A stretch of 64,000 bases of DNA from NCBI GenBank assembly GCA_945859605.1, contig OX243827.1, positions 26,739,852-26,803,851 on the forward strand, given 5' to 3'. The position numbers and the translations under genes are program-made. The notes under the pieces are model-generated. The model was given only the letters and a program-made list of their open reading frames with translations, made no database searches and had not been told where the DNA came from. The stretch comes from Lumbricus rubellus (taxonomy: Eukaryota; Annelida; Clitellata; Crassiclitellata; Lumbricidae). This document shows, in pieces, positions 1-64,000 of the stretch; position 1 is the stretch's first letter; each line of letters opens with the position of its first letter.

Positions 1-1221
1 TCAAAATAAATTAAAATATAAATAAAGGTGTTTTATTTTCATAAAATGTTCATGTTTTTCCTATTATAAATTATCCATAATTTATTTTTTTAAGAGAAAT
101 AAATTATGTCATTCTATAGAGGGCATTTTGGGCTATTTTCTAATACCAACTAATTTGACATTTGATGACCGGAAGTGCTCAAAATAAATTTAAATATGTG
201 AAAATGTTGGGGTTTTTTACAACGCAAACCGATAGGTCTGCGTAAACGTTTTTCAGCAGCTAATACATGTTTTTTTCTTGTTAATGTAATTAAAACTAAC
301 TTATTACTAGTTTTTATAGTTGAATATTGGACTTTATTATATGTAAACTATTTTTAATTAAATAAATTATATTAGAAACACACATAATCTAATATTTTGC
401 TTATGCGAAAGTATACATTTTGTGGAATCGACGGGTGCCTACGGTAAAAAAAATCATAACTTCGGGGTGCTTTCATATATTTTAAACCTAAATACAACAT
501 TTTGTGCAGAAATGAATGTTGAATCCATTGGTTTATTACAAGTTATGATATCTTAAACCAAACCCAAAATCCAGGGTGGTGGTAACCACCCCCCTTGGTA
601 GTCAGTGTTGCAAAAAAGCTTGGTAGCCTGAGGGTTAAGTAATTTACTGGAGAACGTGCGTGCATTCAAAAGGTTTCAATTTTTTTAAAGGTAGAAAAGG
701 TAGGCTACCTGTAGTCCTGTATCCATTGCTAACATTGTTTTTTACCTAACCATCATTAAACCACACTGTGGTTACGGATAAAAGGTCCATGAAGAGTGTG
801 TAGTTCTTGGTGAAATCGATGACAAACGCCTGAATTTTAGCGTCGGAATGAATATAGGCTACATTCTCTGACCGTGTGTGCTGTTTTGCGATAGGTCTAT
901 AAACATACTTAGGCTACACAGTGATCACATAGGTTAATTACATAATCATAATATATTGTACAAAATTAGCAAAATGATATACATTGACATGTAATAGCCT
1001 AGATGTTACTGGAAGGTATCGTAAACAGCTAAATTGCAATTGTAATTGATAACGTCTATAATGGCGTAGGCCTATCTAATGAACGATGCCAGGCGATGGC
1101 TTAAAAACCAAGCTTCAAAAAATCCACTGATCCACGAGATCTATCCGCTAAGATGCGAACCATAACCAAATACAAACAAAACACTGTTTGTATTCTAGTT
1201 TACTGTAAACAGATCACTTAC
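1..1221. other. Intron of receptor paralog 1, no gene seen
   Basis: AT-rich sequence with no convincing coding signal on either strand. It lies downstream (minus strand) of the CTLD1 first-half exon of paralog 1, so it is inferred to be the start of the intron before the missing second half of that domain, which must lie left of the window. Confidence 0.5.
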
Positions 1222-1581
1222 TTTGTGGCACTGTTGGGTGACCATTGACCCAGGACCATTCCACGCTATCTCTTGCCTCGAGTCTTTGTGCATCAATGAT
1301 AATTGTCTCATTCGCGAATTTTTGACTTCCTATGAAAATCTCGGCATTTCTTTGACTTTCTAAGCTATTAATTCTGATCAATGAAGAACCTGGAACATTT
1401 GACCTGCAGAAATGACTAGCTGCTTCAAAAGGCTTGCGCAGTGGTTGACTGTCTTTGGCATTTATAAATGTCGTAAAGCAAGTGTTTCCAGAACTTGTGT
1501 TGTAGCAGAGTGTCGTCTTACTTAGATCTACATCTTTGGCTAAATTCTCGCAGTGCGCCTCTTCCAATGACAACCACAGCC
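1222..1581 (-). CDS. Paralog 1 exon 2, first half of CTLD1
   Basis: Bounded by acceptor TGTAG and donor GTAAGT, phase 1 at both ends, 360 nt (the other copies have 348). It carries the family residues CYNTSSGNTCFTTF, VPGSSLI, ANETIIIDA and the C-type-lectin-like signature WSWVNGHP. It lacks an EPN or QPD motif. Confidence 0.85.
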
Positions 1582-3248
1582 CTACACGAACGTAGAAGTA
1601 GGGCGATTACCATTTGAAACACATGTAACAAATCATTACATTCATTGTGGAACAAACTGATTTCTGTTCAAGCGCCCTAAGAGCTACCTACCTGGAAATG
1701 TATGGAGACTTATAAAATAAATGCGTGGGCAAACGTAAAGCATCAAGTGTTTTTCAAGCAGAAGATTGCAAGACACTTGTGAATTCTTTTTGACTAGCCT
1801 ATATCAAGCTTCTGTACACATTGCCGGTGCATTGTTGGGACTAGCGTTGAGCCTACTTTGAAGCCTGCGTCATTACACAAAGTTCTATTGTTTTGTAGAC
1901 AGAAACGAAATTTAATGTTTACAATAAACATGCTCTTGATTGCTGCACGAAACCCAATCTGCAGGATCGAACCTTCAATCGTTGATATTCTGCTCCAAAG
2001 TGGAACCTGATTAAATCACCTGCGTAAGGCCATTCCAACAATAGCCTATAATGGTTCAGAACTGACCAACGACATCGTTGTAGTGTAAATTGGCATCCCG
2101 TGAATACAATAGTAACAACACATAGGGGAGTGCAGTTCAATCATCTCTGTGTGTGTATTATAGCGCATGCCTAAGAAATTGCAAACCCATTGCTTTTCAC
2201 GCTGGTCTAAACATGCGCGTTTCATGACTTTCCAGAATAAACCCGGTTTTTTAAAGCGTGTGGTTCTATAAAAAAACTAATGTGCGGTTCTAAATCGATT
2301 TACACAGTTATGTTGAAAAACTTGAAACGCTTCCGTGTAGCTAAAGATAGTAAAATATGTCACTGGCATTGACGATTGGGAGTAATTTCTTGGGTTTATA
2401 AATAATGTCTCGTGTGATTCAACAATTGTGCCAAAATTTCAAGTAAATCTGAGTCGGTCACGTCAATTTTGGTTGTAAATTTGGTTGAATTGACACGGAA
2501 TCACCCTATAGCAGATGGAAAATGGAAGAAGTGGTCATGCAGTTCTACAAATTCTTTAAAAGAAGTCATCGAAGTTTCACTGAGCTTAATCGCTGCAGCT
2601 GCAAAGCCTACTCTCCACCGCTATCAGATTGCAACAGTTGCTGACTAAGCTCAGCAGCTTACTTGTTACTGGAAACATGCTATAAGCCAGTGGTTCCCAA
2701 CCTTTTTGGAACTTAGGGCCACTTTTTCTAAGTTGGAGGACAAGCGGGCCACTTTTTCTTAGTTAAATTAAAGAACATTAGGGGGCCACAATGCTAAAAT
2801 TTACTTAACTAAAAGCATATAAAATTGCTATAATTGGTTCAAAATAGAATGTTTGATGTTATTTATAGACGTCAAAATAAAATAATTTGTAATAGAAAAA
2901 AGTATGTGTTCTATCCTGTCAAAATTGTCAATTTTTCAAACATTTTTGTTTATTCTTTGAGAGACGAGGGGCATTTTTGAGGCCTGGCGGGCCATATTTT
3001 TAGGCCTGGCGGGCCACTTTTGGCCCGCGGGCCACGGGTTGGGAACCGCTGCTATAAGCTTATTCCAGATGCACGTCGGACGCAGTGAGAGGATAATTAT
3101 TTATTATGATTGTAATAGGCTGAGCTTAGCGCTTTCACATTTAGCGCTTTCGCAGTGCAGATGGTTCTCTGCTGTTTCTAACGATAAGAATTTTAGAGAA
3201 GCAGATCAACTTACCAGTAAGCAGGCTTACAAATAGCAATCTAAACAT
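1222..3248 (-). CDS. Receptor paralog 1 (partial): dual C-type-lectin-like receptor, 5' exons only
   Basis: Only the signal exon (3215-3248) and the CTLD1 first-half exon (1222-1581) are in the window; the rest runs off the left edge. The two exons join in phase 1 (G from exon 1 plus GG from exon 2) to read [12 protein letters not shown] then LWLSLEEAHC, the same layout as the other three paralogs. By homology with the complete copies the product should be a secretory-pathway type I receptor, but its CTLD2, stalk, membrane and tail exons cannot be seen, so signalling capacity is unknown. The 1.6-kb first intron contains a 364-bp hAT MITE with a target duplication. Identification of the family is firm; completeness of the gene is not. 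Confidence 0.75.
2688..3051. mobile_element. hAT-type MITE, copy 1
   Basis: Ends in inverted repeats CAGTGGTTCCCAACC and GGTTGGGAACCGCTG, flanked by a perfect 8-bp target duplication CTATAAGC (2680-2687 and 3052-3059). The 364-bp interior has no transposase; it contains short GGGCCAC and GGCGGGCCA repeats. The 8-bp duplication and CAGTGG ends fit non-autonomous hAT elements. It sits in intron 1 of paralog 1. Confidence 0.9.
3215..3248 (-). CDS. Paralog 1 exon 1, signal peptide
   Basis: ATG at 3248 opens [12 protein letters not shown], with donor GTAAGT directly after the exon (phase 1). Nearly identical in sequence and length (34 coding nt) to the signal exons of the other three paralogs. 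Confidence 0.8.
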
Positions 3249-3451
3249 TGTTCCCTCTATGGATATGTCCCACTTATTCATATATTATGAGACTTTGCAA
3301 CGTACAAGCGAAGACAATATTACTGGTAACACGTAGGAATTCGCAGACTTTATGAATTCATCGTCTGCGCTTTGAGCGCAACTAGGTCAGCTCAGCTAGA
3401 CATCCATTTGAGGGTTACGTCTTTTAGCAAATAGGCGCAGTCGCCCAATGA

Positions 3452-3457
3452 TTTATA
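3452..3457 (-). promoter_or_regulatory. TATA-like box, paralog 1
   Basis: TATAAA on the minus strand, about 204 bp upstream of the ATG, next to a TGTAAATTACA stretch. The same pair (TATA-like word plus AATTTACA) lies at nearly the same distance upstream of all four paralogs. Promoter function is inferred. Confidence 0.45.
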
Positions 3458-3559
3458 TGATGTAATTTACAGTGTGATAATAAATAATTGCTGCTTCCGC
3501 GTACTTACCCATTAAAATCAACCACTGTTTGGACAAGACTATTTATTCTGGTATAAATG

Positions 3560-4540
3560 TTGGTTAGACTTAGACCTCTAATAATTAGTAGGCCTGTGGT
3601 CTGCAGAACAGATAACCGCATTTTTTCTACATGATCATAAGCAAACATTAAGACTTAGTATTGATATTCCGTCTCTTGACTTTCACACGCGTTTAAACCG
3701 GGACCCCGCCATATTCGTTTTTCTGATCGTGTCAGTTCAAAGTAGGCTATGGAGAGATGAGGACATAGTGACGATGTATTTGTAGAATCGCGGGAATTAG
3801 TTGGACTACAGCAGCTACAGCTGGTTTTGTATGTCCTTCACTATGACGATGCTTTTCGGGAAGTATCGACCAAAGTAATGCCAGTAATAATAATTTACAA
3901 CTGCTGCAGTGACTGAGTCTGCATCTGAATATTATCCCATCTATATGATGGCCCTAAACATCACATAAATTTGCGTGAGAGTTTTTATACACAGCAAGCA
4001 AGAATATGTCCTCTATAGCCTACATTATCGGTGTAAGCATTGAGCATATTTGTTTTGGAGTTTTTATGCAAAGCAAACTAAATAATTATAATTATCAACA
4101 AAAATCAACATTAAGATTAATCGTAGCCAATTATTTTATCATTATTTTTACTATAGATAATGGATGGCACAGCTTAGGGAAGTTCCATAACACAGCGCAT
4201 TCTGATTTGAGTATTTTACTTCCTTGATTAGAACTTAGATAGGATTGGTGATTGGCATAGCAGTTCATTAAATTTTCATGTTCATCTCTTAGCTTGAGAT
4301 TGAAATCTCAGTCAGAGGCTAACAACATGCAGCGCTGACTAAAAGCATCCAAAATTATTTGGGCTAAAAGACGCCCTTCTGAGTACCTAAGAAAACTCTC
4401 AAGGATAGGCTTATTTGAAAAATATCATGCTTTTAAACCCTATACATTTTTTCTCTTGGGACGACTGATGATTTTTTCGTGTGTATTTATTCGATTTGCA
4501 GTCTTGTAGGATTACAGTGTAAGTTTAGACGCCAAGTAAT
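3560..4540. other. Intergenic sequence upstream of paralog 1
   Basis: No coding region or repeat family recognised; AT-rich sequence between the paralog 1 promoter region and a LINE insertion. Confidence 0.4.
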
Positions 4541-6107
4541 GACATTTTGGATGAATTTAGCGCCTTTTTAGTCTACCTGTTTAATAGGTCCCTCTCTGAA
4601 GGTTGCATCCCTCCCTCACAGAAACGGGCCCTTGTCTTTCCTTCCCTCAAAAAGCCTAACCTTGACACCAACCTTTGCCAAAATTATCGGCCTATCTCAA
4701 ATCTATCCTTTCTTTCTAAGACACTGGAACGTCTTGTCTCTCTACAGTTTCTACCTTACCTTGAGCAATCTGGTCTCCTTCCTGCAAATCAATCTGGTTT
4801 TAGGGCCCATCATTCCACCGAGACAGCTCTCCTTTCTCTATTATCTGAAATCTATTCTGCTATTGATAAGTCTGAGGTCACTCTTTTGGCCCTCTATGAC
4901 GTCTCTTCAGCTTTTGACATGGTCGATCACGATATCCTACTCAAGCGTCTTGAAACCTCCTATGGTGTTAAGGATGTTCCCCTATCTCGGTTCCAGTCGT
5001 ACCTTTCTGAAAGAACTCAAATGATTATATCTGGTGACTCTCGAACCCAATGGGTTTATGTTAATCTGGGTGTTCCTCAAGGTTCAGTTCTTGGACCCCT
5101 TTTATTTATTCTTTACACGGCTGACATCTCTTCCCTTTTTCGGATTTGTAGTGCTGCTGGCCATCTATTTGCTGATGATGTTCAGGCTTTTGTCCATGGT
5201 CCCTCATCTTCCCAGCTGCTGTTAGTCGCGCTTATTGAATCCCTTACTAATCATCTCCACTCATGGATGTCTTCTAATCGCCTTTCACTCAATACTTCAA
5301 AGACTCAATTCATCTGGCTAGGTACTCCCCAGCAGCTCCAGAAGCTTAATTTCATTCTGCTCTCTGAAAAATTCCCGCTGTTTTCCTTCTCTTCAAGAGT
5401 GCGGGATCTGGGTGTTGTACTTGATAGCTCACTTACCTTTACTGAGCATATTTCCAATGTTACACGCTCGTCTTATTTTCATTTAAGACGTCTCAGAGTC
5501 ATTCGTCGCTCTGTCTCCTCCTCCATATTCACTACCTTAATTCATGCTTTTTATGTGTTCACGAATTGACTATTGCAATGCTCTCCTCGTTGGTCTTCCT
5601 AAAGTTCGTCTTTCACCGATTCAGTCGGTTCTCAACTCAGCTGCTAGATTGATTGCCCGCCTTCCCAAGTATTCTCACATCTCTACCTTTATGTTTCATG
5701 AACTTCACTGGCTTCCTCTCCGTGCTCGCACACAATTTAAGATCCTCACTCTGATCATTAAGGCTCAACGGGGTCTTGCCCCAAAATATCTGACTAATGT
5801 TTTACTTTGTCCTCACTCGGCTTCCTCCCACCGTCCACTTCGCTCATCCACCAGATTTGACCTCTTGGTTCCTCGGTCTAGAACTGCTATGGCTCAGTCT
5901 CGATCATTTGTCTCAATTGGTCCTTCTCTTTGGAATGCCCTTTCTCCTTCTGTTCGCTCTACACTTCTTGCTGGTAGTCTCTCCTCTGCTTAGTCTCTTC
6001 TCAAAACTTGTTTCTTCTCGCGGGGCCTTGCGCACTGGGAGCGCGTCTGAACGGTTCACCCTACTAGAGGCGCTTTATAAATGTTTAAATACAATACAAT
6101 ACAATAC
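4541..6107 (+). mobile_element. CR1/L2-like LINE, 5'-truncated, frameshifted
   Basis: Encodes the 3' part of a non-LTR reverse transcriptase. Visible in order: NYRPISNLSFLSK, the palm aspartate in [25 protein letters not shown], the active-site FADD at about 5170-5181, and the thumb-like region [15 protein letters not shown]. The first frame ends at 5569 and the reading continues in another frame from about 5544 (RIDYCNALLVGLP), so there is a frameshift near 5555. Endonuclease and ORF1 are missing. The 3' end has a short AATAC-repeat tail. Not functional. Confidence 0.9.
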
Positions 6108-6660
6108 AGGTAATAACAAGTCACTAAGCGTTATATTGGAAATCAAGACATAGCCAATGATGATTTCGTGTGCAGTTAAACACTACCACGGTGCTCTCAA
6201 TCAATTATAAACCTTGGGTTTTTCGGAGTCTAAAGTATTTAAAGTTGTTATTTTAAATACATACAATATCAAACATTTATTGCAGTAGGATTTCCTCGGC
6301 TATGCTCAAGAAGTGTGTCGTGTCTATGTACCAACTATTTATAACCGACTCTTGAGGACTTATTCTTCTCAATCCGCCCGGATTTGACTTGGTGTGTCCA
6401 GTTATAGTATGAGGATTAACACTACTGTACGTGCAATGTCGTGCATTCCATTGTCAGTTGACTTCAAATCTGTTATTGTGAGTGTATTGAACCCAAGTTG
6501 TTGGCGGGATGAGTGGACGACTAGAGACAGGACTGGGGCAAACCGTATTTATGTATACGCCGATGCTGAAAAATGAAATAATTGCTAGCACTTCATTCCC
6601 ATGGCTTCATAGGCGGAAACCTAAGCGGAGACTTGGGGGGACGATCGAGTGTGGCCGAAG
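6108..6660. other. Intergenic sequence, nothing recognised
   Basis: No supported gene, RNA or repeat family seen. Confidence 0.4.
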
Positions 6661-6673
6661 GAAAAACGCGAGA

Positions 6674-6855
6674 TTTTTTTAGTCATCTGGCGGAAAAGTC
6701 AAGAAAATGTCCAATTTTCGTCGCCAAAAATTTTTTTTAGTCATCCGGCCAAAAATCAAAAAAAATTTCTATTTTCGCCGCCAAAAAAGTTGATGACCTT
6801 TTTTCATTTTTATTTACACCACCAACTTCAAAAAAATTTCTAGGTTCTCCGGCAA
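6674..6855 (+). repeat. Imperfect tandem repeat, about 60-bp unit
   Basis: Units share TTTTTTAGTCATC, CGGC and a run ending TTTTCGCCGCCAAAAA, repeated about three times with A/T-run length differences. The short reading frame here is low-complexity and not considered a gene. Confidence 0.5.
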
Positions 6856-7084
6856 AAAACATTTATGCCTTTTTTTGTCTTCACGTTTAATGATTTGGGG
6901 GACCAATGCATGGGCCGTCCCCCCAACACTTTTTATGGGGGGACCGTTCCTCTGTCCTCCCTAGGTTTCCCCCCATGCATGACATCCACAGGACTAAGTC
7001 TGATGGATTGCTTTTCACTCTCTTCCTCCACTATTTTCTTCCTGCCTCTACTCCTGCCTCTGCTTCCCTGCTCCTCATTAGCCC

Positions 7085-7320
7085 GGTGGCACGGTGGCGC
7101 ATTGGATAACACACTGACATGGAGATCAGCGAAACCCCGTAAGATAGACGTGCTTTGTGGACTGCCATTAGCGCCATAATGATTGTATTGCAGCCTGTCA
7201 GTTCTGTTAACATAGTTAAGATTCGTGATTTGTGATTTTGTGTTCTTGTGAATTATTGTTTCAATTCCATAACTGTACACTGTAACCGGTCGCGGTCTGT
7301 CAACCGGTTTGTTCAATAAA
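7085..7320 (+). repeat. tRNA-derived SINE, second family
   Basis: The head contains CGGTGGCGCATTGGATAACA, resembling a tRNA-gene A box; the B box is eroded. The body shares TTTGTGGACTGCCATTAGCG and ATAATGATTGTA with the minus-strand copy at 52305-52442, which retains a recognisable B box. The right limit is uncertain. Confidence 0.5.
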
Positions 7321-8469
7321 GGGAATTATTATCCTGGTGTCACTATAGGTGCGCCCCAAGCAATAGGTGGCGAGAATATCGTTCCATTAGTATTTGTAAT
7401 ACCCGAACCGGCAGTCTTGTAACCGTTTGCACGCCAGGGACACTTAGCGAATACATTTATAAAGCGTTGATAACTGCATGAACAAGAACAGTTTTTAAGC
7501 TAGCGTGAGATGCGGTCACAAGGATCAAGTATGAAGCGCGCACAAAATTATCATCACTAAATTCTTATCACACATAATTATTTGCGATTTGTGACAAATA
7601 CCAATATAAGGCATCAGCCAAATGTGGCCATGAAATCGATACTCATTTCCACCCATTGAGTAGACCTATTTATAGACATAGATCCATGCGTAGGCTACGA
7701 TAAACTAAGTCATTTAAGCTTATTATTGCAGTACGCTAAGACAAAAACTCGATTATCAATCTTACCTAATAATTAGTGTCAATTTATTGATAAAGTTCAT
7801 GCTATAGGAATGATATTCGCATTGGCATCCATATACAATGTACATGTAGGCTACATTTTGTGCATTAGTCATTTTGTCCGTTAGAGGGTGTTCTGTTTTA
7901 TTGATTAACTCTGCTTTACTTTTACATGGGCCCTATTTTATTTCATTTCCAAACGTTGACTAAAACACAAGTGATGGACCAACTTCAACTTCACCTAGTT
8001 CATCCAGATTATTATAAAAATGCATGCAATTGCAGCGTTGTAAAACTCTCGAGTAGCCTAGACCTATACCTATGTTATGATGTAGCGCATGATGCAGCAA
8101 CAGCTAGGCTACATATCGTTGTAAACGTCAAACAAGATCCAGTTAAGTATGCCTGATGAAACCGGTTTTATGCGTGCATTGCCGTGCAAGAAGATTATCA
8201 TTCTGCCGTCCTTTTTTATTTCAAAATGATTAAGCCCCTATAATTTTTATATAAATAATTAAATATCATTTAATATGAAGATTGACAGATAGTTTGGTCA
8301 AATGCAGGTTTCGCTATTAAATTTTTTGTAAGTGAACGCTAGTCAAACGTGTATTATGTTTATGATTATATAGCCTACGGGTTGGAGATATCCTACATCC
8401 GGGTAAAGTGCATATTTAGAAAACGTGATATCAGGCTATCATATTCTAGGATCAATTGTGCTGCAAATA
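7321..8469. other. Intergenic sequence between paralogs 1 and 2 with duplicated-unit remnants
   Basis: No gene seen. About 7340-7560 resembles 19340-19520 (shared words AGGTGCGCC, CACTTAGCGAATA, AAGCTAGC), and 8280-8440 resembles 20930-21090. Both pairs are in matching positions relative to adjacent paralogs, so they look like parts of the ancestral duplication unit. Confidence 0.5.
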
Positions 8470-8657
8470 TATGTATATGCACTTGATACAGCGACCCTTC
8501 AATTTCTTTATACTCAGAGGCGCTCCCGACTACAGCGCGGACACTGCATCGGAGTTTCACGGCGAGGCACTGATCAATTGCAATTGAAGGACTTGCCCAG
8601 GGTCCCTACACAGCGACTTGAGGTGGATTCGAACCTGCAAGCCTCGTCGCCTTGCAG
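8470..8657 (-). repeat. tRNA-derived SINE, 5'-truncated, left arm of an inverted pair
   Basis: On the minus strand it has the B box GGTTCGAATCC, AAGTCCTTCAATTGC, the CTCCGATGCAGTGTCCGC core and the 3' end GGGAGCGCCTCTGAGTA seen in the copies at 16880-17100 and 40318-40580. The A-box end is missing. It abuts a second copy in the opposite orientation. Confidence 0.7.
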
Positions 8658-8845
8658 CCGGAGGCTTGCAGGTTCGAATACCCACAAATCGCCGCGTAGG
8701 GAACCTTGGGCAAGTTCTTCATTCGCAATTTCTCAGCGCCTCGGCGTAAAACTCCGATGCAGTGGCCGCGCTGCATGTATTCGGGAGCGCCTTTGAGTAA
8801 CAAGCCTGAAGGAGTGCTATAACAGGTACACATACAAACATTTTC
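8658..8845 (+). repeat. tRNA-derived SINE, right arm of an inverted pair
   Basis: Plus-strand copy of the same SINE with B box GGTTCGAATACC, core ACTCCGATGCAGTGGCCGCG and 3' end GGGAGCGCCTTTGAGTA. With the left arm it forms a large imperfect palindrome immediately downstream of the paralog 2 tail exon. Confidence 0.7.
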
Positions 8846-8856
8846 AGTTCCAGTTA

Positions 8857-8989
8857 TCACTTCAATTGCTTCCAGGTATATATAGGCCTATAATCAGCAG
8901 CCGTAGCTGCTTGGACCGCTGCAGCGAATGACTTGATTGGCCTACTGGGTTCAGAATAGATGACATTGGGATCACTCATTGGGATTGTT
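8857..8989 (-). pseudogene. Out-of-frame remnant of the receptor tail, paralog 2
   Basis: Another frame here reads LHSLAKTIPMSDPNVIYSEP, matching the last part of the paralog 4 tail (YSLAKAIPLGDPNAIYSEP). In paralog 2 a deletion after EYAEP removed the intervening segment and shifted the frame, so the protein stops at 8990 and this YSEP motif is no longer translated in frame. Confidence 0.7.
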
Positions 8990-9380
8990 TTAGCCAACGA
9001 ATGAAGCGTACGGTTCTGCATACTCTGAGTTACTGGTTGATGTTGGTGGCTCAAACGGTTGGGTATAAAAATGGCTGAGAATCACGGGTACTTTGTCGGC
9101 ACTCGTTGACTTCTGTTGATCTTTTTGTTGACGGTTTAGACCAGCGAAGACGACTATTTTGCCCATGTCTGTCGTCTCGCTGGTGGGTTGAATGTTGGCG
9201 TAGATCGTGCTATTGGAGGGCGTTGGGCCTTGGGTCATATCCAGTTCATCATAGACGGCGTTACCAGCTGGAGCAGCATCTTCTGGCAGGCCGTTGCCTG
9301 GAACCACGGTTGCATATGTGAAAGTTACCTCCTCACTCTCCTTAGTATTCCCCATGGGTGATGTCTCGTTTCGTCTGCCA
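8990..9380 (-). CDS. Paralog 2 exon 8, cytoplasmic tail
   Basis: Starts after acceptor ATGCAG with [11 protein letters not shown], conserved in paralogs 3 and 4, and ends at a stop at 8990. Tyrosine motifs TYATV, VYDEL, IYANI, FYTQP and EYAEP, spaced about 20 residues apart or less. Truncated relative to paralog 4 by a frameshifting deletion. Confidence 0.85.
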
Positions 9381-10624
9381 CTGCATAAAGCCACAAAGGG
9401 GTTCAGTTTTATTTATGACATTGTCATTATTAAGTTGCTTGAATTGCATAAATAATTTTTTTAAATCTGGAGTTGAGCCCCAATCATAATCAAAACCTAC
9501 ATTGTAAATGGTAGGCTATCTAATAAATTTCCAAGTGCTATTCTTAAAACTTGAAAAAAGGCATCAGGTTCCATTGTATACAAAGACGCTGTATCGGGTG
9601 AAAGCGTTGTCCATATACATGTAATTATCAGATTTAGCCTGCCAGATAAGGGGAACACTCAGAACAGAATATAGATTTCGTTTACGCTTGAAAGTAATAA
9701 TGTTATTAGTTAACATACCGCGACTGGTTCTTACATAATGAAGCAATGACCGACAGAAAGGAGCAGAATTTAAATTTCGTTTACTCAAGTAATTAAGTTA
9801 ACATAGGCCTACCGCAATTTATTCTTACGTGAAGAAAGAAATGACAGGTGGACTGAATCTGTTTCGACAAAATTCTAGGCAAGGAAGAGTTTTTGCTGGT
9901 TCCAATAGGTTCCTAACACTGCGAACAGTCCGAACTGGTAGCTACTAAGGCGGTGCTAGGTCATTAGTCTGACGACACAAAAGAGGCAGATGACCAGTGT
10001 TTAATCTAGTCCCTCTGCTTTGATGGGACCAATTCAGGTTTCTGGGGGCGGAAAAAATGGCCGTATTGTGTGGGTGGTAATCGCTGAGCCCGACATTGAC
10101 GACAACTTTTGATCGGTCATTTCTTCGGACGACATTTTTAGTCTTTCTTTTACAATTTCCCCCGAATACTATAATTTCTGTCCCTTTGATTCTGATTACC
10201 CTATTTTTAGTCTTTCTCTTCAAATTTCCTAACAACATAGGCCCTACAGATTTTACATAGGCTGCCACTGCATATGAGCAACATCTGTCCGCTTTTTCGA
10301 TGGGAAATCCTACGTGTTTTTCTTGGGAGGGGTAGAAAGTATGAGCTATGCCTCTATTAACAACAGCTAAAGATTTTTCCTGAGGAAATGTCATTCCTGG
10401 TGGAACTTCCCCCCCCCCCAGAGACGTCTAGATTAAACACTGGCAGATGACAATAATATTTATTTATCATAAAACCATCGATGATGGATGGTAGTCTACT
10501 GGTTGCAATGGTCATACGCCAATGCCATCGCGATGGTGGTCCGATATTGATGTCGTGTCACATTGCGATAAGCCTGTTTAAGTTTCGTTGCATTTACAGT
10601 GCATCTCGTCATAAAAGTAAAGGT

Positions 10625-10704
<80 letters not shown>

Positions 10705-13700
10705 TCACAAACACAAATAAAACACATGCACACACTATCATACTACAATCAGATGCTGCTAATTACATGGATAGCTACGATTACTCACTATTTGCACTTT
10801 TGGAGCATAAGGACGACTGCAGCGACTACGAAAATGACCACCACAAATAAGAGGATAGAGAGAATAATTACTATTGCCATGTAGAGTTCTGCAAAGCAAT
10901 TGAAACACACCGACTGTAACGAAAGAGAGGAGCTGCAGTAGGGGTTCGTGAAATTGTATTGCAGCGTGACACAATACAGTGCACAACGATTTAATGCAAA
11001 ATTAATTGGACTACAAGATTTTTTCAACTCTCTCATATCGTCCACTTGCTATTCGATTACAGTTGTAGCATAGATTTTCACAGCGAAAGTCTTTAACCAG
11101 ATTTGATCTTCTGGTTTCTCATTCTATACAACAGCCATGGCTCAGTCCCCATGCTCCTGCTCTTTGGAATACGCTGTCACCATCTACTCGATCTCAAGTG
11201 CTAGCTGGTAACTCCTTCCTTTTTTGCGTTTCTCATAACCTATTCTTCTCTCAAGGCCTCGCTCAATGGGAGCGCCTCTAAACGAATCATGCTCTTAAAG
11301 GCGCATTATAAATGTTTTAAAACAATACTAAACAGTAATACAGTAGGCCTACACAACTAGACCTACACAAAATTTCAAAGAAGCGCTTTGATGTCGTATT
11401 CAGTGTAAGCATAAATTTTGTCTTTAGGATTTTGCATCCATAAAAAATCTTTAGCTGTTGTTAATAGAGGCATAGCTCATACTTTCTACCCCTCCCAAGA
11501 AAAACACGTAGGATTTCCCATCGAAAAAGCGGACAGATGTTGCTGTCACCATCTACTCGATCTTAAAGGCGCATTATAAATGTTTTAAAACAATACTAAA
11601 CAGTAATACAGTAGGCCTACACAACTAGACCTACACAAAATTTCAAAGAAGCGCTTTGATGTCGTATTCAGTGTAAGCATAAATTTTGTCTTTAGGATTT
11701 TGCATTCATGATAAAAGAATTACCTGACGGCTTCTGAATCAAGGATAGAGTTGAATCAGTCTTACTAGAAGTATCTCCAGCAGTTTCGTCAGTTATAATT
11801 GTGATGATGGTGCGAGTAGTGGGATTGGCTTTTGTGGTTGAACTCTGTGTCGTCGTTTTTGTTGTTGAATCAGTCTTCATGGAAATATCTCCAGCTGAAA
11901 ACATAGTTAGAAATTCGCATTATCATCAACGGAATAGAATAGCTGACTGTTCAGTGAAGGACAAAAGTTATTGCTCACGAAATAAAAACTGACTATAATA
12001 GCCAGGCCCGCCGAGAGGGGGCAGGGGTGCAACTACCCAGGGGTGCGGCGACTTTTATGGGCCCGGTTGGGGCCCGGGCTACACTGGTTCTAATAGGTTT
12101 CATAATGTTGATTGCGGATGGCGGGCCAAAGCTATAATCACTTAATATGTGAACTTTACATAGGTTGTATAATGTCAATTTGTAGCTCAGCGTAAGACTT
12201 TACCGAAGAGATCCTAGGCATTTTGCCAATCAGTGAAAAATTCGATGAACCGTAATAATAAGAAATAATAGAATGAAATATTAGCGGACAGTTCTAACAA
12301 GTGCTTGCAGTGTGAAGACTGAGATACAGGCACAACCAACTGATGACTTAGTCCGTAAGTTGTAACTATACTCCAATGTAGGAGCTTAAATCAAGACTTG
12401 AAAACATAATTATTGAAAAGCATCAAATATTCGGCGGACAGAGTTTTGGTCAGATTAATTAAGATATCTGAATCTCGTGGTAGCCTATTATAGCACGATC
12501 TGTACGAGGCGTAGGCCTATAACATGGCGATCTACAATCAGATGGGCAGGGTGGTGAAGGCTCTCACGCGATCAATTCATGGAAAATAGAAGCTGTCGAG
12601 GACACACGGGCAATAGCACGGTAGGCACAGCACAGGAGAACGTTAAATGGCGTAACACTAATTCAACCGGATAGCGACGGTGAAGAATCTCACCCGATCA
12701 ATAAAAAAGAAAATAATAATAATAATTAATAGTTAATAATAATAAGTTAATAATTAGTAATAATAATAAATTAATAACCATGGGCCCAGTGAATGCTGAG
12801 GGCCTGGTCTTTATATCTGCATTGGGACAGGCACTCAGCACAATGAATGATGATGCACGCGAGACCTCATACCTACATCAGCGCATCAGTATTATGATCC
12901 AGCGATTCAATGCGGTTGCATTCCGCGGTGCCTTTACAGCACAGGATCTCAACGACGATTAGGTGCCGTTCCATATGTTTTCATTCTGTTCTTAATTAAT
13001 ATTTAAGTCCCTGATGGATCCTAAATACGTCGGGGCATTAAAAAATTAATAATTAACAATAATAATAAATAATAAATAATAATAATACATAAAATAATAT
13101 ATTAATAATTAATAATTAATAATAATAATAAATAATAATAATATATAAAAATAATTATTCAAGCCGTAGTACACACCTTTTTGACAGACAATGGCACAAC
13201 TGTTGCTGCAGTTGCAAGTCCGCCATTTCCGGTCATTTTCACAGGTAGGTTGGTTGTTTACGTTCCCGCATCGCGGGTTAATGCAAATGCATTGTTTATA
13301 AAAAGAGTCGTCGGGATAACCACCTTCCCAGTTGGTGTAAGTAATCGCAGCACCTGATAATGCAGAACAAAAATATCACGGGAGAGTCCTTGAAGGCCGT
13401 TTTAACAGCGTTTTTCTTTCGTTCTGTTTCGTTTCAATACTGAGTCAGAAGGCCTACGGTAATGTCGATTTCTCGTCCGCGGAGAACTGAACATCAAGAA
13501 AGGAGTAGAATCGTTAACGTGAAAGAGCATACAAAAAGCATTCACGTAACTTTACTGCGTCATTCTTGTGTAGTTGTATTGCACTTCATTGTTCTAATAC
13601 TCCTTTATTCCGAAAAAGATGGATTGGTCGAAGGTTATGAGGGCGGACAACGCGAAAGAAAAAAGATGAATAATATTATTTGACAAAAATAATGATTCAC

Positions 13701-14905
13701 AATTTCTATACATGTCTTAGAACTAATAATTGATTAGGCTAAATCAAGAAAAACGTATGAGGAAGAATCGAAACTTACGATAAGTATTAAGCGGAAGTGG
13801 TAGTAAACTATGAGTAGGTTTAATGAATTTTCTAATGATATCGGCTCATCAATCAGCTGATATCACAGGAATGTAGCAGGTTCATTAGCCTATAACCTTC
13901 AGTATAATAACATGTGTGTTATTTCTATGGTGTAAAATATATTACATCACCTGTGCTATTCCAGGTCCATTTATTTCGGTGAAGTCCAATCCAATATCTC
14001 GTGTTTTCTTCAGGCCGCCACACATTCCCTATCATTTTGAGATCTGTGACAGAAGCCAGGTCTCCTCCCACACGTAAGCATTCATTTCTGGCCTCATACC
14101 AAGTGACCTTGTCTCCACTTGCGACGTAAAACATGCCTTTATATTGGAAACTATGGCGTGATATCGACTCTGTAAAGCGGTTAAAATTCAAATTAACTCG
14201 CAAACGGAAATCTACATCCAGTTTCCCTAAAGTCTTGGACATACAATATATATATATATCTTCTTGTCCTTCCGGCTGGAATTAATCCCTCGCAGGGGAG
14301 GGGTCAGCCACTCAGATCAGTTTTAACATGTGATCCATTGAAAAAAGTGAAGCAAGTGTTTCACAGGCCGGATGCCCTTCCTGACGCCCAACACTAATTT
14401 CGGGGGTGACCCTAGCCTTTCAAGTTTAGTCGATCGTTTTGACAGAGGTTAGGGTCAAGACAGGGTGTCATTTTGAGTACATATAGTATAGAATAAAGCC
14501 GGTTTTGCAACCCTGAGAAAATGAAATGTTAAACAGATACAGAAAGAAATAGCAATATCATCCAAAATGTCAGTAATAATAAAAGTAGGTAGAGAGTCTA
14601 GGTCACCTGATTTAAAATTATCTGATGAAAAAAACTGAGCGAAGATCCGAGTCCAAAATAAATGTCGTAAGCTACCGAGGATAAATGTCGTTGAGGTGAA
14701 GGTAGATATAGAAGTATAGTAGCCTAGTAGTAATAGCAGTAATAGTAGTAGTAGTAGTAGTAGTCGTAGTAGTAGTAGTAGTAGTTGTAGTAGTGGTAGT
14801 AGTGGTAGTGGTAGTGGTGGTGGTAGTGGTAGTAGTAGTGGTAGTGGTTGTGGTAGTGGTAGTGGTAGTGGTAGTGGTAGTGGTAGTAGTAGTAGTAGTA
14901 GTAGT

Positions 14906-14977
<72 letters not shown>

Positions 14978-15023
14978 TAGTAGTAGTAGTAGTAGTAGTT
15001 GTTGTTGTCTTAGTACTAGCAGC

Positions 15024-15055
<32 letters not shown>

Positions 15056-18000
15056 CAGCAGCAGCAGCAGCAACTATTACTACTACTGCTATTGCTAGAA
15101 AAGAGCACGACCTTAGCACTTTAAGCCCGTGGAGCGAACCCGAACAGCAGCTAAGACTTTCTCGACCTGGGAAGTGCCATGTATGTCATTCCTGACATGA
15201 CACCGTGAATAACCATTAGGGCAATCCTGTAGACAGGTGACGGTGTTGCGACTTCCCAATTTTTCCTCGGCTATGAGCATCACACGTGATATTTGGTGAT
15301 GTTTAGATCCAGATTGTTCCGAATTGCCTCTGTTTTGCTGCGAAACAAGAATCTATAGGCCTACAATCTTAGCATGCAATAGCAGATAACAATAGCAAGA
15401 TACGACTACGCAAATGCACCTGCGTATTCGCATATGAAACCGTGAAGTGCCCAGGAGCCATCAAAGCAGAAGGTCACAGGTTGTCCACGTTTCGATTCCA
15501 CGCATGCTCCATCTTGAAGTTCGGTGGCATTCTTTGTGGCATCTAAACAATACGAAATGTCTGTTGGCAAATGATGATGGCAACGTATTATAGTTTTTAA
15601 AATAACTATTAAAAAAGAACTGTTTGGCCGAAAATTGCGTCTGAGATTCAACTTGCTACGGTACTCAATCATCAATGTAGTTTGCTCTCTGCGTGAAACA
15701 TAGCGAGTAGGCTCGTCACTTAAGAAGATAATTATAGAATCTATTTATCAGACCTTTTCGACCGAAGTTGCTACTCTAAGATATAATTAAAATATGAAAA
15801 GGCAATTCTGTGCATTTCCAATGCTTGACTGATCCAACAAGTAGGCTATATTGAATGCGAATACAAAATAATATCGAGATGTAGGCAAAAAATTGTTTGA
15901 AATTAAAGTTCCGTTTTCAGTTTTCTCAGTTTTCTTCCTCACGAATTATACTTTAACTTCTTTAAGTCGTCTTCCATTGATATAATTACTATAATAACAA
16001 TACCAAACTCCCTGCACATGGAATTGCTTGCGTACCAATGCACCAGTGAGTTGAAAAGGCAATTTTGTCAGGTAGCCTACTTCTGATTAAGCCTGTTCAA
16101 ACTGACCATTTCTAAATATTCTTAACTTCACTTAGATCTCTAAGCAGAGCTTAATTGCTCGTATTCGTATCAACGGAATTATTCGTGTGAGATAAGCTTA
16201 CGAATATTCAGTTGAGTTCTAAAAGAAACTTTATTTGTCATCAACTGTTTGTATGTATTAAGTGTTGCTTTTCAAACGTACGGGCAAGGCCCCAATATTG
16301 AAACCATAAAATGAGGATTCTGTTATTTCTCGTTACACGTAACTTGCAGCACATACCGTTTGGTAATGTTGCGTGACCATTCACCCATGACCATTTCAGA
16401 CTTTCACTTGTCGAGAGCTTTCGTGCTCCGATGACGATTTCAGCATTTGCCAATAATTGTATTCCTATGAACACGTTGACAACTCCTTTGCTTTCTATGC
16501 TATCAACAACGATCAAAGAGGAACCTGGAACACGCACTTTGCACCAGTCACTTGCTACATTGAAAGGCTGACGCACTGGGTGACTTTGGTTGGCACGAAA
16601 TGTCATAAAGCAAGTCTTTCCAGTGCTTGTGTTGTAGCATTGTGACGCACTTATGTCGGTGTTTGTATTGCGGCATTCCGCCACTTCCAGTGACTGCCAC
16701 AAACCTACATGAATGTAGATTATGTCAACACTTAACACAGAATATAAAAAAAATCATTAAACAAGCCAACCGACTAAATAGGTCAAATAAATAGAAAGTC
16801 AGCTAAGTAGGGGAACAAAAATGACAGACGGTTAAAGAAATAGGTCAATTAAATGGGACAGCAAGCATCCCGTCTGTGTGTTTGTATGTGCACTTGTTAT
16901 AGCGCCCCTTCAAGCTCTCCCTACTCAGAGGCGCTCCCGATGCAGAGCGGACACTGCATCGGAGTTTCACGCTGAAGCGCTGAGCAATAATAGTGAGTGA
17001 AGGACTTGCCCAAGGTCCTTACGCGGCCAGGTCGATTCGAACCTCGAACCTTCCGGCTCGAAGGCAACGACGCCACCACTACACCACCGCGCCCCACAAG
17101 CGGACATTACTTTGCACTCCAAGTAATCGTCATAGAATCAAATTCAGACAATCAATGTAAATTCTATTCCCATGCATGTATCAAATGATAGCCTTGGTCG
17201 GAGCTTGACCCGTCATAATTGTCCCGTCAAACAGCCCTGTCAAAACAGCCAAAAACAAAATAGCCCCGTCATAATAGCCCACCGACAAAACAGCCCAGTA
17301 AAAATTGGCGGGGTTGTTTTGTCGGTGGGCGATTAAGACGGGGGTTGTTTAGACCGTCTATTTTGACGGGGTGCCGGCATGCAGGAGGATCTAATATGAC
17401 TGTTCTTCCTTCTCTATACCATTTGAATAAACCCAACATTATGATTATGATTTCTTATTCTTAACGGATATCATTCAGTGCATTTCAATTAGACGCTTGT
17501 TATGAAATACAGTAAGCTTATTCGATTAGCAAAGTTGAACTCTGCTGTAGTGTAAAGGTAGCGACTGCATATTCTGCACAGGTAGCATAAAGCAGCCTTA
17601 TTCGACCCAACTCAATAGCTGACTTTATACTGGAAAAGAGAGAAAATTAGGCCTAAAGAGCAGCGAAAATAAAACTTATACATTCGATTTTATGACCACT
17701 CTTGGTCGGTCCATCTTTCTGGGCTAGTTAGCTATGGAATCCTCACTATTGAACCTTCAGAAAAAATAATTCTCTAACGTTGTATACGTATTTCCGCTTC
17801 ATGTGGTAGAGTAATTAAAGGTCGCTAATATGCAAGTTACTATAGACCGCTACTAGTGATCTAAAACTTTAAACTCCATTAGAAAGCCAAGCGCTGGGTA
17901 CCAGTTTATTCACGAGCACTGACGCAGTCTGCAGATTGGTGCCCACTACAGCGCAAAACATCAAGTTCATTTTATTCGTTAATTAGCCTAGATCTATGAT

Positions 18001-18060
18001 ATTTTGAGAGAAACATGTTCACTTACCAGTAAGAAGGCTTACAAACAGCATCCGAAACAT
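8990..18060 (-). CDS. Receptor paralog 2: complete dual-CTLD type I receptor with tyrosine-motif tail
   Basis: Eight exons: 18027-18060, 16357-16704, 15420-15542, 13951-14169, 13177-13353, 11724-11894, 10789-10888 and 8990-9380. Every junction has GT and AG ends and matching phase (six phase-1 introns, one phase-2), giving an open 520-residue protein. Order: signal peptide (1-11), CTLD1 (12-168), CTLD2 (169-300), Thr-rich stalk (301-357), membrane segment (358-390), cytoplasmic tail (391-520). Neither CTLD shows the EPN/QPD plus WND calcium/sugar motifs, so ligand binding may be of the protein-binding, NK-receptor kind. Tail motifs include TYATV, VYDEL, IYANI, FYTQP and YAEP; TIYANI fits the ITSM pattern TxYxxI. 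The membrane segment ends in LQKCK rather than the basic RKRK of paralogs 3 and 4. Structure is seen; inhibitory signalling is inferred. Confidence 0.85.
9381..10276. other. Intron of paralog 2 before the tail exon
   Basis: No supported gene. The reading frame over 9945-10394 is partly copied in inverted orientation at 11443-11544, has no recognisable domain and is treated as non-coding. Confidence 0.4.
10277..10378. repeat. Source or copy of a 102-bp inverted duplication
   Basis: The reverse complement of this stretch recurs at 11443-11544 with no mismatch seen by eye, about 1.1 kb away in the same gene and on the other side of the membrane exon. Confidence 0.85.
10627..10702. repeat. (AC)n microsatellite
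   Basis: Two long AC runs separated by ATTC interruptions. His/Thr and Val/Cys reading frames across it are artefacts of the repeat. Confidence 0.95.
10789..10888 (-). CDS. Paralog 2 exon 7, transmembrane segment
   Basis: 100 nt between acceptor TTGCAG and donor GTGAGT, phase 1 to phase 2. Encodes LYMAIVIILSILLFVVVIF and a further hydrophobic stretch ending LMLQKCK. Single-pass membrane anchor; the stop-transfer end is less basic than in paralogs 3 and 4. Confidence 0.85.
11098..11330 (+). mobile_element. CR1/L2-like LINE 3' fragment
   Basis: Matches the 3' end of the LINE at 4541-6107: shared CAGATTTGA, ATGGCTCAGTC, CTCTTTGGAAT, the hairpin TGGGAGCGCCTCTAAACG and GCGCATTATAAATG. No intact coding frame. 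Confidence 0.75.
11293..11705. repeat. 145-bp direct duplication flanking an inverted 102-bp copy
   Basis: 11293-11437 and 11561-11705 are the same 145-bp sequence, offset by 268 bp. Between them lie the inverted copy of 10277-10378 and a second copy of GCTGTCACCATCTACTCGAT (first at 11173, second at 11542). Confidence 0.85.
11443..11544. repeat. Inverted copy of 10277-10378
   Basis: Reverse complement of the 102-bp segment at 10277-10378, sandwiched between the two 145-bp direct repeats. Confidence 0.85.
11724..11894 (-). CDS. Paralog 2 exon 6, Thr-rich stalk
   Basis: 57 codons rich in Thr and Ser, between acceptor TTTCAG and donor GTAATT. GDISMKTDST and GDTSSKTDST show an internal duplication. 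Probable O-glycosylated spacer. One copy of a 145-bp direct repeat ends 19 bp before (left of) this exon's lower coordinate. Confidence 0.8.
12705..13150. repeat. AAT-rich low-complexity blocks
   Basis: Stretches of AATAAT/AATTAAT at 12707-12780 and 13040-13155, inside the intron between the CTLD2 second half and the stalk of paralog 2. The short frame at 12780-12962 between them shows no known domain. Confidence 0.7.
13177..13353 (-). CDS. Paralog 2 exon 5, second half of CTLD2
   Basis: 177 nt between acceptor TATCAG and donor GTGTGT, phase 1-1. Reads [12 protein letters not shown] then KQCICI and ends RTCNCSNSCAIVCQK. YPDD replaces the EPN/QPD sugar motif and no WND triplet is present. Confidence 0.9.
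13951..14169 (-). CDS. Paralog 2 exon 4, first half of CTLD2
   Basis: 219 nt between acceptor TTTACAG and donor GTGATG, phase 1-1. Contains TWYEARNECLRVGGDLASVT and [17 protein letters not shown], the classic CTLD helix and WIGL signatures. Confidence 0.9.
14263..14480. repeat. Probable interspersed-repeat fragment
   Basis: Contains CCGGATGCCCTTCCTGACGC and CTCGCAGGGGAGGGGTCAGC, wording typical of 3' ends of widely dispersed animal non-LTR repeats. Family not assigned; only one copy is in this window. Confidence 0.4.
14727..15075. repeat. Large (TAG)n trinucleotide array
   Basis: About 350 bp of TAG repeats with TGG and TTG variants and a CAG tail, in the intron between the two CTLDs of paralog 2. 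Leu, Tyr or Thr homopolymer frames across it are artefacts. Confidence 0.95.
15420..15542 (-). CDS. Paralog 2 exon 3, second half of CTLD1
   Basis: 123 nt between acceptor GTTTAG and donor GTGCAT, phase 1-1. Contains [15 protein letters not shown] and the terminal CTLD signature FICEYA. Confidence 0.9.
16357..16704 (-). CDS. Paralog 2 exon 2, first half of CTLD1
   Basis: 348 nt between acceptor ATGTAG and donor GTATGT, phase 1-1. Contains [35 protein letters not shown] and WSWVNGHATLPN. Four cysteines precede those of the next exon. Confidence 0.9.
16880..17100 (-). repeat. Full-length tRNA-derived SINE
   Basis: On the minus strand: A box region GGGGCGCGGTGGTGTAGTGG, B box GAGGTTCGAATCGACC, then a tRNA-unrelated body, then the 3' end GGGAGCGCCTCTGAGTAG followed by CTTGAAGGGGCGCTATAAC. 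That 3' end matches the LINEs at 22770 and 29342. It lies in intron 1 of paralog 2. Confidence 0.85.
17213..17375. repeat. Inverted-repeat element, MITE-like
   Basis: GCCCACCGACAAAACAGCCC and GGGTTGTTTTGTCGGTGGGC face each other across a short loop, and outer CCCGTCATAAT/TTTTGACGGGG sequences extend the fold. No target duplication identified. Confidence 0.65.
18027..18060 (-). CDS. Paralog 2 exon 1, signal peptide
   Basis: MFRMLFVSLLTG, donor GTAAGT, phase 1. The conserved upstream region supports this ATG. Confidence 0.8.
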
Positions 18061-18260
18061 TTCTTTCACCTTCGGATTTTGCCCCTGTCGATGACACTTA
18101 CTATTTACAACCAAGAATAATTTTCAATATTGGGGGATTTCATATATTATTTTGGATTTAGCGCCCACAGTTTGAGAGTACGAAGGTCAGGTAGATGTCC
18201 ATCTGGATGTTATGTTACACAAAACACTATTAACAGATCGGCTAAGTCGTCGACTGAACG

Positions 18261-18266
18261 TTTATA
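18261..18266 (-). promoter_or_regulatory. TATA-like box, paralog 2
   Basis: TATAAA on the minus strand about 200 bp upstream of the ATG, next to GTAAATTGTATTA, in a block conserved with the upstream regions of paralogs 1, 3 and 4. Confidence 0.5.
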
Positions 18267-18494
18267 ATACAATTTACACTATGTGCAATTGTGCATGTCC
18301 CTACAGTGTATAATTATATTATATATATATATATTTGACTTTCCTCGTTAGGTCATCGGGTATACTCTTCCCCTCCTAAACAGCTACTTAATTGAACGAG
18401 ACTAACCCATGATATAGTCTGATAACACTATCTGATACAGGATAAAGGCCAGAGTATACCCACATGCAATACACTACAATCATAATTATGCAGG

Positions 18495-18570
18495 TATTGG
18501 ATGCATCGAGTGCATCTGTATAGCGCCTACTCAAGGGGACTACTCAGAGGCGGTCCCAACCCAGCGGGGC
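18495..18570 (-). repeat. LINE/SINE 3'-end hairpin fragment
   Basis: Minus-strand GGGACCGCCTCTGAGTAGTC followed by CTTGAGTAGGCGCTATAC, the 3' hairpin common to this window's LINEs and SINEs. Confidence 0.6.
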
Positions 18571-18589
18571 CAAATAAAACGGTCGAACT

Positions 18590-18900
18590 TACTTACAAGG
18601 TCTCTGGTGGATTCTGACTTACAAATCCCTCAGCACCAACTCGCCTTCCTACCTTCAGTCACTACTAACTCCTTACATTCATCCTCGTTGCTTGCGTTCG
18701 TCAGGTACACATCTTTTAGCTGAACCTAGATTCAAAACAGTTATACGCTCGCGTGCATTCCATGCCTCAGCACCCAGGGAATGGAATCGGCTTCCGCTCT
18801 CTCTTCGTAGCTCATACTCATTTCCCTCCTTTAAAAAGCGGCTCAAAACTCACTATTTCTCCTTGGCTTTCAAGCACATGGATCTCTGACTGAATCTTCC
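18590..18900 (+). mobile_element. LINE reverse-transcriptase C-terminal fragment
   Basis: The frame at 18692-18889 reads RSRAFHASAPREWNRLPLSL then SFPSFKKRLKTHYF, the usual C-terminal end of CR1/L2-like LINE ORF2 proteins. No other part of the element is present. Confidence 0.65.
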
Positions 18901-19698
18901 TCTGGCGGCTGACTATCCACGTCTCAGATTCACATTTCAGTGTGACCTTGCGCCCGTTACAAGTTTAGGTGCTTATGGGTTAGTTCACCTGATTTATTTT
19001 TGCAGTGCCGTCAGCGTTGTCATTGCACGTCTTTTCCGTGAGGGTCGGTTAGGGCTCAGGTTAGGCTTCGTGAGGGTCGGTTAGGGTTAGTGTTAGGGTT
19101 GGTTTAGCCATTAGAAGCTCTGGTGGATTCATGACAAAAGACACTGTGTAATTTTTAAAAATAAATCAGGTGAATTAACCCATAAGTACCCAAGTTTAAA
19201 TAAGCTTATTTAATCATAATTATTTTTAATACTTCGTCCAGCATGCGTTACTCAAATTATTTGCCACAACATGTATATAAAATTATAGTACCTTCAAAGA
19301 GATTTAAGTTAAAACAACACTGAAGAAAATTGTCAAAGCATTGGGACCTGTTAGGTGCGCCACAAGCGAACGTTGGCACAACAATCGATCGACCTGCCTT
19401 TCATGATGCCCGAAACAAGAGTCTTGTAGCTGCAGCACGTCACTGACACCTAGCGAATATATTCGTAAATCGAACAAAAAGTCTGTAAGCTAGCCTCGTA
19501 GACGGTCGCGAACTTCAAGTCTCAAACACATATCAATAATTTCTTATGACATAGGCCCTACATTTTGTGGTTTGTGAAATGTTACAATATCAGGCATTTT
19601 AGCCAAATTAAACCAGCAAGGCAGGAACCAGGAAGTCGAAAGCCATTTCCACGTATTGATTATTCTTAGATCTATGTGCACGGGACATAGACTTAGAC
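18901..19698. other. Intergenic sequence upstream of paralog 2
   Basis: No gene. 19045-19105 has several degenerate TTAGGG-like words (GGTTAGGGTTAGTGTTAGGG). 19340-19520 is a duplicated-unit remnant matching 7340-7560. Confidence 0.45.
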
Positions 19699-20059
19699 CA
19701 GTGGTTCCCAACCTTTTTTGACTGTAGGGCCACTTTTTCTAAGTTGGAGGACACGAGGGCCACTTTTTCTTAGTTAAAGGGCATTTAGGGGCCACAATGC
19801 TAAAATTTAATTAACTAAAAGCATATAAAATTTTTATAATTAATTCAAAGTAGAATTTTGATGTTTATAGATTTCAAAATAAAATAATTTGTAATAGAAA
19901 ATAATTATATGTTCTATTCTGTCCATGCAAATCGTCAATTTTTCATATATTTTTTGTTAATTATTTGAGAGATGACTGCCATTGTTGAGACCAGGCGGGC
20001 CATTTTGTGAGGCCTCGCGGGCCACTTTTGGCCCGCGGGCCACGGGTTGGGAACCGCTG
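19699..20059. mobile_element. hAT-type MITE, copy 2
   Basis: Same family and orientation as the element at 2688-3051. Perfect 8-bp target duplication ACTTAGAC at 19691-19698 and 20060-20067. Ends CAGTGGTTCCCAACC and GGTTGGGAACCGCTG. Confidence 0.9.
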
Positions 20060-20085
20060 ACTTAGACAGTAGACACAGACATAGA

Positions 20086-20425
20086 CAGTGGTTTCCAACC
20101 AGTGGCCCGCGGGCCAAAAGTGGCCCGCCAAGCATAAAACATGGCCCTCATCTCTCAAACAATTAGCAATAATTATATGAAAAATTGACAATTTGGACTG
20201 GATTGAACACAATTATTTTCTATTACGAATTCTTTTATTCTCTCGTCTATAAATAACATCAACCATTCTATTTTGATTCAGTTATAACAATATTAGTTTA
20301 TATGCTTTTAGTTAATAAAATTTTATCCTTGTGGCCCCCTTTTGGCCTTCAACAAGAAAAAGTGGCCATCGTGTCCTCCAACTTAGAAAAATGGCCCTGC
20401 AGTTAAAACAGGTTGGAACCCATTG
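20086..20425. mobile_element. hAT-type MITE, copy 3, inverted and diverged
   Basis: Reverse orientation relative to copy 2, 27 bp away. Ends CAGTGGTTTCCAACC and GGTTGGAACCCATTG. No clear target duplication, so it is probably older or rearranged. Confidence 0.75.
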
Positions 20426-21069
20426 GACTAAGCATAGTTCTAACCAAAGTTATTACAGTGCGTTAAACGAAACAGAAATCGATTAGGCCTATCTATCTTA
20501 ACCAACTATAGCTTTATTGATATGCTTATGCTCCATCAATGCCAACCGTATAGCTATCTATACACATGTTTTCGTGAATCATATTTTGTCCTAATGCTTT
20601 TGTTTTATATGATAAATTCTGCTCAGCTTTATATAGCCTAGTTAATCTTAGCCGCTTTCCAAAAGATGACTAAAACACTAAAGAACATTTAAACAACTTT
20701 AATTTTTCATTCGCTTTATCAAATACAAATGCATGTCGATGTCATTGTAAATTCCGCAAAACTCTCGGAAACTTACCCGGTATGTTAGGCTACGATTTGA
20801 GGCAACAGCTATAAATCGTCAAGGACGTCAAACAGGCTCCAATCACGTATACCGCGTGAACCCGGTTGTAGCTTATACGTGCAAGGAAATTATCTGTCAT
20901 TATAATTTTAGTTCAAATATTTTTCAAAAACCTGACAGACAGTTTCGCCAAAACTAGCCTAGGTTTCGCAAATTGGCAAGTAAATATCGGTCAATCGTGG
21001 GTTAGGATTATATTAGCCAACATACGGATTAGTATTACGTACGGGTCAAATGAATACTTAGAAAAAGGG

Positions 21070-21420
21070 TTTACGTCACGCTATCATCTTCCGAAACAAT
21101 AATGCTCGAGACATGCGAAGTTCTTGCCCTTCGTTGTTTCCAGGATACAACTTCAGACTTTGCATAGTACCGGTAGTGGTCAAAACGATCGTGCGAGTGA
21201 GAACACCCACTTCCAGTTGAGCGCTGAAAGCGGATTCTCCGTGAACCCGAAGCAGGTCAGCAAAGGTCAAAATAGACAAATCGAAGCAATTAGGCCATTC
21301 CGCGTAAAATAGGAAAGTTATAACTGGCATCGCCATACGTACCAGGAAGGCAATCCTATATTCTATGCGCTGACAAGCAGGGAGCACGTGATTGACCTCG
21401 AACATGTTTTTGACGGGTAA
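21070..21420. other. Conserved block downstream of paralog 3
   Basis: Resembles 35960-36330 downstream of paralog 4: both carry AAGTTCTTGCCCTTC, TTTCAGACTTTGCAT-like and ACGATCG-containing stretches, and minus-strand frames in both share TMQSLKLY then EGQEL. It may be a 3' flank of the duplication unit or a lost exon; function unknown. Confidence 0.5.
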
Positions 21421-21699
21421 CAGAATTAAACTATCTGGACAATAATAATTAGGCCTATTGGGCCCGCTGCAGAGCGTAAGATGCGGTCAAGGCAGGTCAG
21501 ACATGCATAATGTAGGCTACGGAAGAATAAAGTGATCGGCAGCAATCGATGCGTTGTGACGAACGAATGGACAAGATTGGTTGCTGCGTCAGCAGACAAG
21601 ATAGGTGTACGAAATCTTAGTCGCAGCTGATAGAAACAGTAGCTGCAAAGTGGCTAGAGACAGGAACAGTTTTAGTAGGTCCATTATCTGACATGATCG

Positions 21700-21811
21700 G
21701 TTCTGCATAAGTTATTATGAGTTACTGGCTGACGTTGGCAGCACAAGCGGTTGGGAATCAATGGGCTGAGAGAAAAACACGGCCACTTTCTCGGGACTAC
21801 TACGTCTTGAC
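21700..21811 (-). pseudogene. Untranslated remnant of the receptor tail, paralog 3
   Basis: Downstream of the stop at 21812 the sequence still matches the paralog 2 and 4 tails (CAACCGCTTGTGCTGCCAAC, then CTTATGCAGAACC) but contains several stops. Paralog 3 has therefore lost the distal tyrosine motifs. Confidence 0.65.
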
Positions 21812-22082
21812 TTATTTTTGGTCTTTCTTTTGAATGTCTAGGTCGGCGTAGACGACGCTTTTGCCTATGTCAATTGTGTCGGTGGTGGGTTGAACGCTGG
21901 CGTAGATGACGTTGTTGTAAGGCGCTGGCCTTTGGATCATATCCACTTCAGCATAGATGGTGTTACCAGCTGGAGTAGTTACTTCAGACGGTCTGTTACC
22001 TGGAACCACGGTTGCATATTCGGAAGTGACTGCATCACTCTGCTTTAAATTCCCCATGGGTGATGTCTCGTTTTGTCTGTTA
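21812..22082 (-). CDS. Paralog 3 exon 8, cytoplasmic tail
   Basis: Opens after acceptor TGTAG with [11 protein letters not shown]. Contains four motifs: EYATV, IYAEV, IYASV and VYADL. Ends KKDQK and a stop where paralogs 2 and 4 continue with YxxP motifs. Confidence 0.85.
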
Positions 22083-25000
22083 CTACATAAAACCGCAACA
22101 GGTTCAGTTTTATCTAAAGCATAAGTCGTGAGACAAGAAACAGCTTGTCACTGCTTATGATAATCTGCGTATTAATGAGTTGAGCTACAATCTCAATAAA
22201 ACATTTAAATCCTTAAACAAATTTCCAATTACTGCTTTGAAATTACGAGAAAGGCACCATCCTATAATTATAGGTCGCTGTATCGATTCAAATGGGTTGA
22301 AAACATTTTATCAGAGTGACCAGACATAAGACAAACTTAAGTCGACATAATATGTCGACTTTCCTTCCTCACGTAAGAAGTTGTAATATTATTACAACTT
22401 CTTACGTGAGGAAGGAATTGGCAGGCGGACTAGATAATCTGTTTCTGCAATTCTAGGCAAGGAGAGAGAGTTTTTACTGGTTCTTTTGACTACACGTAAC
22501 ACTTAACACAATTCTGAAGAGTAGCATGTAAGGCGGTGTTTCATCGAGGACGTTAAAACTATGATGATGGATGAAACATGGTTGGAATTGTCACACGCCA
22601 AATGCTTATTTTCCGAGAATCAGTCGTGTCATACTGCGTTGGGATTATTCCGAAATTCCGATGCATTTAGCCTACATTATCTCTTATTATAAAAGCAAAA
22701 GTCAAAACTGCTAAAGATGGTTGTTTTCGTGTTACTACGATTTGCCCAGGGTCTCTATGGCGCCTATGTTCATTCATTCATTCATTCATTCATTCCGAAA
22801 ACTTATATAGCGCCTCTTCAAGAAGTCTACTCAGAGGCGCTCCCAGCCCAGCCACGGCTAAAAAAATAGGTCTTAAGTAACTTGTAGAAGGCAGGCAAAT
22901 TATTCCGAGGTAGCGAGCGTAGCGCAAGCGGGAGCCCATTCCATGTGGACGGGCCAACAACCGAGAAGGCTCTACGCTGCCTGGTAGCACAGCGGGTTCG
23001 AGGGACCAGCAGCTCCCCATTGGCCGAAGAGCGTAAAGCTCGACGGGAGGCTATGTCGGAGATAGGGCGACAAAGATCAGATAAGTAGGATGGAGCACAG
23101 CCAGTGAGGCACCGCCAGACAAGCGCTGCTATTCTGTATGAGATGCGCTGCGAGACAGGAAGCCAGTGCAGAACATCACGCATGTAGGCAGAGACCGGGG
23201 AAAATTTTGGAATATGACCAATAAGCCGAGCAGCAGAGCGCATGACCCGGTCAAGACGCCCTATTAAGCTAGATGGGTGACCAACAAGAACTGAGCAGCA
23301 ATGATCAATTCTGCTGGTTACAAACGCGTGAACAAGGACCACAGCAGCATCGTGAGATAGAGACCGCAGGACAACACGCAACTGGCGGAGCTGATAATAG
23401 CAGCTTCGAGTTACTAGGTTAACATGCTGCGAGAGGTTTAGTTCTTGGTCAAGTGTCACTCCAAGATCACGGACTGTATGAGAAAAAGCAATGTGGGGGA
23501 AAGTCTGAGCCAAATGGTGCAGGTCTAGACCAGCCAATTGCCTGCGACCGCCAAGCCAAATGAATTGGGTTTTGGATGGATTTAACTGCAAGCGATTAGA
23601 AGCCATCCAGCCAGAAAGGGCATCAATGGCAGAGCACATCAGCCCAACAGAGTCAATTGCATCTGATGCACGACAGTGAACATATGCTTGGATGTCATCA
23701 GCATATAGCTGATGTAGGAGTCCGCATACCCGCAGTAGGGAGCTGACATCTGAAGTGTAAAGAATATAAAGTAAAGGGCCCAGAACTGATCCCTGGGGCA
23801 CACCAAAAAGGGCAGGGACCCAGCGAGACCTAGTTGAGCCAGATATCACACAGTTTGAGCGGTCAGCAAGAAAAGAGCGTAGCCATTCTAGGGGCTTCTC
23901 AGTGAGCCCAAAAGAGACAGAAAGGCGATGAAGAAGAATCGAATGATCTACAGAATCAAAGGCAGAGCTGTAACCATAACCATAACCATAAATTTTATTT
24001 ATCATATCAAAGTTCTTTATGGCGTCTATTTAATCATACGCTATGGTTACATAGACGCCATAAAGAACTTTGATACGATAAATAAAATTTATGGTCATGG
24101 TTATGGTTATGGTTACATAAATGCCATTTGATACGATAAATAAAATTTATGGTTGTTGTTATGGTCCATAACCATGACCATAAATTTTATTTATCGTATC
24201 AAATGGCATTTATGTAACCATAACCATAACAACAACCATAAATTTTATTGAAACCCAAGTAACAGTAATGACATAAAAACAAGTAGGCTATAGTAGAAAA
24301 TAGTCTAGGCGTACAGTAGAAAACAGTCTAACTACAAAGGATCAAAAGGACCATGACCCTAAGGAACCTAGATTAGTAGGCCACGTAAAACAGCGAAATA
24401 AATGTAAAATGCAAATGTAGCCAAAAGTTCTCTATGAGATTTCAAAGGGTACTATGTATTGGTTAAGATATACAAATCCACTCAGTGTAGGCCTACATTC
24501 GATGCTGTAGTAAGAGTGCGAAACGGAAGTAACCCACTCACCAACACACGCGCACATACTAGCGGTTTAAATGTTGTGATTCTTAGAAGCGTCCACAGCC
24601 TTTGCAATAAAAGAAATAGTCAGTTCTTCGGGTGATCCTTTCTGTTCAATTGACTTCTCACAGAAAATACATATTTGTTTGCCAATCTATCTATTGACTT
24701 TAAACTTTAGATAACCGATTATATTCCATAGAAAATAATATTATAATATACATGTATTATACCGTGAGGCATAAAAAAGGAAGCCCCAAGAAAAGTCGTT
24801 ATACACTGTGTCCGGTTAAAAAGTAGCCCCCAAACAAAAGTGTCATAACTCGGTCAAAACTTTTAGGATTTGTCTGAAATTTTAAACAAAGCAACAGCGG
24901 CCATATTTACACGAGATTCTCAAACCGATTAGAAATATACACGAGTTTGTCAAATTTATGAGTGTTTGCGTTGTAGCACCGAAAAATTGAACTTTCCAAC

Positions 25001-28000
25001 ATGGAAAACTTGAAAGGAAGTGAAATTCAGCTAAATATGGTGTTCGAAATGTCCATCTTGTTCACAGACACACGACCGTGGACTAAGACGCTACTATTTG
25101 ATGGTCCTGTCGATGATCACCTGGTTAAACAACCGCCAATCTTCAAACAGACCTACGGTTAGCGATGTCATGAAAACGCGTGAACGAAAAACGCGCTCCT
25201 CCAGTACATGTACTCCGGATCAAAGTCTGGACTGCTGGACGGCCACAGCTGCATGATAAGAAGCCGAGTGTCTCTCTGGATAGCTATTAATCTACTACGT
25301 CTACGGTGGTGTGTCCGAGAACAAGGAACACATTTTTGGGCGCCATATATAGCTGAATTTCACTTCTATTCAGGTTTTCCATGCTGGAAAGTTCAATTTT
25401 TCGGTGCTCCAACGCAAACACTCATAACTTTGACAAACTCATGTATATTTCTAATCGGTTTTAGAATCTCGTGTAAATATGGCCGCTGTTGCTGTGTTTA
25501 AAACTTCAGACAAATCCTAAAAGTTTTGACCGAGTTATGACACTTTTGTTTGGGGGCTACTTTTTAACCGGACACAGTGTAGTTTTAACAATTTTCGCAC
25601 AATGTCAATGAAATTCAGGAAAATTATAGCTAAGTAGCAAGCAATGTCAAAAAAGTAAAGTTTTTACAATTTACTGTCCGCCTTTAGCTTCTACGCATGC
25701 GCGAAGTCGCTTGTGCCATTCACACACCGCCGAGTGAATAATTCGCTGGTCAAGATCGTTCTAAGTTTGCATGATTCGCAGCGCTTACGAAGATCTTCAA
25801 CATCACGAACTTTTGTTTTGTTACTACGGGTACCGGTATCTCATGCATGCATACCCCGTATTTTATAATCGACGGGATTCAGGTCTGTGCTGTTACGGGG
25901 CCGTAATGTAGGAATTATGAAGTCAGGAGTTTCATTCGTCAGAAGTGCAACCGTTTCTCGAACTCTGTGCGCTGGAAACCATATTGCAGGAAAATGTAAA
26001 ATTCCGAGAGTTCTCGAATTTCAGGTAGGCCTTACATGAATAAAATGTCTCTGTATAATCCATCCACCTACCCATCTACCCAACCATCCATTCATTCATT
26101 CAGCCATCCGCCCATACATCCATCCATTTATCCATCCTTCCATCCATTTATTCATCCATCCATTCATCCATTCATCCATCCACCTATCCATCCATCCATC
26201 CACCCATCAATATGTATATATATATATATATATCCATATATGCCATTGATTTTTACCCCCGGTTGAACAAAATGAATTGACGTGAGCCCCAGAGAAGAAA
26301 CACCGACACCATCAGAGATTTGCTAAACGTCGGACGTGTGCGTAAAAGGCGATCGGCTGCAATATCTCTCTTTCGAGTTTCAACTGCTACATTTTGAGTA
26401 AGCTTATTGCTACGAGAAGCAACTGTGAATAATTTGTCGTCCGTGAACCAGATGAAATGCACTAGGCTGGCTGGGTAGCGACGCAAAAAAGGTTACTGCA
26501 AGCTTGGAACGATCTTGACCAGCGACTTATTGACTCGACGGTGCGTGAATGGCGCAAGTGACTTCGCGCATGCGTAGAAGCTAAAGGCGGACAGTAAATT
26601 GTAAAAACTTTACTTTTTTGACATTGCTTGCTACTTAGCTATAATTTTCCTGAATTTCATTGACATTGTGCGAAAATTTTTAAAATTATAACGATTTTTC
26701 TAGGGGCTTCCTTTTTTATGCCTCACGGTGTATTGTTACGATCACTTACTGTTTGCGCTTTCGGATTATAAAGATGGCTGCAACGATTACGAAAATAACC
26801 ACCACAGACAAAATGATAACGATAATTATTCCTATGTGGAGTTCTGCAAAACAATTAAAACATACCTTCTGTAATGTAATAGCGAAGTGATGCCTTCAAT
26901 ATAAATGCATCGTATCTGGATACAGTTATGCAGCGCTATGTGTAGATTTGTGAAGTGTTATTGCAGCGTTACACAATAGCGCAATTACTACACAGCGATT
27001 TAATAGATTACAGTGATGCACAATACCATCTGATGTTTTACAGTAGTTCAAAGATGCTTTTTAAGTCGAACATCGTGACTCCTTTATGAAGTAGAATTTC
27101 AGTATGTTAGAAATCTATAATAATTTAGATTCATGGCAAAAATTAACATTAATTTAGCCTATACCATAATATTTTACATTCATAGTAAATAATTACCCGT
27201 TGATGATGGGGGGAAAACATAGGTTTGACTTGTAGAAAAAGGATTCGGATTCTGCGGCTTCTGATTCATCGACTGAGTTGAATAGGTCTCACTAGATACA
27301 TCTCCAGTAGTTTTATCAATTATAATTTTGGAATAGGTAGTCACACTGGGAATCACCGGTTTAAATGAAAGAGCAGCGGTGGCTTTGGTTGAAGGATTAG
27401 GAGTTGTAGTTGAAGTGGTTGTGGTTGTGGTGGTGGGCTCTTCTGTCGCCTTTGTCGTCGAATCAGTCTTTCCTGACACATCTCCTGCAATACAATGGGT
27501 GGTAACAGTTGTGGGATAGGTATCCGCTGTGGACATCATCAGTTTATATAGAGGGGTAGTTGCGGTGGTTAGAGTATATAATAGCAAGATAAGTTTTCTT
27601 GGAAATGGCAATGGCGATGGTAGAAGTAGTAATACTGGGAATTACTCTAGAGGCTGAACTTCTTTATCTTTTTGTAGTTTTTTTATGGTGACTTTCTTGC
27701 TGGCGATGTTGTCGAGGATGGTGAAGACGATGACGCTGATCAAGAGGAATGGAAGGTGGTATAAACAGAAGGAAATATAGAGATCATGAATCTGTTGATG
27801 TCGGTCATATTATCTTTACAGTTACAAGGAGTTCTGTTGTGACAGCTTTAGATGTCTGTTCTTCTGAAAAAAATGCTTTAGACAACTAAACACATAATTA
27901 TTGAAATGCATGAAATTATTATGTGGCAGACGGTTAATTTAAGTGATATGAATCTCGTGTTAGCCCGATCAATACAAAGGAGTGATAGACAGTGAGCCAC

Positions 28001-31000
28001 ATTTAAATGAGCAGCGGTGGTGAAGGATCTCATCCGGTCGATTCAATACGGTCTCTATGGTGAAAAGTGTTTTTTTGCACATTTATACTTAGATCACTTG
28101 AGTCGTAGACTCGTAGGACGCACCTGTTTGGCAGACAATGGCATAACTGTTGTTGCAGTTGCAAGTCCACCACTTCCGGTTTCTATCGCAGAAAGTTCCA
28201 TTTGTTTTGCTCCGGCATGTTGGGTCAATGCAAACGCACTGTTTATCAGCAGAGTTGTCTGGATAGCCACCTTCCCAATTCGTATAAGTGACTGCATCAC
28301 CTGATTGCAAAGCCAAAAAAAGCATCAAGAAAGCGTCTTTAGAGAACGGTTTAGGCGCCTATTGCTTTATTATTGCTTCTTTGTATTAAATAATTAAATG
28401 GTCTATGTCCCATTTTGCGCTTGCAAGTGGAGTAATAAAGAAAATACTCACTTACTTACTTATCATTAATGCTGCGAAGGTGAGAATGTGTCCATTTGCT
28501 TATTACAGTTACATTGGTGTCTCGTCCACAGAGAACTGAGCAGGTGATAACTGACCATAAAGGAAAGAGCATAAACCGGTAACACAAAAGATCTTAGAAT
28601 GCTGAATTCTTTCGCGTAACTTTTCTGCATGCCTCTCCTTTAAGTAGTTGTATATCTATTATTCATTGTTCTATTTGGCTGAGTGCGCTTCTGAGTAGCC
28701 TACCTGAAATATGCGCTGCATAAAGTATGATTATAATCATATGATAGTTTAAATTATCTGAATAATAATTTAAACTATCATATAACAGCGCTCCAATACT
28801 GATGCTGAAGACATCAGTCGATAGTGGTTATAAAGTGAAAAGGCAAACGTGCTTGAACAGCTCTTGCGGCAATACAAGAAATAAAGTATCGTTACTCTCT
28901 GCTCACTCACTGCTAAACGCCAGAGGCTGCCTCTCTGTCTCTACACGTTCGTTTTCTTGATATTGGCCTGATTACATCCTAACATCGGTGTGCCATTGCG
29001 ATTATTTGCATCCGCGCTTAGAGAAGTCACTAATATTATAGTAAGAAGTGTATTAGTAACCATAGGCCCTACACTGAAAAGTTTGGATCATGATTTGTCA
29101 GAGAAATAATTAAGCATTGCAAGAATCAAGCATTACATTTTCATTAGACCGTTATTCCGCAAGAGAGTGATTGGTCAAAGGTTATGATGGCGGACACATG
29201 CGACTAAAAACTTTAATTCTTCGACAAATGCTTTCTATATCTGCCCCAGAGAAGTCACTGAAGAAAAAGACAAAAATTAAGGGCAAAGGTTAAAACTAGA
29301 CGATAAAAATAGTAAAACAGAATTAATAATAGGCCCTTATCATCTATCTATCTATCTATGCAATTTATATAGCGCCCCTTCAAGGAATCTATTCAGATGC
29401 GCTCCCGACCCAGGCCCTGTCAAAAAGAAAAGTCTTGAGCAATCTATAGAATGTGCCAGAGATGTTCCGAGGTTGGGAACGCAGGTTAGAGAGAAGGTCA
29501 TTCTAGATGGAAGGTCCAGTGACCGAAAATGCCCTATTCTGCCTAGTGGCTGTGCGGGCATAGGGAACCATGAAGTCACCTCGAGAGGCCGAGCGCAGAG
29601 ATCGGCGACCCACAGTAGTTGAGGTCAGAATGAAGAATTCACGAAGATAAAGAGGTGCTGTTCCCAAGACGCAGCGCCAAGCAAAGGAAATAACCCTGAA
29701 GTGGATGCGAGACTGAACGGGAAGCCAATGTAGGACATCACGGATGTAGTCCGAGATATGACCAAATTTAGGGACACCACCCACCAAGCGTGCAGCCGCC
29801 CGCAGGACCCCCTACAGACCACGCAACCGAACCTGAGGAAGACCAAAATAGAGAGAGGAACAGTAATCCAATCGATTTGCAATGAAAGCATGAACTAAGG
29901 TAGAAGCGGAAGCAGAAGACAGAGAGCGAGACACGACTCGCAGCTGACCCAAATGGTAATAACAGGAGCGAGTCAGGGCCTTAAGATGATCAAAAAATGT
30001 CAGCTCCGGGTCCAGGATGATGCCCAGATTACGTACAGAAGTGGAAAAGACAAAGGTGGGGAATTCAGTAGCCAGAGACCCCAGATCCAGCTGGTCTAAC
30101 TGTTTGCGAGTTCCAAGCCAGATATATTGCGTTTTTGGAGGGTTTAAGCGGAGTCGATTGGATGACATCCAGGCAGTAAGTCTGTGGCATGCGACATGAT
30201 TCGGACGGCAGAGGCAGCTTGGGGCGCCGAGCAATGAGCGTAGGACTGGACGTCGTCGGCGTAAGAATGACTTTGAGTAGGCTATACGAATTAATTACAT
30301 CATATGCTTGAGGTTTCACCAGTAGCGTCTAAGCTAACTTCACAGGAATGATGCAGGTCTGTTAGAACTTTGATATATAACGTTAGTTCTATTGGGTATG
30401 AAATACTTCGCAACACCTGTTCTATTCCAAATCCACTTATTTCGGTGAAGTCCAATCCAATATTTCTGGCTTCCTTCCAGCCATGGCCAACTTCTTGTCA
30501 TGCTAAGATCCGCGATAGAAACCAGATCTCCTCCAAAACGTAAACATTTCTCACGGGCATCATACCAAGTGGCAACTTCGTTACTTGCGAAGTAAGATTT
30601 GTTGTTCTGTCGGTAATTGTGATTCAATTTCGACTCTGTAAAACAGTAAAATTAAAAATTAACTCGAGAACGAAAATCCATACCCAGTTTAATTAACTGC
30701 CACCCGCCAACTAAACTACTCGAAGAACATTCGATTTGATTCATGTATTCACAGTTACTGTAGCGGACTTTGTCTACTGTAGAACTCACTAGCACCATAG
30801 GCTACCAGAGCGCAGATTATTTATTCGCAAGGCACGAAACTATACAACTAACAAATTTTATACCAGAGTCTATTTGCATCTAATTTTCCTTCCATTCGAC
30901 CAAAAACACAATAAGGTCCATGTTTTATCGCGCTTCGTATGATATTCCAACTTGCGTTTCTTTATTGACTTCCGAACTAACTGAGAAGTTCGGATTTTGA

Positions 31001-33929
31001 TTGCTGACCTTTAATTGCTGTAGCATAATATTCAAATATTTTGTTTAATAACCATTCTAATGTCACCAGGGTCTTTTAACGTGCAGTTCTACACAAAATG
31101 CGCGGTTGTAAATGAATTTGTGCAGTTGTAAAAGCAATCTTGTGCAGTGATCATCATTACGAAAGGGAACGGCAGGCGGTTTACCACGAAGGAGCGACAT
31201 GGAACGAAGGACTTGTGCTGTGAAAAGTATTCATGAAGGTCACATTTTAAGTGGATTACCATAAAAAGGTTATCAGTTTTTATAGCCAGCGACTTGTGAC
31301 ATTTTGGGGGAAATGTTTTGATCGACGACTAAAAGAAAAAAGGTCGTCAGAAATTTGGCCACCAAAGTCAAACCGGATCAAAATTGCAGGTTGTGCAGTT
31401 CTAAAAATTTCCTTTAAAAAGCCCTGAATGTTACACGCATCCACGATTCCACGTGTATGTTACATTAAGAACACGATTGTGAGTTTATAGTTATAATAAT
31501 TATTGTTTTGTCTAAACGATCTGTTTGCTTTTGCAATATAGGCCAGTGCTCTTGGCATAAGTTTTCTGTTGTCTTTGACTGGGATCTTAAAATCCGGAAG
31601 CCTAGAGTGAAATTTGTAGTGTATTGTATTGCAAGTATTATAGTGATCATTTACAAAACGTTTCTCTCAGCAAAAGTTTCTCAGAAGCGCTTTGCGGTGA
31701 CCGACCCCGAGACAAAAGGCATAATGTTAGACGAGAGAACAATGAGGAAAGCCAACAGAGAGGATTGCGAAGCAAACTGATGGTGGATGTCGATTCCACG
31801 GAGAGGGACCTAGGCAGACAAAGCATCTGGATTGAGACATGGCGGTCAACCCGATAAGGGAATCTTAGAGGGCCCATAGAAGTGTCTGAGAAAGGACGAA
31901 GTTGTGATCACAAAGAACATTCCGAGCAAGACCCAACTGAGACTTAAGAACCACAAAATTTCGATTTGAATACGGGCTGAGAGAGGGAGCCAGTGAAGTT
32001 GATCAGTCATGAATGCAGAGATGCTGGAGAATCGAAAAATGCCGGCTATCAGTCTGGCAGCAGCATTGAGTACGGGCAACAAAGGAGATCGGCGAGCCCT
32101 ACAGATGCCAACGAGGAGAAATTACAGTAGTCTATCCGAGAATGAAAGAATTGAGGTTACACGGAGGTAATTAAAATGAGTGTCTATTCTAGTATATTAG
32201 TAAAACCATGGCATTATAGCAGGAACTAACAGTGGTAATAAAAAATATATAAATACGCAAATGCACCTGAATATTCGCATATGAAACGGAAAGATCTATC
32301 GACACTTCCAAAGCAGAATGTCACTTGTTGTCCAGGTTTCGATTCCACGCATGCTCCATCATGAAAATCGGTGGCATTAATTGTGGCATCTAAACAACAC
32401 GAAACGTTTGTTAGCAAAAGATGATGGCAAAGTATTATTCGAAGAGAAGTGTTCAAAATTGACGGCCTATAGCCTAATAGCAGAAAACTGCGTCTGAAAT
32501 TCAACTATTCTACTACTCATTCAACCATGTAAACTACTAATCTCTGCATGAAACAAGACCACAGAGCGAGCAGGCTTGCTACTATAAGAGCCATCTATCA
32601 GAACTTTTCAAACGAAGTTGCTACACTTGGATAATTAAATATCACAAGGCGACCCGTGCATTTTCCATAGGCCTACTTGAATGATTCAGAAAGCATTGCT
32701 GATGCGAACACAAAATTATCATAAAGATGTACGCAAAACAACTAATTGCTTAACAAGTAGAGTTTCGTTTTTGGTTTACTGATTCATAGGGTTACGAACC
32801 GAACCTCAAATTGGCTGAGCCTCCTTTTCCATTGGTATCCTACCATACAAATACCTAACTCCATGCAAATGGAATTGATTGAGTAGACCTACTAATGCAA
32901 CAGTGAGTTGGAAAGAAAATTTGGTAAGGTAGGCTATAGCCTACTTCTGATTCAGCCTGTTCAAAATGCATATTTTTCACTAGTCTTAGGCTACCAGTCT
33001 CTTTGCTCTCAATGCAGCGCTTAGCTGTTCGTATTCAGATCAACTGAATTATAAGTTCGAATACGATGGAACTATTTGGAGCACTATTTGATTCAATAGC
33101 GAATCGAATATTCGGTTCAGTTCTAAAAGATAATTTCATTTGCCATGCATTCTTTGTAAGCCGATACTTTTCAATACATTTAGGTAGGCCTACTAAGTTG
33201 AAACCATGAAATTGAGGATTCGGTTTTCTTATTTAAAATGTAACTCGCAATACATAAGCCTACCAGTTGGTATTGTTGGGTGACCATTCACCCATGACCA
33301 TTTCAAACTTTCACTTGCCAATAACCTTCGTGCGTCGATGACGATTGTCTCATTCGCTAATACTTCTCTTCCTATGAAACGATCGACTTTCCCTTTACGT
33401 TCTAGGCTATCAATGACGATCAAAGAGGAACCTGGAACATGCACTCTGCACCAGTTACTTGCTCCTTTGAAAGGCTTACGCACTGGGCGACCATTGCTGT
33501 TAAGAAATGTCGTAAAGCAAGTCTTTTCAGAGCTTATATTGTAGCAGAGTGAGATATTTGTGTCGGTTCGTAATTTCTGGCATTGTGCCACTTCCAGTGA
33601 CTGCCACGAACCTGCATGAACGAAAATTAGGTCAACACTTAAGACAGATATAAAATCATTAAACAAGCCAGGGACTGATTAGATCAGTCAACTAAAAATA
33701 ATGATTAGCAAAGTAAGCCAACTGTAAATGGGTTAAATAAATAGGTCAACTAAATAGACCGATCAACTAAATGGGTCAACTAATTAAGTAGGAGTGTCTG
33801 ATAAATAGGTATATTAAATAGGACAGTCAATTAAGTAGGTCAATAAAATGGCAAGCTGTTAAATATGAGATTTTAATAGAAACATGCTCACTTACCAGCA
33901 AGAAGGCTCACAAACAACAATCGAAACAT
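21812..33929 (-). CDS. Receptor paralog 3: complete dual-CTLD type I receptor with four ITIM/ITSM-like motifs
   Basis: Eight exons: 33896-33929, 33264-33611, 32267-32389, 30417-30635, 28124-28300, 27197-27484, 26750-26843 and 21812-22082. All have GT/AG ends and compatible phases, giving an open 517-residue protein. CTLD1 is about residues 12-168, CTLD2 169-300, Thr-rich stalk 301-396, membrane segment 397-427 ending RKRK, tail 428-517. The tail holds SEYATV, TIYAEV, VIYASV and VVYADL in a row, each fitting S/T/V-x-Y-x-x-V/L, separated by 13-17 residues. That spacing suits independent ITIM/ITSM sites better than an ITAM. LINE fragments sit in introns 3 and 4, and the 4.7-kb last intron contains a LINE, a palindrome cluster and nested mariners. 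Function as an inhibitory-type receptor is inferred. Confidence 0.85.
22339..22417. repeat. Two adjacent perfect palindromes
   Basis: AAGTCGACAT and its complement at 22339-22361 around a 3-nt centre, then 28-nt perfect arms (22361-22388 and 22390-22417) around a single T. The second could extrude as an almost loop-less hairpin. It lies about 250 bp upstream of the paralog 3 tail exon, inside its last intron. Confidence 0.9.
22770..23972 (-). mobile_element. CR1/L2-like LINE, 5'-truncated, long open reverse transcriptase
   Basis: Minus-strand frame open from the truncation point to a TAG near 22827. Motifs in order: [33 protein letters not shown], active-site YADD in [28 protein letters not shown], and the C-terminal [19 protein letters not shown]. 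The stop codon falls inside the 3' hairpin (GGGAGCGCCTCTGAGTAG). The tail is (GAAT)n. Lacks endonuclease and ORF1, so not autonomous, but with fewer lesions than the other copies. Confidence 0.9.
23972..24250. repeat. Multi-arm palindromic repeat cluster
   Basis: Alternating direct and inverted copies of ATAAATTTTATTTATCGTAT-type arms, each bordered by CCATAA/TTATGG hexamer runs and ATGGCGTCTAT or ATGGCATTTATG segments. It can fold into several competing hairpins. It directly joins the truncated 5' end of the LINE. Confidence 0.8.
24804..25579. mobile_element. Nested mariner-like element with very long inverted repeats
   Basis: Ends CACTGTGTCCGGTTAAAAAG in both orientations, TA on each side (24802-24803, 25580-25581), with imperfect inverted repeats of roughly 230 bp. 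The short centre has a minus-strand remnant reading [12 protein letters not shown], like the last catalytic block of mariner transposases. Inserted in the outer element. Confidence 0.8.
26055..26240. repeat. (ATCC)n microsatellite with (TA)n end
   Basis: Runs of CCATCCATC and CATTCATCC ending in ATATATATAT, interrupting the outer mariner transposase. Confidence 0.9.
26750..26843 (-). CDS. Paralog 3 exon 7, transmembrane segment
   Basis: 94 nt between acceptor TTGCAG and donor GTAAGT. Encodes [20 protein letters not shown] and a further stretch ending IIRKRK, a clear membrane span with a basic stop-transfer end. Confidence 0.85.
27197..27484 (-). CDS. Paralog 3 exon 6, Thr-rich stalk
   Basis: 96 codons between acceptor TTGCAG and donor GTAATT, with a run of Thr and two related units [10 protein letters not shown] and [10 protein letters not shown]. 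Mucin-like spacer. Confidence 0.8.
28124..28300 (-). CDS. Paralog 3 exon 5, second half of CTLD2
   Basis: 177 nt between acceptor AATCAG and donor GTGCGT. Contains [20 protein letters not shown] and [14 protein letters not shown]. Confidence 0.9.
28739..28786. repeat. Short AT-rich palindrome
   Basis: ATGATAGTTTAAATTA and TAATTTAAACTATCAT face each other across a short loop, in an intron of paralog 3. Confidence 0.7.
29342..30275 (-). mobile_element. CR1/L2-like LINE, 5'-truncated, frameshifted
   Basis: Minus strand begins at the active-site YADD region ([13 protein letters not shown]), then [18 protein letters not shown] and [16 protein letters not shown], then changes frame near 29810 ([20 protein letters not shown]). 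The 3' hairpin has GGGAGCGCATCTGAATAG and the tail is (ATAG)n. Inserted in the intron between the two CTLD2 exons of paralog 3. Confidence 0.85.
30417..30635 (-). CDS. Paralog 3 exon 4, first half of CTLD2
   Basis: 219 nt between acceptor TTTACAG and donor GTGTTG. Contains [20 protein letters not shown] and [17 protein letters not shown]. Confidence 0.9.
31620..32130 (-). mobile_element. LINE 3' fragment, degraded
   Basis: A minus-strand frame shows NAAARLIAG and [19 protein letters not shown], the C-terminal ORF2 region of CR1/L2-like LINEs. The 3' end has AAAGCGCTTCTGAGAAAC and an ACAAT-type tail. Lies in intron 3 of paralog 3. Confidence 0.7.
32267..32389 (-). CDS. Paralog 3 exon 3, second half of CTLD1
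   Basis: 123 nt between acceptor GTTTAG and donor GTGCAT. Contains [24 protein letters not shown] and FICEYS. Confidence 0.9.
33264..33611 (-). CDS. Paralog 3 exon 2, first half of CTLD1
   Basis: 348 nt between acceptor ATGCAG and donor GTAGGC. Contains [34 protein letters not shown] and [12 protein letters not shown]. Confidence 0.9.
33896..33929 (-). CDS. Paralog 3 exon 1, signal peptide
   Basis: [12 protein letters not shown], donor GTAAGT, phase 1. Confidence 0.8.
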
Positions 33930-34131
33930 TATAATGTCAACTTCAGATTTTACGCCTTTAGATGAAATGATATTTACAACCGAGAATACTAGTCTTGGCT
34001 ATTATATCGGATAATATTCATACATTGCTTTGGATTAACACCCACAGCTCGAATGTAATAAGGCCAGTTAGAAATCTATCTGGATGTTACACGAGATACT
34101 TTTAGCAGATCAGCCTAGTGGTCGACTGAAC

Positions 34132-34138
34132 ATTTATG
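34132..34138 (-). promoter_or_regulatory. TATA-like position, paralog 3
   Basis: CATAAAT on the minus strand, about 204 bp upstream of the ATG, beside GTAAATTGC. Aligns with TATAAA in paralogs 1 and 2 but has a substituted first base. Confidence 0.4.
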
Positions 34139-34514
34139 ATGCAATTTACAATATCTATAGATCTATTTGACTTTCCGCGCTAGGATAGGTCTACCGGGTT
34201 TACTCTTTGCATCCTAAACTGCCTATGCAGATACGTCCAGTAAAATTGCCAGCTTTATTCGGCGTGACAAGTCCATAAATATTATTCTAAAAATATCTTA
34301 TGCAGGATGTAGGGTATTATACCGCATGCCTTCAGCTACAATTATAAGCAACTAGTGGATAATAAGAATTATGCAGCCTTTTGACCTTTGTACTTGCCTA
34401 AACCGGAACTCTGCCACTTCCGCTTTCTGATGGTGCCAGTCCTAAGTATTGAGAAAAGAGGAGGGAATCGTTAATTGCCAGGGTAGTTAAACAGACAATT
34501 ATAGAGACCTACTC

Positions 34515-35160
34515 AATGTACTCAAACCTACCACCTCCACCCACCCTACACTCACCTCTACCCTCCACTCCACCACCCGAACCCCCAGCCCAAGCCAGTT
34601 CCCACCCCACCCCACACCCTCCACCAACACACCCCAAACTCACCCACCCGACAACACCCCACCACACTCCGACCTCTCCACCGGTACGCCACCCGTGAAA
34701 TTAGGGTTTTCTGGAGAAAAAAAAAACACCCCATCCCCCACGAAACCCCTCCCCACCCCAACCCCAACCCCACTAACTCCGACCTCCACCAGTAGGCCAA
34801 TTATAGTAGGACTTTACAGCAAAGCGGATTGGAACATCTCTCACATCAGCTGCGTTTATATAATGGCCATGCAAGCGTTTAAAAAGGTGTTTAATAAACG
34901 TAGGGTTTTTGCCCCCACCCTGGCCCCCATGGTGGTAGAGATTAGCCAACCCCTCTACCGTGTGGTTCTGATGGTCTTCTGTCTGGGTACAAAGTTTGAA
35001 AAAAATAGCTGGGTTTTTGTGAAAAAAATTTGGGGGGTTTCACCCCTCACCCTGACCTCCATAGTGGTGGAGAATCGCCAACCCCTCGACTTTGCGTCTC
35101 ATGCCGAGACCTACACATTAGTAAAGGTTTGGAGTGAAAAGGTCAAAAACTGTTGAAATG
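34515..35160. repeat. C-rich low-complexity sequence and a duplicated segment
   Basis: 34520-34800 is dominated by CCCACC and CCCCA words on the plus strand. 34902-35110 has two imperfect copies of a unit with CACCCTGxCCxCCATxGTGG and GCCAACCCCTC. 35170-35195 has (CAGA)n followed by an AT-rich end. Probably part of a transposable element; the long proline-rich frames are not considered genes. Confidence 0.5.
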
Positions 35161-35195
35161 CATTCCGGTCAAACACACAGACAGACAGACAGAAT

Positions 35196-35959
35196 CTTCT
35201 CTTTATTAATATAATATTATAATAAATTAAAGCTGTTGCTCGATTAACAAATTTAATCGCGATTAATCGCACGATTAAAATTTTTAAACAAAATTAACTG
35301 CATATTAATCGACATTTTTCACATTACCTGACATAGCTGCTTACTTGCTAAGCTTATTACAGGACAGTTCAATTAACCATAAGCCTAAAAGTAAAATGAT
35401 TAATTCTTGACTAATAATGACTGCTAATTGTTATTCCTCTTAATTTCAGAACAGTTCTGTGTAACAGTAATAATCGAGTAAACAGTAAACAATTCAAATC
35501 AGCCAATGTTGCCAACAAGTTTCCTACTATAGTCTTTCCTCTTAGTTTGAGCTAGGCCTACCTTTAGACCTACAACGACATCAACTTCCATAAAGTGAAA
35601 CTTAGGGTTCAACTAACACATACATGTAAAGGTGAAACTAACACATTATGTGATTATTAAATTAATGACCTAGTCAATTGCTTAAGCAAACAAGTTTGTT
35701 TACGTTGGCTGGTTCAAGTGAGGCTCTTTTTTATTCACAACTTAGACAGACACAGAAAAGAGACGTTCACATGGGACCGTGGTGGCCTATGATCCTAGGT
35801 ATTCCTAGCTAACTTAGATAATAGCGCTGGGTATTTCTCCTTCTGTAACTTCCACCACTGCAGTGGATCCAGATCTTTCTCAATCGACTACTATTAAAGT
35901 ATAAATCAACATGTTCAATTGGCGCTGTATAATTGTACCGCATAAATCGATAGGTCAAA
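35196..35959. other. Intergenic sequence between paralogs 3 and 4
   Basis: AT-rich, no supported gene. 35235-35295 repeats ATTAATCG and GATTAA words. Confidence 0.4.
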
Positions 35960-36330
35960 TGCGTGCTTAGAAAAAGGTGACGTCATGTAGACCATCATCT
36001 TCTCGGAACAATGTTGCGCTGTACATTGTACATGCAAAGTTCTTGCCCTTCACTCTGCTCAGAATACAATTTCAGACTTTGCATGGTAGTGGTGAGGACG
36101 ATCGGGCGAATGAGACCACCCACTCCCCGCTGAGCGCAGTAAAGTACTAGGTGAATACGAAGCAGGCGGACTAAGGTCAAGTAGATAAGTCAGAGCAAGT
36201 AGACAATTCAGAGTAAGTTGGCTATACGAAACTCTTGTTTGGCACCGCCATAATAAAAAAAGTAATCCCAATTTCATTGCGATGACGGGCAGGGAGCACG
36301 CGAAGGATAGGTTATTTGACGCGCAACATA
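35960..36330. other. Conserved block downstream of paralog 4
   Basis: Counterpart of 21070-21420, with the same order of short conserved stretches, including CAAAGTTCTTGCCCTTCACT and GACTTTGCATGGTAG. Supports origin of the cluster by duplication of a unit larger than the coding region. Confidence 0.5.
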
Positions 36331-36654
36331 ATTCAGGTATTTGGACAGTTAAGACCGATGCAGAGCGTAGGGTGCGGCCACGGCAGTCCAGACGTGCGGA
36401 AGGTAAGCCATGGTAAAAGTATAGACAGCAACAGGGTTTACAGTGGCTAGAAGCGCGTTGGAACGGCGTTCCCACTCCTCTCGAAATTCTTTGCTTGCGT
36501 TCACGCTGCTCACCATGCATGGAACCCTGACATGCGTTCCAATAAAACTCTTCTTCTGCGTTCCCACTGCTCACCCATTCGGCGTCTCCTACTACTCACC
36601 AAAACCACTGTAACCCCCGGACAGCATCGACGGAATTTGCTGCGAAAAAATTAG

Positions 36655-37295
36655 CATAACATAACATAACATTTTTTATTTGGCAACCAACACAAACTTT
36701 ACAGATACTGTAATTCTACATCATATATGTCTTATGTCGGATCGCCCAGGAGACCCAAAAGGGGGCCAAAGATCCCGCTAGCCAGGGCCACCTGAGAGAA
36801 TTGGTTTAGAAATATTCAGCACGGCAGACTGGAAAATAAAGCAGCTTTATGAACAAAATATCTTAACTAGCATACTAATACAAAACAAAAGGTGAGTTAG
36901 AAAAGTGGAATAAAGTCAGTGCAGTCATATACACGAAAAACAAGTGCACACTCCCGTATGAAGGTGAATTAACAGTAATTCCCAAGATTGGTAGAGGTCT
37001 ACATTCCTTGTTGGATGAAGGTAGAAAGCTCCCGTTTAAAGAGACGAAGAGACGGCAGGGAGCGAATATCAAGAGGAATGCTATTCCATGTTCTTGGTCC
37101 AATACATTTAATAGATGCAAGCCTTGTATTAGTGCGGGCAAAGGGAATATAGAAAGGGTTAGTATTTCTCAAGCCACGCTCTTGAATATCAATTCTGAAT
37201 TTGAAGTAATCTTTATAGGTAGCTGGTAGTTGATTATGAATATATCGATACATAAATATTCCAATTTGTAATTGCCTTATTTGATCTGGTTGCAT
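36655..37295 (-). mobile_element. LINE 3' fragment, another subfamily
   Basis: Minus frame reads IGIFMYRYIHNQLPATYKDY, NTNPFYIPFARTNTRL and IGPRTWNSIPLDIRSLPSL, the C-terminal region of a non-LTR reverse transcriptase. The tail is (ATGTT)n. Located between the conserved downstream block and the tail exon of paralog 4. Confidence 0.75.
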
Positions 37296-37687
37296 CTACG
37301 CCAGTGTCTTTGGTTGCTGCGTCAATGCGATAGCCTATTGCGAAAGCTCAGACGCAGCTCGTATATGCAGTCGGAACTGAGGCGTTGAAAGTGAGGTTAA
37401 AAGTGAAAAGGTTAGTTCCTGACCCCAACATACATAGGCTTATTGGTTGCGATCTGAGGTTGAGATGCATTGCTATGGAACTCAGCAGAGATGGTAGTAA
37501 GGTTGAGTTTTGCCAGGTGCTGATGGGATAATTATAAGACGACTTTTTCAGTTTTATCAGTTCTGCATAAACTGGTCTTGGATGCTGTGTAGCAATCCAC
37601 CAGTTTCAGCTCCAGGTTTTACATAGATCGCTTCCAGATAAATAGCATCTGCGGGCGTAGCTGCTTTATTCGTTGGTGCGGATGACT

Positions 37688-38177
37688 TCATAGGCCACTG
37701 GGTTCAGAATAAATGGCATTCGGATCACCCAATGGGATTGCTTTAGCAAGAGAATAGACATTGTGCTGATCAACAGCTGCAATGTTGTAGTAATGGTTAG
37801 GGACAGGTGCAGTAACTTTAGACTTATTATCTAGCATGAACGGTTCTGCATACTCTGAGTTATTCCTTGACGTTGGTGGCGCAAATGGTTCGGAATAAAT
37901 GGGACTGAGAGACAAGGCCACTTTGTCGGCACTCCTTGTGTTCTGTTGGTCTTTTCGTGCAAGATCAAGGTCACTGGTGGGTTGAACGCTGGCGTAGATG
38001 GGGTTGTTGGTAGGCGCTGGGCATTGGGTCATTTCGAGATCAGCATAGATGGGGTTGTCAGCTAGAAAAGTATCTTCTGACGGTCTGTTGTCTGGAACCA
38101 CGGCTGCATATTCGGAAGAGATCGTCTCACCTTGTTGTTCTGTGTTCCCCAAGGGTGATGTCTCATTTCGTTTGGCA
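37688..38177 (-). CDS. Paralog 4 exon 8, cytoplasmic tail
   Basis: Opens after acceptor TTCAG with AKRNETSPLGN and is open for 163 codons. Proximal YxxV/L motifs (YAAV, YADL, YASV) are followed by YSEP, YAEP, YYNI, YSLA and YSEP. YxxP resembles Crk/Nck-type SH2 ligands, an inference. This is the longest tail in the cluster. Confidence 0.85.
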
Positions 38178-40488
38178 CTGAATAAAAACCATAAAAGGTT
38201 CAACTTTATCTGTTATCATAAGCAGACCTAATGAGGAAAAACATCGGTTTACTTCTGCATAGCTCCTGAGCATCGACGAGTTGAATCAAAGAATATAGGC
38301 CATTACTCCAGTCTCTTCACTCAGCTTTTAACAGTAAATGGATGTTTTGGCCTATCTATTTATTTATCATATTGGCCTAGTCTATTTCCATTTGAACATA
38401 GTATGATCTATCCAGTTTATGTGCTAAACACTTGATGCTGAGCAACTTTGGTAGTAGTTGAATGACTGTTGTAACTGAAACAACGTATGACTGTTGTAAC
38501 TGAAACAATGGACTGTTTGTGCTAGTATACTGGCACAGGCTATGACGTCAATGTTTTAGTATACTGAAACAGCCACGCCCATGACCAATGGCAAGCCTCC
38601 AAATTGACAAGTGGCCTGTCAATCAATTCATATGCGTGGTCGGCCAGCCAATCAAATTTTGTCCGTGTGTTCATATGTGTCTTTGTATGTGTCTATGTCT
38701 GCGTTTGTATGTCTTTTGTTAATTAAGGTCGAAAGACATGCCGCTGCCCGGCCGCCCACCCGCTGACACTCGTCTAACCAAATTCAACACCCACCAACGC
38801 TTGCGGCCGCCCACCCGCTGGCCCTCACCTATCGAAATTCCCAATTTGGCTGCGTCAACACCCACCAACGCTTGCGGCCGACCACCCGCTGGCACTCCCC
38901 TCGTCCAAATTCAACACCCACCAACCCTTGCCTGATATGAACTTTATAATTAAACAACCACATGTGGATACCGTGTGCAAAATAGTGACGTGTGCAAAAG
39001 AGTGCAGCGTGCAAAAAGTAGTTCCGGCAGCAACGTGTACAAAGAGAAAATAGTCCGCCACAGGTTTCCTATGCGCGTAGGCGAACAACCTAACAGGTAG
39101 TACTTTGGCATATCACTGCGCGCTTGATATTATAAAAATTCTACAATCAACTACTTTTGCATTCGTCTTCGTATCTGAACAACACGTACTTCATATCTTT
39201 CCGAACGCATCTTCAATGGATCTCAAAACGAAAACTGGAAGTCGCACTATGACACCAAATACCGTGAGTATTTTAAATTTAAGGAATAAAATACACTGTC
39301 ATATTGTGTGCTATATCCAAAAACTTTCATGGTGTGTGAGATTTGAACTCTTTATCTATAACACTTTCTTTTATGATGAAATTCTTGAATACTTTGAATT
39401 GTAGGCGAACAACCAACTTTTTAAGGAGTCGATTGGAAACGGACGTTATCTAACAGCAGCCATTTTCAAGGATGAAATTATGGTACACATTCGCGAATAT
39501 GCAGAGGATGGTGGAAAACCATACCCAACGAAAAAGGGTGCATCATTCGGCAAGGCTGCATGGTCGAGATTTCTTAGTCACTTCGACGAAATGGCTCGAA
39601 TGGTAGATCTCTTGAGATCTAATCAACACGTCGACTACTACCAGCATGTTGGTGGCCGATACTACGTTTCCATCAACAACCAATTCAAATGCGTAAACAT
39701 CCGTCGCTATTTCCTTCCTCCAAACTGTGCTAAGGAGAGGCCGACGAGGAGTGGCATAGCTCTCCGTTTGGAGGAGTGGGACCTTCTACTAAAGACGATC
39801 CCAATCCTACATGACCGTTTACCAGAATTGAAAGGTGCAACATCTTGCAATAATGCTTTGGATCATTTGAACCAAATGGACTATCTGAACTGTAAGTTGT
39901 GTAACCCATTCCAAACCAAATCTTAACATTATGTGTAAAGAGACAATTTTGGAACATTTCATTTTTCTTTTCTTTTCTCGAATTATATATTCTTAGTTAT
40001 TCGATAATGCTTCTCTATTTTAATAAAGTTTCTGAATCATTTCTGATGTGTTTTCGTCAATTTATAAAATTTTTGAAAGAAAAAATATTTTTGTCACGAG
40101 ATGATTTTTAAGTGGTATTCGTATACTACTCATGCATTTCAATGGATACAGATTATTTTGGTCATTTCTTGCATGTTTCATACAATTTGTAAAAGTTTGG
40201 TAGGAAAAAATATTTTTGTCACGCGTTGTCCTAGAAGATACCTTTTCCCTATACTTTAAATTACACAGGATAACAAAATAACACAGATTGGTAATACTCA
40301 AGCGTACAAGGCTCGAATGTGGGGCGCGGTGGTGTAGTGGTGGCGTCGTTGCCTTGAAGACATAAGGTTCGAGGTTCGAATCCGCATAGCCGCGTAAGGA
40401 CCTTGGGCAAGTCCTTCACTCGCAATTGCTCAGCGCTTCGGCGTGAAACTCCGATGCAGTGTCCGCTCTGCATTCGGGAGCGCTTCTG

Positions 40489-40533
<45 letters not shown>

Positions 40534-43500
40534 GAATGGGGGCTAACAATTGCACATACAAACAAACAAACACCTCAAGTGTAGGCCTGTCTGATTTGAT
40601 GCGCTCATGAATAAGCCGGTACCCAGCGCTTGACTTTCTAGAGACGCTTTAGAAATCAGGAGTTTACGATTACGATTAGGCCTATGATGTTTGCTTTGAC
40701 TGTGTATGTTTTCAAATCCTACTCCAATAGGAACATAGACGGTTCCACAGACCCCAGACATCTGTTTCTCATATCCACTGTCCTATATGCGTCTAGATTA
40801 TAATAAACTCCTTCAAAGACCGCTCAAGGCGGAAGGAACACACCCTCCCAGCTTGGAGCATCCGCCTCTATGCCTCCACGTTATAATCAGTTCTATCAAA
40901 GGCGGAAGTGTCCGCCCATTCAAGCAGGGATGTCCCAGTTTGAAGATTTGATTAGAAATTCAAACCGATATAGATGCGACTGCAGCAGCAGCAGCAGCAG
41001 TGGCTGATACTTGTAGCATATATGTCAATCTTCTCATACCATATTACTCAGAATCTTAAAATCATAACGCCCACTATCCATGTGAAACTCCTATTGGTGG
41101 ATTGTCAAGCTACAGCAGCCTATTGGAATGAATTTCTATCATTCTGCTTAGCACTGCCTTAATATATGCAGGCTATAATATGAATGCAGTCTTTCACAAA
41201 GAAATTTACATAGGGACAAGTTATAGCTTTTCATATAATTGTCATAGCCGTAGTTTTCAGATCATATATAGGCCTAGCTTATAATCGTAATGCATATGGT
41301 CTAGGCAACATAATCAAATAACATTTATGTCTATTTTAAGACCCTATTTCAAGGTATGTTCAGTTTGTTTTGAGCAAGCATATATGAATAGCAGGCAAAA
41401 TAAATAGGTCTACATGCCGTGCGTAATAGAAATCTATTGAATATGTTAAACGCTTTGTTTTGGACACATAATGAGAAGAGATGGAACAAGCATAGAGACA
41501 GATTTCATCACGTGTTGAGAGTACAAACATATGAATATGTCGAAGAGATGTGTTTTGGAATAGACCTTTGCGCAGATGTATTGAAAGATCGTTTTGACTT
41601 TTCAAACTTATTCCAACAATCACTTTCATTATACATGGATGTTAATTCGAATATGTGCCCGTCTGCGAAAAACTGACCCCTCATAGATCAAATGATGGAA
41701 GCTTTTACTATTCAATGACGTTGTTCCGATCATATGACATCGTACCCATCCCAGGGCAGAACATAACATGTCATGGAATTGGCCAAGGAATCTTTGAGTC
41801 ATTCGATAAAATTTATAGCGAGTAGTTGTATGAGTATCGGTAAAGTGACAAAATAGGCACACCCACACCAAAACATTTTTGACAAATACATTACAAGACC
41901 ACAATGAAATGTCGATTCTAAGGCGCATAGTGAGTGCGTGGTAAGGTTCCTATTCTAAAATTTATCGTGAGTAGATGAGAAAGCACTCTTGAAAAATTTC
42001 ATGAAAGTCTAGTTTATCGTAAGTGGAGGAAGATCTGCATTTTGTCCTCAATTCTATACCTTATCGTGTGCTCAACATTCAAATATTTATTGGTCTTTCT
42101 AGATTCTAGAATCGCTAAAGTATTCTATCTTGGAAGAAATACAAAGACAGTAGGTTGAGAATTTTTTCCAACACAACAAATGAATAATGCAAATGAAAGC
42201 TATAAATGTCTTTCCGCAAACATATGAAATATTCATCAACAATATACAAAGATAAATATTTTAAAATACAGACGCCCAATGTCTTTACTATTCGACAAAG
42301 TGTTGATCAAATATGCACAACATCGCTGACGTTCGACAATCTTTCCAAGCGAACTTATCGTTGACGTTCGACAATCTTGCCAAGCGAACTTAGTCTTCCA
42401 CAATTATATACAAAGTCTTTCCGTATGACGTTTTGCACAATTTACAAAATGGTAGCAAATTTCCGTTTTAATTTCTGTACAATAATTATATACAAGAAAT
42501 ATGCAAGAAATAAATACAAATATTATATACAATCGTTATATACAAGAATTATTTACACTATTGGAGGTGAGGACTAGCATTCAAGCGACACATGGCCGTA
42601 GGAAAGCGAAGAGATATTATCTATCAGATATCTCTTATCGTCGTACGGTGAAAGAGCAGACTTCGAAATTTCGGCGGTGTGAAGTTGATGATGTACACTA
42701 CGAATAGTGAAGAATTTAGCGGTCGTCGTCGATTCACCGAACAGACAGTTTGCGTAATCAGCATGACGAATGTATTTGGCCACGCACGACTTTTTGACAC
42801 CTTTGGCTGTTTTCTTTTCGTAATCCCCAGGAAGTAGCAAACTGTACATTTTTGATCGTAATCCCACAAATTCCAAAGGTGTCTCCCCATTCGACTCGTC
42901 CTTGAACTTACCAATAACTTTCGCATTAGCTTTGCTATGCAGAAAGTGATTGGCGTGGTAGTCGGATGTGTCGTATTCGGACATATTCTGCTGCATGTCC
43001 AAATACACGTCATCCGTGCGGATGTGATAGCACAAACTGTCCGTGTCGGTGAAAAGTAATTTGGCTCTTTCTCCGTACAACTTCTGCACATGATCGTAGT
43101 GAAATCGATACATGTGCAGTTTAGAGATATCTAATATGCTCATGCCAACTTGTCCAGCATCACATCAGACTTTAACATTTTGATAACTGTCACGTCATCA
43201 TTTATGATGTTGAACGACTGAAATGTTGGCCGAGCGATATATCGCTTCGCCTGCCTCTCGTTCGTAACAATTCTAACGTTCAAATGCTTACGATTATTCT
43301 GTAAGCATTTTCCATACGTAGAATTATTTTGTAGTTTGAAGAAATCCTTGTCGAACGAGTTTGTGGCCATCTGTCGCTTAGCGGTGTTGAAATCGATGTA
43401 TGGTTTTAACCATCGAGATTGTCCAAATTCCAAGACTTTGTGAATTTTGGTTATTTTCAGACCCATTGCCAAGTAGAATTTTAAATTGCGATAATGCAAA

Positions 43501-46500
43501 ACGTAATTGTTCTTGGATTTTAAATTTGGAATCAATTTCTGAGTTTTATTGTTGTTAAATTTGATCCCCAATTTGTTGGCTAATTCATTTGCATATGGGG
43601 AAAGCATGTCTTTTGTTACCGCCATCTTCTCAGGAGCGAGCGGGTAGTCATTATGTGAATCATGCAGGTGAGATGGATAGTCCATATCCACCTCGAGAAT
43701 GTAGCCTTTCGAATCATCATCGGATTTCGTCCTTACATCGAAATCTATCCGTTCGTCAGGGGTCAGAAACCGAAACTTGCCAGTCGGTAGCGGTTCACAC
43801 ATGGCGTAACCGTAGAGATTGTTACAATCTAGATACATGATGTAACTATTCTCCACCGTGTCATCATATCCTTGGGCGAGATATGGATTGTTTGCCTTTG
43901 CGTATCGGTTGCTGATCATACTAACCCCACCCCGCATACCTTTCTCGATGCAAAGATATTGCTCAGGATCTGTCATCAATTCCAATGTGACACCGGTCAT
44001 CTTCAGGCATGCATCGAAGCTGAGACCTGGACTTGAAAAATAATGGAGTGCATCCAGCCCATAGTAGTTCAAGGTCATCTTTCGAAATTCCTCGAACACA
44101 TCGGCTAGAAGCACCACATCAGTTTCCAAGTACAGATCGTGGTATTCACGCATAGATCGCATGCCAAATTTTGACCAGATGTCTTTTGCATGTGAATAGT
44201 CTGCATCACTGATGTGTTCATCGGTGAGTCGACTGAAGAACAGATCCTGTGGGGGCAGAGCAGTATCTGACATTCTCTCTGCACTATCCATATATTCATA
44301 TGGGTAGACTCCTTTCCGCAGCAGAAGATTGAATTGCTCGTCGTTCGGACGGAGCCTACGCATATGATGAAATTTGGAATTTCCGTCTTTTGCCAAATTT
44401 TTTACCAAGGTGTCCAAACTGCAGTTCATAAACTGTAGAGAATCCACGAAACGTAACCCGTCAATTTCAAAGGCCAAATATTTCTCCATGTTTGTGGCGA
44501 TAACAAAGACATCCTTGGGAGCGAAAAATCTTGAGAGGTGTTTGAATATTATGTGAGAATCATAACCCTTCAAATTATGGAAGATGACAGGGATTATGTA
44601 ATTCCAGTCATTCTTTGAAGATCTCGATTTCTTAAATTTATATTGTAGGTTGCAATTGTTGCATAGGGCGCAAATGAATTGGCCGGTCACGTGGCAATGG
44701 TGTCTTACTTTGTTATCGCGAGTGAATTTGACGGCGCAAGAAGGGCAATTTGTGCAATTTTCATACGTTTGGTTTTGCGAATTGTTGAGCGGTGCCATAG
44801 GTCTATTCCTGCTCAGAATTTTATTGATTCTAACCTGTTCGGCTTTAAGATGTGTGAAGAATGCATCCGCAACATTGTCACCGCTGTAAACATACGGTCT
44901 TTCGTGATTGAAGCGATCGAAGGTGGAGACGGTCAGACAGCAAAAGCCGCTGGGAGTGTGGGTATCGCAGAAAGTTGTGGAATTCCCGGCTGGAATGTTG
45001 GTCTTGGGCAAGAACGCCTCGAAGTCAGCATAGATCGCGAATCCGATTGGCATCTGGTTTTGGATGTTGGTAAAAGTGCATGTGTTATTGCCAGGAGATG
45101 GATATCGAACATGTTGTACGCCATGAGTGCTGCATTCTGGAATATGGTTTTGCAATCCATTGTTGGTGGTGAAACAGTGGAGGCAGAAAGGACATGGAAA
45201 GGTTTTGTTTGTGCGAGCATTTCGACTGTGTAAAAGGCGTGAAAGATTTCGAATAAGGATGTAATGCCTCCTCTCACCTTCGCTCAACAATAACAGATTG
45301 ACCGTATGCTTGCGGTCACGATGTTGGGATGCATACAAAGGTACAAAAGTATGGTCTTCGTCAGAGTTTATGCAAATAACGTTGACGGCAAAATCCGGAT
45401 TATGCGTTTCAAAAATTGGAATTTGACCAATCTCGATGGGGAATGCTAGTCCATCAGTGTGCAATTCCTGCATATAGGGTGTGTAATTGTTGACACGATG
45501 AGGATTACTACCGGCAGGGTGAGTATGTGCAAGCATACAGTAAAGAAAACATTTATTGTCACTATTCATAATGTTGATAGTTGCTTTTTTATTCGCTAAC
45601 CATTTTGGGGTCGCTATGCATGACGATCCACCGATCGGATCGTATTCGGCCATGTTGATTGTGATGTTGTCTAGGCTGTCGATCGTCCAACCAGATCCAT
45701 CGTTTGTGAAGCTATCTGTGAGTGCGTCGATTCTTGCGACCGCGGCTTCCAATTGATCCTCGATGTTCGATGGATCAAGTAAAATGGATGAGTCCGATTT
45801 GAAGTAAGCAGTTGTAGATCGGGTGCTTCCGTCGGGATTTTGTCGTTCGAAAGCGAAATCTGATGCTATGTACCATTTCACCGGTCTAAAATAAAATATA
45901 AATTAACATATGTACAAACTGATAATCAATATTGATACAATGAACAACATTTTTCTTTTACGGCATAAAGTTCAAATTTGAAAAATAATAGAGACATACC
46001 CCTTTTCGACTAATTGTTGTTCCAATGTTGAAGCGATGTTGTCCTTCAATGCAGCCATCATCATTCTGATGTCTCGTGCGTTTGGAACAGATGGTAAATG
46101 GTGTTGTTGGAATACGTTTCGGACGGATGAACGATTGCGATTGATGGAAGGTCTCGAACACGTGATGCATTGTGCAGAATCATCTTGGAAGAAGTGAGCC
46201 TGCCTTCGTAGATTGCACATGGAGCAAACTCTTCGGTTTGCACATATTTGACACAATCCGGTAGTGTCCAACTTCACTTTTTTATAACTTGAACAATATC
46301 GACAGTATGTGTCCGTTTCTTAAAATATACAAAAACAAAATCCAAACCAAAATTAATTTTCTGCCATAATTTTCTATTCTAATTTCATAAAATTACAAAA
46401 TTCTCAGTGTTTTCAATGTATAAAAATTTCTTAATGTTGGATAGAAATGTAGATCGCAAACGAATTTCTGCTTACTATGCTTTTTCCCACTTGATGTTGA

Positions 46501-49500
46501 CGGCTCATCATCGTCTTCTTCCACACGTCTTTTGGGCGCTGGCGCTTTTCCTCGTTCCAGCCTCCTTGCCTCTTTGTCTTCCATATCATTCGCAACCGTC
46601 ACATTAGAACATTCTGGAAAAAATAACGTGAAAGGATTATAAAAACAAATGACATACAAAATTATTCAAAAAAAAGGAATTATAATTAAAAAGTTGTTAG
46701 AAAACTATAGTTTGGTTCAAGCAAGAGAACCTTTCGTACCTAGATTCGTAGAATCTTGTTGTCGTGATAATTCTTCATCCGATCGGAGACCCCAACGACG
46801 ATCCAGTTCGTCCGTGGCTGATTGAAGTTCAGAATCGGATATGATTCCATCGATAAAATCTATAGATTATACAAAATGAATACAATAACTAAACCCACAA
46901 CAAAAACTGACTACAATTATATAAATAATTCTCTTTTAAATATTTCTAACGACAAAAGACTTTCTTTGTGTAAATATATTTAAGAAATAATATACAACTC
47001 AACTCACTTAAGGTTTTTCCACGATCCAATTTCGAAGCTTCTTCCTGCTCGTAGGATGTTGCATTCTGCAGCAATTCGTCATCCGATGAATCGGTATTTC
47101 TCCGTACTGAACAGATAAAAATGACTTTTGTTTAGCAATGACAACACTTCGAAGGATTGAGTCCATTGAAAATGACGAAATATTTATAAGTTCAACGGAG
47201 GAGAAAATAAAAGAAATAACAAATTACCTAACGTTTGAGCAGGATCCAACTTCTTTGCTTCATGTTGTTCGATGTTTGTGGTGATGCGAAGCAGTTCATC
47301 ATCCGACGATTCTGCTGTCATCCACACTGAAATATAAAATTGTTGCATGCGTAAGTTTCATAATTATTAAAAATTTTATTCTGCTGAAATATTTATAACT
47401 TCATCGCTGTAGAAAATAGAAAAATTATCAAAATACTTTGCACGTATAAAATTTTTTGCAACTAAATTCATTTTTCAGTTCTAAGATTGAAAAGTATGGC
47501 TACGATAAATACCTTTCTCAGTATCCTTTTCAAGTTCTCCTTGACTGTCGAATTCTCCAAGGTCATCACTCGGTATGGGTGCGCAGAATCGAAATAATTC
47601 GTCGAATTGTGAGTCCGTTATAAAATCGTCAGTATCTATAAGATATAAAATATTTGAATAAGTAAAAAGAATATGATAATGTACAATTATAAATAATATA
47701 AAAAGTGTAATGGAATAAAAATTACTTACAAAAATCCATGTTGTCCATATTCCGAAAGTTGAAATATTTCGAAGCGATCTGAAGAAATTCACTTTTCAAA
47801 GTAAGCCTACGAACAGGCTTGTGATGTAGTAGAAGTTCCTGTGAAAATTCCAAGTCGAGTGAAAACGCTACGGATGGGAAAATTTTTTATAATATCAAGC
47901 GCGCAGTGATATGCCAAAGTACTACCTGTTAGGTTGTTCGCCTACGCGCATAGGAAACCTGTTGCGGACTATTTTCTCTTTGTACACGTTGCTGCCGGAA
48001 CTACTTTTTGCACGCTGCACTCTTTTGCACACGTCACTATTTTGCACACGGTATCCACATGTGGTTGTTTAATTATAAAGTTCATATCAGGCAAGGGTTG
48101 GTGGGTGTTGAATTTGGACGAGGGGAGTGCCAGCGGGTGGTCGGCCGCAAGCGTTGGTGGGTGTTGACGCAGCCAAATTGGGAATTTCGATAGGTGAGGG
48201 CCAGCGGGTGGGCGGCCGCAAGCGTTGGTGGGTGTTGAATTTGGTTAGACGAGTGTCAGCGGGTGGGCGGCCGGGCAGCGGCATGTCTTTCGACCTTAAT
48301 TAACAAAAGACATACAAACGCAGACATAGACACATACAAAGACACATATGAACACACGGACAAAATTTGATTGGCTGGCCGACCACGCATATGAATTGAT
48401 TGACAGGCCACTTGTCAATTTGGAGGCTTGCCATTGGTCATGGGCGTGGCTGTTTCAGTATACTAAAACATTGACGTCATAGCCTGTGCCAGTATACTAG
48501 CACAAACAGTCCATTGTTTCAGTTACAACAGTCATACGTTGTTTCAGTTACAACAGTCATTCAACTACTTTTGGTTGATACTACAGTAAGATACTGGCTG
48601 CATTTTTGCAGTTTCACAGCGTGCCGAATTCAAAGGTGCTCCAGTGTTTTTCTTATTCTATTAAAAGACCTTTAAAATCTAAGAGCAATACATGCAAATT
48701 TATATCACTAATTATTATCGTATTAATCACTTACTATTTGCGCTTTCTGATGACCAATAGAACGGCAATGATAATGAAAATAAAAGCCACGACAAAGAGA
48801 AGGGTAAGGAGAATTTTCTTTGTGATGACCGAGTTGAAGTCAGCTACAACAGCAGCGAAAACAATGTCATACTGTCGGTATGCCTAAATGATGTAAACAA
48901 GAGTTTACGCCTATCTTAAAATACCAGTGCAACGCAGCTGACTGCACGGCACAGCGAGTGTACATAATCTTATAATGAGCTAATACAATGAAGCACAACG
49001 TATTAAAATGCATTATAAATTTGATTTTTAAACAAACCTTCTTATAGTATTTCAAATATATTGTTGGAAATCGGAGAACATGACCTTCTCGTGCAGCAGG
49101 AATTGCATACATGTAGGCTATTAGAACGTAGAAGATCTATTAGCCTATAGCATAAACAAGTTTTATATTAATAGTAGAAACCACCTGCTGATGATGCTGG
49201 GAGTGCAGTCGTTTGATCCTCAGCAAAATAAGTTGACAACTTTTGCATCTGAGACGAAGTTGAAACAGTCTTTCTGTCAGTTTCTCGGGCAGTATTGTAA
49301 GCATTGGTCGTGATATAAGTAGTCACGTCAGGAATCACCTTAAATGGAGTTGTAGTCGAGGTGGGCGTGAATGGAGTAGTAGCAATGGGAGTTTGTGTGG
49401 GTATAATGATGGTGGTTGAGCGAGGACTGGAAACTGCTACAGAACTTGAAGGCATTCTCGTTTCTTTTGCAGTTTTTGGTGTTGAATTTGTTGGAACTGA

Positions 49501-52500
49501 TAAAGATGCTGAAAACGATGCCGATGAACTATGGAAACTGACAGTGGTATTAACAGAAAGAGGGACAGATGAGGTGAAATCTTTTGATGTCGAGGGTAGC
49601 AGTTCTCCAGTAACAACTGTTGTGACAGCGCCAGAAGCTTTTTCTTCTGAAAAGTGTAAGACATTAGTGTTATCATCCATGGAGTAAGTCAACTGACATG
49701 ATGTCTAATTTCTATCCAACTTGAATTGATCTTAATCGGACTGGTTGGGAATTAGCTAATTCCTTAAAGGAACACGACGCTTGTTCAGTGGTCATATTAA
49801 ACTATCCAGATATATTATAGGCCTGCACGACGAATTACAATGAATAAAATAATGACACCGGTATATACCAAGAATGGGCCTAATGGTGGCACATCAATAA
49901 TATTATAGCTCACCCAGAGTCTACACTGCCAAAACTCTGAATGCCTAATATTTTCCTGTGAATCTTACTTAAACTTTTCCCTAACAACCTTAGGTCACGC
50001 GATTCAATTTGTGATATGCATCCCGTTATTCGATCCACATGGTTTGGTTAAAACTGTGACAAACGATTTGTCCTGTACTAGCCAATTCGTCATACCGTAC
50101 TCGTCAACGCTTATAAATTTTAGCTGAAATCCCCCGTATAAAGTTTTAAATGGCATGCGTCTTTATTAAAACAGAACCACCTCTTTGGAAACTAATATTA
50201 CACGTATAATGCCGCTGTACTGGTACTGAAATTAAGCTTCTTCTTTTTCTTCTTTAGGTTCTCTGCCAAGCGGCATGTCCAAACGTCCAATGTGAAATTC
50301 AGCTAAGGCAAAATACTTTGCGCTTTCATAGCTCGGCTCTTTCAGAAACAAAAGTTTTCTACATAAAAAAATCTTGATCTGGTCGAAAGTTTAACAACTA
50401 GACAACTTCAAAGCAGTGATCGGCAAACTTGCTATAGTTGTGAAATTAAGTATCAACGTACACTTTTAAAAATTAGGTGAATATGATAGCCAGGTTAACT
50501 GCATGAGCAAGAGTCATGTAGGCCTACATGTCCCATACGCATCTTTGTATGCGGCCACTGGTGAATGCCTATGAATGCTGGCTAATTTAAGAGATTTTAA
50601 TCTCATGCCTGAACGATATGTACAAGGGGGATCCATTCAAACATTGGTCGGTGGTGAAGAATCAAACTCGGCTAGACCACTGAAAAATAAAACGCATCAA
50701 TGTTACAGAGTCGCCATTAGCACCGCGCGCACACGATGACTTGACATGTCTTGGTGATCAACCAGACTTGTAGCGGTAGTGAAAGATAGGTCTATCACCC
50801 GTTAAATTAATGGCAAATGGAACATTTAAAGGCAACGCAGCTATCTGCACGGCATAGTCTAACGTGAAAGTGCACGTAAACATTTAGCCTATAACGAACT
50901 AATCTGTAGAACACACCTTTTTGACAGACAATGGCGTAACTGGTGTTGCAGCTGCAAGTCCTCCATTTACGGTCCACATCACTTACACTACAATCAAGCC
51001 TGCATTGTGGTTTAATGCAAATGCATTGTGTGTCAGGAGCTTCATCGGGATAACCACCTGCCCAATTGGTATATGTGATTGCAGCACCTAATTACAAACA
51101 AAAGAAACATCAAGAAAGTCTTAGAAGATCGCTTTTACCGCCTGTTACATAGTTTCGCTATGTTTTGTATTATTATTCGGAATGGGAGTAATTTATGTAA
51201 CACAAGACTTAAGCTTATCCTCTCAATTGCTTACCATTCCTTTCTTAACAAGCGGTTCTTCTACACACTGACCTATATAATTGGTTTAGTGCTCCAATGA
51301 CCTGTATCGCCCAATGTGCACACAGCACGGGAGGGACTAAGGTCTAAGGTAAGGTCTCCAATGATTTGATGATTCTACATTTCACACGGCGTTCAAATAA
51401 TCGTTCCAACTTCTATTTGAGCAAGAACTATGCTTCGCAGATCCAACTTCCATTTTGGAAAGAACTTGTTTCATCATTCCAACTTCTATTTAAGCAAAAA
51501 CTACGTTTTTCATCCAATTTCCGCTAAAAACGATATTTTTCACCAAAAATTCTTTTTAAGCTATGAACTCTTTCCATCAAACCTACTTCCATTTCAGTAA
51601 AACATATTTTTCATTAGTCCCGCTTTCACGTTACAAGAATTCTTTTCATCAATCTATTTTTACTCAATCACCGCTGGACGAATCGTAAGTAATAAGCAAT
51701 ATTATTAGTAAATTTTAAGTAAATCAATTCAGTTAAATGTTGGCATGTCCATGAATATGCTAGATGAAGGCTACAGGAATGTTTCAGGTCCGTTGATTCA
51801 AGGGTATGACTATGAAAATACATGACCACACCTGTACTGCTCCAATTCCATTTATTTCGGTGAAGTCCAATCCAATATCTTTGGTTGATTGTTAGCCGTG
51901 ACTGAACAGATGTAATCGCATTGAGATCCGTGATAGAGGCCAAGTCTCGTCCCAAACGTAAGCATTCCTTTCGAGCATCGTACCAAGTGGCAAGATCTGA
52001 TCTTGCGTAGTAACTCGTGCCATTTGGTAGGCGAGCTGATTTCGATAACGTAAATATAGCAGTCAAAGTTAAATTAACTCCAGAACAAAAATTCAAAGAC
52101 ATTTCGAGTTGATTTTAAAAGAGCTCAGTGTGATCTAGCATCTCTCTTGATCTTATAATTATATGCCTATTAGCCTATAGGCTAGTTTAGCACGCATGGT
52201 AATAATAATAAAAAATAAAAAAATTATTTTCGTTAATGATGCCTGCAAGACGCACTGCGCTTTACATTTACAAATTATGCAGTAATCTTAATTAAACTTA
52301 ACTACATGTACTAATTGAACAGACAGCTTTACAATTACATGGCGCTAATAGCAGCCTACAAAGCAAATCCGCCCAACGGAGGCTCGAACTCGCTACCTCT
52401 CGCACTCTATGCCAGCGTGTTATCCATTGCACTACCGAACCCCCGCACATAGGGGCAAGACGGGGCACTTGCCCCTCTTGAAAATTTGCGCCCATTTTTA

Positions 52501-55500
52501 AAACTACTTTTTTGGGAGTTTTGGTGAATTTTTTTAATAAAATCATCAATGATGCATCTTTAGAGCGAAAATGAAACATGTGGAAACACACATGTTCTTA
52601 ATTTCCTGCTTTACATCTGCCAATTTTCTGCTTTCATATTTCAAAATAATTTATTAATATGAACCACACTGAGCTGTTGCAAATATTTGTACCGTGACCA
52701 TTGTGTTTTGCCCTTCCTGTACACATTTCTGCGGGCGCCCATGGCATCAAATGTACCAAACTTTAAGCCTATAAAAAATTATCAGATTCCAGTAGCCTTT
52801 CACTTGCGCCTTTCTTACATCCAAATAAAAACCAATGTTTCGATATCCGTGTTTGGCGCTTCATGTGATATTTTAATTTTCATTTCTGACTTCCAAACCA
52901 ACCGAGGACTTCGCATTTTAGGGCAGCTAACTTTTTACTCTGATTTATTAATAACACATTCACGCAGGGAAATGTAACATGCGTAACTTGTAAAATCTTG
53001 AAACATAGTATGAGCTAGTTCGTCTTCTTTTTCTTTGGTTCTCTGCCGTCAGGCAGGTTCATACACATGTATGTCCAATGACGCCACGCATATCTGTTCT
53101 GTCTTTAGCCCTCTGTAACCGTCCTTTGTCATCATCCAGTCCAGTAGCATTGTTCTTGGTCTTCCTCTTGGCTTTTCCCCCTCCATTCTTCCTTCCATTA
53201 TATCTCGTACTATGATGTCACTCCTCATGATGTGGCCAATCCAGTTTCTCTGTCGCCTCCGTATTGTCTCCCACCATCTGCAGAGCTGTATTAGTATTAT
53301 AATCTAACATACGAATTCGTAAATGCACCTTCGCATATGTAGCCAAGCCGGGATGTAACGTTATCAAAACAGTAGATCAGTGAATGCTGATTCTTCGATT
53401 CCACACACGCTCCGTCGTAAATCTCTGCGGCTTTATAATTTTATATAACATCAAAATTACACAAAAATGTTTGCTAGCAAATGACGATGGCGATGTATTG
53501 TTTGAAAAGTTACTTTTCAAAATTGACGGTCAGGCAGAAACCTGCGCTTGAGATTTATGTGTCATAAGCTTATAGTTATGGATCCTGTAAATATCATGCA
53601 CCATGTCGTGAAATAGCATCAAATAGGCTATGATTCTAAATGAATTTACTTGAAGCACACAATCTATCAGTGGTCTCAAACGCAAGTCATCAAGAGGACC
53701 ACATTTAGAAATTTTCAAAGGTTTGCGGGTCGCAACATAAAAATAGACTAGGGCCTATATCATGCACCAAAATTATTTACATAGATTTATATCATTACAG
53801 AATACAACAACGTAGTAGTATTATAATCCGTTATAATTTACATAATATTATAGATTTTTAATGTAGCCTAGCTCATATAGTACCGTAGGCCTACTACAAG
53901 CAAAATTGAAAACGCAGGGCCACAATACAATAAAACTGCAATTTGATAATGCCCTTATTACAAGGTTCATATAATATGCAGTTCAGAACCATTAGGCTAA
54001 GAACTACACAATAGGTAAACGTGAAAGGAAATTTTTCGGTTTAGAGCAAAAGACAATCTCGTTATTAGAGAATTAGAATGACAGAAGACGGAAGTAAAAA
54101 ATAATTATTATCCCATAGGACCGGATCTAGTAACATGAAACAATTAACAGTTCATACCAGACTTTCGAAGTGATCTTTGATTTCCTTCATTATTTCTGCG
54201 CCCAAACATGATTTCTTCCAGCTTAAGTCCTGCATCGATACCGTATCTTATTAAAAAACCGACACTGGCATAAACCAGTAGGCCTAGTTCCCATTATTAT
54301 TAGATCTATTCTAAAGGTAAGTTCATATCAATTCCAATGCGACCATCAACCATGATTGCTATTAAAACATGATTGCTATTAAAACACTCTTATCACTCTT
54401 GGTTTTGGCCGCAGATTGTGGTATTTCTCCGGCATAGCTCTCCACATTTGATAATCTATCGGGTAAAAATCCGGCGATTAAAGAACTATTGGTACTTCTC
54501 AATGAAACCAGAACAATAATACTAATGTTTAGCCTTTCTCCTTTCATCAACGGCATATTTCTTAACTTTCAATTTAACTCGTAATTTCTCCCCGCTCTCT
54601 CTGTTCATCGGAGTAGATGGTGATTAGCCTACAGCTTGAGATTCAAGGCCCTGCTCATGAAGTATCTTAATAAGCTTTCACATTAAATTTTGTCTGTCAT
54701 TGAAGCCTTGGCCATTTTAATGTCTCGTAAATTTCAATTTTGCTGTTTTAATAGCAAAATTTGAATCTGAAGAATTCTTTATTTGCAACTTCATAGTCAT
54801 CTTACCAAATGATGTCACAGTGACTTGCAGCCACGCTGATACATGTGTCTTTTCTAAATAGTAACAATAATGATTATACGGCAATATGTAGTTCATTGAC
54901 ATCAATTATTTGAGATTGTACTTAATAAAATCTTTTCTTTTTTGTTACTTTTTTACTTTTTGGATTGCTAAAAACAGTGGGTGGGCTCACTAAAAATGAT
55001 ATAACTTTTGTTCTGCTTCAAATATTTTTGATGATATTTGCCCTGAGATATGAGTTACCTTTAAGCCCGTTAAACCTATGGAATGTTTTTGCCAAGATAT
55101 TGACAAACCTCCGTAGGGTATTACTCTTTTAGAGCCGCCCTGTATTTACGCCTAGCTCTATTCTACTCCATTCTATTTACCGATTCATCAATCAATCAAA
55201 ATTATTTTTTGATCCCACAAAACGTAATTTAACAGAACATGTTATAACACAATTATAATTAAAGTTTTAGCACATTCGGCAAAGAGGTTAGGATACAGAT
55301 TAGGGAGCAATAGGCACACCAGAAGGGACAAGTCCCGCTTAGTAGGGACTTATATACCAGGTAGAAGTAGAACATGATGGCGGGGTGAGATTAATTTAAG
55401 TAAGGGAAATACACGTTATTATGTCTATAATAACAGTTATAATAGTAGAAGTTACGTAAAGATGCAGATTAAATTCTTAACTAAAACTTAACTAACAAAC

Positions 55501-55533
55501 AAACACAAAGCTGAGTTTAAGCAATGTATATTA

Positions 55534-55627
<94 letters not shown>

Positions 55628-58600
55628 ACGTGCACGTGCACGTGCACGTGCACGTGCAAGGGTTTTAAAGTGGCTAACGGATGTAACCGTACGGATGTCT
55701 TTGGGAAGACTGTTCCAGTTGGCAGGGCCCTGAACCCTAAGCGAAAACTTACGGACATTAGTTCTTGCAAACACAGATCTGAAGTCATTGTTACTTCTAG
55801 TGAAATAAGATGCGGTGCAGGATCAAAATAGGATGAGAATAATGATGGGAGGAGGTTATTGATGTATTTATACACGAAGATGCAAGTTTGGAGGAATTTG
55901 ATTTGATTAATGTCTAGAAGTTGATGTTCAAAGAATAGTGGACTCGTGTGTGAATTGGGGGAAGATTTAGTTATGACTCGTATTGTCTTTTTTGAAGGAT
56001 CTTTAGGCCTATACCTTTAAGATTGGAGTCATATGTCGAAGTCCAGATCATGCTGCAGTAAGTCAGATATGGATATATGATGGTATAATAAAGATCCCGT
56101 AGAATATGAGGGGGGAGAAGGTAGGACAGCCTACTCTTTTTATAATGCCAAGATTCTTCTTGATTTTGTTACTAATTTCAAAAATGTGTGTTTTCCATTT
56201 CAGGTGTTGATCAATGTAGACACCTAGAAATTTTGTTGAGGATACTTGAGTAATAGTAATGTTATTTAGAGCTATTTGGCTAACGTTGTTGGGGATGGAT
56301 TGTCTTGTGGAGCAAAAAATGATACAGTTGGATTTGTTTACATTAAGTGATAATTTGTTGCTTATAAACCATTCGCTAGCGGATGTTAGTTCATTGTTCA
56401 CCAGTTGTATTAAACTGTCGTATGACGTATGAGATAAGAAGACATTGGAGTCATCTGCAAACATAATGAAGTGTGGGACAGTATAGAAGAGTTTGGCAGA
56501 TCGTTAATGAATAATAACAAATAAGAGTGGACCAAGAATTTATCCTTGTGGTACTCCAAATGCAATGGGCAAATCCTAAAAATTTCTCTTACAAGGTAGT
56601 AAATCAGAAGACAGAGATTTTGCTATTCCAGTTAAATAAGAGTTAAAGTGATCAGCCATCATATTGGGGTCATGGATCATGACGCCATTTAGGCTACCTT
56701 GATTTCGAGAATAGACGTATCTATTTTATCAGTTTTGACAACGGTTTTAATTATCTGCCAAGTCTATTTTATATCTCTACTGTATTTCAAAAATTCGTTA
56801 GTGTAATATGATTGTTCAAGTTTGGTGAGTATTACTTTATAGTGATTACGATATTTCGTAAAGATAGGCCTATTTTTGTTTTCAATCGTGGGATTCTTTA
56901 TATATTTAATCTAAAGTTTTTCTTTCTTTTTTTATAGATTTTAATAGTCCCGGAGTCATCCATGGTTGAAGAAATGAATTTTTCTTAGAGACCTTCTGCG
57001 ATTTGATGGGGGATGGATTTATCATAGCAAATTTTGATATTTTTTGTGAATAAATTAAAGGCTTCATTGGTTTGTCAGGTTGTCATAAAGCGATTCTCAC
57101 AGTGCAAACTAATAATAGGCTCCCCCGGTGCTAGGAACTCTTGCAAAAGAAAAGTTTTTAAACGAACAGCAGAAATAGTAGTGCTCCAAGATAATAGCTC
57201 AGCACGAGTTAGGCCTATTAAGCTTATATAAAATAATCAGGAAGGTTATCCCACAGCAAAAGGGCTAACACAGGATAAGGCACGATGCTGTACTGTGGCA
57301 GTCGGAGACCGTTGTACGGTACTACATGCAGAAGAACATGACTTTCTAAAGAGCGGAGAGGACGTTCAGTGGTAGCTGAGATAGGCCGTGAACACATTTT
57401 GTAGATACAATACAATACAATACAATTTATTATTTATGACGCGCTTTAACAAGACAAGTCTTGCACAAAAGCGCGCGGCCTGCGATGTTAACAGTCGCTA
57501 CAGCAGACAAAGTCATCTGAAAGTAATAACGCAACCAAAAATAACACGAGTCACAAGCGAATGAACTCCGATGAAGACATAAGATTAGACCTACAGCCGA
57601 AAAGCTTCTCGTAAGTTGAGTTTAGGATCAAAATAATTATTACTGTCCCTGCTTGGTGGTCGAAGCAAAGAACAGAGAACAGCAACGAGCAAAACTATCG
57701 CAAAACACGTACCAGGTAGCACCGCAACGGTACAATCCTCGCTAGAAGACAATAAATGAAGCATAAAATCCTTCTTTCGTCTCATCGTCTCATTCGTGTA
57801 GTATGCGAGTCCGGTAATTTTGAATCGCAATCTGGGGTATATGATGGTATTGTGATCAAACCGGGCATCCCTTGTGGAAGACGAAGTAGACCCGTCCAAT
57901 GATGAACGCCTGATATAGATCTATGCTTAATTTTATGTAATTTTTATTTGTATTGAGTTTTAAAAACTATTTGAACGTTTACGAATAAACGATGAGATTA
58001 TAAAATGATGATTCTGGTGTTTTATTTCAAAGTTAACTCGCAACACAGAGGACTTACCATTTGATACCATTGGGTGACCATTGACCCATGACCATTTCCG
58101 ACTTTCACTTGCCGAGAGCTTTCGTGCGTTGATGACGATTGTCTCATTCGCTAATACTTCTCTTCCTATGAAAATGTCGACAGTTCTCTGGTTTTCCAGG
58201 CTGTTAATGACCATCAAAGAGGAACCTGGAACATTCACGTTGCAAAATTTACTTGCTTTTTTGAAAGGCTGACGCACTGGGCGACTGTTGTTAACAAGAA
58301 ATGTTGTAAAGCAAGTCTTTCCAGTACTTGTGTTGTAGCAATGTGACACGTTTATGTCGGTTTGTATGTTGCGGCATTGAGCCACTTCCAGTGACTGCCA
58401 CAAACCTACATGGACAAAAATTAGGTCAGCACTTATGACAAAAATCACAAATCAATTGCACAATGAGATCTAGTTTTAAAAATCCATACAGCGAAAAGTT
58501 GTTTTGAAGATGCTGATAGCACCTCGTCATATGATCGTTTTACTTCGCGAGCAAGCCAATCATTAGCCTATACTCAGATTCAGACTTACGATGCAAATTC

Positions 58601-59476
58601 TTTTCTCATCTGTGCCTGGAATATTGGTCTCAGCACATGACTTTGACAGAAATATCTAAGATAATTATACTTCCTTCTTATAGCCAGTTGGATGAACCCC
58701 CATATAATTTTATTGCGGATCTTATCCAGTGCATTTCAAGAAGAAAAATCGTGATTTGGTGTTGTCAGTAAGACTTTCTCTTGTTCTGGCGCTATATCGA
58801 TTCTGATTAAATTACGAAGATGATTCTTTTTCTTGTCGGTTCTCTCTGTTGGTTCTAAGCTGCCTACAGCGGAAAATGAAACTTAGAAAAAAGGAGATGT
58901 GAGCAACCAACCGTTGTTTACAGAGACCTAGAAAATCGAATCGTAATCGTGAATTTATAAAGCGAACCCTCAAAGTCGGTTACAACCTGACAGCACCAAG
59001 TCACAACAAAAAAGAATGATTTTCAAACGCTTGCGGGAAATTGGCAAAGAAGACCAAGAAGCTCATTACGGAGACTACTTGGTAACTTATTCCAGAATAT
59101 GGACCGACCATAGCGAAGCTTTTATGCAGCATGCACACATTGCACAGTGGAGGTTCGAGCCACAGGGTAAAGGAGATTTCCAACGTTGTGTAGGTCTGTT
59201 TACTCCCGGTGGAAGCGTTATAGAAGCCTGATGAAAAATGGCGCTATGACCTAAAAATGACCTAGCAACTGCTGGTTATCGAAAACTTAAAACTCCTAAC
59301 GCGCCACTAGGAAGCGAAACGCAGGACATTAGTTTATTCACGAGCGCTGATGAAGCCGGCAGATAGGTAGGCCTACATTACTTGCACAATACAAATAGTT
59401 CCTTGTAGCTAAAATATGAGATACATGAACATGTTCACCTACCAGCGAGAAGGCTTACAAACAGCAACCGAAACAT
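37688..59476 (-). CDS. Receptor paralog 4: dual-CTLD receptor with the longest stalk and tail, damaged splice sites
   Basis: Exons: 59443-59476, 58058-58405, 53329-53430 (damaged), 51832-52035, 50917-51087, 49185-49646, 48735-48843 and 37688-38177. If all are used the frame gives 639 residues; skipping the third, symmetrical exon gives 605. CTLD1 is about 12-161, CTLD2 162-286, Ser/Thr-rich stalk 287-440, membrane segment 441-476 ending RKRK, tail 477-639. Tail motifs: EYAAV, IYADL, IYASV, IYSEP, EYAEP, YYNI, VYSLA and a last IYSEP. Two ancestral acceptors (third and fourth exons) have changed and probably moved. The third intron region is about 4.6 kb, and the last intron holds the 10-kb Polinton. 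Still plausible as a gene, perhaps with altered splicing; a decaying gene is possible. Confidence 0.7.
38447..38452. repeat. Left target-site duplication of the Polinton
   Basis: TTTGGT, identical to 48570-48575 on the other side of the element. Six base pairs is the length expected for Polintons. Confidence 0.9.
38453..39138 (+). repeat. Left terminal inverted repeat of the Polinton
   Basis: 686 bp matching 47884-48569 in reverse complement. I saw one mismatch, C at 39059 versus A in the other copy. The outer end has two near-identical 24-25 bp units with GACTGTTGTAACTGAAACAA. The middle has three related units with CACCCACCAACGCTTGCGG. Reading frames inside it are mirrored in both repeats and not treated as genes. 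Confidence 0.95.
39216..39926 (+). CDS. Polinton-borne protein with two PC4-like single-stranded-DNA-binding domains
   Basis: Two exons, 39216-39263 and 39405-39926, with donor GTGAGT and acceptor TTGTAG in phase 0, giving about 189 residues. The first domain shows NGRYLTAAIFKDEIMVHIRE followed by the PTKKGASF block and a Trp-containing helix, the arrangement of PC4/p15 transcriptional coactivators. A second, more diverged repeat follows: GGRYYVSINNQFKCVNIRRY, then RPTRSGIALRLEEWDLLL. PC4 normally has one domain and dimerises on single-stranded DNA; two in one chain suggest a built-in dimer. The C-terminus has CKLC. A role in element replication or transcription is inferred. No assigned gene name. 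Confidence 0.7.
40040..40240. repeat. Imperfect direct repeat downstream of the PC4-like gene
   Basis: Two copies about 130 bp apart of a segment ending AAAAAATATTTTTGTCACG, preceded by similar GTCAATTTATAAAATTT-like text. Confidence 0.5.
40318..40580 (+). repeat. Full-length tRNA-derived SINE inside the Polinton
   Basis: A box in GGCGCGGTGGTGTAGTGG, B box GAGGTTCGAATCC, body GGACCTTGGGCAAGTCCTTC, core AACTCCGATGCAGTGTCCGC and 3' GGGAGCGCTTCTGAGTAG. The usual 3' hairpin is replaced by a (GA)n run at 40493-40530. It inserted after, or was carried with, the Polinton. Confidence 0.85.
40581..42573. other. Polinton interior with no recognised gene
   Basis: No integrase, ATPase, protease or capsid motif seen in either strand. 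A plus frame at 41419-41676 (85 codons from a GTG, including HNEKRWNKHRDRFHHVLR) and a minus frame at 41629-41928 overlap; neither has a known domain. 42320-42390 has two copies of a 35-bp unit containing GACGTTCGACAATCTTxCCA. Confidence 0.5.
42574..45885 (-). pseudogene. Polymerase exon 8: exonuclease and polymerase domains with internal frameshift
   Basis: Begins after acceptor TTTTAG with the residues VKWYIASDFAFER. Open to a stop at 43140. The downstream frame starts with an overlapping ATGA at 43143 and carries LLFTDTDSLCYHI, then runs to 42574. No intron signals flank the switch and no classic slippery heptamer is present, so a small deletion is the simplest explanation. Confidence 0.85.
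46000..46318 (-). CDS. Polymerase exon 7: cysteine-rich zinc-binding segment
   Basis: Pairs CRYC, CQIC, CSMC and CITC give eight cysteines, suggesting two zinc sites, followed by an Arg/Ser-rich stretch. Acceptor TTTTAAG, donor GTATGT. Confidence 0.8.
46476..46613 (-). CDS. Polymerase exon 6: charged linker with basic patch
   Basis: Reads EARRLERGKAPAPKRRVEED then an acidic and Ser-rich stretch. PKRR could act as a nuclear localisation signal. Acceptor TTCCAG, donor GTAAGC. Confidence 0.75.
46740..46859 (-). CDS. Polymerase exon 5: acidic repeat
   Basis: Reads GIISDSELQSATDELDRRWG then LRSDEELSRQQ. Acceptor CTATAG, donor GTACGA, phase 1. Confidence 0.75.
   Translation of the reverse strand: MLSMESYPILNFNQPRTNWIVVGVSDRMKNYHDNKILRI
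47008..47106 (-). CDS. Polymerase exon 4: acidic repeat
   Basis: 99 nt. Reads TDSSDDELLQNATSYEQEEA then SKLDRGKTL. Acceptor TTCAG, donor GTGAGT. Confidence 0.75.
   Translation of the reverse strand, partial: YGEIPIHRMTNCCRMQHPTSRKKLRNWIVEKP
47228..47326 (-). CDS. Polymerase exon 3: acidic repeat
   Basis: 99 nt, the same length as exon 4 and clearly related: AESSDDELLRITTNIEQHEA then KKLDPAQTL. Acceptor TTCAG, donor GTAATT. Confidence 0.75.
47513..47635 (-). CDS. Polymerase exon 2: acidic segment
   Basis: Reads TDDFITDSQFDELFRFCAPI then a Glu/Asp-rich end. Acceptor TATAG, donor GTATTT. Confidence 0.7.
47730..47748 (-). CDS. Polymerase exon 1: start codon
   Basis: MDNMDF then a split Tyr codon at donor GTAAGT. 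It lies 136 bp inside the right terminal repeat, leaving a short promoter region between. Confidence 0.6.
47884..48569 (-). repeat. Right terminal inverted repeat of the Polinton
   Basis: Reverse complement of 38453-39138 over 686 bp with one visible difference. Ends CAACTACT next to the duplication TTTGGT. Confidence 0.95.
48570..48575. repeat. Right target-site duplication of the Polinton
   Basis: TTTGGT, identical to 38447-38452. Confidence 0.9.
48735..48843 (-). CDS. Paralog 4 exon 7, transmembrane segment
   Basis: 109 nt between acceptor TTGTAG and donor GTAAGT. Encodes ILLTLLFVVAFIFIIIAVLL then VIRKRK. The Polinton ends 165 bp downstream. Confidence 0.85.
49185..49646 (-). CDS. Paralog 4 exon 6, long Ser/Thr-rich stalk
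   Basis: 154 codons between acceptor TTTCAG and donor GTGGTT, very rich in Ser, Thr and Pro. Much longer than in paralogs 2 (57) and 3 (96). Mucin-like spacer. Confidence 0.8.
50225..50290 (-). repeat. Short LINE-like 3' fragment
   Basis: TTCTTTAGGTTCTCTGCC matches, with small changes, the start of the fragment at 53028-53290 (CTTTGGTTCTCTGCCGTC), so probably the 3' end of the same element. Confidence 0.4.
50917..51087 (-). CDS. Paralog 4 exon 5, second half of CTLD2
   Basis: 171 nt between acceptor ATTAG and donor GTGTGT, open. Contains YTNWAGGYPDEAPDTQCICI and ends RTCSCNTSYAIVCQK. Confidence 0.85.
51832..52035 (-). CDS. Paralog 4 exon 4, first half of CTLD2, shifted acceptor
   Basis: Contains ATWYDARKECLRLGRDLASI and [17 protein letters not shown], donor GTGTGG. 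The acceptor aligned with the other copies (TTTACAG) reads TTTACG here; an AG 15 nt further in (AAATCAG) keeps phase 1 and is the likely replacement, giving 204 nt instead of 219. Confidence 0.75.
52305..52442 (-). repeat. tRNA-derived SINE, second family
   Basis: Minus strand: A-box-like TAGTGCAATGGATAACACG, B box GAGTTCGAGCC, then TTTGTAGGCTGCTATTAGCG shared with the copy at 7085-7320. In the intron upstream of exon 4 of paralog 4. Confidence 0.65.
53028..53290 (-). mobile_element. LINE 3' fragment (endonuclease/RT C-terminal region)
   Basis: The minus strand reads RRQRNWIGHIMRSDIIVRDI then KPRGRPRT, the conserved C-terminal wording of another class of non-LTR retrotransposon proteins. No reverse-transcriptase core present. 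Confidence 0.65.
53329..53430 (-). pseudogene. Paralog 4 exon 3, second half of CTLD1, damaged
   Basis: The core [22 protein letters not shown] and LGYICE is open and followed by donor GTGCAT. At the ancestral start, however, the acceptor reads TTTTG instead of TTTAG and the fourth codon is TAA. A weak AAAG at 53431-53432 could serve, in phase 1, without a pyrimidine tract. The exon is phase-symmetrical, so skipping it keeps the frame but halves CTLD1. Confidence 0.65.
53431..55530. other. Intron of paralog 4, no gene seen
   Basis: AT-rich; short frames (for example 54362-54556) have no recognisable domain. No repeat family assigned. Confidence 0.4.
55531..56575 (-). mobile_element. LINE reverse-transcriptase fragment, degraded
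   Basis: Minus strand: GVPQG followed by a stop and GPLLF (about 56530-56560), active-site FADD in MFADDSNVFLS (about 56464), SNKLSLNVNKSNCIIF and STKFLGVYIDQHLKW. Frames change towards the 3' end, which terminates in the microsatellite. The 5' limit may extend past 56700. Confidence 0.75.
55533..55660. repeat. (TG)n microsatellite with CACGTG repeats
   Basis: Long TG run followed by five tandem CACGTG-type hexamers (GCACGTGCACGTGCACGTG). Val/Cys and His/Thr frames are artefacts. Confidence 0.95.
57405..57490 (-). repeat. Retroposon 3' end with hairpin and ATTGT tail
   Basis: Minus strand: GCGCGCTTTTGTGCAAGACT, TTGTTAAAGCGCGTC, then a (TTGTA)n tail. The inverted GCGC arms resemble the 3' hairpins of the LINEs in this window. 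Confidence 0.5.
57591..57899 (-). CDS. Uncertain reading frame in an intron of paralog 4
   Basis: Open for 102 codons with a hydrophobic stretch (CFAIVLLVAVLCSLL) followed by a charged end. No recognised domain, no paralogous copy in the other three genes, and a retroposon 3' end directly downstream. It could be a retroposon remnant or chance. Confidence 0.15.
   Translation of the reverse strand: MDGSTSSSTRDARFDHNTIIYPRLRFKITGLAYYTNETMRRKKDFMLHLLSSSEDCTVAVLPGTCFAIVLLVAVLCSLLRPPSRDSNNYFDPKLNLREAFRL
58058..58405 (-). CDS. Paralog 4 exon 2, first half of CTLD1
   Basis: 348 nt between acceptor ATGTAG and donor GTAAGT, phase 1-1. Contains [44 protein letters not shown] and [11 protein letters not shown]. 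Confidence 0.9.
59443..59476 (-). CDS. Paralog 4 exon 1, signal peptide
   Basis: [12 protein letters not shown], donor GTAGGT, phase 1. Confidence 0.8.
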
Positions 59477-59670
59477 TTTTGGCAACTAAGGATTTTACCC
59501 GTTTATCAGATGAAATTGTACTGAAGACAAGTAACGATCGGCTACTTAGCAGTACCGTACTGAAATATTCGCACGTTGTTTTGAACTCATCGTCCACAGT
59601 TTTAAAGCTACTCGGTCAGCCAGATGCCACAAAAGCAATTTGAGTGACTAGGCTGATACGTCCACTGGAC

Positions 59671-59680
59671 GATTAAAATG
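59671..59680 (-). promoter_or_regulatory. TATA-like position, paralog 4
   Basis: CATTTTAATC on the minus strand about 200 bp upstream of the ATG, next to ATGTAAATTACA. It aligns with the TATAAA words of paralogs 1 and 2 but is degenerate. Confidence 0.35.
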
Positions 59681-59799
59681 TAATTTACATCTAAATTTGC
59701 ATTTCCGCGTTTTGGGTCGCGTCCTAAACTGCTTATAAAACCCAATAAAGTCGGAAATAATTGCATATAGACTGTTATTCGACTACAGTACAGGCGTAC

Positions 59800-61297
59800 T
59801 GTGATAATTGTCTTTTACGGGATGTAGCCTATACCCGCATGCCTTCAGCATCTATAGCTTAAGCAAACACTGTATGATCAATAATTGAGCATACGTATTA
59901 TGTAGCCTTTTGACTTTCGCACATGCTTAAACCGGAACTCTGCAACAGAACTGTCGTTTTTCGATGGTACCAGCCCCGAGTATTGAGAATAGAGGAGGAA
60001 GTCGCCAATCACCTGAGAAGTGTCGATAAACAACGAAATCAACGCTCATCTGAACTGCACAAACTACAGAAATATTTCTAATCACCCTGACTCTAACCCT
60101 AACCCAAAAATAATGTAGTCTGATCCCGAATCAGTTGCACCTCGAAGCCCAACGCTGAGGATCTAAAACAAAAAGTATTTACGTGCTAAAGATATGTGCT
60201 CGTTTTGTAAGATTAAGCAGCACATTATGAAGACCAAACTGTGATGCAGTAGGCCCTATCTCATCGCCGCCTATTGCACATTTTGTTTTACCATAGGTCC
60301 ATGGCATGTCTTGCATTTACGAAGGGGATTAAGCGAATTCCCGATATGAGAGCCTTACGGAAAGCTTACCCCTCTATATTCGAAGTTGAACCCTAATTAT
60401 ACTACATGTGGTGGTTCTGACTCACCAGTCACCCTCTCAACAAAATCGAAAGGAGTTTGGTTAGTTTCTTCTAAATTAGAAATAAACCATATTGTTGCTA
60501 GAGGTAAGTCACACAACCAGAATCACTTGGGCTCATATGTATGGCGGAAGGAGACAATATGAATTTCTTTAAATATTCCAATATGTCCTGCATTCCTACA
60601 AATATATGACCTATATAATATTATGTATGGAATCACTGTACGATTTCTAATATATATATATGTATAGGCCTAATATTATTTCATATAGGCCTATATGTAA
60701 TCATAATAATTATATACTAGTATATACATGTATTGTATATGAATTTGAATTCATGCCCCATGTGGAAAGTTTGTCAAACGAGTTCATGATGCCCTAAATC
60801 TTGTGTCATACGACTAGTATAATAATTATTGTACATTATGTAAATATATAAAACGTACATGTAGCCTATGCGTGCATACAATACAATATTATACATTTTA
60901 TAATTATGTGTGCGCGTAGGTTACTTTTGTAATAGGCCCCTCGTGACTTTTCATTTCTGGAAGTTACGAAACACGTGGGCCTGTAATTTATTGTCCGAAG
61001 CTGCTACAGCTGCTGAGCTGACTTCAATGTTTTATTGCCTCTATAATAACCGAATAGCGGATGTGGTATTGCATCATTACTTGCCCATTAATTAAGAAAC
61101 TAACCAGGAAGCAGTTATGAAAAATCAAAAATTTTGACTAATTCTTTTAAAATAGCATTAGTTCGAATCTTATAGATTAGAATTAGAATAGAATAACCAT
61201 TTTACTTGAACAAATTAGTTAGAAATAATTATAAGTTATCGGGATCGGAGGCTCACGACAGGATACAAAGTGAAACAAAAAATTTATTAGTTTTGTG
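59800..61297. other. Upstream flank of paralog 4 and intergenic sequence
   Basis: No gene recognised. 60640-60880 is AT-rich with TATAGGCCTATAT palindromic words. Confidence 0.4.
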
Positions 61298-61375
61298 AGG
61301 CACAATGGCCGAGTGGTTAGAGCGGTCTGTAACACGGAGGGTACGAGTTCGATCCTCGTCCTATAGGCGGGTACG
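61298..61375 (+). repeat. tRNA-derived sequence (SINE head or tRNA pseudogene)
   Basis: A-box-like TGGCCGAGTGG (61306-61316), and a T-arm with stem ACGAG/CTCGT around loop TTCGATC (B box, about 61346-61355). The flanking seven-base acceptor strands do not pair, so it is not called as a functional tRNA. Confidence 0.4.
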
Positions 61376-64000
61376 CTATTGCGTAATACGAACCATGAGC
61401 AAGACCTTCACAGAAATTGATCTACAGTCTACAATAATATAATTGCAGTTGTGCCGTCGATGCGTGAATACCTCTGAGCTTTGTGAGAAGAGCGATATCA
61501 AATTGCAGTTGTGTTGTATTTTACTGTATTGTATTGAACTGTATAATAATTGCATTGTATTGTATTGCATTGAACTGTATTGCTTTGTATTACAAGAATG
61601 GCGTTCAATCAGTTGGACAAGTACCTCAAATCATGACGAAACTCATGGTCTCTTTCAATGCTCTTCATGTAAATTTCTTCAACTACTGTGATGTTTTTAT
61701 CTATAAAAGTCCAGTTGGACTCTGGAACTATCACGCGTTCGATTCCGGATCACGTTATGCATGGTCTGCGATCTGCACAGAACGGAAGTGTCATGATCTG
61801 GGGATGAACCTGCGGACATTTTCACTTTCCTTCAGCTCAGTTATAACCATGGGCGCCCGTATAAATTTTTGCCGGAGACAATATTCGTGGTTAAATTTTT
61901 ACAGCAGGTGCTTTCGAAATGCAAAAGAGGAAATTATGAACATGGGTATTTTTTATAGAAAAATGACACACAGATTATAATAACCATGAGCCCCCGCACA
62001 CAGAGATAAGAGGGGCAATTGCCGTCTGGAAAAATTGACTTCTATTTTTCTAACTACCACTTTTTGGTTGTAACAAATTTCTTCGCACTAGAGCACTAAT
62101 GAAGCCAATTACACAGAAGATGGAACTAAGCAATTTACACACAGAGCAAGACGTAGAATAATTATTATCTTTGTGGTTATTATAATGATGAGTGAACTGA
62201 GAGTAAACTGTCGTTGGGAAGATGAGACGACGAGGCAGAGGACTTGTCATGACCATCATATGCCGAGACTAAGAAAGTGAGCTCGCTAGCATTTCATACC
62301 CATGTCTGCATCAAGGCTTAGGCTTCTCCCTCTTCTACTTGAGTGCTATTATAAGCGCGCACCAAGCGAACGTTGGCATAACTAACAATCGAGTAGCACG
62401 ACCGAAATAAAATATTTTAAGCGGTAGGAAAATGAACCATTGTTTGCGATATGGCAAATGAGGTCACATGATGCATTCTGGTGTAGGCGCAAGGGCTTCT
62501 GGTGTAGGCTACCCGGGTAAAACAACGTTCCTGTCTCTGCCATGTTAAAATTTCATCTGTTAAAAGTCGTTTTAAACTAACACCTTTACTGAATTCTAAC
62601 ATTTTAGCAAGTGGAATGTTGGCCAGCATGTCACACTATAACTGTCACTTAAGTCATAGTTGTTCTGCTCTACATTTGATCTCTCTTATGCCACAAAGTG
62701 CGACATAATAAAAAAATTAATAGTAAAACACTAGCGATCATGGTTAGAGGAATTTCTACAGACCATGGTGTACATCGTGCTGTAAGTTTTTGACTCAAAC
62801 TGATGTCGATATCTGGCTAAATTGTTAGGCTAAAAGCTTGAATAAAGCATTGCCAATAAAAAGTTTATGGGGTTTTGTTATTAGTTTATTACCATACGTT
62901 TTGCATAAAACGACTTCTAACTGTTGGATTTTATCATCGTAGCTATTGCATTTTTTAAAATTTTACCAATGGATAAGCCAGAGTCCTTTTCGCATCTACC
63001 CGAATACATCATGTTGCCATATTCGCAAAAGCTACTTTTCATTCTTCCTGCGTGTTAAAATCTTTGACCACATAAGTTTTTTGTCGCAGTGTGCATAACG
63101 CTGACACCTAGCGAAAAGAATGTTAACAGAAAAGTGATTGCTGTGCCCTTAACTAACCTGAAGGGCAATCGTGATTATCAATAAATCATTAAATCAATCA
63201 ATGAATCAATCAATTAATCAATCAATCAATTAACCAACCAATCAACTGATCAATCAGTCAATGTTGTATCGAAACATTTTAAGGCAAGGCACTCTTAATT
63301 AAAGAAAGCAACGACATGTAAAATGGTAACAAAATGGATGTTATAGTATTTGTTACAAGAATGATGAGTACACATCGATATGTTAAGTTACTTCGTGGCA
63401 TAAATTATACTCGTAAGCTGATCAGCTGGAGATTGTGTGAAATAAGCACCGTCTTATTATTGATGCTTACATTCCGAACCAAAGATCCTCATTGCATGGT
63501 ATGCTTTACACCAGCAATGAACCGGGTTTCTCAAGGCTGGGCAGCTGAAAGTCTCAGCTTGGAATCATAGGAACGCCAAACACCTGGAAGCTATGTGCAT
63601 GTTATTGTTTCTCGAGTGGTTATGGGCAGTCTTGGGCGTGAACATTTCCTTTAGTATTGTTGATACGTAGGTGGTTACAATAATATTATAATACCGACAT
63701 TTAAATATTCACAATAGAAACAAAACATCCGAACTGGCTTTGTCTAGACAATTGTGATTACAATGCATTGGATTTTGATAGACAATAATAAATATTGTAA
63801 TGTCTTGAAGCTATTTTCGCATCGTTGTAGGTGCGGAACTACATTTATAATGTTGCATAATTAATTAGCTAAATTCATTCATTATTCTATAGTTCGTTCA
63901 CAAAGTCGTTCGTTGGTTCATTCCTTCAATCATTTCTTCTAATACAGATATAATAACATTGTGATAGACATGTCTATGAATTAGTAGGTTAGAACGCTGT
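61376..64000. other. Intergenic sequence at the right edge
   Basis: No supported gene. 61500-61600 is rich in TGTATTG words. 61850-62060 shares GGGCGCCCG- and CCCCCGCACA-type text with 52430-52745, suggesting another dispersed repeat. 62345-62400 (GCGCACCAAGCGAACGTTGG) and 63095-63115 (GCTGACACCTAGCGAA) match 19355-19455, the duplicated-unit remnant. Confidence 0.45.

Follow-up and report, generated by a model that had tools for sequence, protein, structure and literature searches.

A tandem cluster of about 20 putative type I receptor genes with lectin-like heads and tyrosine-motif tails in Lumbricus rubellus

The window analyzed here, a stretch of 64,000 nucleotides of Lumbricus rubellus DNA, sits in contig C20 of an assembly of 787 Mb in 368 contigs. 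A sequence-only reading had placed at least three complete genes and one partial gene in one orientation in this window. Rebuilt exon models confirmed three complete genes, called A, B, and C, plus the first exons of another, gene D, all on the minus strand, and the coordinates and domain order of the earlier reading proved correct. Each complete gene consists of 8 exons (A, 59476-37688; B, 33929-21812; C, 18060-8990), which encode, in this order, a signal peptide (exon 1), the first head (exons 2 and 3), the second head (exons 4 and 5), a stalk rich in Ser and Thr (exon 6), a membrane span (exon 7), and a tail (exon 8). The modeled proteins have lengths of 637 aa (A), 517 aa (B), and 520 aa (C), and their heads and tails share 54-64% identity over the aligned residues. 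The splice junctions, said to be phase-consistent between copies, were so: GT-AG borders were present in 21/21 introns of the three genes, and in each gene introns 1 to 6 are in phase 1 and intron 7 is in phase 2.

In gene A, the signal peptide exon, which has counterparts in B, C, and D, was placed at 59443..59476 by the gene model. The N-terminal part of the putative first CTLD is encoded by exon 2 (58058..58405; model, genome matches, and a 14-copy profile) and its C-terminal part by exon 3 (53329..53424), and the two parts of the second CTLD are encoded by exon 4 (51832..52035; Pfam) and exon 5 (50917..51087; model and Pfam). Exon 6 (49185..49646) specifies a stalk of 154 aa with 40% S+T, exon 7 (48735..48843; model and hydropathy) the membrane span followed by RKRK, and exon 8 (37688..38177) a tail with the motifs SEYAAV, NPIYADL, NPIYASV, IYSEP, YAEP, and IYSEP. 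Exons 1 to 5 of genes B and C have identical lengths of 34, 348, 123, 219, and 177 nt, and those of gene A measure 34, 348, 96, 204, and 171 nt. The acceptors used in B and C are altered at exons 3 and 4 of gene A, and nearby AGs are needed instead, which shortens exon 3 to 96 nt versus 123 and exon 4 to 204 nt versus 219 and makes the exact splicing of gene A uncertain.

Gene B follows the same plan, with the signal peptide at 33896..33929 (model and similarity), the two parts of the first CTLD at 33264..33611 (model and genome matches) and 32267..32389 (model), those of the second CTLD at 30417..30635 and 28124..28300 (both model and Pfam), the stalk at 27197..27484 (model), the span at 26750..26843 (model and hydropathy), and the tail at 21812..22082, where SEYATV, TIYAEV, VIYASV, and VVYADL are found. 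In the case of gene C, the corresponding exons lie at 18027..18060 (signal peptide; model and similarity), 16357..16704 (model and genome matches) and 15420..15542 (model) for the first CTLD, 13951..14169 and 13177..13353 for the second (both model and Pfam), 11724..11894 for the stalk of 57 aa, 10789..10888 for the span (model and hydropathy), and 8990..9380 for the tail with YATV, YDEL, TIYANI, YTQP, and YAEP. Compared with the tail of gene A, that of B ends early and the end of that of C is frameshifted. Gene D is represented by its signal peptide exon at 3215..3248 (model and similarity) and by exon 2, the N-terminal part of the first CTLD, at 1222..1581 (360 nt; genome matches); no exons of gene D beyond these two were found inside the window.

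The family forms a tandem cluster of about 20 copies, far bigger than the share of it that lies in the window. When the whole genome was searched at E≤0.001, the first-head exon of gene B gave at least 18 matches, all within C20:26.489-26.798 Mb. Twelve of these 18 were on the minus strand and six on the plus strand, and none contained an internal stop. The tail exon of gene A gave at least 21 matches, again all in one region (C20:26.418-26.778 Mb), and 18 of the 21 were free of internal stops. Together, the head- and tail-exon matches occupy one 380-kb stretch, C20:26.418-26.798 Mb. No relative was found among viral contigs (probed with exon 2), genome contigs (probed with the second head), or phages (probed with part of exon 2). 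The CpG observed/expected ratio was 0.87.

The cluster was read in 24 overlapping 10-kb tiles plus small pieces, which together cover it except for ~26.676-26.685 Mb, the greater part of 26.7195-26.7398 Mb, and the bulk of the sequence left of 26.476 Mb. For a survey of exon order, exons from the window served as probes (head-1a, head-1b, head-2a, head-2b, span, and tail). All six probes matched in order in 12 copies, namely, g1 to g6, g12, g13, g16, A, B, and C, with the match to the first head exon of g3 beginning only at residue 25. Five copies were partial (g10, g11, g14, g15, and D) and another two to three units were seen as fragments only; we ascribe this incompleteness to missing exons that were unfetched, undetected, or diverged. 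Signal-peptide exons were recognized by similarity in A, B, C, D, and g15, and by the less strict combination of hydropathy and splice phase, partly by eye, in g1 to g6, g13, and g16. For g10, g11, g12, and g14, no convincing signal-peptide exon was found. The tail exon follows the membrane exon not only in A, B, and C but also in nine further copies (g1 to g6, g12, g13, and g16). The possibility that the tail exon belongs to an unrelated gene, named as a risk in the sequence-only reading, was addressed at the genomic level and rejected, as all of the genome matches found for this exon (at least 21) lie in the cluster.

Besides the tail exons in complete copies, extra tail exons for which no head was recognized were observed at C20:26550214-26550604 (+), 26708415-26708601 (-), 26720690 (-), and 26418471 and 26441838 (both +). 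The first two adjoin the complete genes g4 and g16, respectively. These head-less exons are possibly alternative tails or relics. A probable tail of gene D, assigned by position, lies outside the window at C20:26730918-26731109 and carries the ITSM-like motif TTYAEV three times in tandem, and therefore the number of motifs may grow via short internal duplication.

The proposed type I topology, with an N-terminal hydrophobic exon and a C-terminal span and tail, was borne out by the models. Hydropathy was high over the 12 N-terminal residues of A, B, and C and peaked in the predicted span, which is followed by basic residues; gene C has an additional, weaker hydrophobic stretch in the first head. 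Signal, span, and basic edge as predicted from these proteins fit a type I topology. A mucin-like stalk had also been claimed, and a Ser/Thr-rich exon does lie between head and span. Such an exon with the right phases was present in 11 of 12 copies tested (not in g1), compared with one of 12, of 30 aa, on the opposite strand. Upstream of exon 6 of gene B there is an exon-like stretch which resembles the start of the stalk of A and contains an in-frame stop. The idea that this stop deprives gene B of a stalk was considered and rejected, as a phase-compatible exon is available from 27484, as in C. Over the span and tail, Pfam reported TMEM154 for all three genes with 17.4-21.8 bits, below the cut-off of 30.3, which probably reflects composition.

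Two CTLDs per protein had been proposed, and this held more firmly for the second head than for the first. The second head belongs to PF00059 (Lectin_C): the whole proteins scored E values of 8.3e-15 (A), 1e-12 (B), and 4e-13 (C), corresponding to 55.9, 49.2, and 50.5 bits at a cut-off of 22.6, with the best stretch located in the second head. The PDB sequences nearest to it are CTLDs of Ly75, the mannose receptor, and the PLA2 receptor. In the case of the first head alone, the domain search that had been suggested as a check gave no Lectin_C match in any of the three genes by Pfam (0/3). When 14 copies were searched at E≤10, Lectin_C was obtained for five (best E, 5e-5), with RNase_H as runner-up in three (best E, 0.0062). 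A profile built from these 14 copies had 17 matches in the PDB at E≤10, 16 of which are CTLDs by name (best E, 0.0013), and both alignments shown kept the CTLD register. Based on the Lectin_C matches among the 14 copies and the PDB matches of the profile, we strongly infer that the first head is a divergent CTLD, short of proof.

Smaller samples of the first head gave less. Single-copy searches of the PDB returned one, one, and five weak matches, among which CTLDs numbered zero, zero, and two; a three-copy profile returned four matches, the best being a CTLD with an E value of 0.5 and the others non-CTLDs; and a four-copy profile of exon 2 returned seven, the top five of which were CTLDs with E values of 0.098-0.26. 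The first-head profile did not match the second-head profile. A structure prediction, likewise suggested as a check, was run on exon 2 alone and did not give a confident fold, with a pLDDT of 35.1 with 4 rows and 42.9 with 17 rows. Foldseek, queried with the latter model (pLDDT 42.9), listed 54 structures at E≤10, none of which reached E≤0.001. A classical Ca-dependent sugar-binding CTLD contains EPN or QPD plus WND. EPN, QPD, and WND were absent from 15 first heads and 16 second heads, and because of this absence neither head is predicted to bind sugar in the classical calcium-dependent way. A reading of the family as classical sugar-binding lectins was rejected on these grounds.

The tails had been described as carrying serial YxxV/I/L motifs of ITIM/ITSM type. 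YxxV/L/I motifs are indeed present in the tails of A, B, and C, but by the stricter patterns [S/I/V/L]xYxx[I/V/L] or TxYxx[V/I] for ITIM/ITSM, the tails of A (one match) and C (one match) taken alone do not exceed shuffled tails, and only that of B (four matches) does. We therefore considered 23 tails, of which 18 were aligned and five more were read from the cluster. They contained 41 ITIM/ITSM matches, compared with a mean of 6.8 and a maximum of 15 in 2000 residue shuffles. At least one match was found in 19 of the 23 tails and at least two in 11, and four had none. The wider pattern YxxV/L/I/M occurred 75 times, with at least one occurrence in every tail. A feature absent from the earlier note is the distal motif YxEP/YxQP, found at 18 sites in 10/23 tails (shuffle mean, 1.4; maximum, 7). 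NPxY was present five times in the 18 aligned tails, spread over four of them (shuffle mean, 0.6; maximum, 4). In view of the distal YxEP/YxQP and the NPxY motifs, we consider the tail composite rather than purely ITIM-like.

The alignment of 18 tails revealed a common plan of four YxxV/L/I tyrosines. Y1 is present in 17/18 tails, with V, I, or M at +3 in 15/17 and S-x-Y in 10/17. Y2 is found in 15/18 tails, with L, V, or I at +3 in 14/15, and has P at -2 in 8/15, which is not ITIM-like. For Y3 (15/17 tails) V or I follows at +3 in 15/15 and T-x-Y is seen in 7/15, and Y4 (12/15 tails) is preceded by V at -2 in 12/12 and followed by L or I at +3 in 10/12. Pairwise identity in the Y1 to Y4 columns was 0.89, 0.69, 0.77, and 0.63, compared with a mean of 0.41 for the 84 other columns. 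The tail of g12 has kept the first of the four tyrosines and lost the other three. The distance between Y3 and Y4 is 10 residues in g4, the extra tail exon of g4, and g6, versus 18 to 21 in the remaining nine tails that possess Y3 and Y4, and these three tails read YASV-x6-YxE[L/I], an ITAM-like spacing. A loose ITAM pattern (YxxL/I/V with 6 to 12 residues between) was counted, without shuffle control, in 7/18 tails, and a strict one (YxxL/I on both sides) in 1/18, the extra exon beside g16. The hemITAM-type pattern D/E-x-Y-x-x-L did not occur in any of the 23 tails.

Median pairwise dN/dS was 0.59 for the first head (105 pairs), 0.38 for the second head (120 pairs), and 0.65 for the tail (153 pairs). 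Among the A/B/C comparisons, the 95% interval included 1 in all three pairs for the tail, in two of three for the first head, and in one of three for the second head; the first heads of B and C gave 1.14 (0.71-1.95). These medians and intervals indicate that the genes are constrained overall, the first head and the tail only loosely. Positive selection is not supported by the dN/dS values. Trees of heads and tails differed in topology, mostly with weak support. Copy g2 grouped with g11 to g14 by its first head (96/92), less firmly so by its second head, and with g4 and g6 by its tail (100/100), which may hint at exon exchange.

Among vertebrates, the NK lectin receptors (Ly49 and NKG2) are clustered CTLD receptors with ITIMs whose CTLDs do not have the classical Ca site; they are type II proteins with a single CTLD and an N-terminal ITIM. 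The cluster described here resembles them in its clustering, its ITIM-type motifs, and its heads without classical Ca motifs. The contrast drawn with them in the sequence-only reading is upheld by the gene models, which predict type I proteins with two heads and serial motifs at the C terminus. The mannose-receptor family (MRC1, MRC2, Ly75, and PLA2R) has 8 to 10 CTLDs, ricin-type and FNII domains, and a short endocytic tail. It resembles the predicted proteins in having several CTLDs, and the solved sequences closest to the second CTLD belong to it. Its layout was not encountered here, since each protein has two heads, and neither ricin-type nor FNII domains were reported by Pfam for the three genes at E≤1.

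The nearest published analogues that we have seen come from oyster, in which lectins have activating tails of the hemITAM type, and from Botryllus, which has ITIM receptors of the Ig type. According to the available text of PMC13027682, oyster CgCLec-TM1 and CgCLec-HTM have a carbohydrate recognition domain, combined with a hemITAM in the former and a non-classical ITAM in the latter, and both act via Syk and are activating. Like the proteins described here, they are membrane C-type lectins with a cytoplasmic tyrosine motif; the same portions of that report describe them without a tandem family, a double head, or a serial ITIM/ITSM tail (PMC13027682). The fester co-receptors (FcoR) of Botryllus, an invertebrate chordate, are clustered type I receptors whose tails contain ITIM, hemITAM, or core YxxI/L/V motifs, and in these respects they are similar to the present family; they differ by their Ig and sushi ectodomains and their position in an allorecognition locus, and that paper makes no use of the word lectin (PMC12065747). 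As far as the excerpts of PMC8211107 report, amphioxus BbLcLRR, with YATV, YSEV, and YDDP, is inhibitory toward T-cell signaling in Jurkat cells; its binding partners are SHIP1 and, to a lesser extent, SHP1/2. Its tail is close to the YATV, YAEV, and YAEP of the cluster, but its ectodomain is of the LRR type and it is described there as a single receptor (PMC8211107). BbLcLRR is the best functional precedent we have seen for an inhibitory tail. A review notes, in general terms, that type I CLRs possess several CRDs and that ITAM or ITIM may occur in CLR tails; in the text available, it does not name any invertebrate family that combines two CTLDs with a serial ITIM/ITSM tail (PMC9505182). Large lectin repertoires are reported for bivalves, some echinoderms, and lancelets in the portions at hand of PMC10140915, and CD94-like lectins for Ciona and Botryllus in those of PMC5465252. 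In mainly open-access literature without bioRxiv, including the accessible parts of PMC5877582 and PMC9316650, we found no invertebrate family of type I dual-CTLD receptors with ITIM/ITSM tails.

While gene structure, cluster, and motif enrichment are established by the observations above, function has to be proposed. We consider it somewhat more probable than an even chance would make it that the cluster encodes ~20 tandem single-pass type I receptors with two CTLDs and a tyrosine-motif tail whose net output would most likely be inhibitory or switch-like, the inhibitory sign being predicted from the tail motifs. Such receptors would be displayed on immune or other surface cells, and their heads may contact a protein, a non-classical glycan, or another non-classical ligand. 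Src-family kinases would phosphorylate the tail tyrosines, upon which the proximal pYxxV/L/I sites could dock SHP- or SHIP-type phosphatases and the distal pYxxP sites Crk- or Nck-type adaptors. With respect to SH2 preferences, sites of the proximal type suit SHP/SHIP and pYxxP suits Crk/Nck. The copies may diverge through duplication, tail truncation, and motif repetition.

The motif YxxL/I/V doubles as an endocytic signal, and the proteins could instead be endocytic or phagocytic scavenger receptors, with heads that would bind microbes or debris and tails that would combine clathrin-adaptor (YxxL/I/V) and PTB (NPxY) signals for sorting or engulfment, signaling being secondary. YxxV/L/I/M is the most widespread feature of the tails (75 in 23/23), the five NPxY motifs in 18 tails exceed the shuffle maximum of 4 (mean, 0.6), and the chains nearest to the second CTLD, those of Ly75, the mannose receptor, and the PLA2 receptor, come from endocytic receptors. 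We regard this explanation as rather unlikely, since NPxY is restricted to 4/18 tails, four to six serial sites appear to be more than sorting requires, and neither the V at -2 of Y4 (12/12) nor the series of YxEP/YxQP is needed for it; we know of no requirement of sorting for either.

Alternatively, the family might consist of mixed paired receptors, most of them inhibitory and some activating via ITAM-like tyrosine spacing. The absence of hemITAM from all 23 tails, the single strict ITAM among 18, and the cores of the membrane spans inspected, which by eye contain no charged residue such as DAP12-type partners would need, make this very unlikely, even though the Y3-Y4 spacing of 10 residues in g4, the extra exon of g4, and g6 (18 to 21 elsewhere) and the loose ITAM pattern in 7/18 tails, a count without shuffle control, would agree with it. 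So would the extra tail exons beside g4 and g16, and because they adjoin these genes, tail swapping by splicing might occur. Several copies also show damage that would be expected if the duplicates were largely decaying and had little function left: the acceptors of exons 3 and 4 have changed in gene A, the tail of B is truncated and that of C frameshifted relative to A, g12 retains one of four tyrosines, and dN/dS is 1.14 for the first heads of B and C. General decay is nonetheless highly improbable given that 0/18 head-exon matches have internal stops, 18/21 tail matches are stop-free, and median dN/dS is below 1 for the first head, the second head, and the tail.

If the tails of these candidate receptors inhibit, as we favor, type I components with two heads would have been assembled into a big cluster of braking lectin receptors, and ITIM/ITSM logic would be attached to yet another surface architecture. 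The ~20 natural tail variants on one scaffold, which include truncated, ITAM-spaced, and motif-multiplied ones, offer suitable material for testing how the sign of a signal depends on the number and spacing of motifs. In a more far-reaching proposal, which we judge distinctly unlikely, the cluster would be a self/non-self or cell-surveillance complex with a logic like that of the Botryllus fuhc locus or the NK complex of vertebrates. In it, ligand diversity would come from the tandem CTLD receptors and braking from their serial ITIM/ITSM tails; conversion to ITAM-like spacing would have affected some plus-strand copies, and the output would be tuned through exchange or duplication of tail exons (TTYAEV three times in the probable tail of D, head-less tail exons).

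The window also contains other elements. Intron 7 of gene A harbors a 10.1-kb element (38453-48569), which we take to be Polinton-like, with terminal inverted repeats of 686 nt that are 100% complementary; given this perfect match, the element probably inserted very recently. It is flanked on both sides by TTTGGT and contains a 920-aa frame on the minus strand with the look, by eye, of a DNA polymerase B, for which Pfam gave only a sub-threshold FYVE match, as well as an ORF with a PC4 domain on the plus strand. Reverse-transcriptase-like ORFs are placed in introns and between genes, two of them matching Pfam RVT_1 (4529-5566, plus strand, and 22830-24029, minus strand) and two recognized by eye without a Pfam match (29503-30294 and 56063-56503, both minus strand). 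Rfam and ARAGORN returned no matches in the window. A TAG/CTA triplet array of 111 copies, open in several frames, occupies 14725-15055 within intron 3 of gene C. In the window as a whole there are 25 occurrences of the palindrome TAGGCCTA, compared with 0.6 expected and a largest count of 4 in 100 shuffles, and none of its occurrences falls in an exon of genes A to D.
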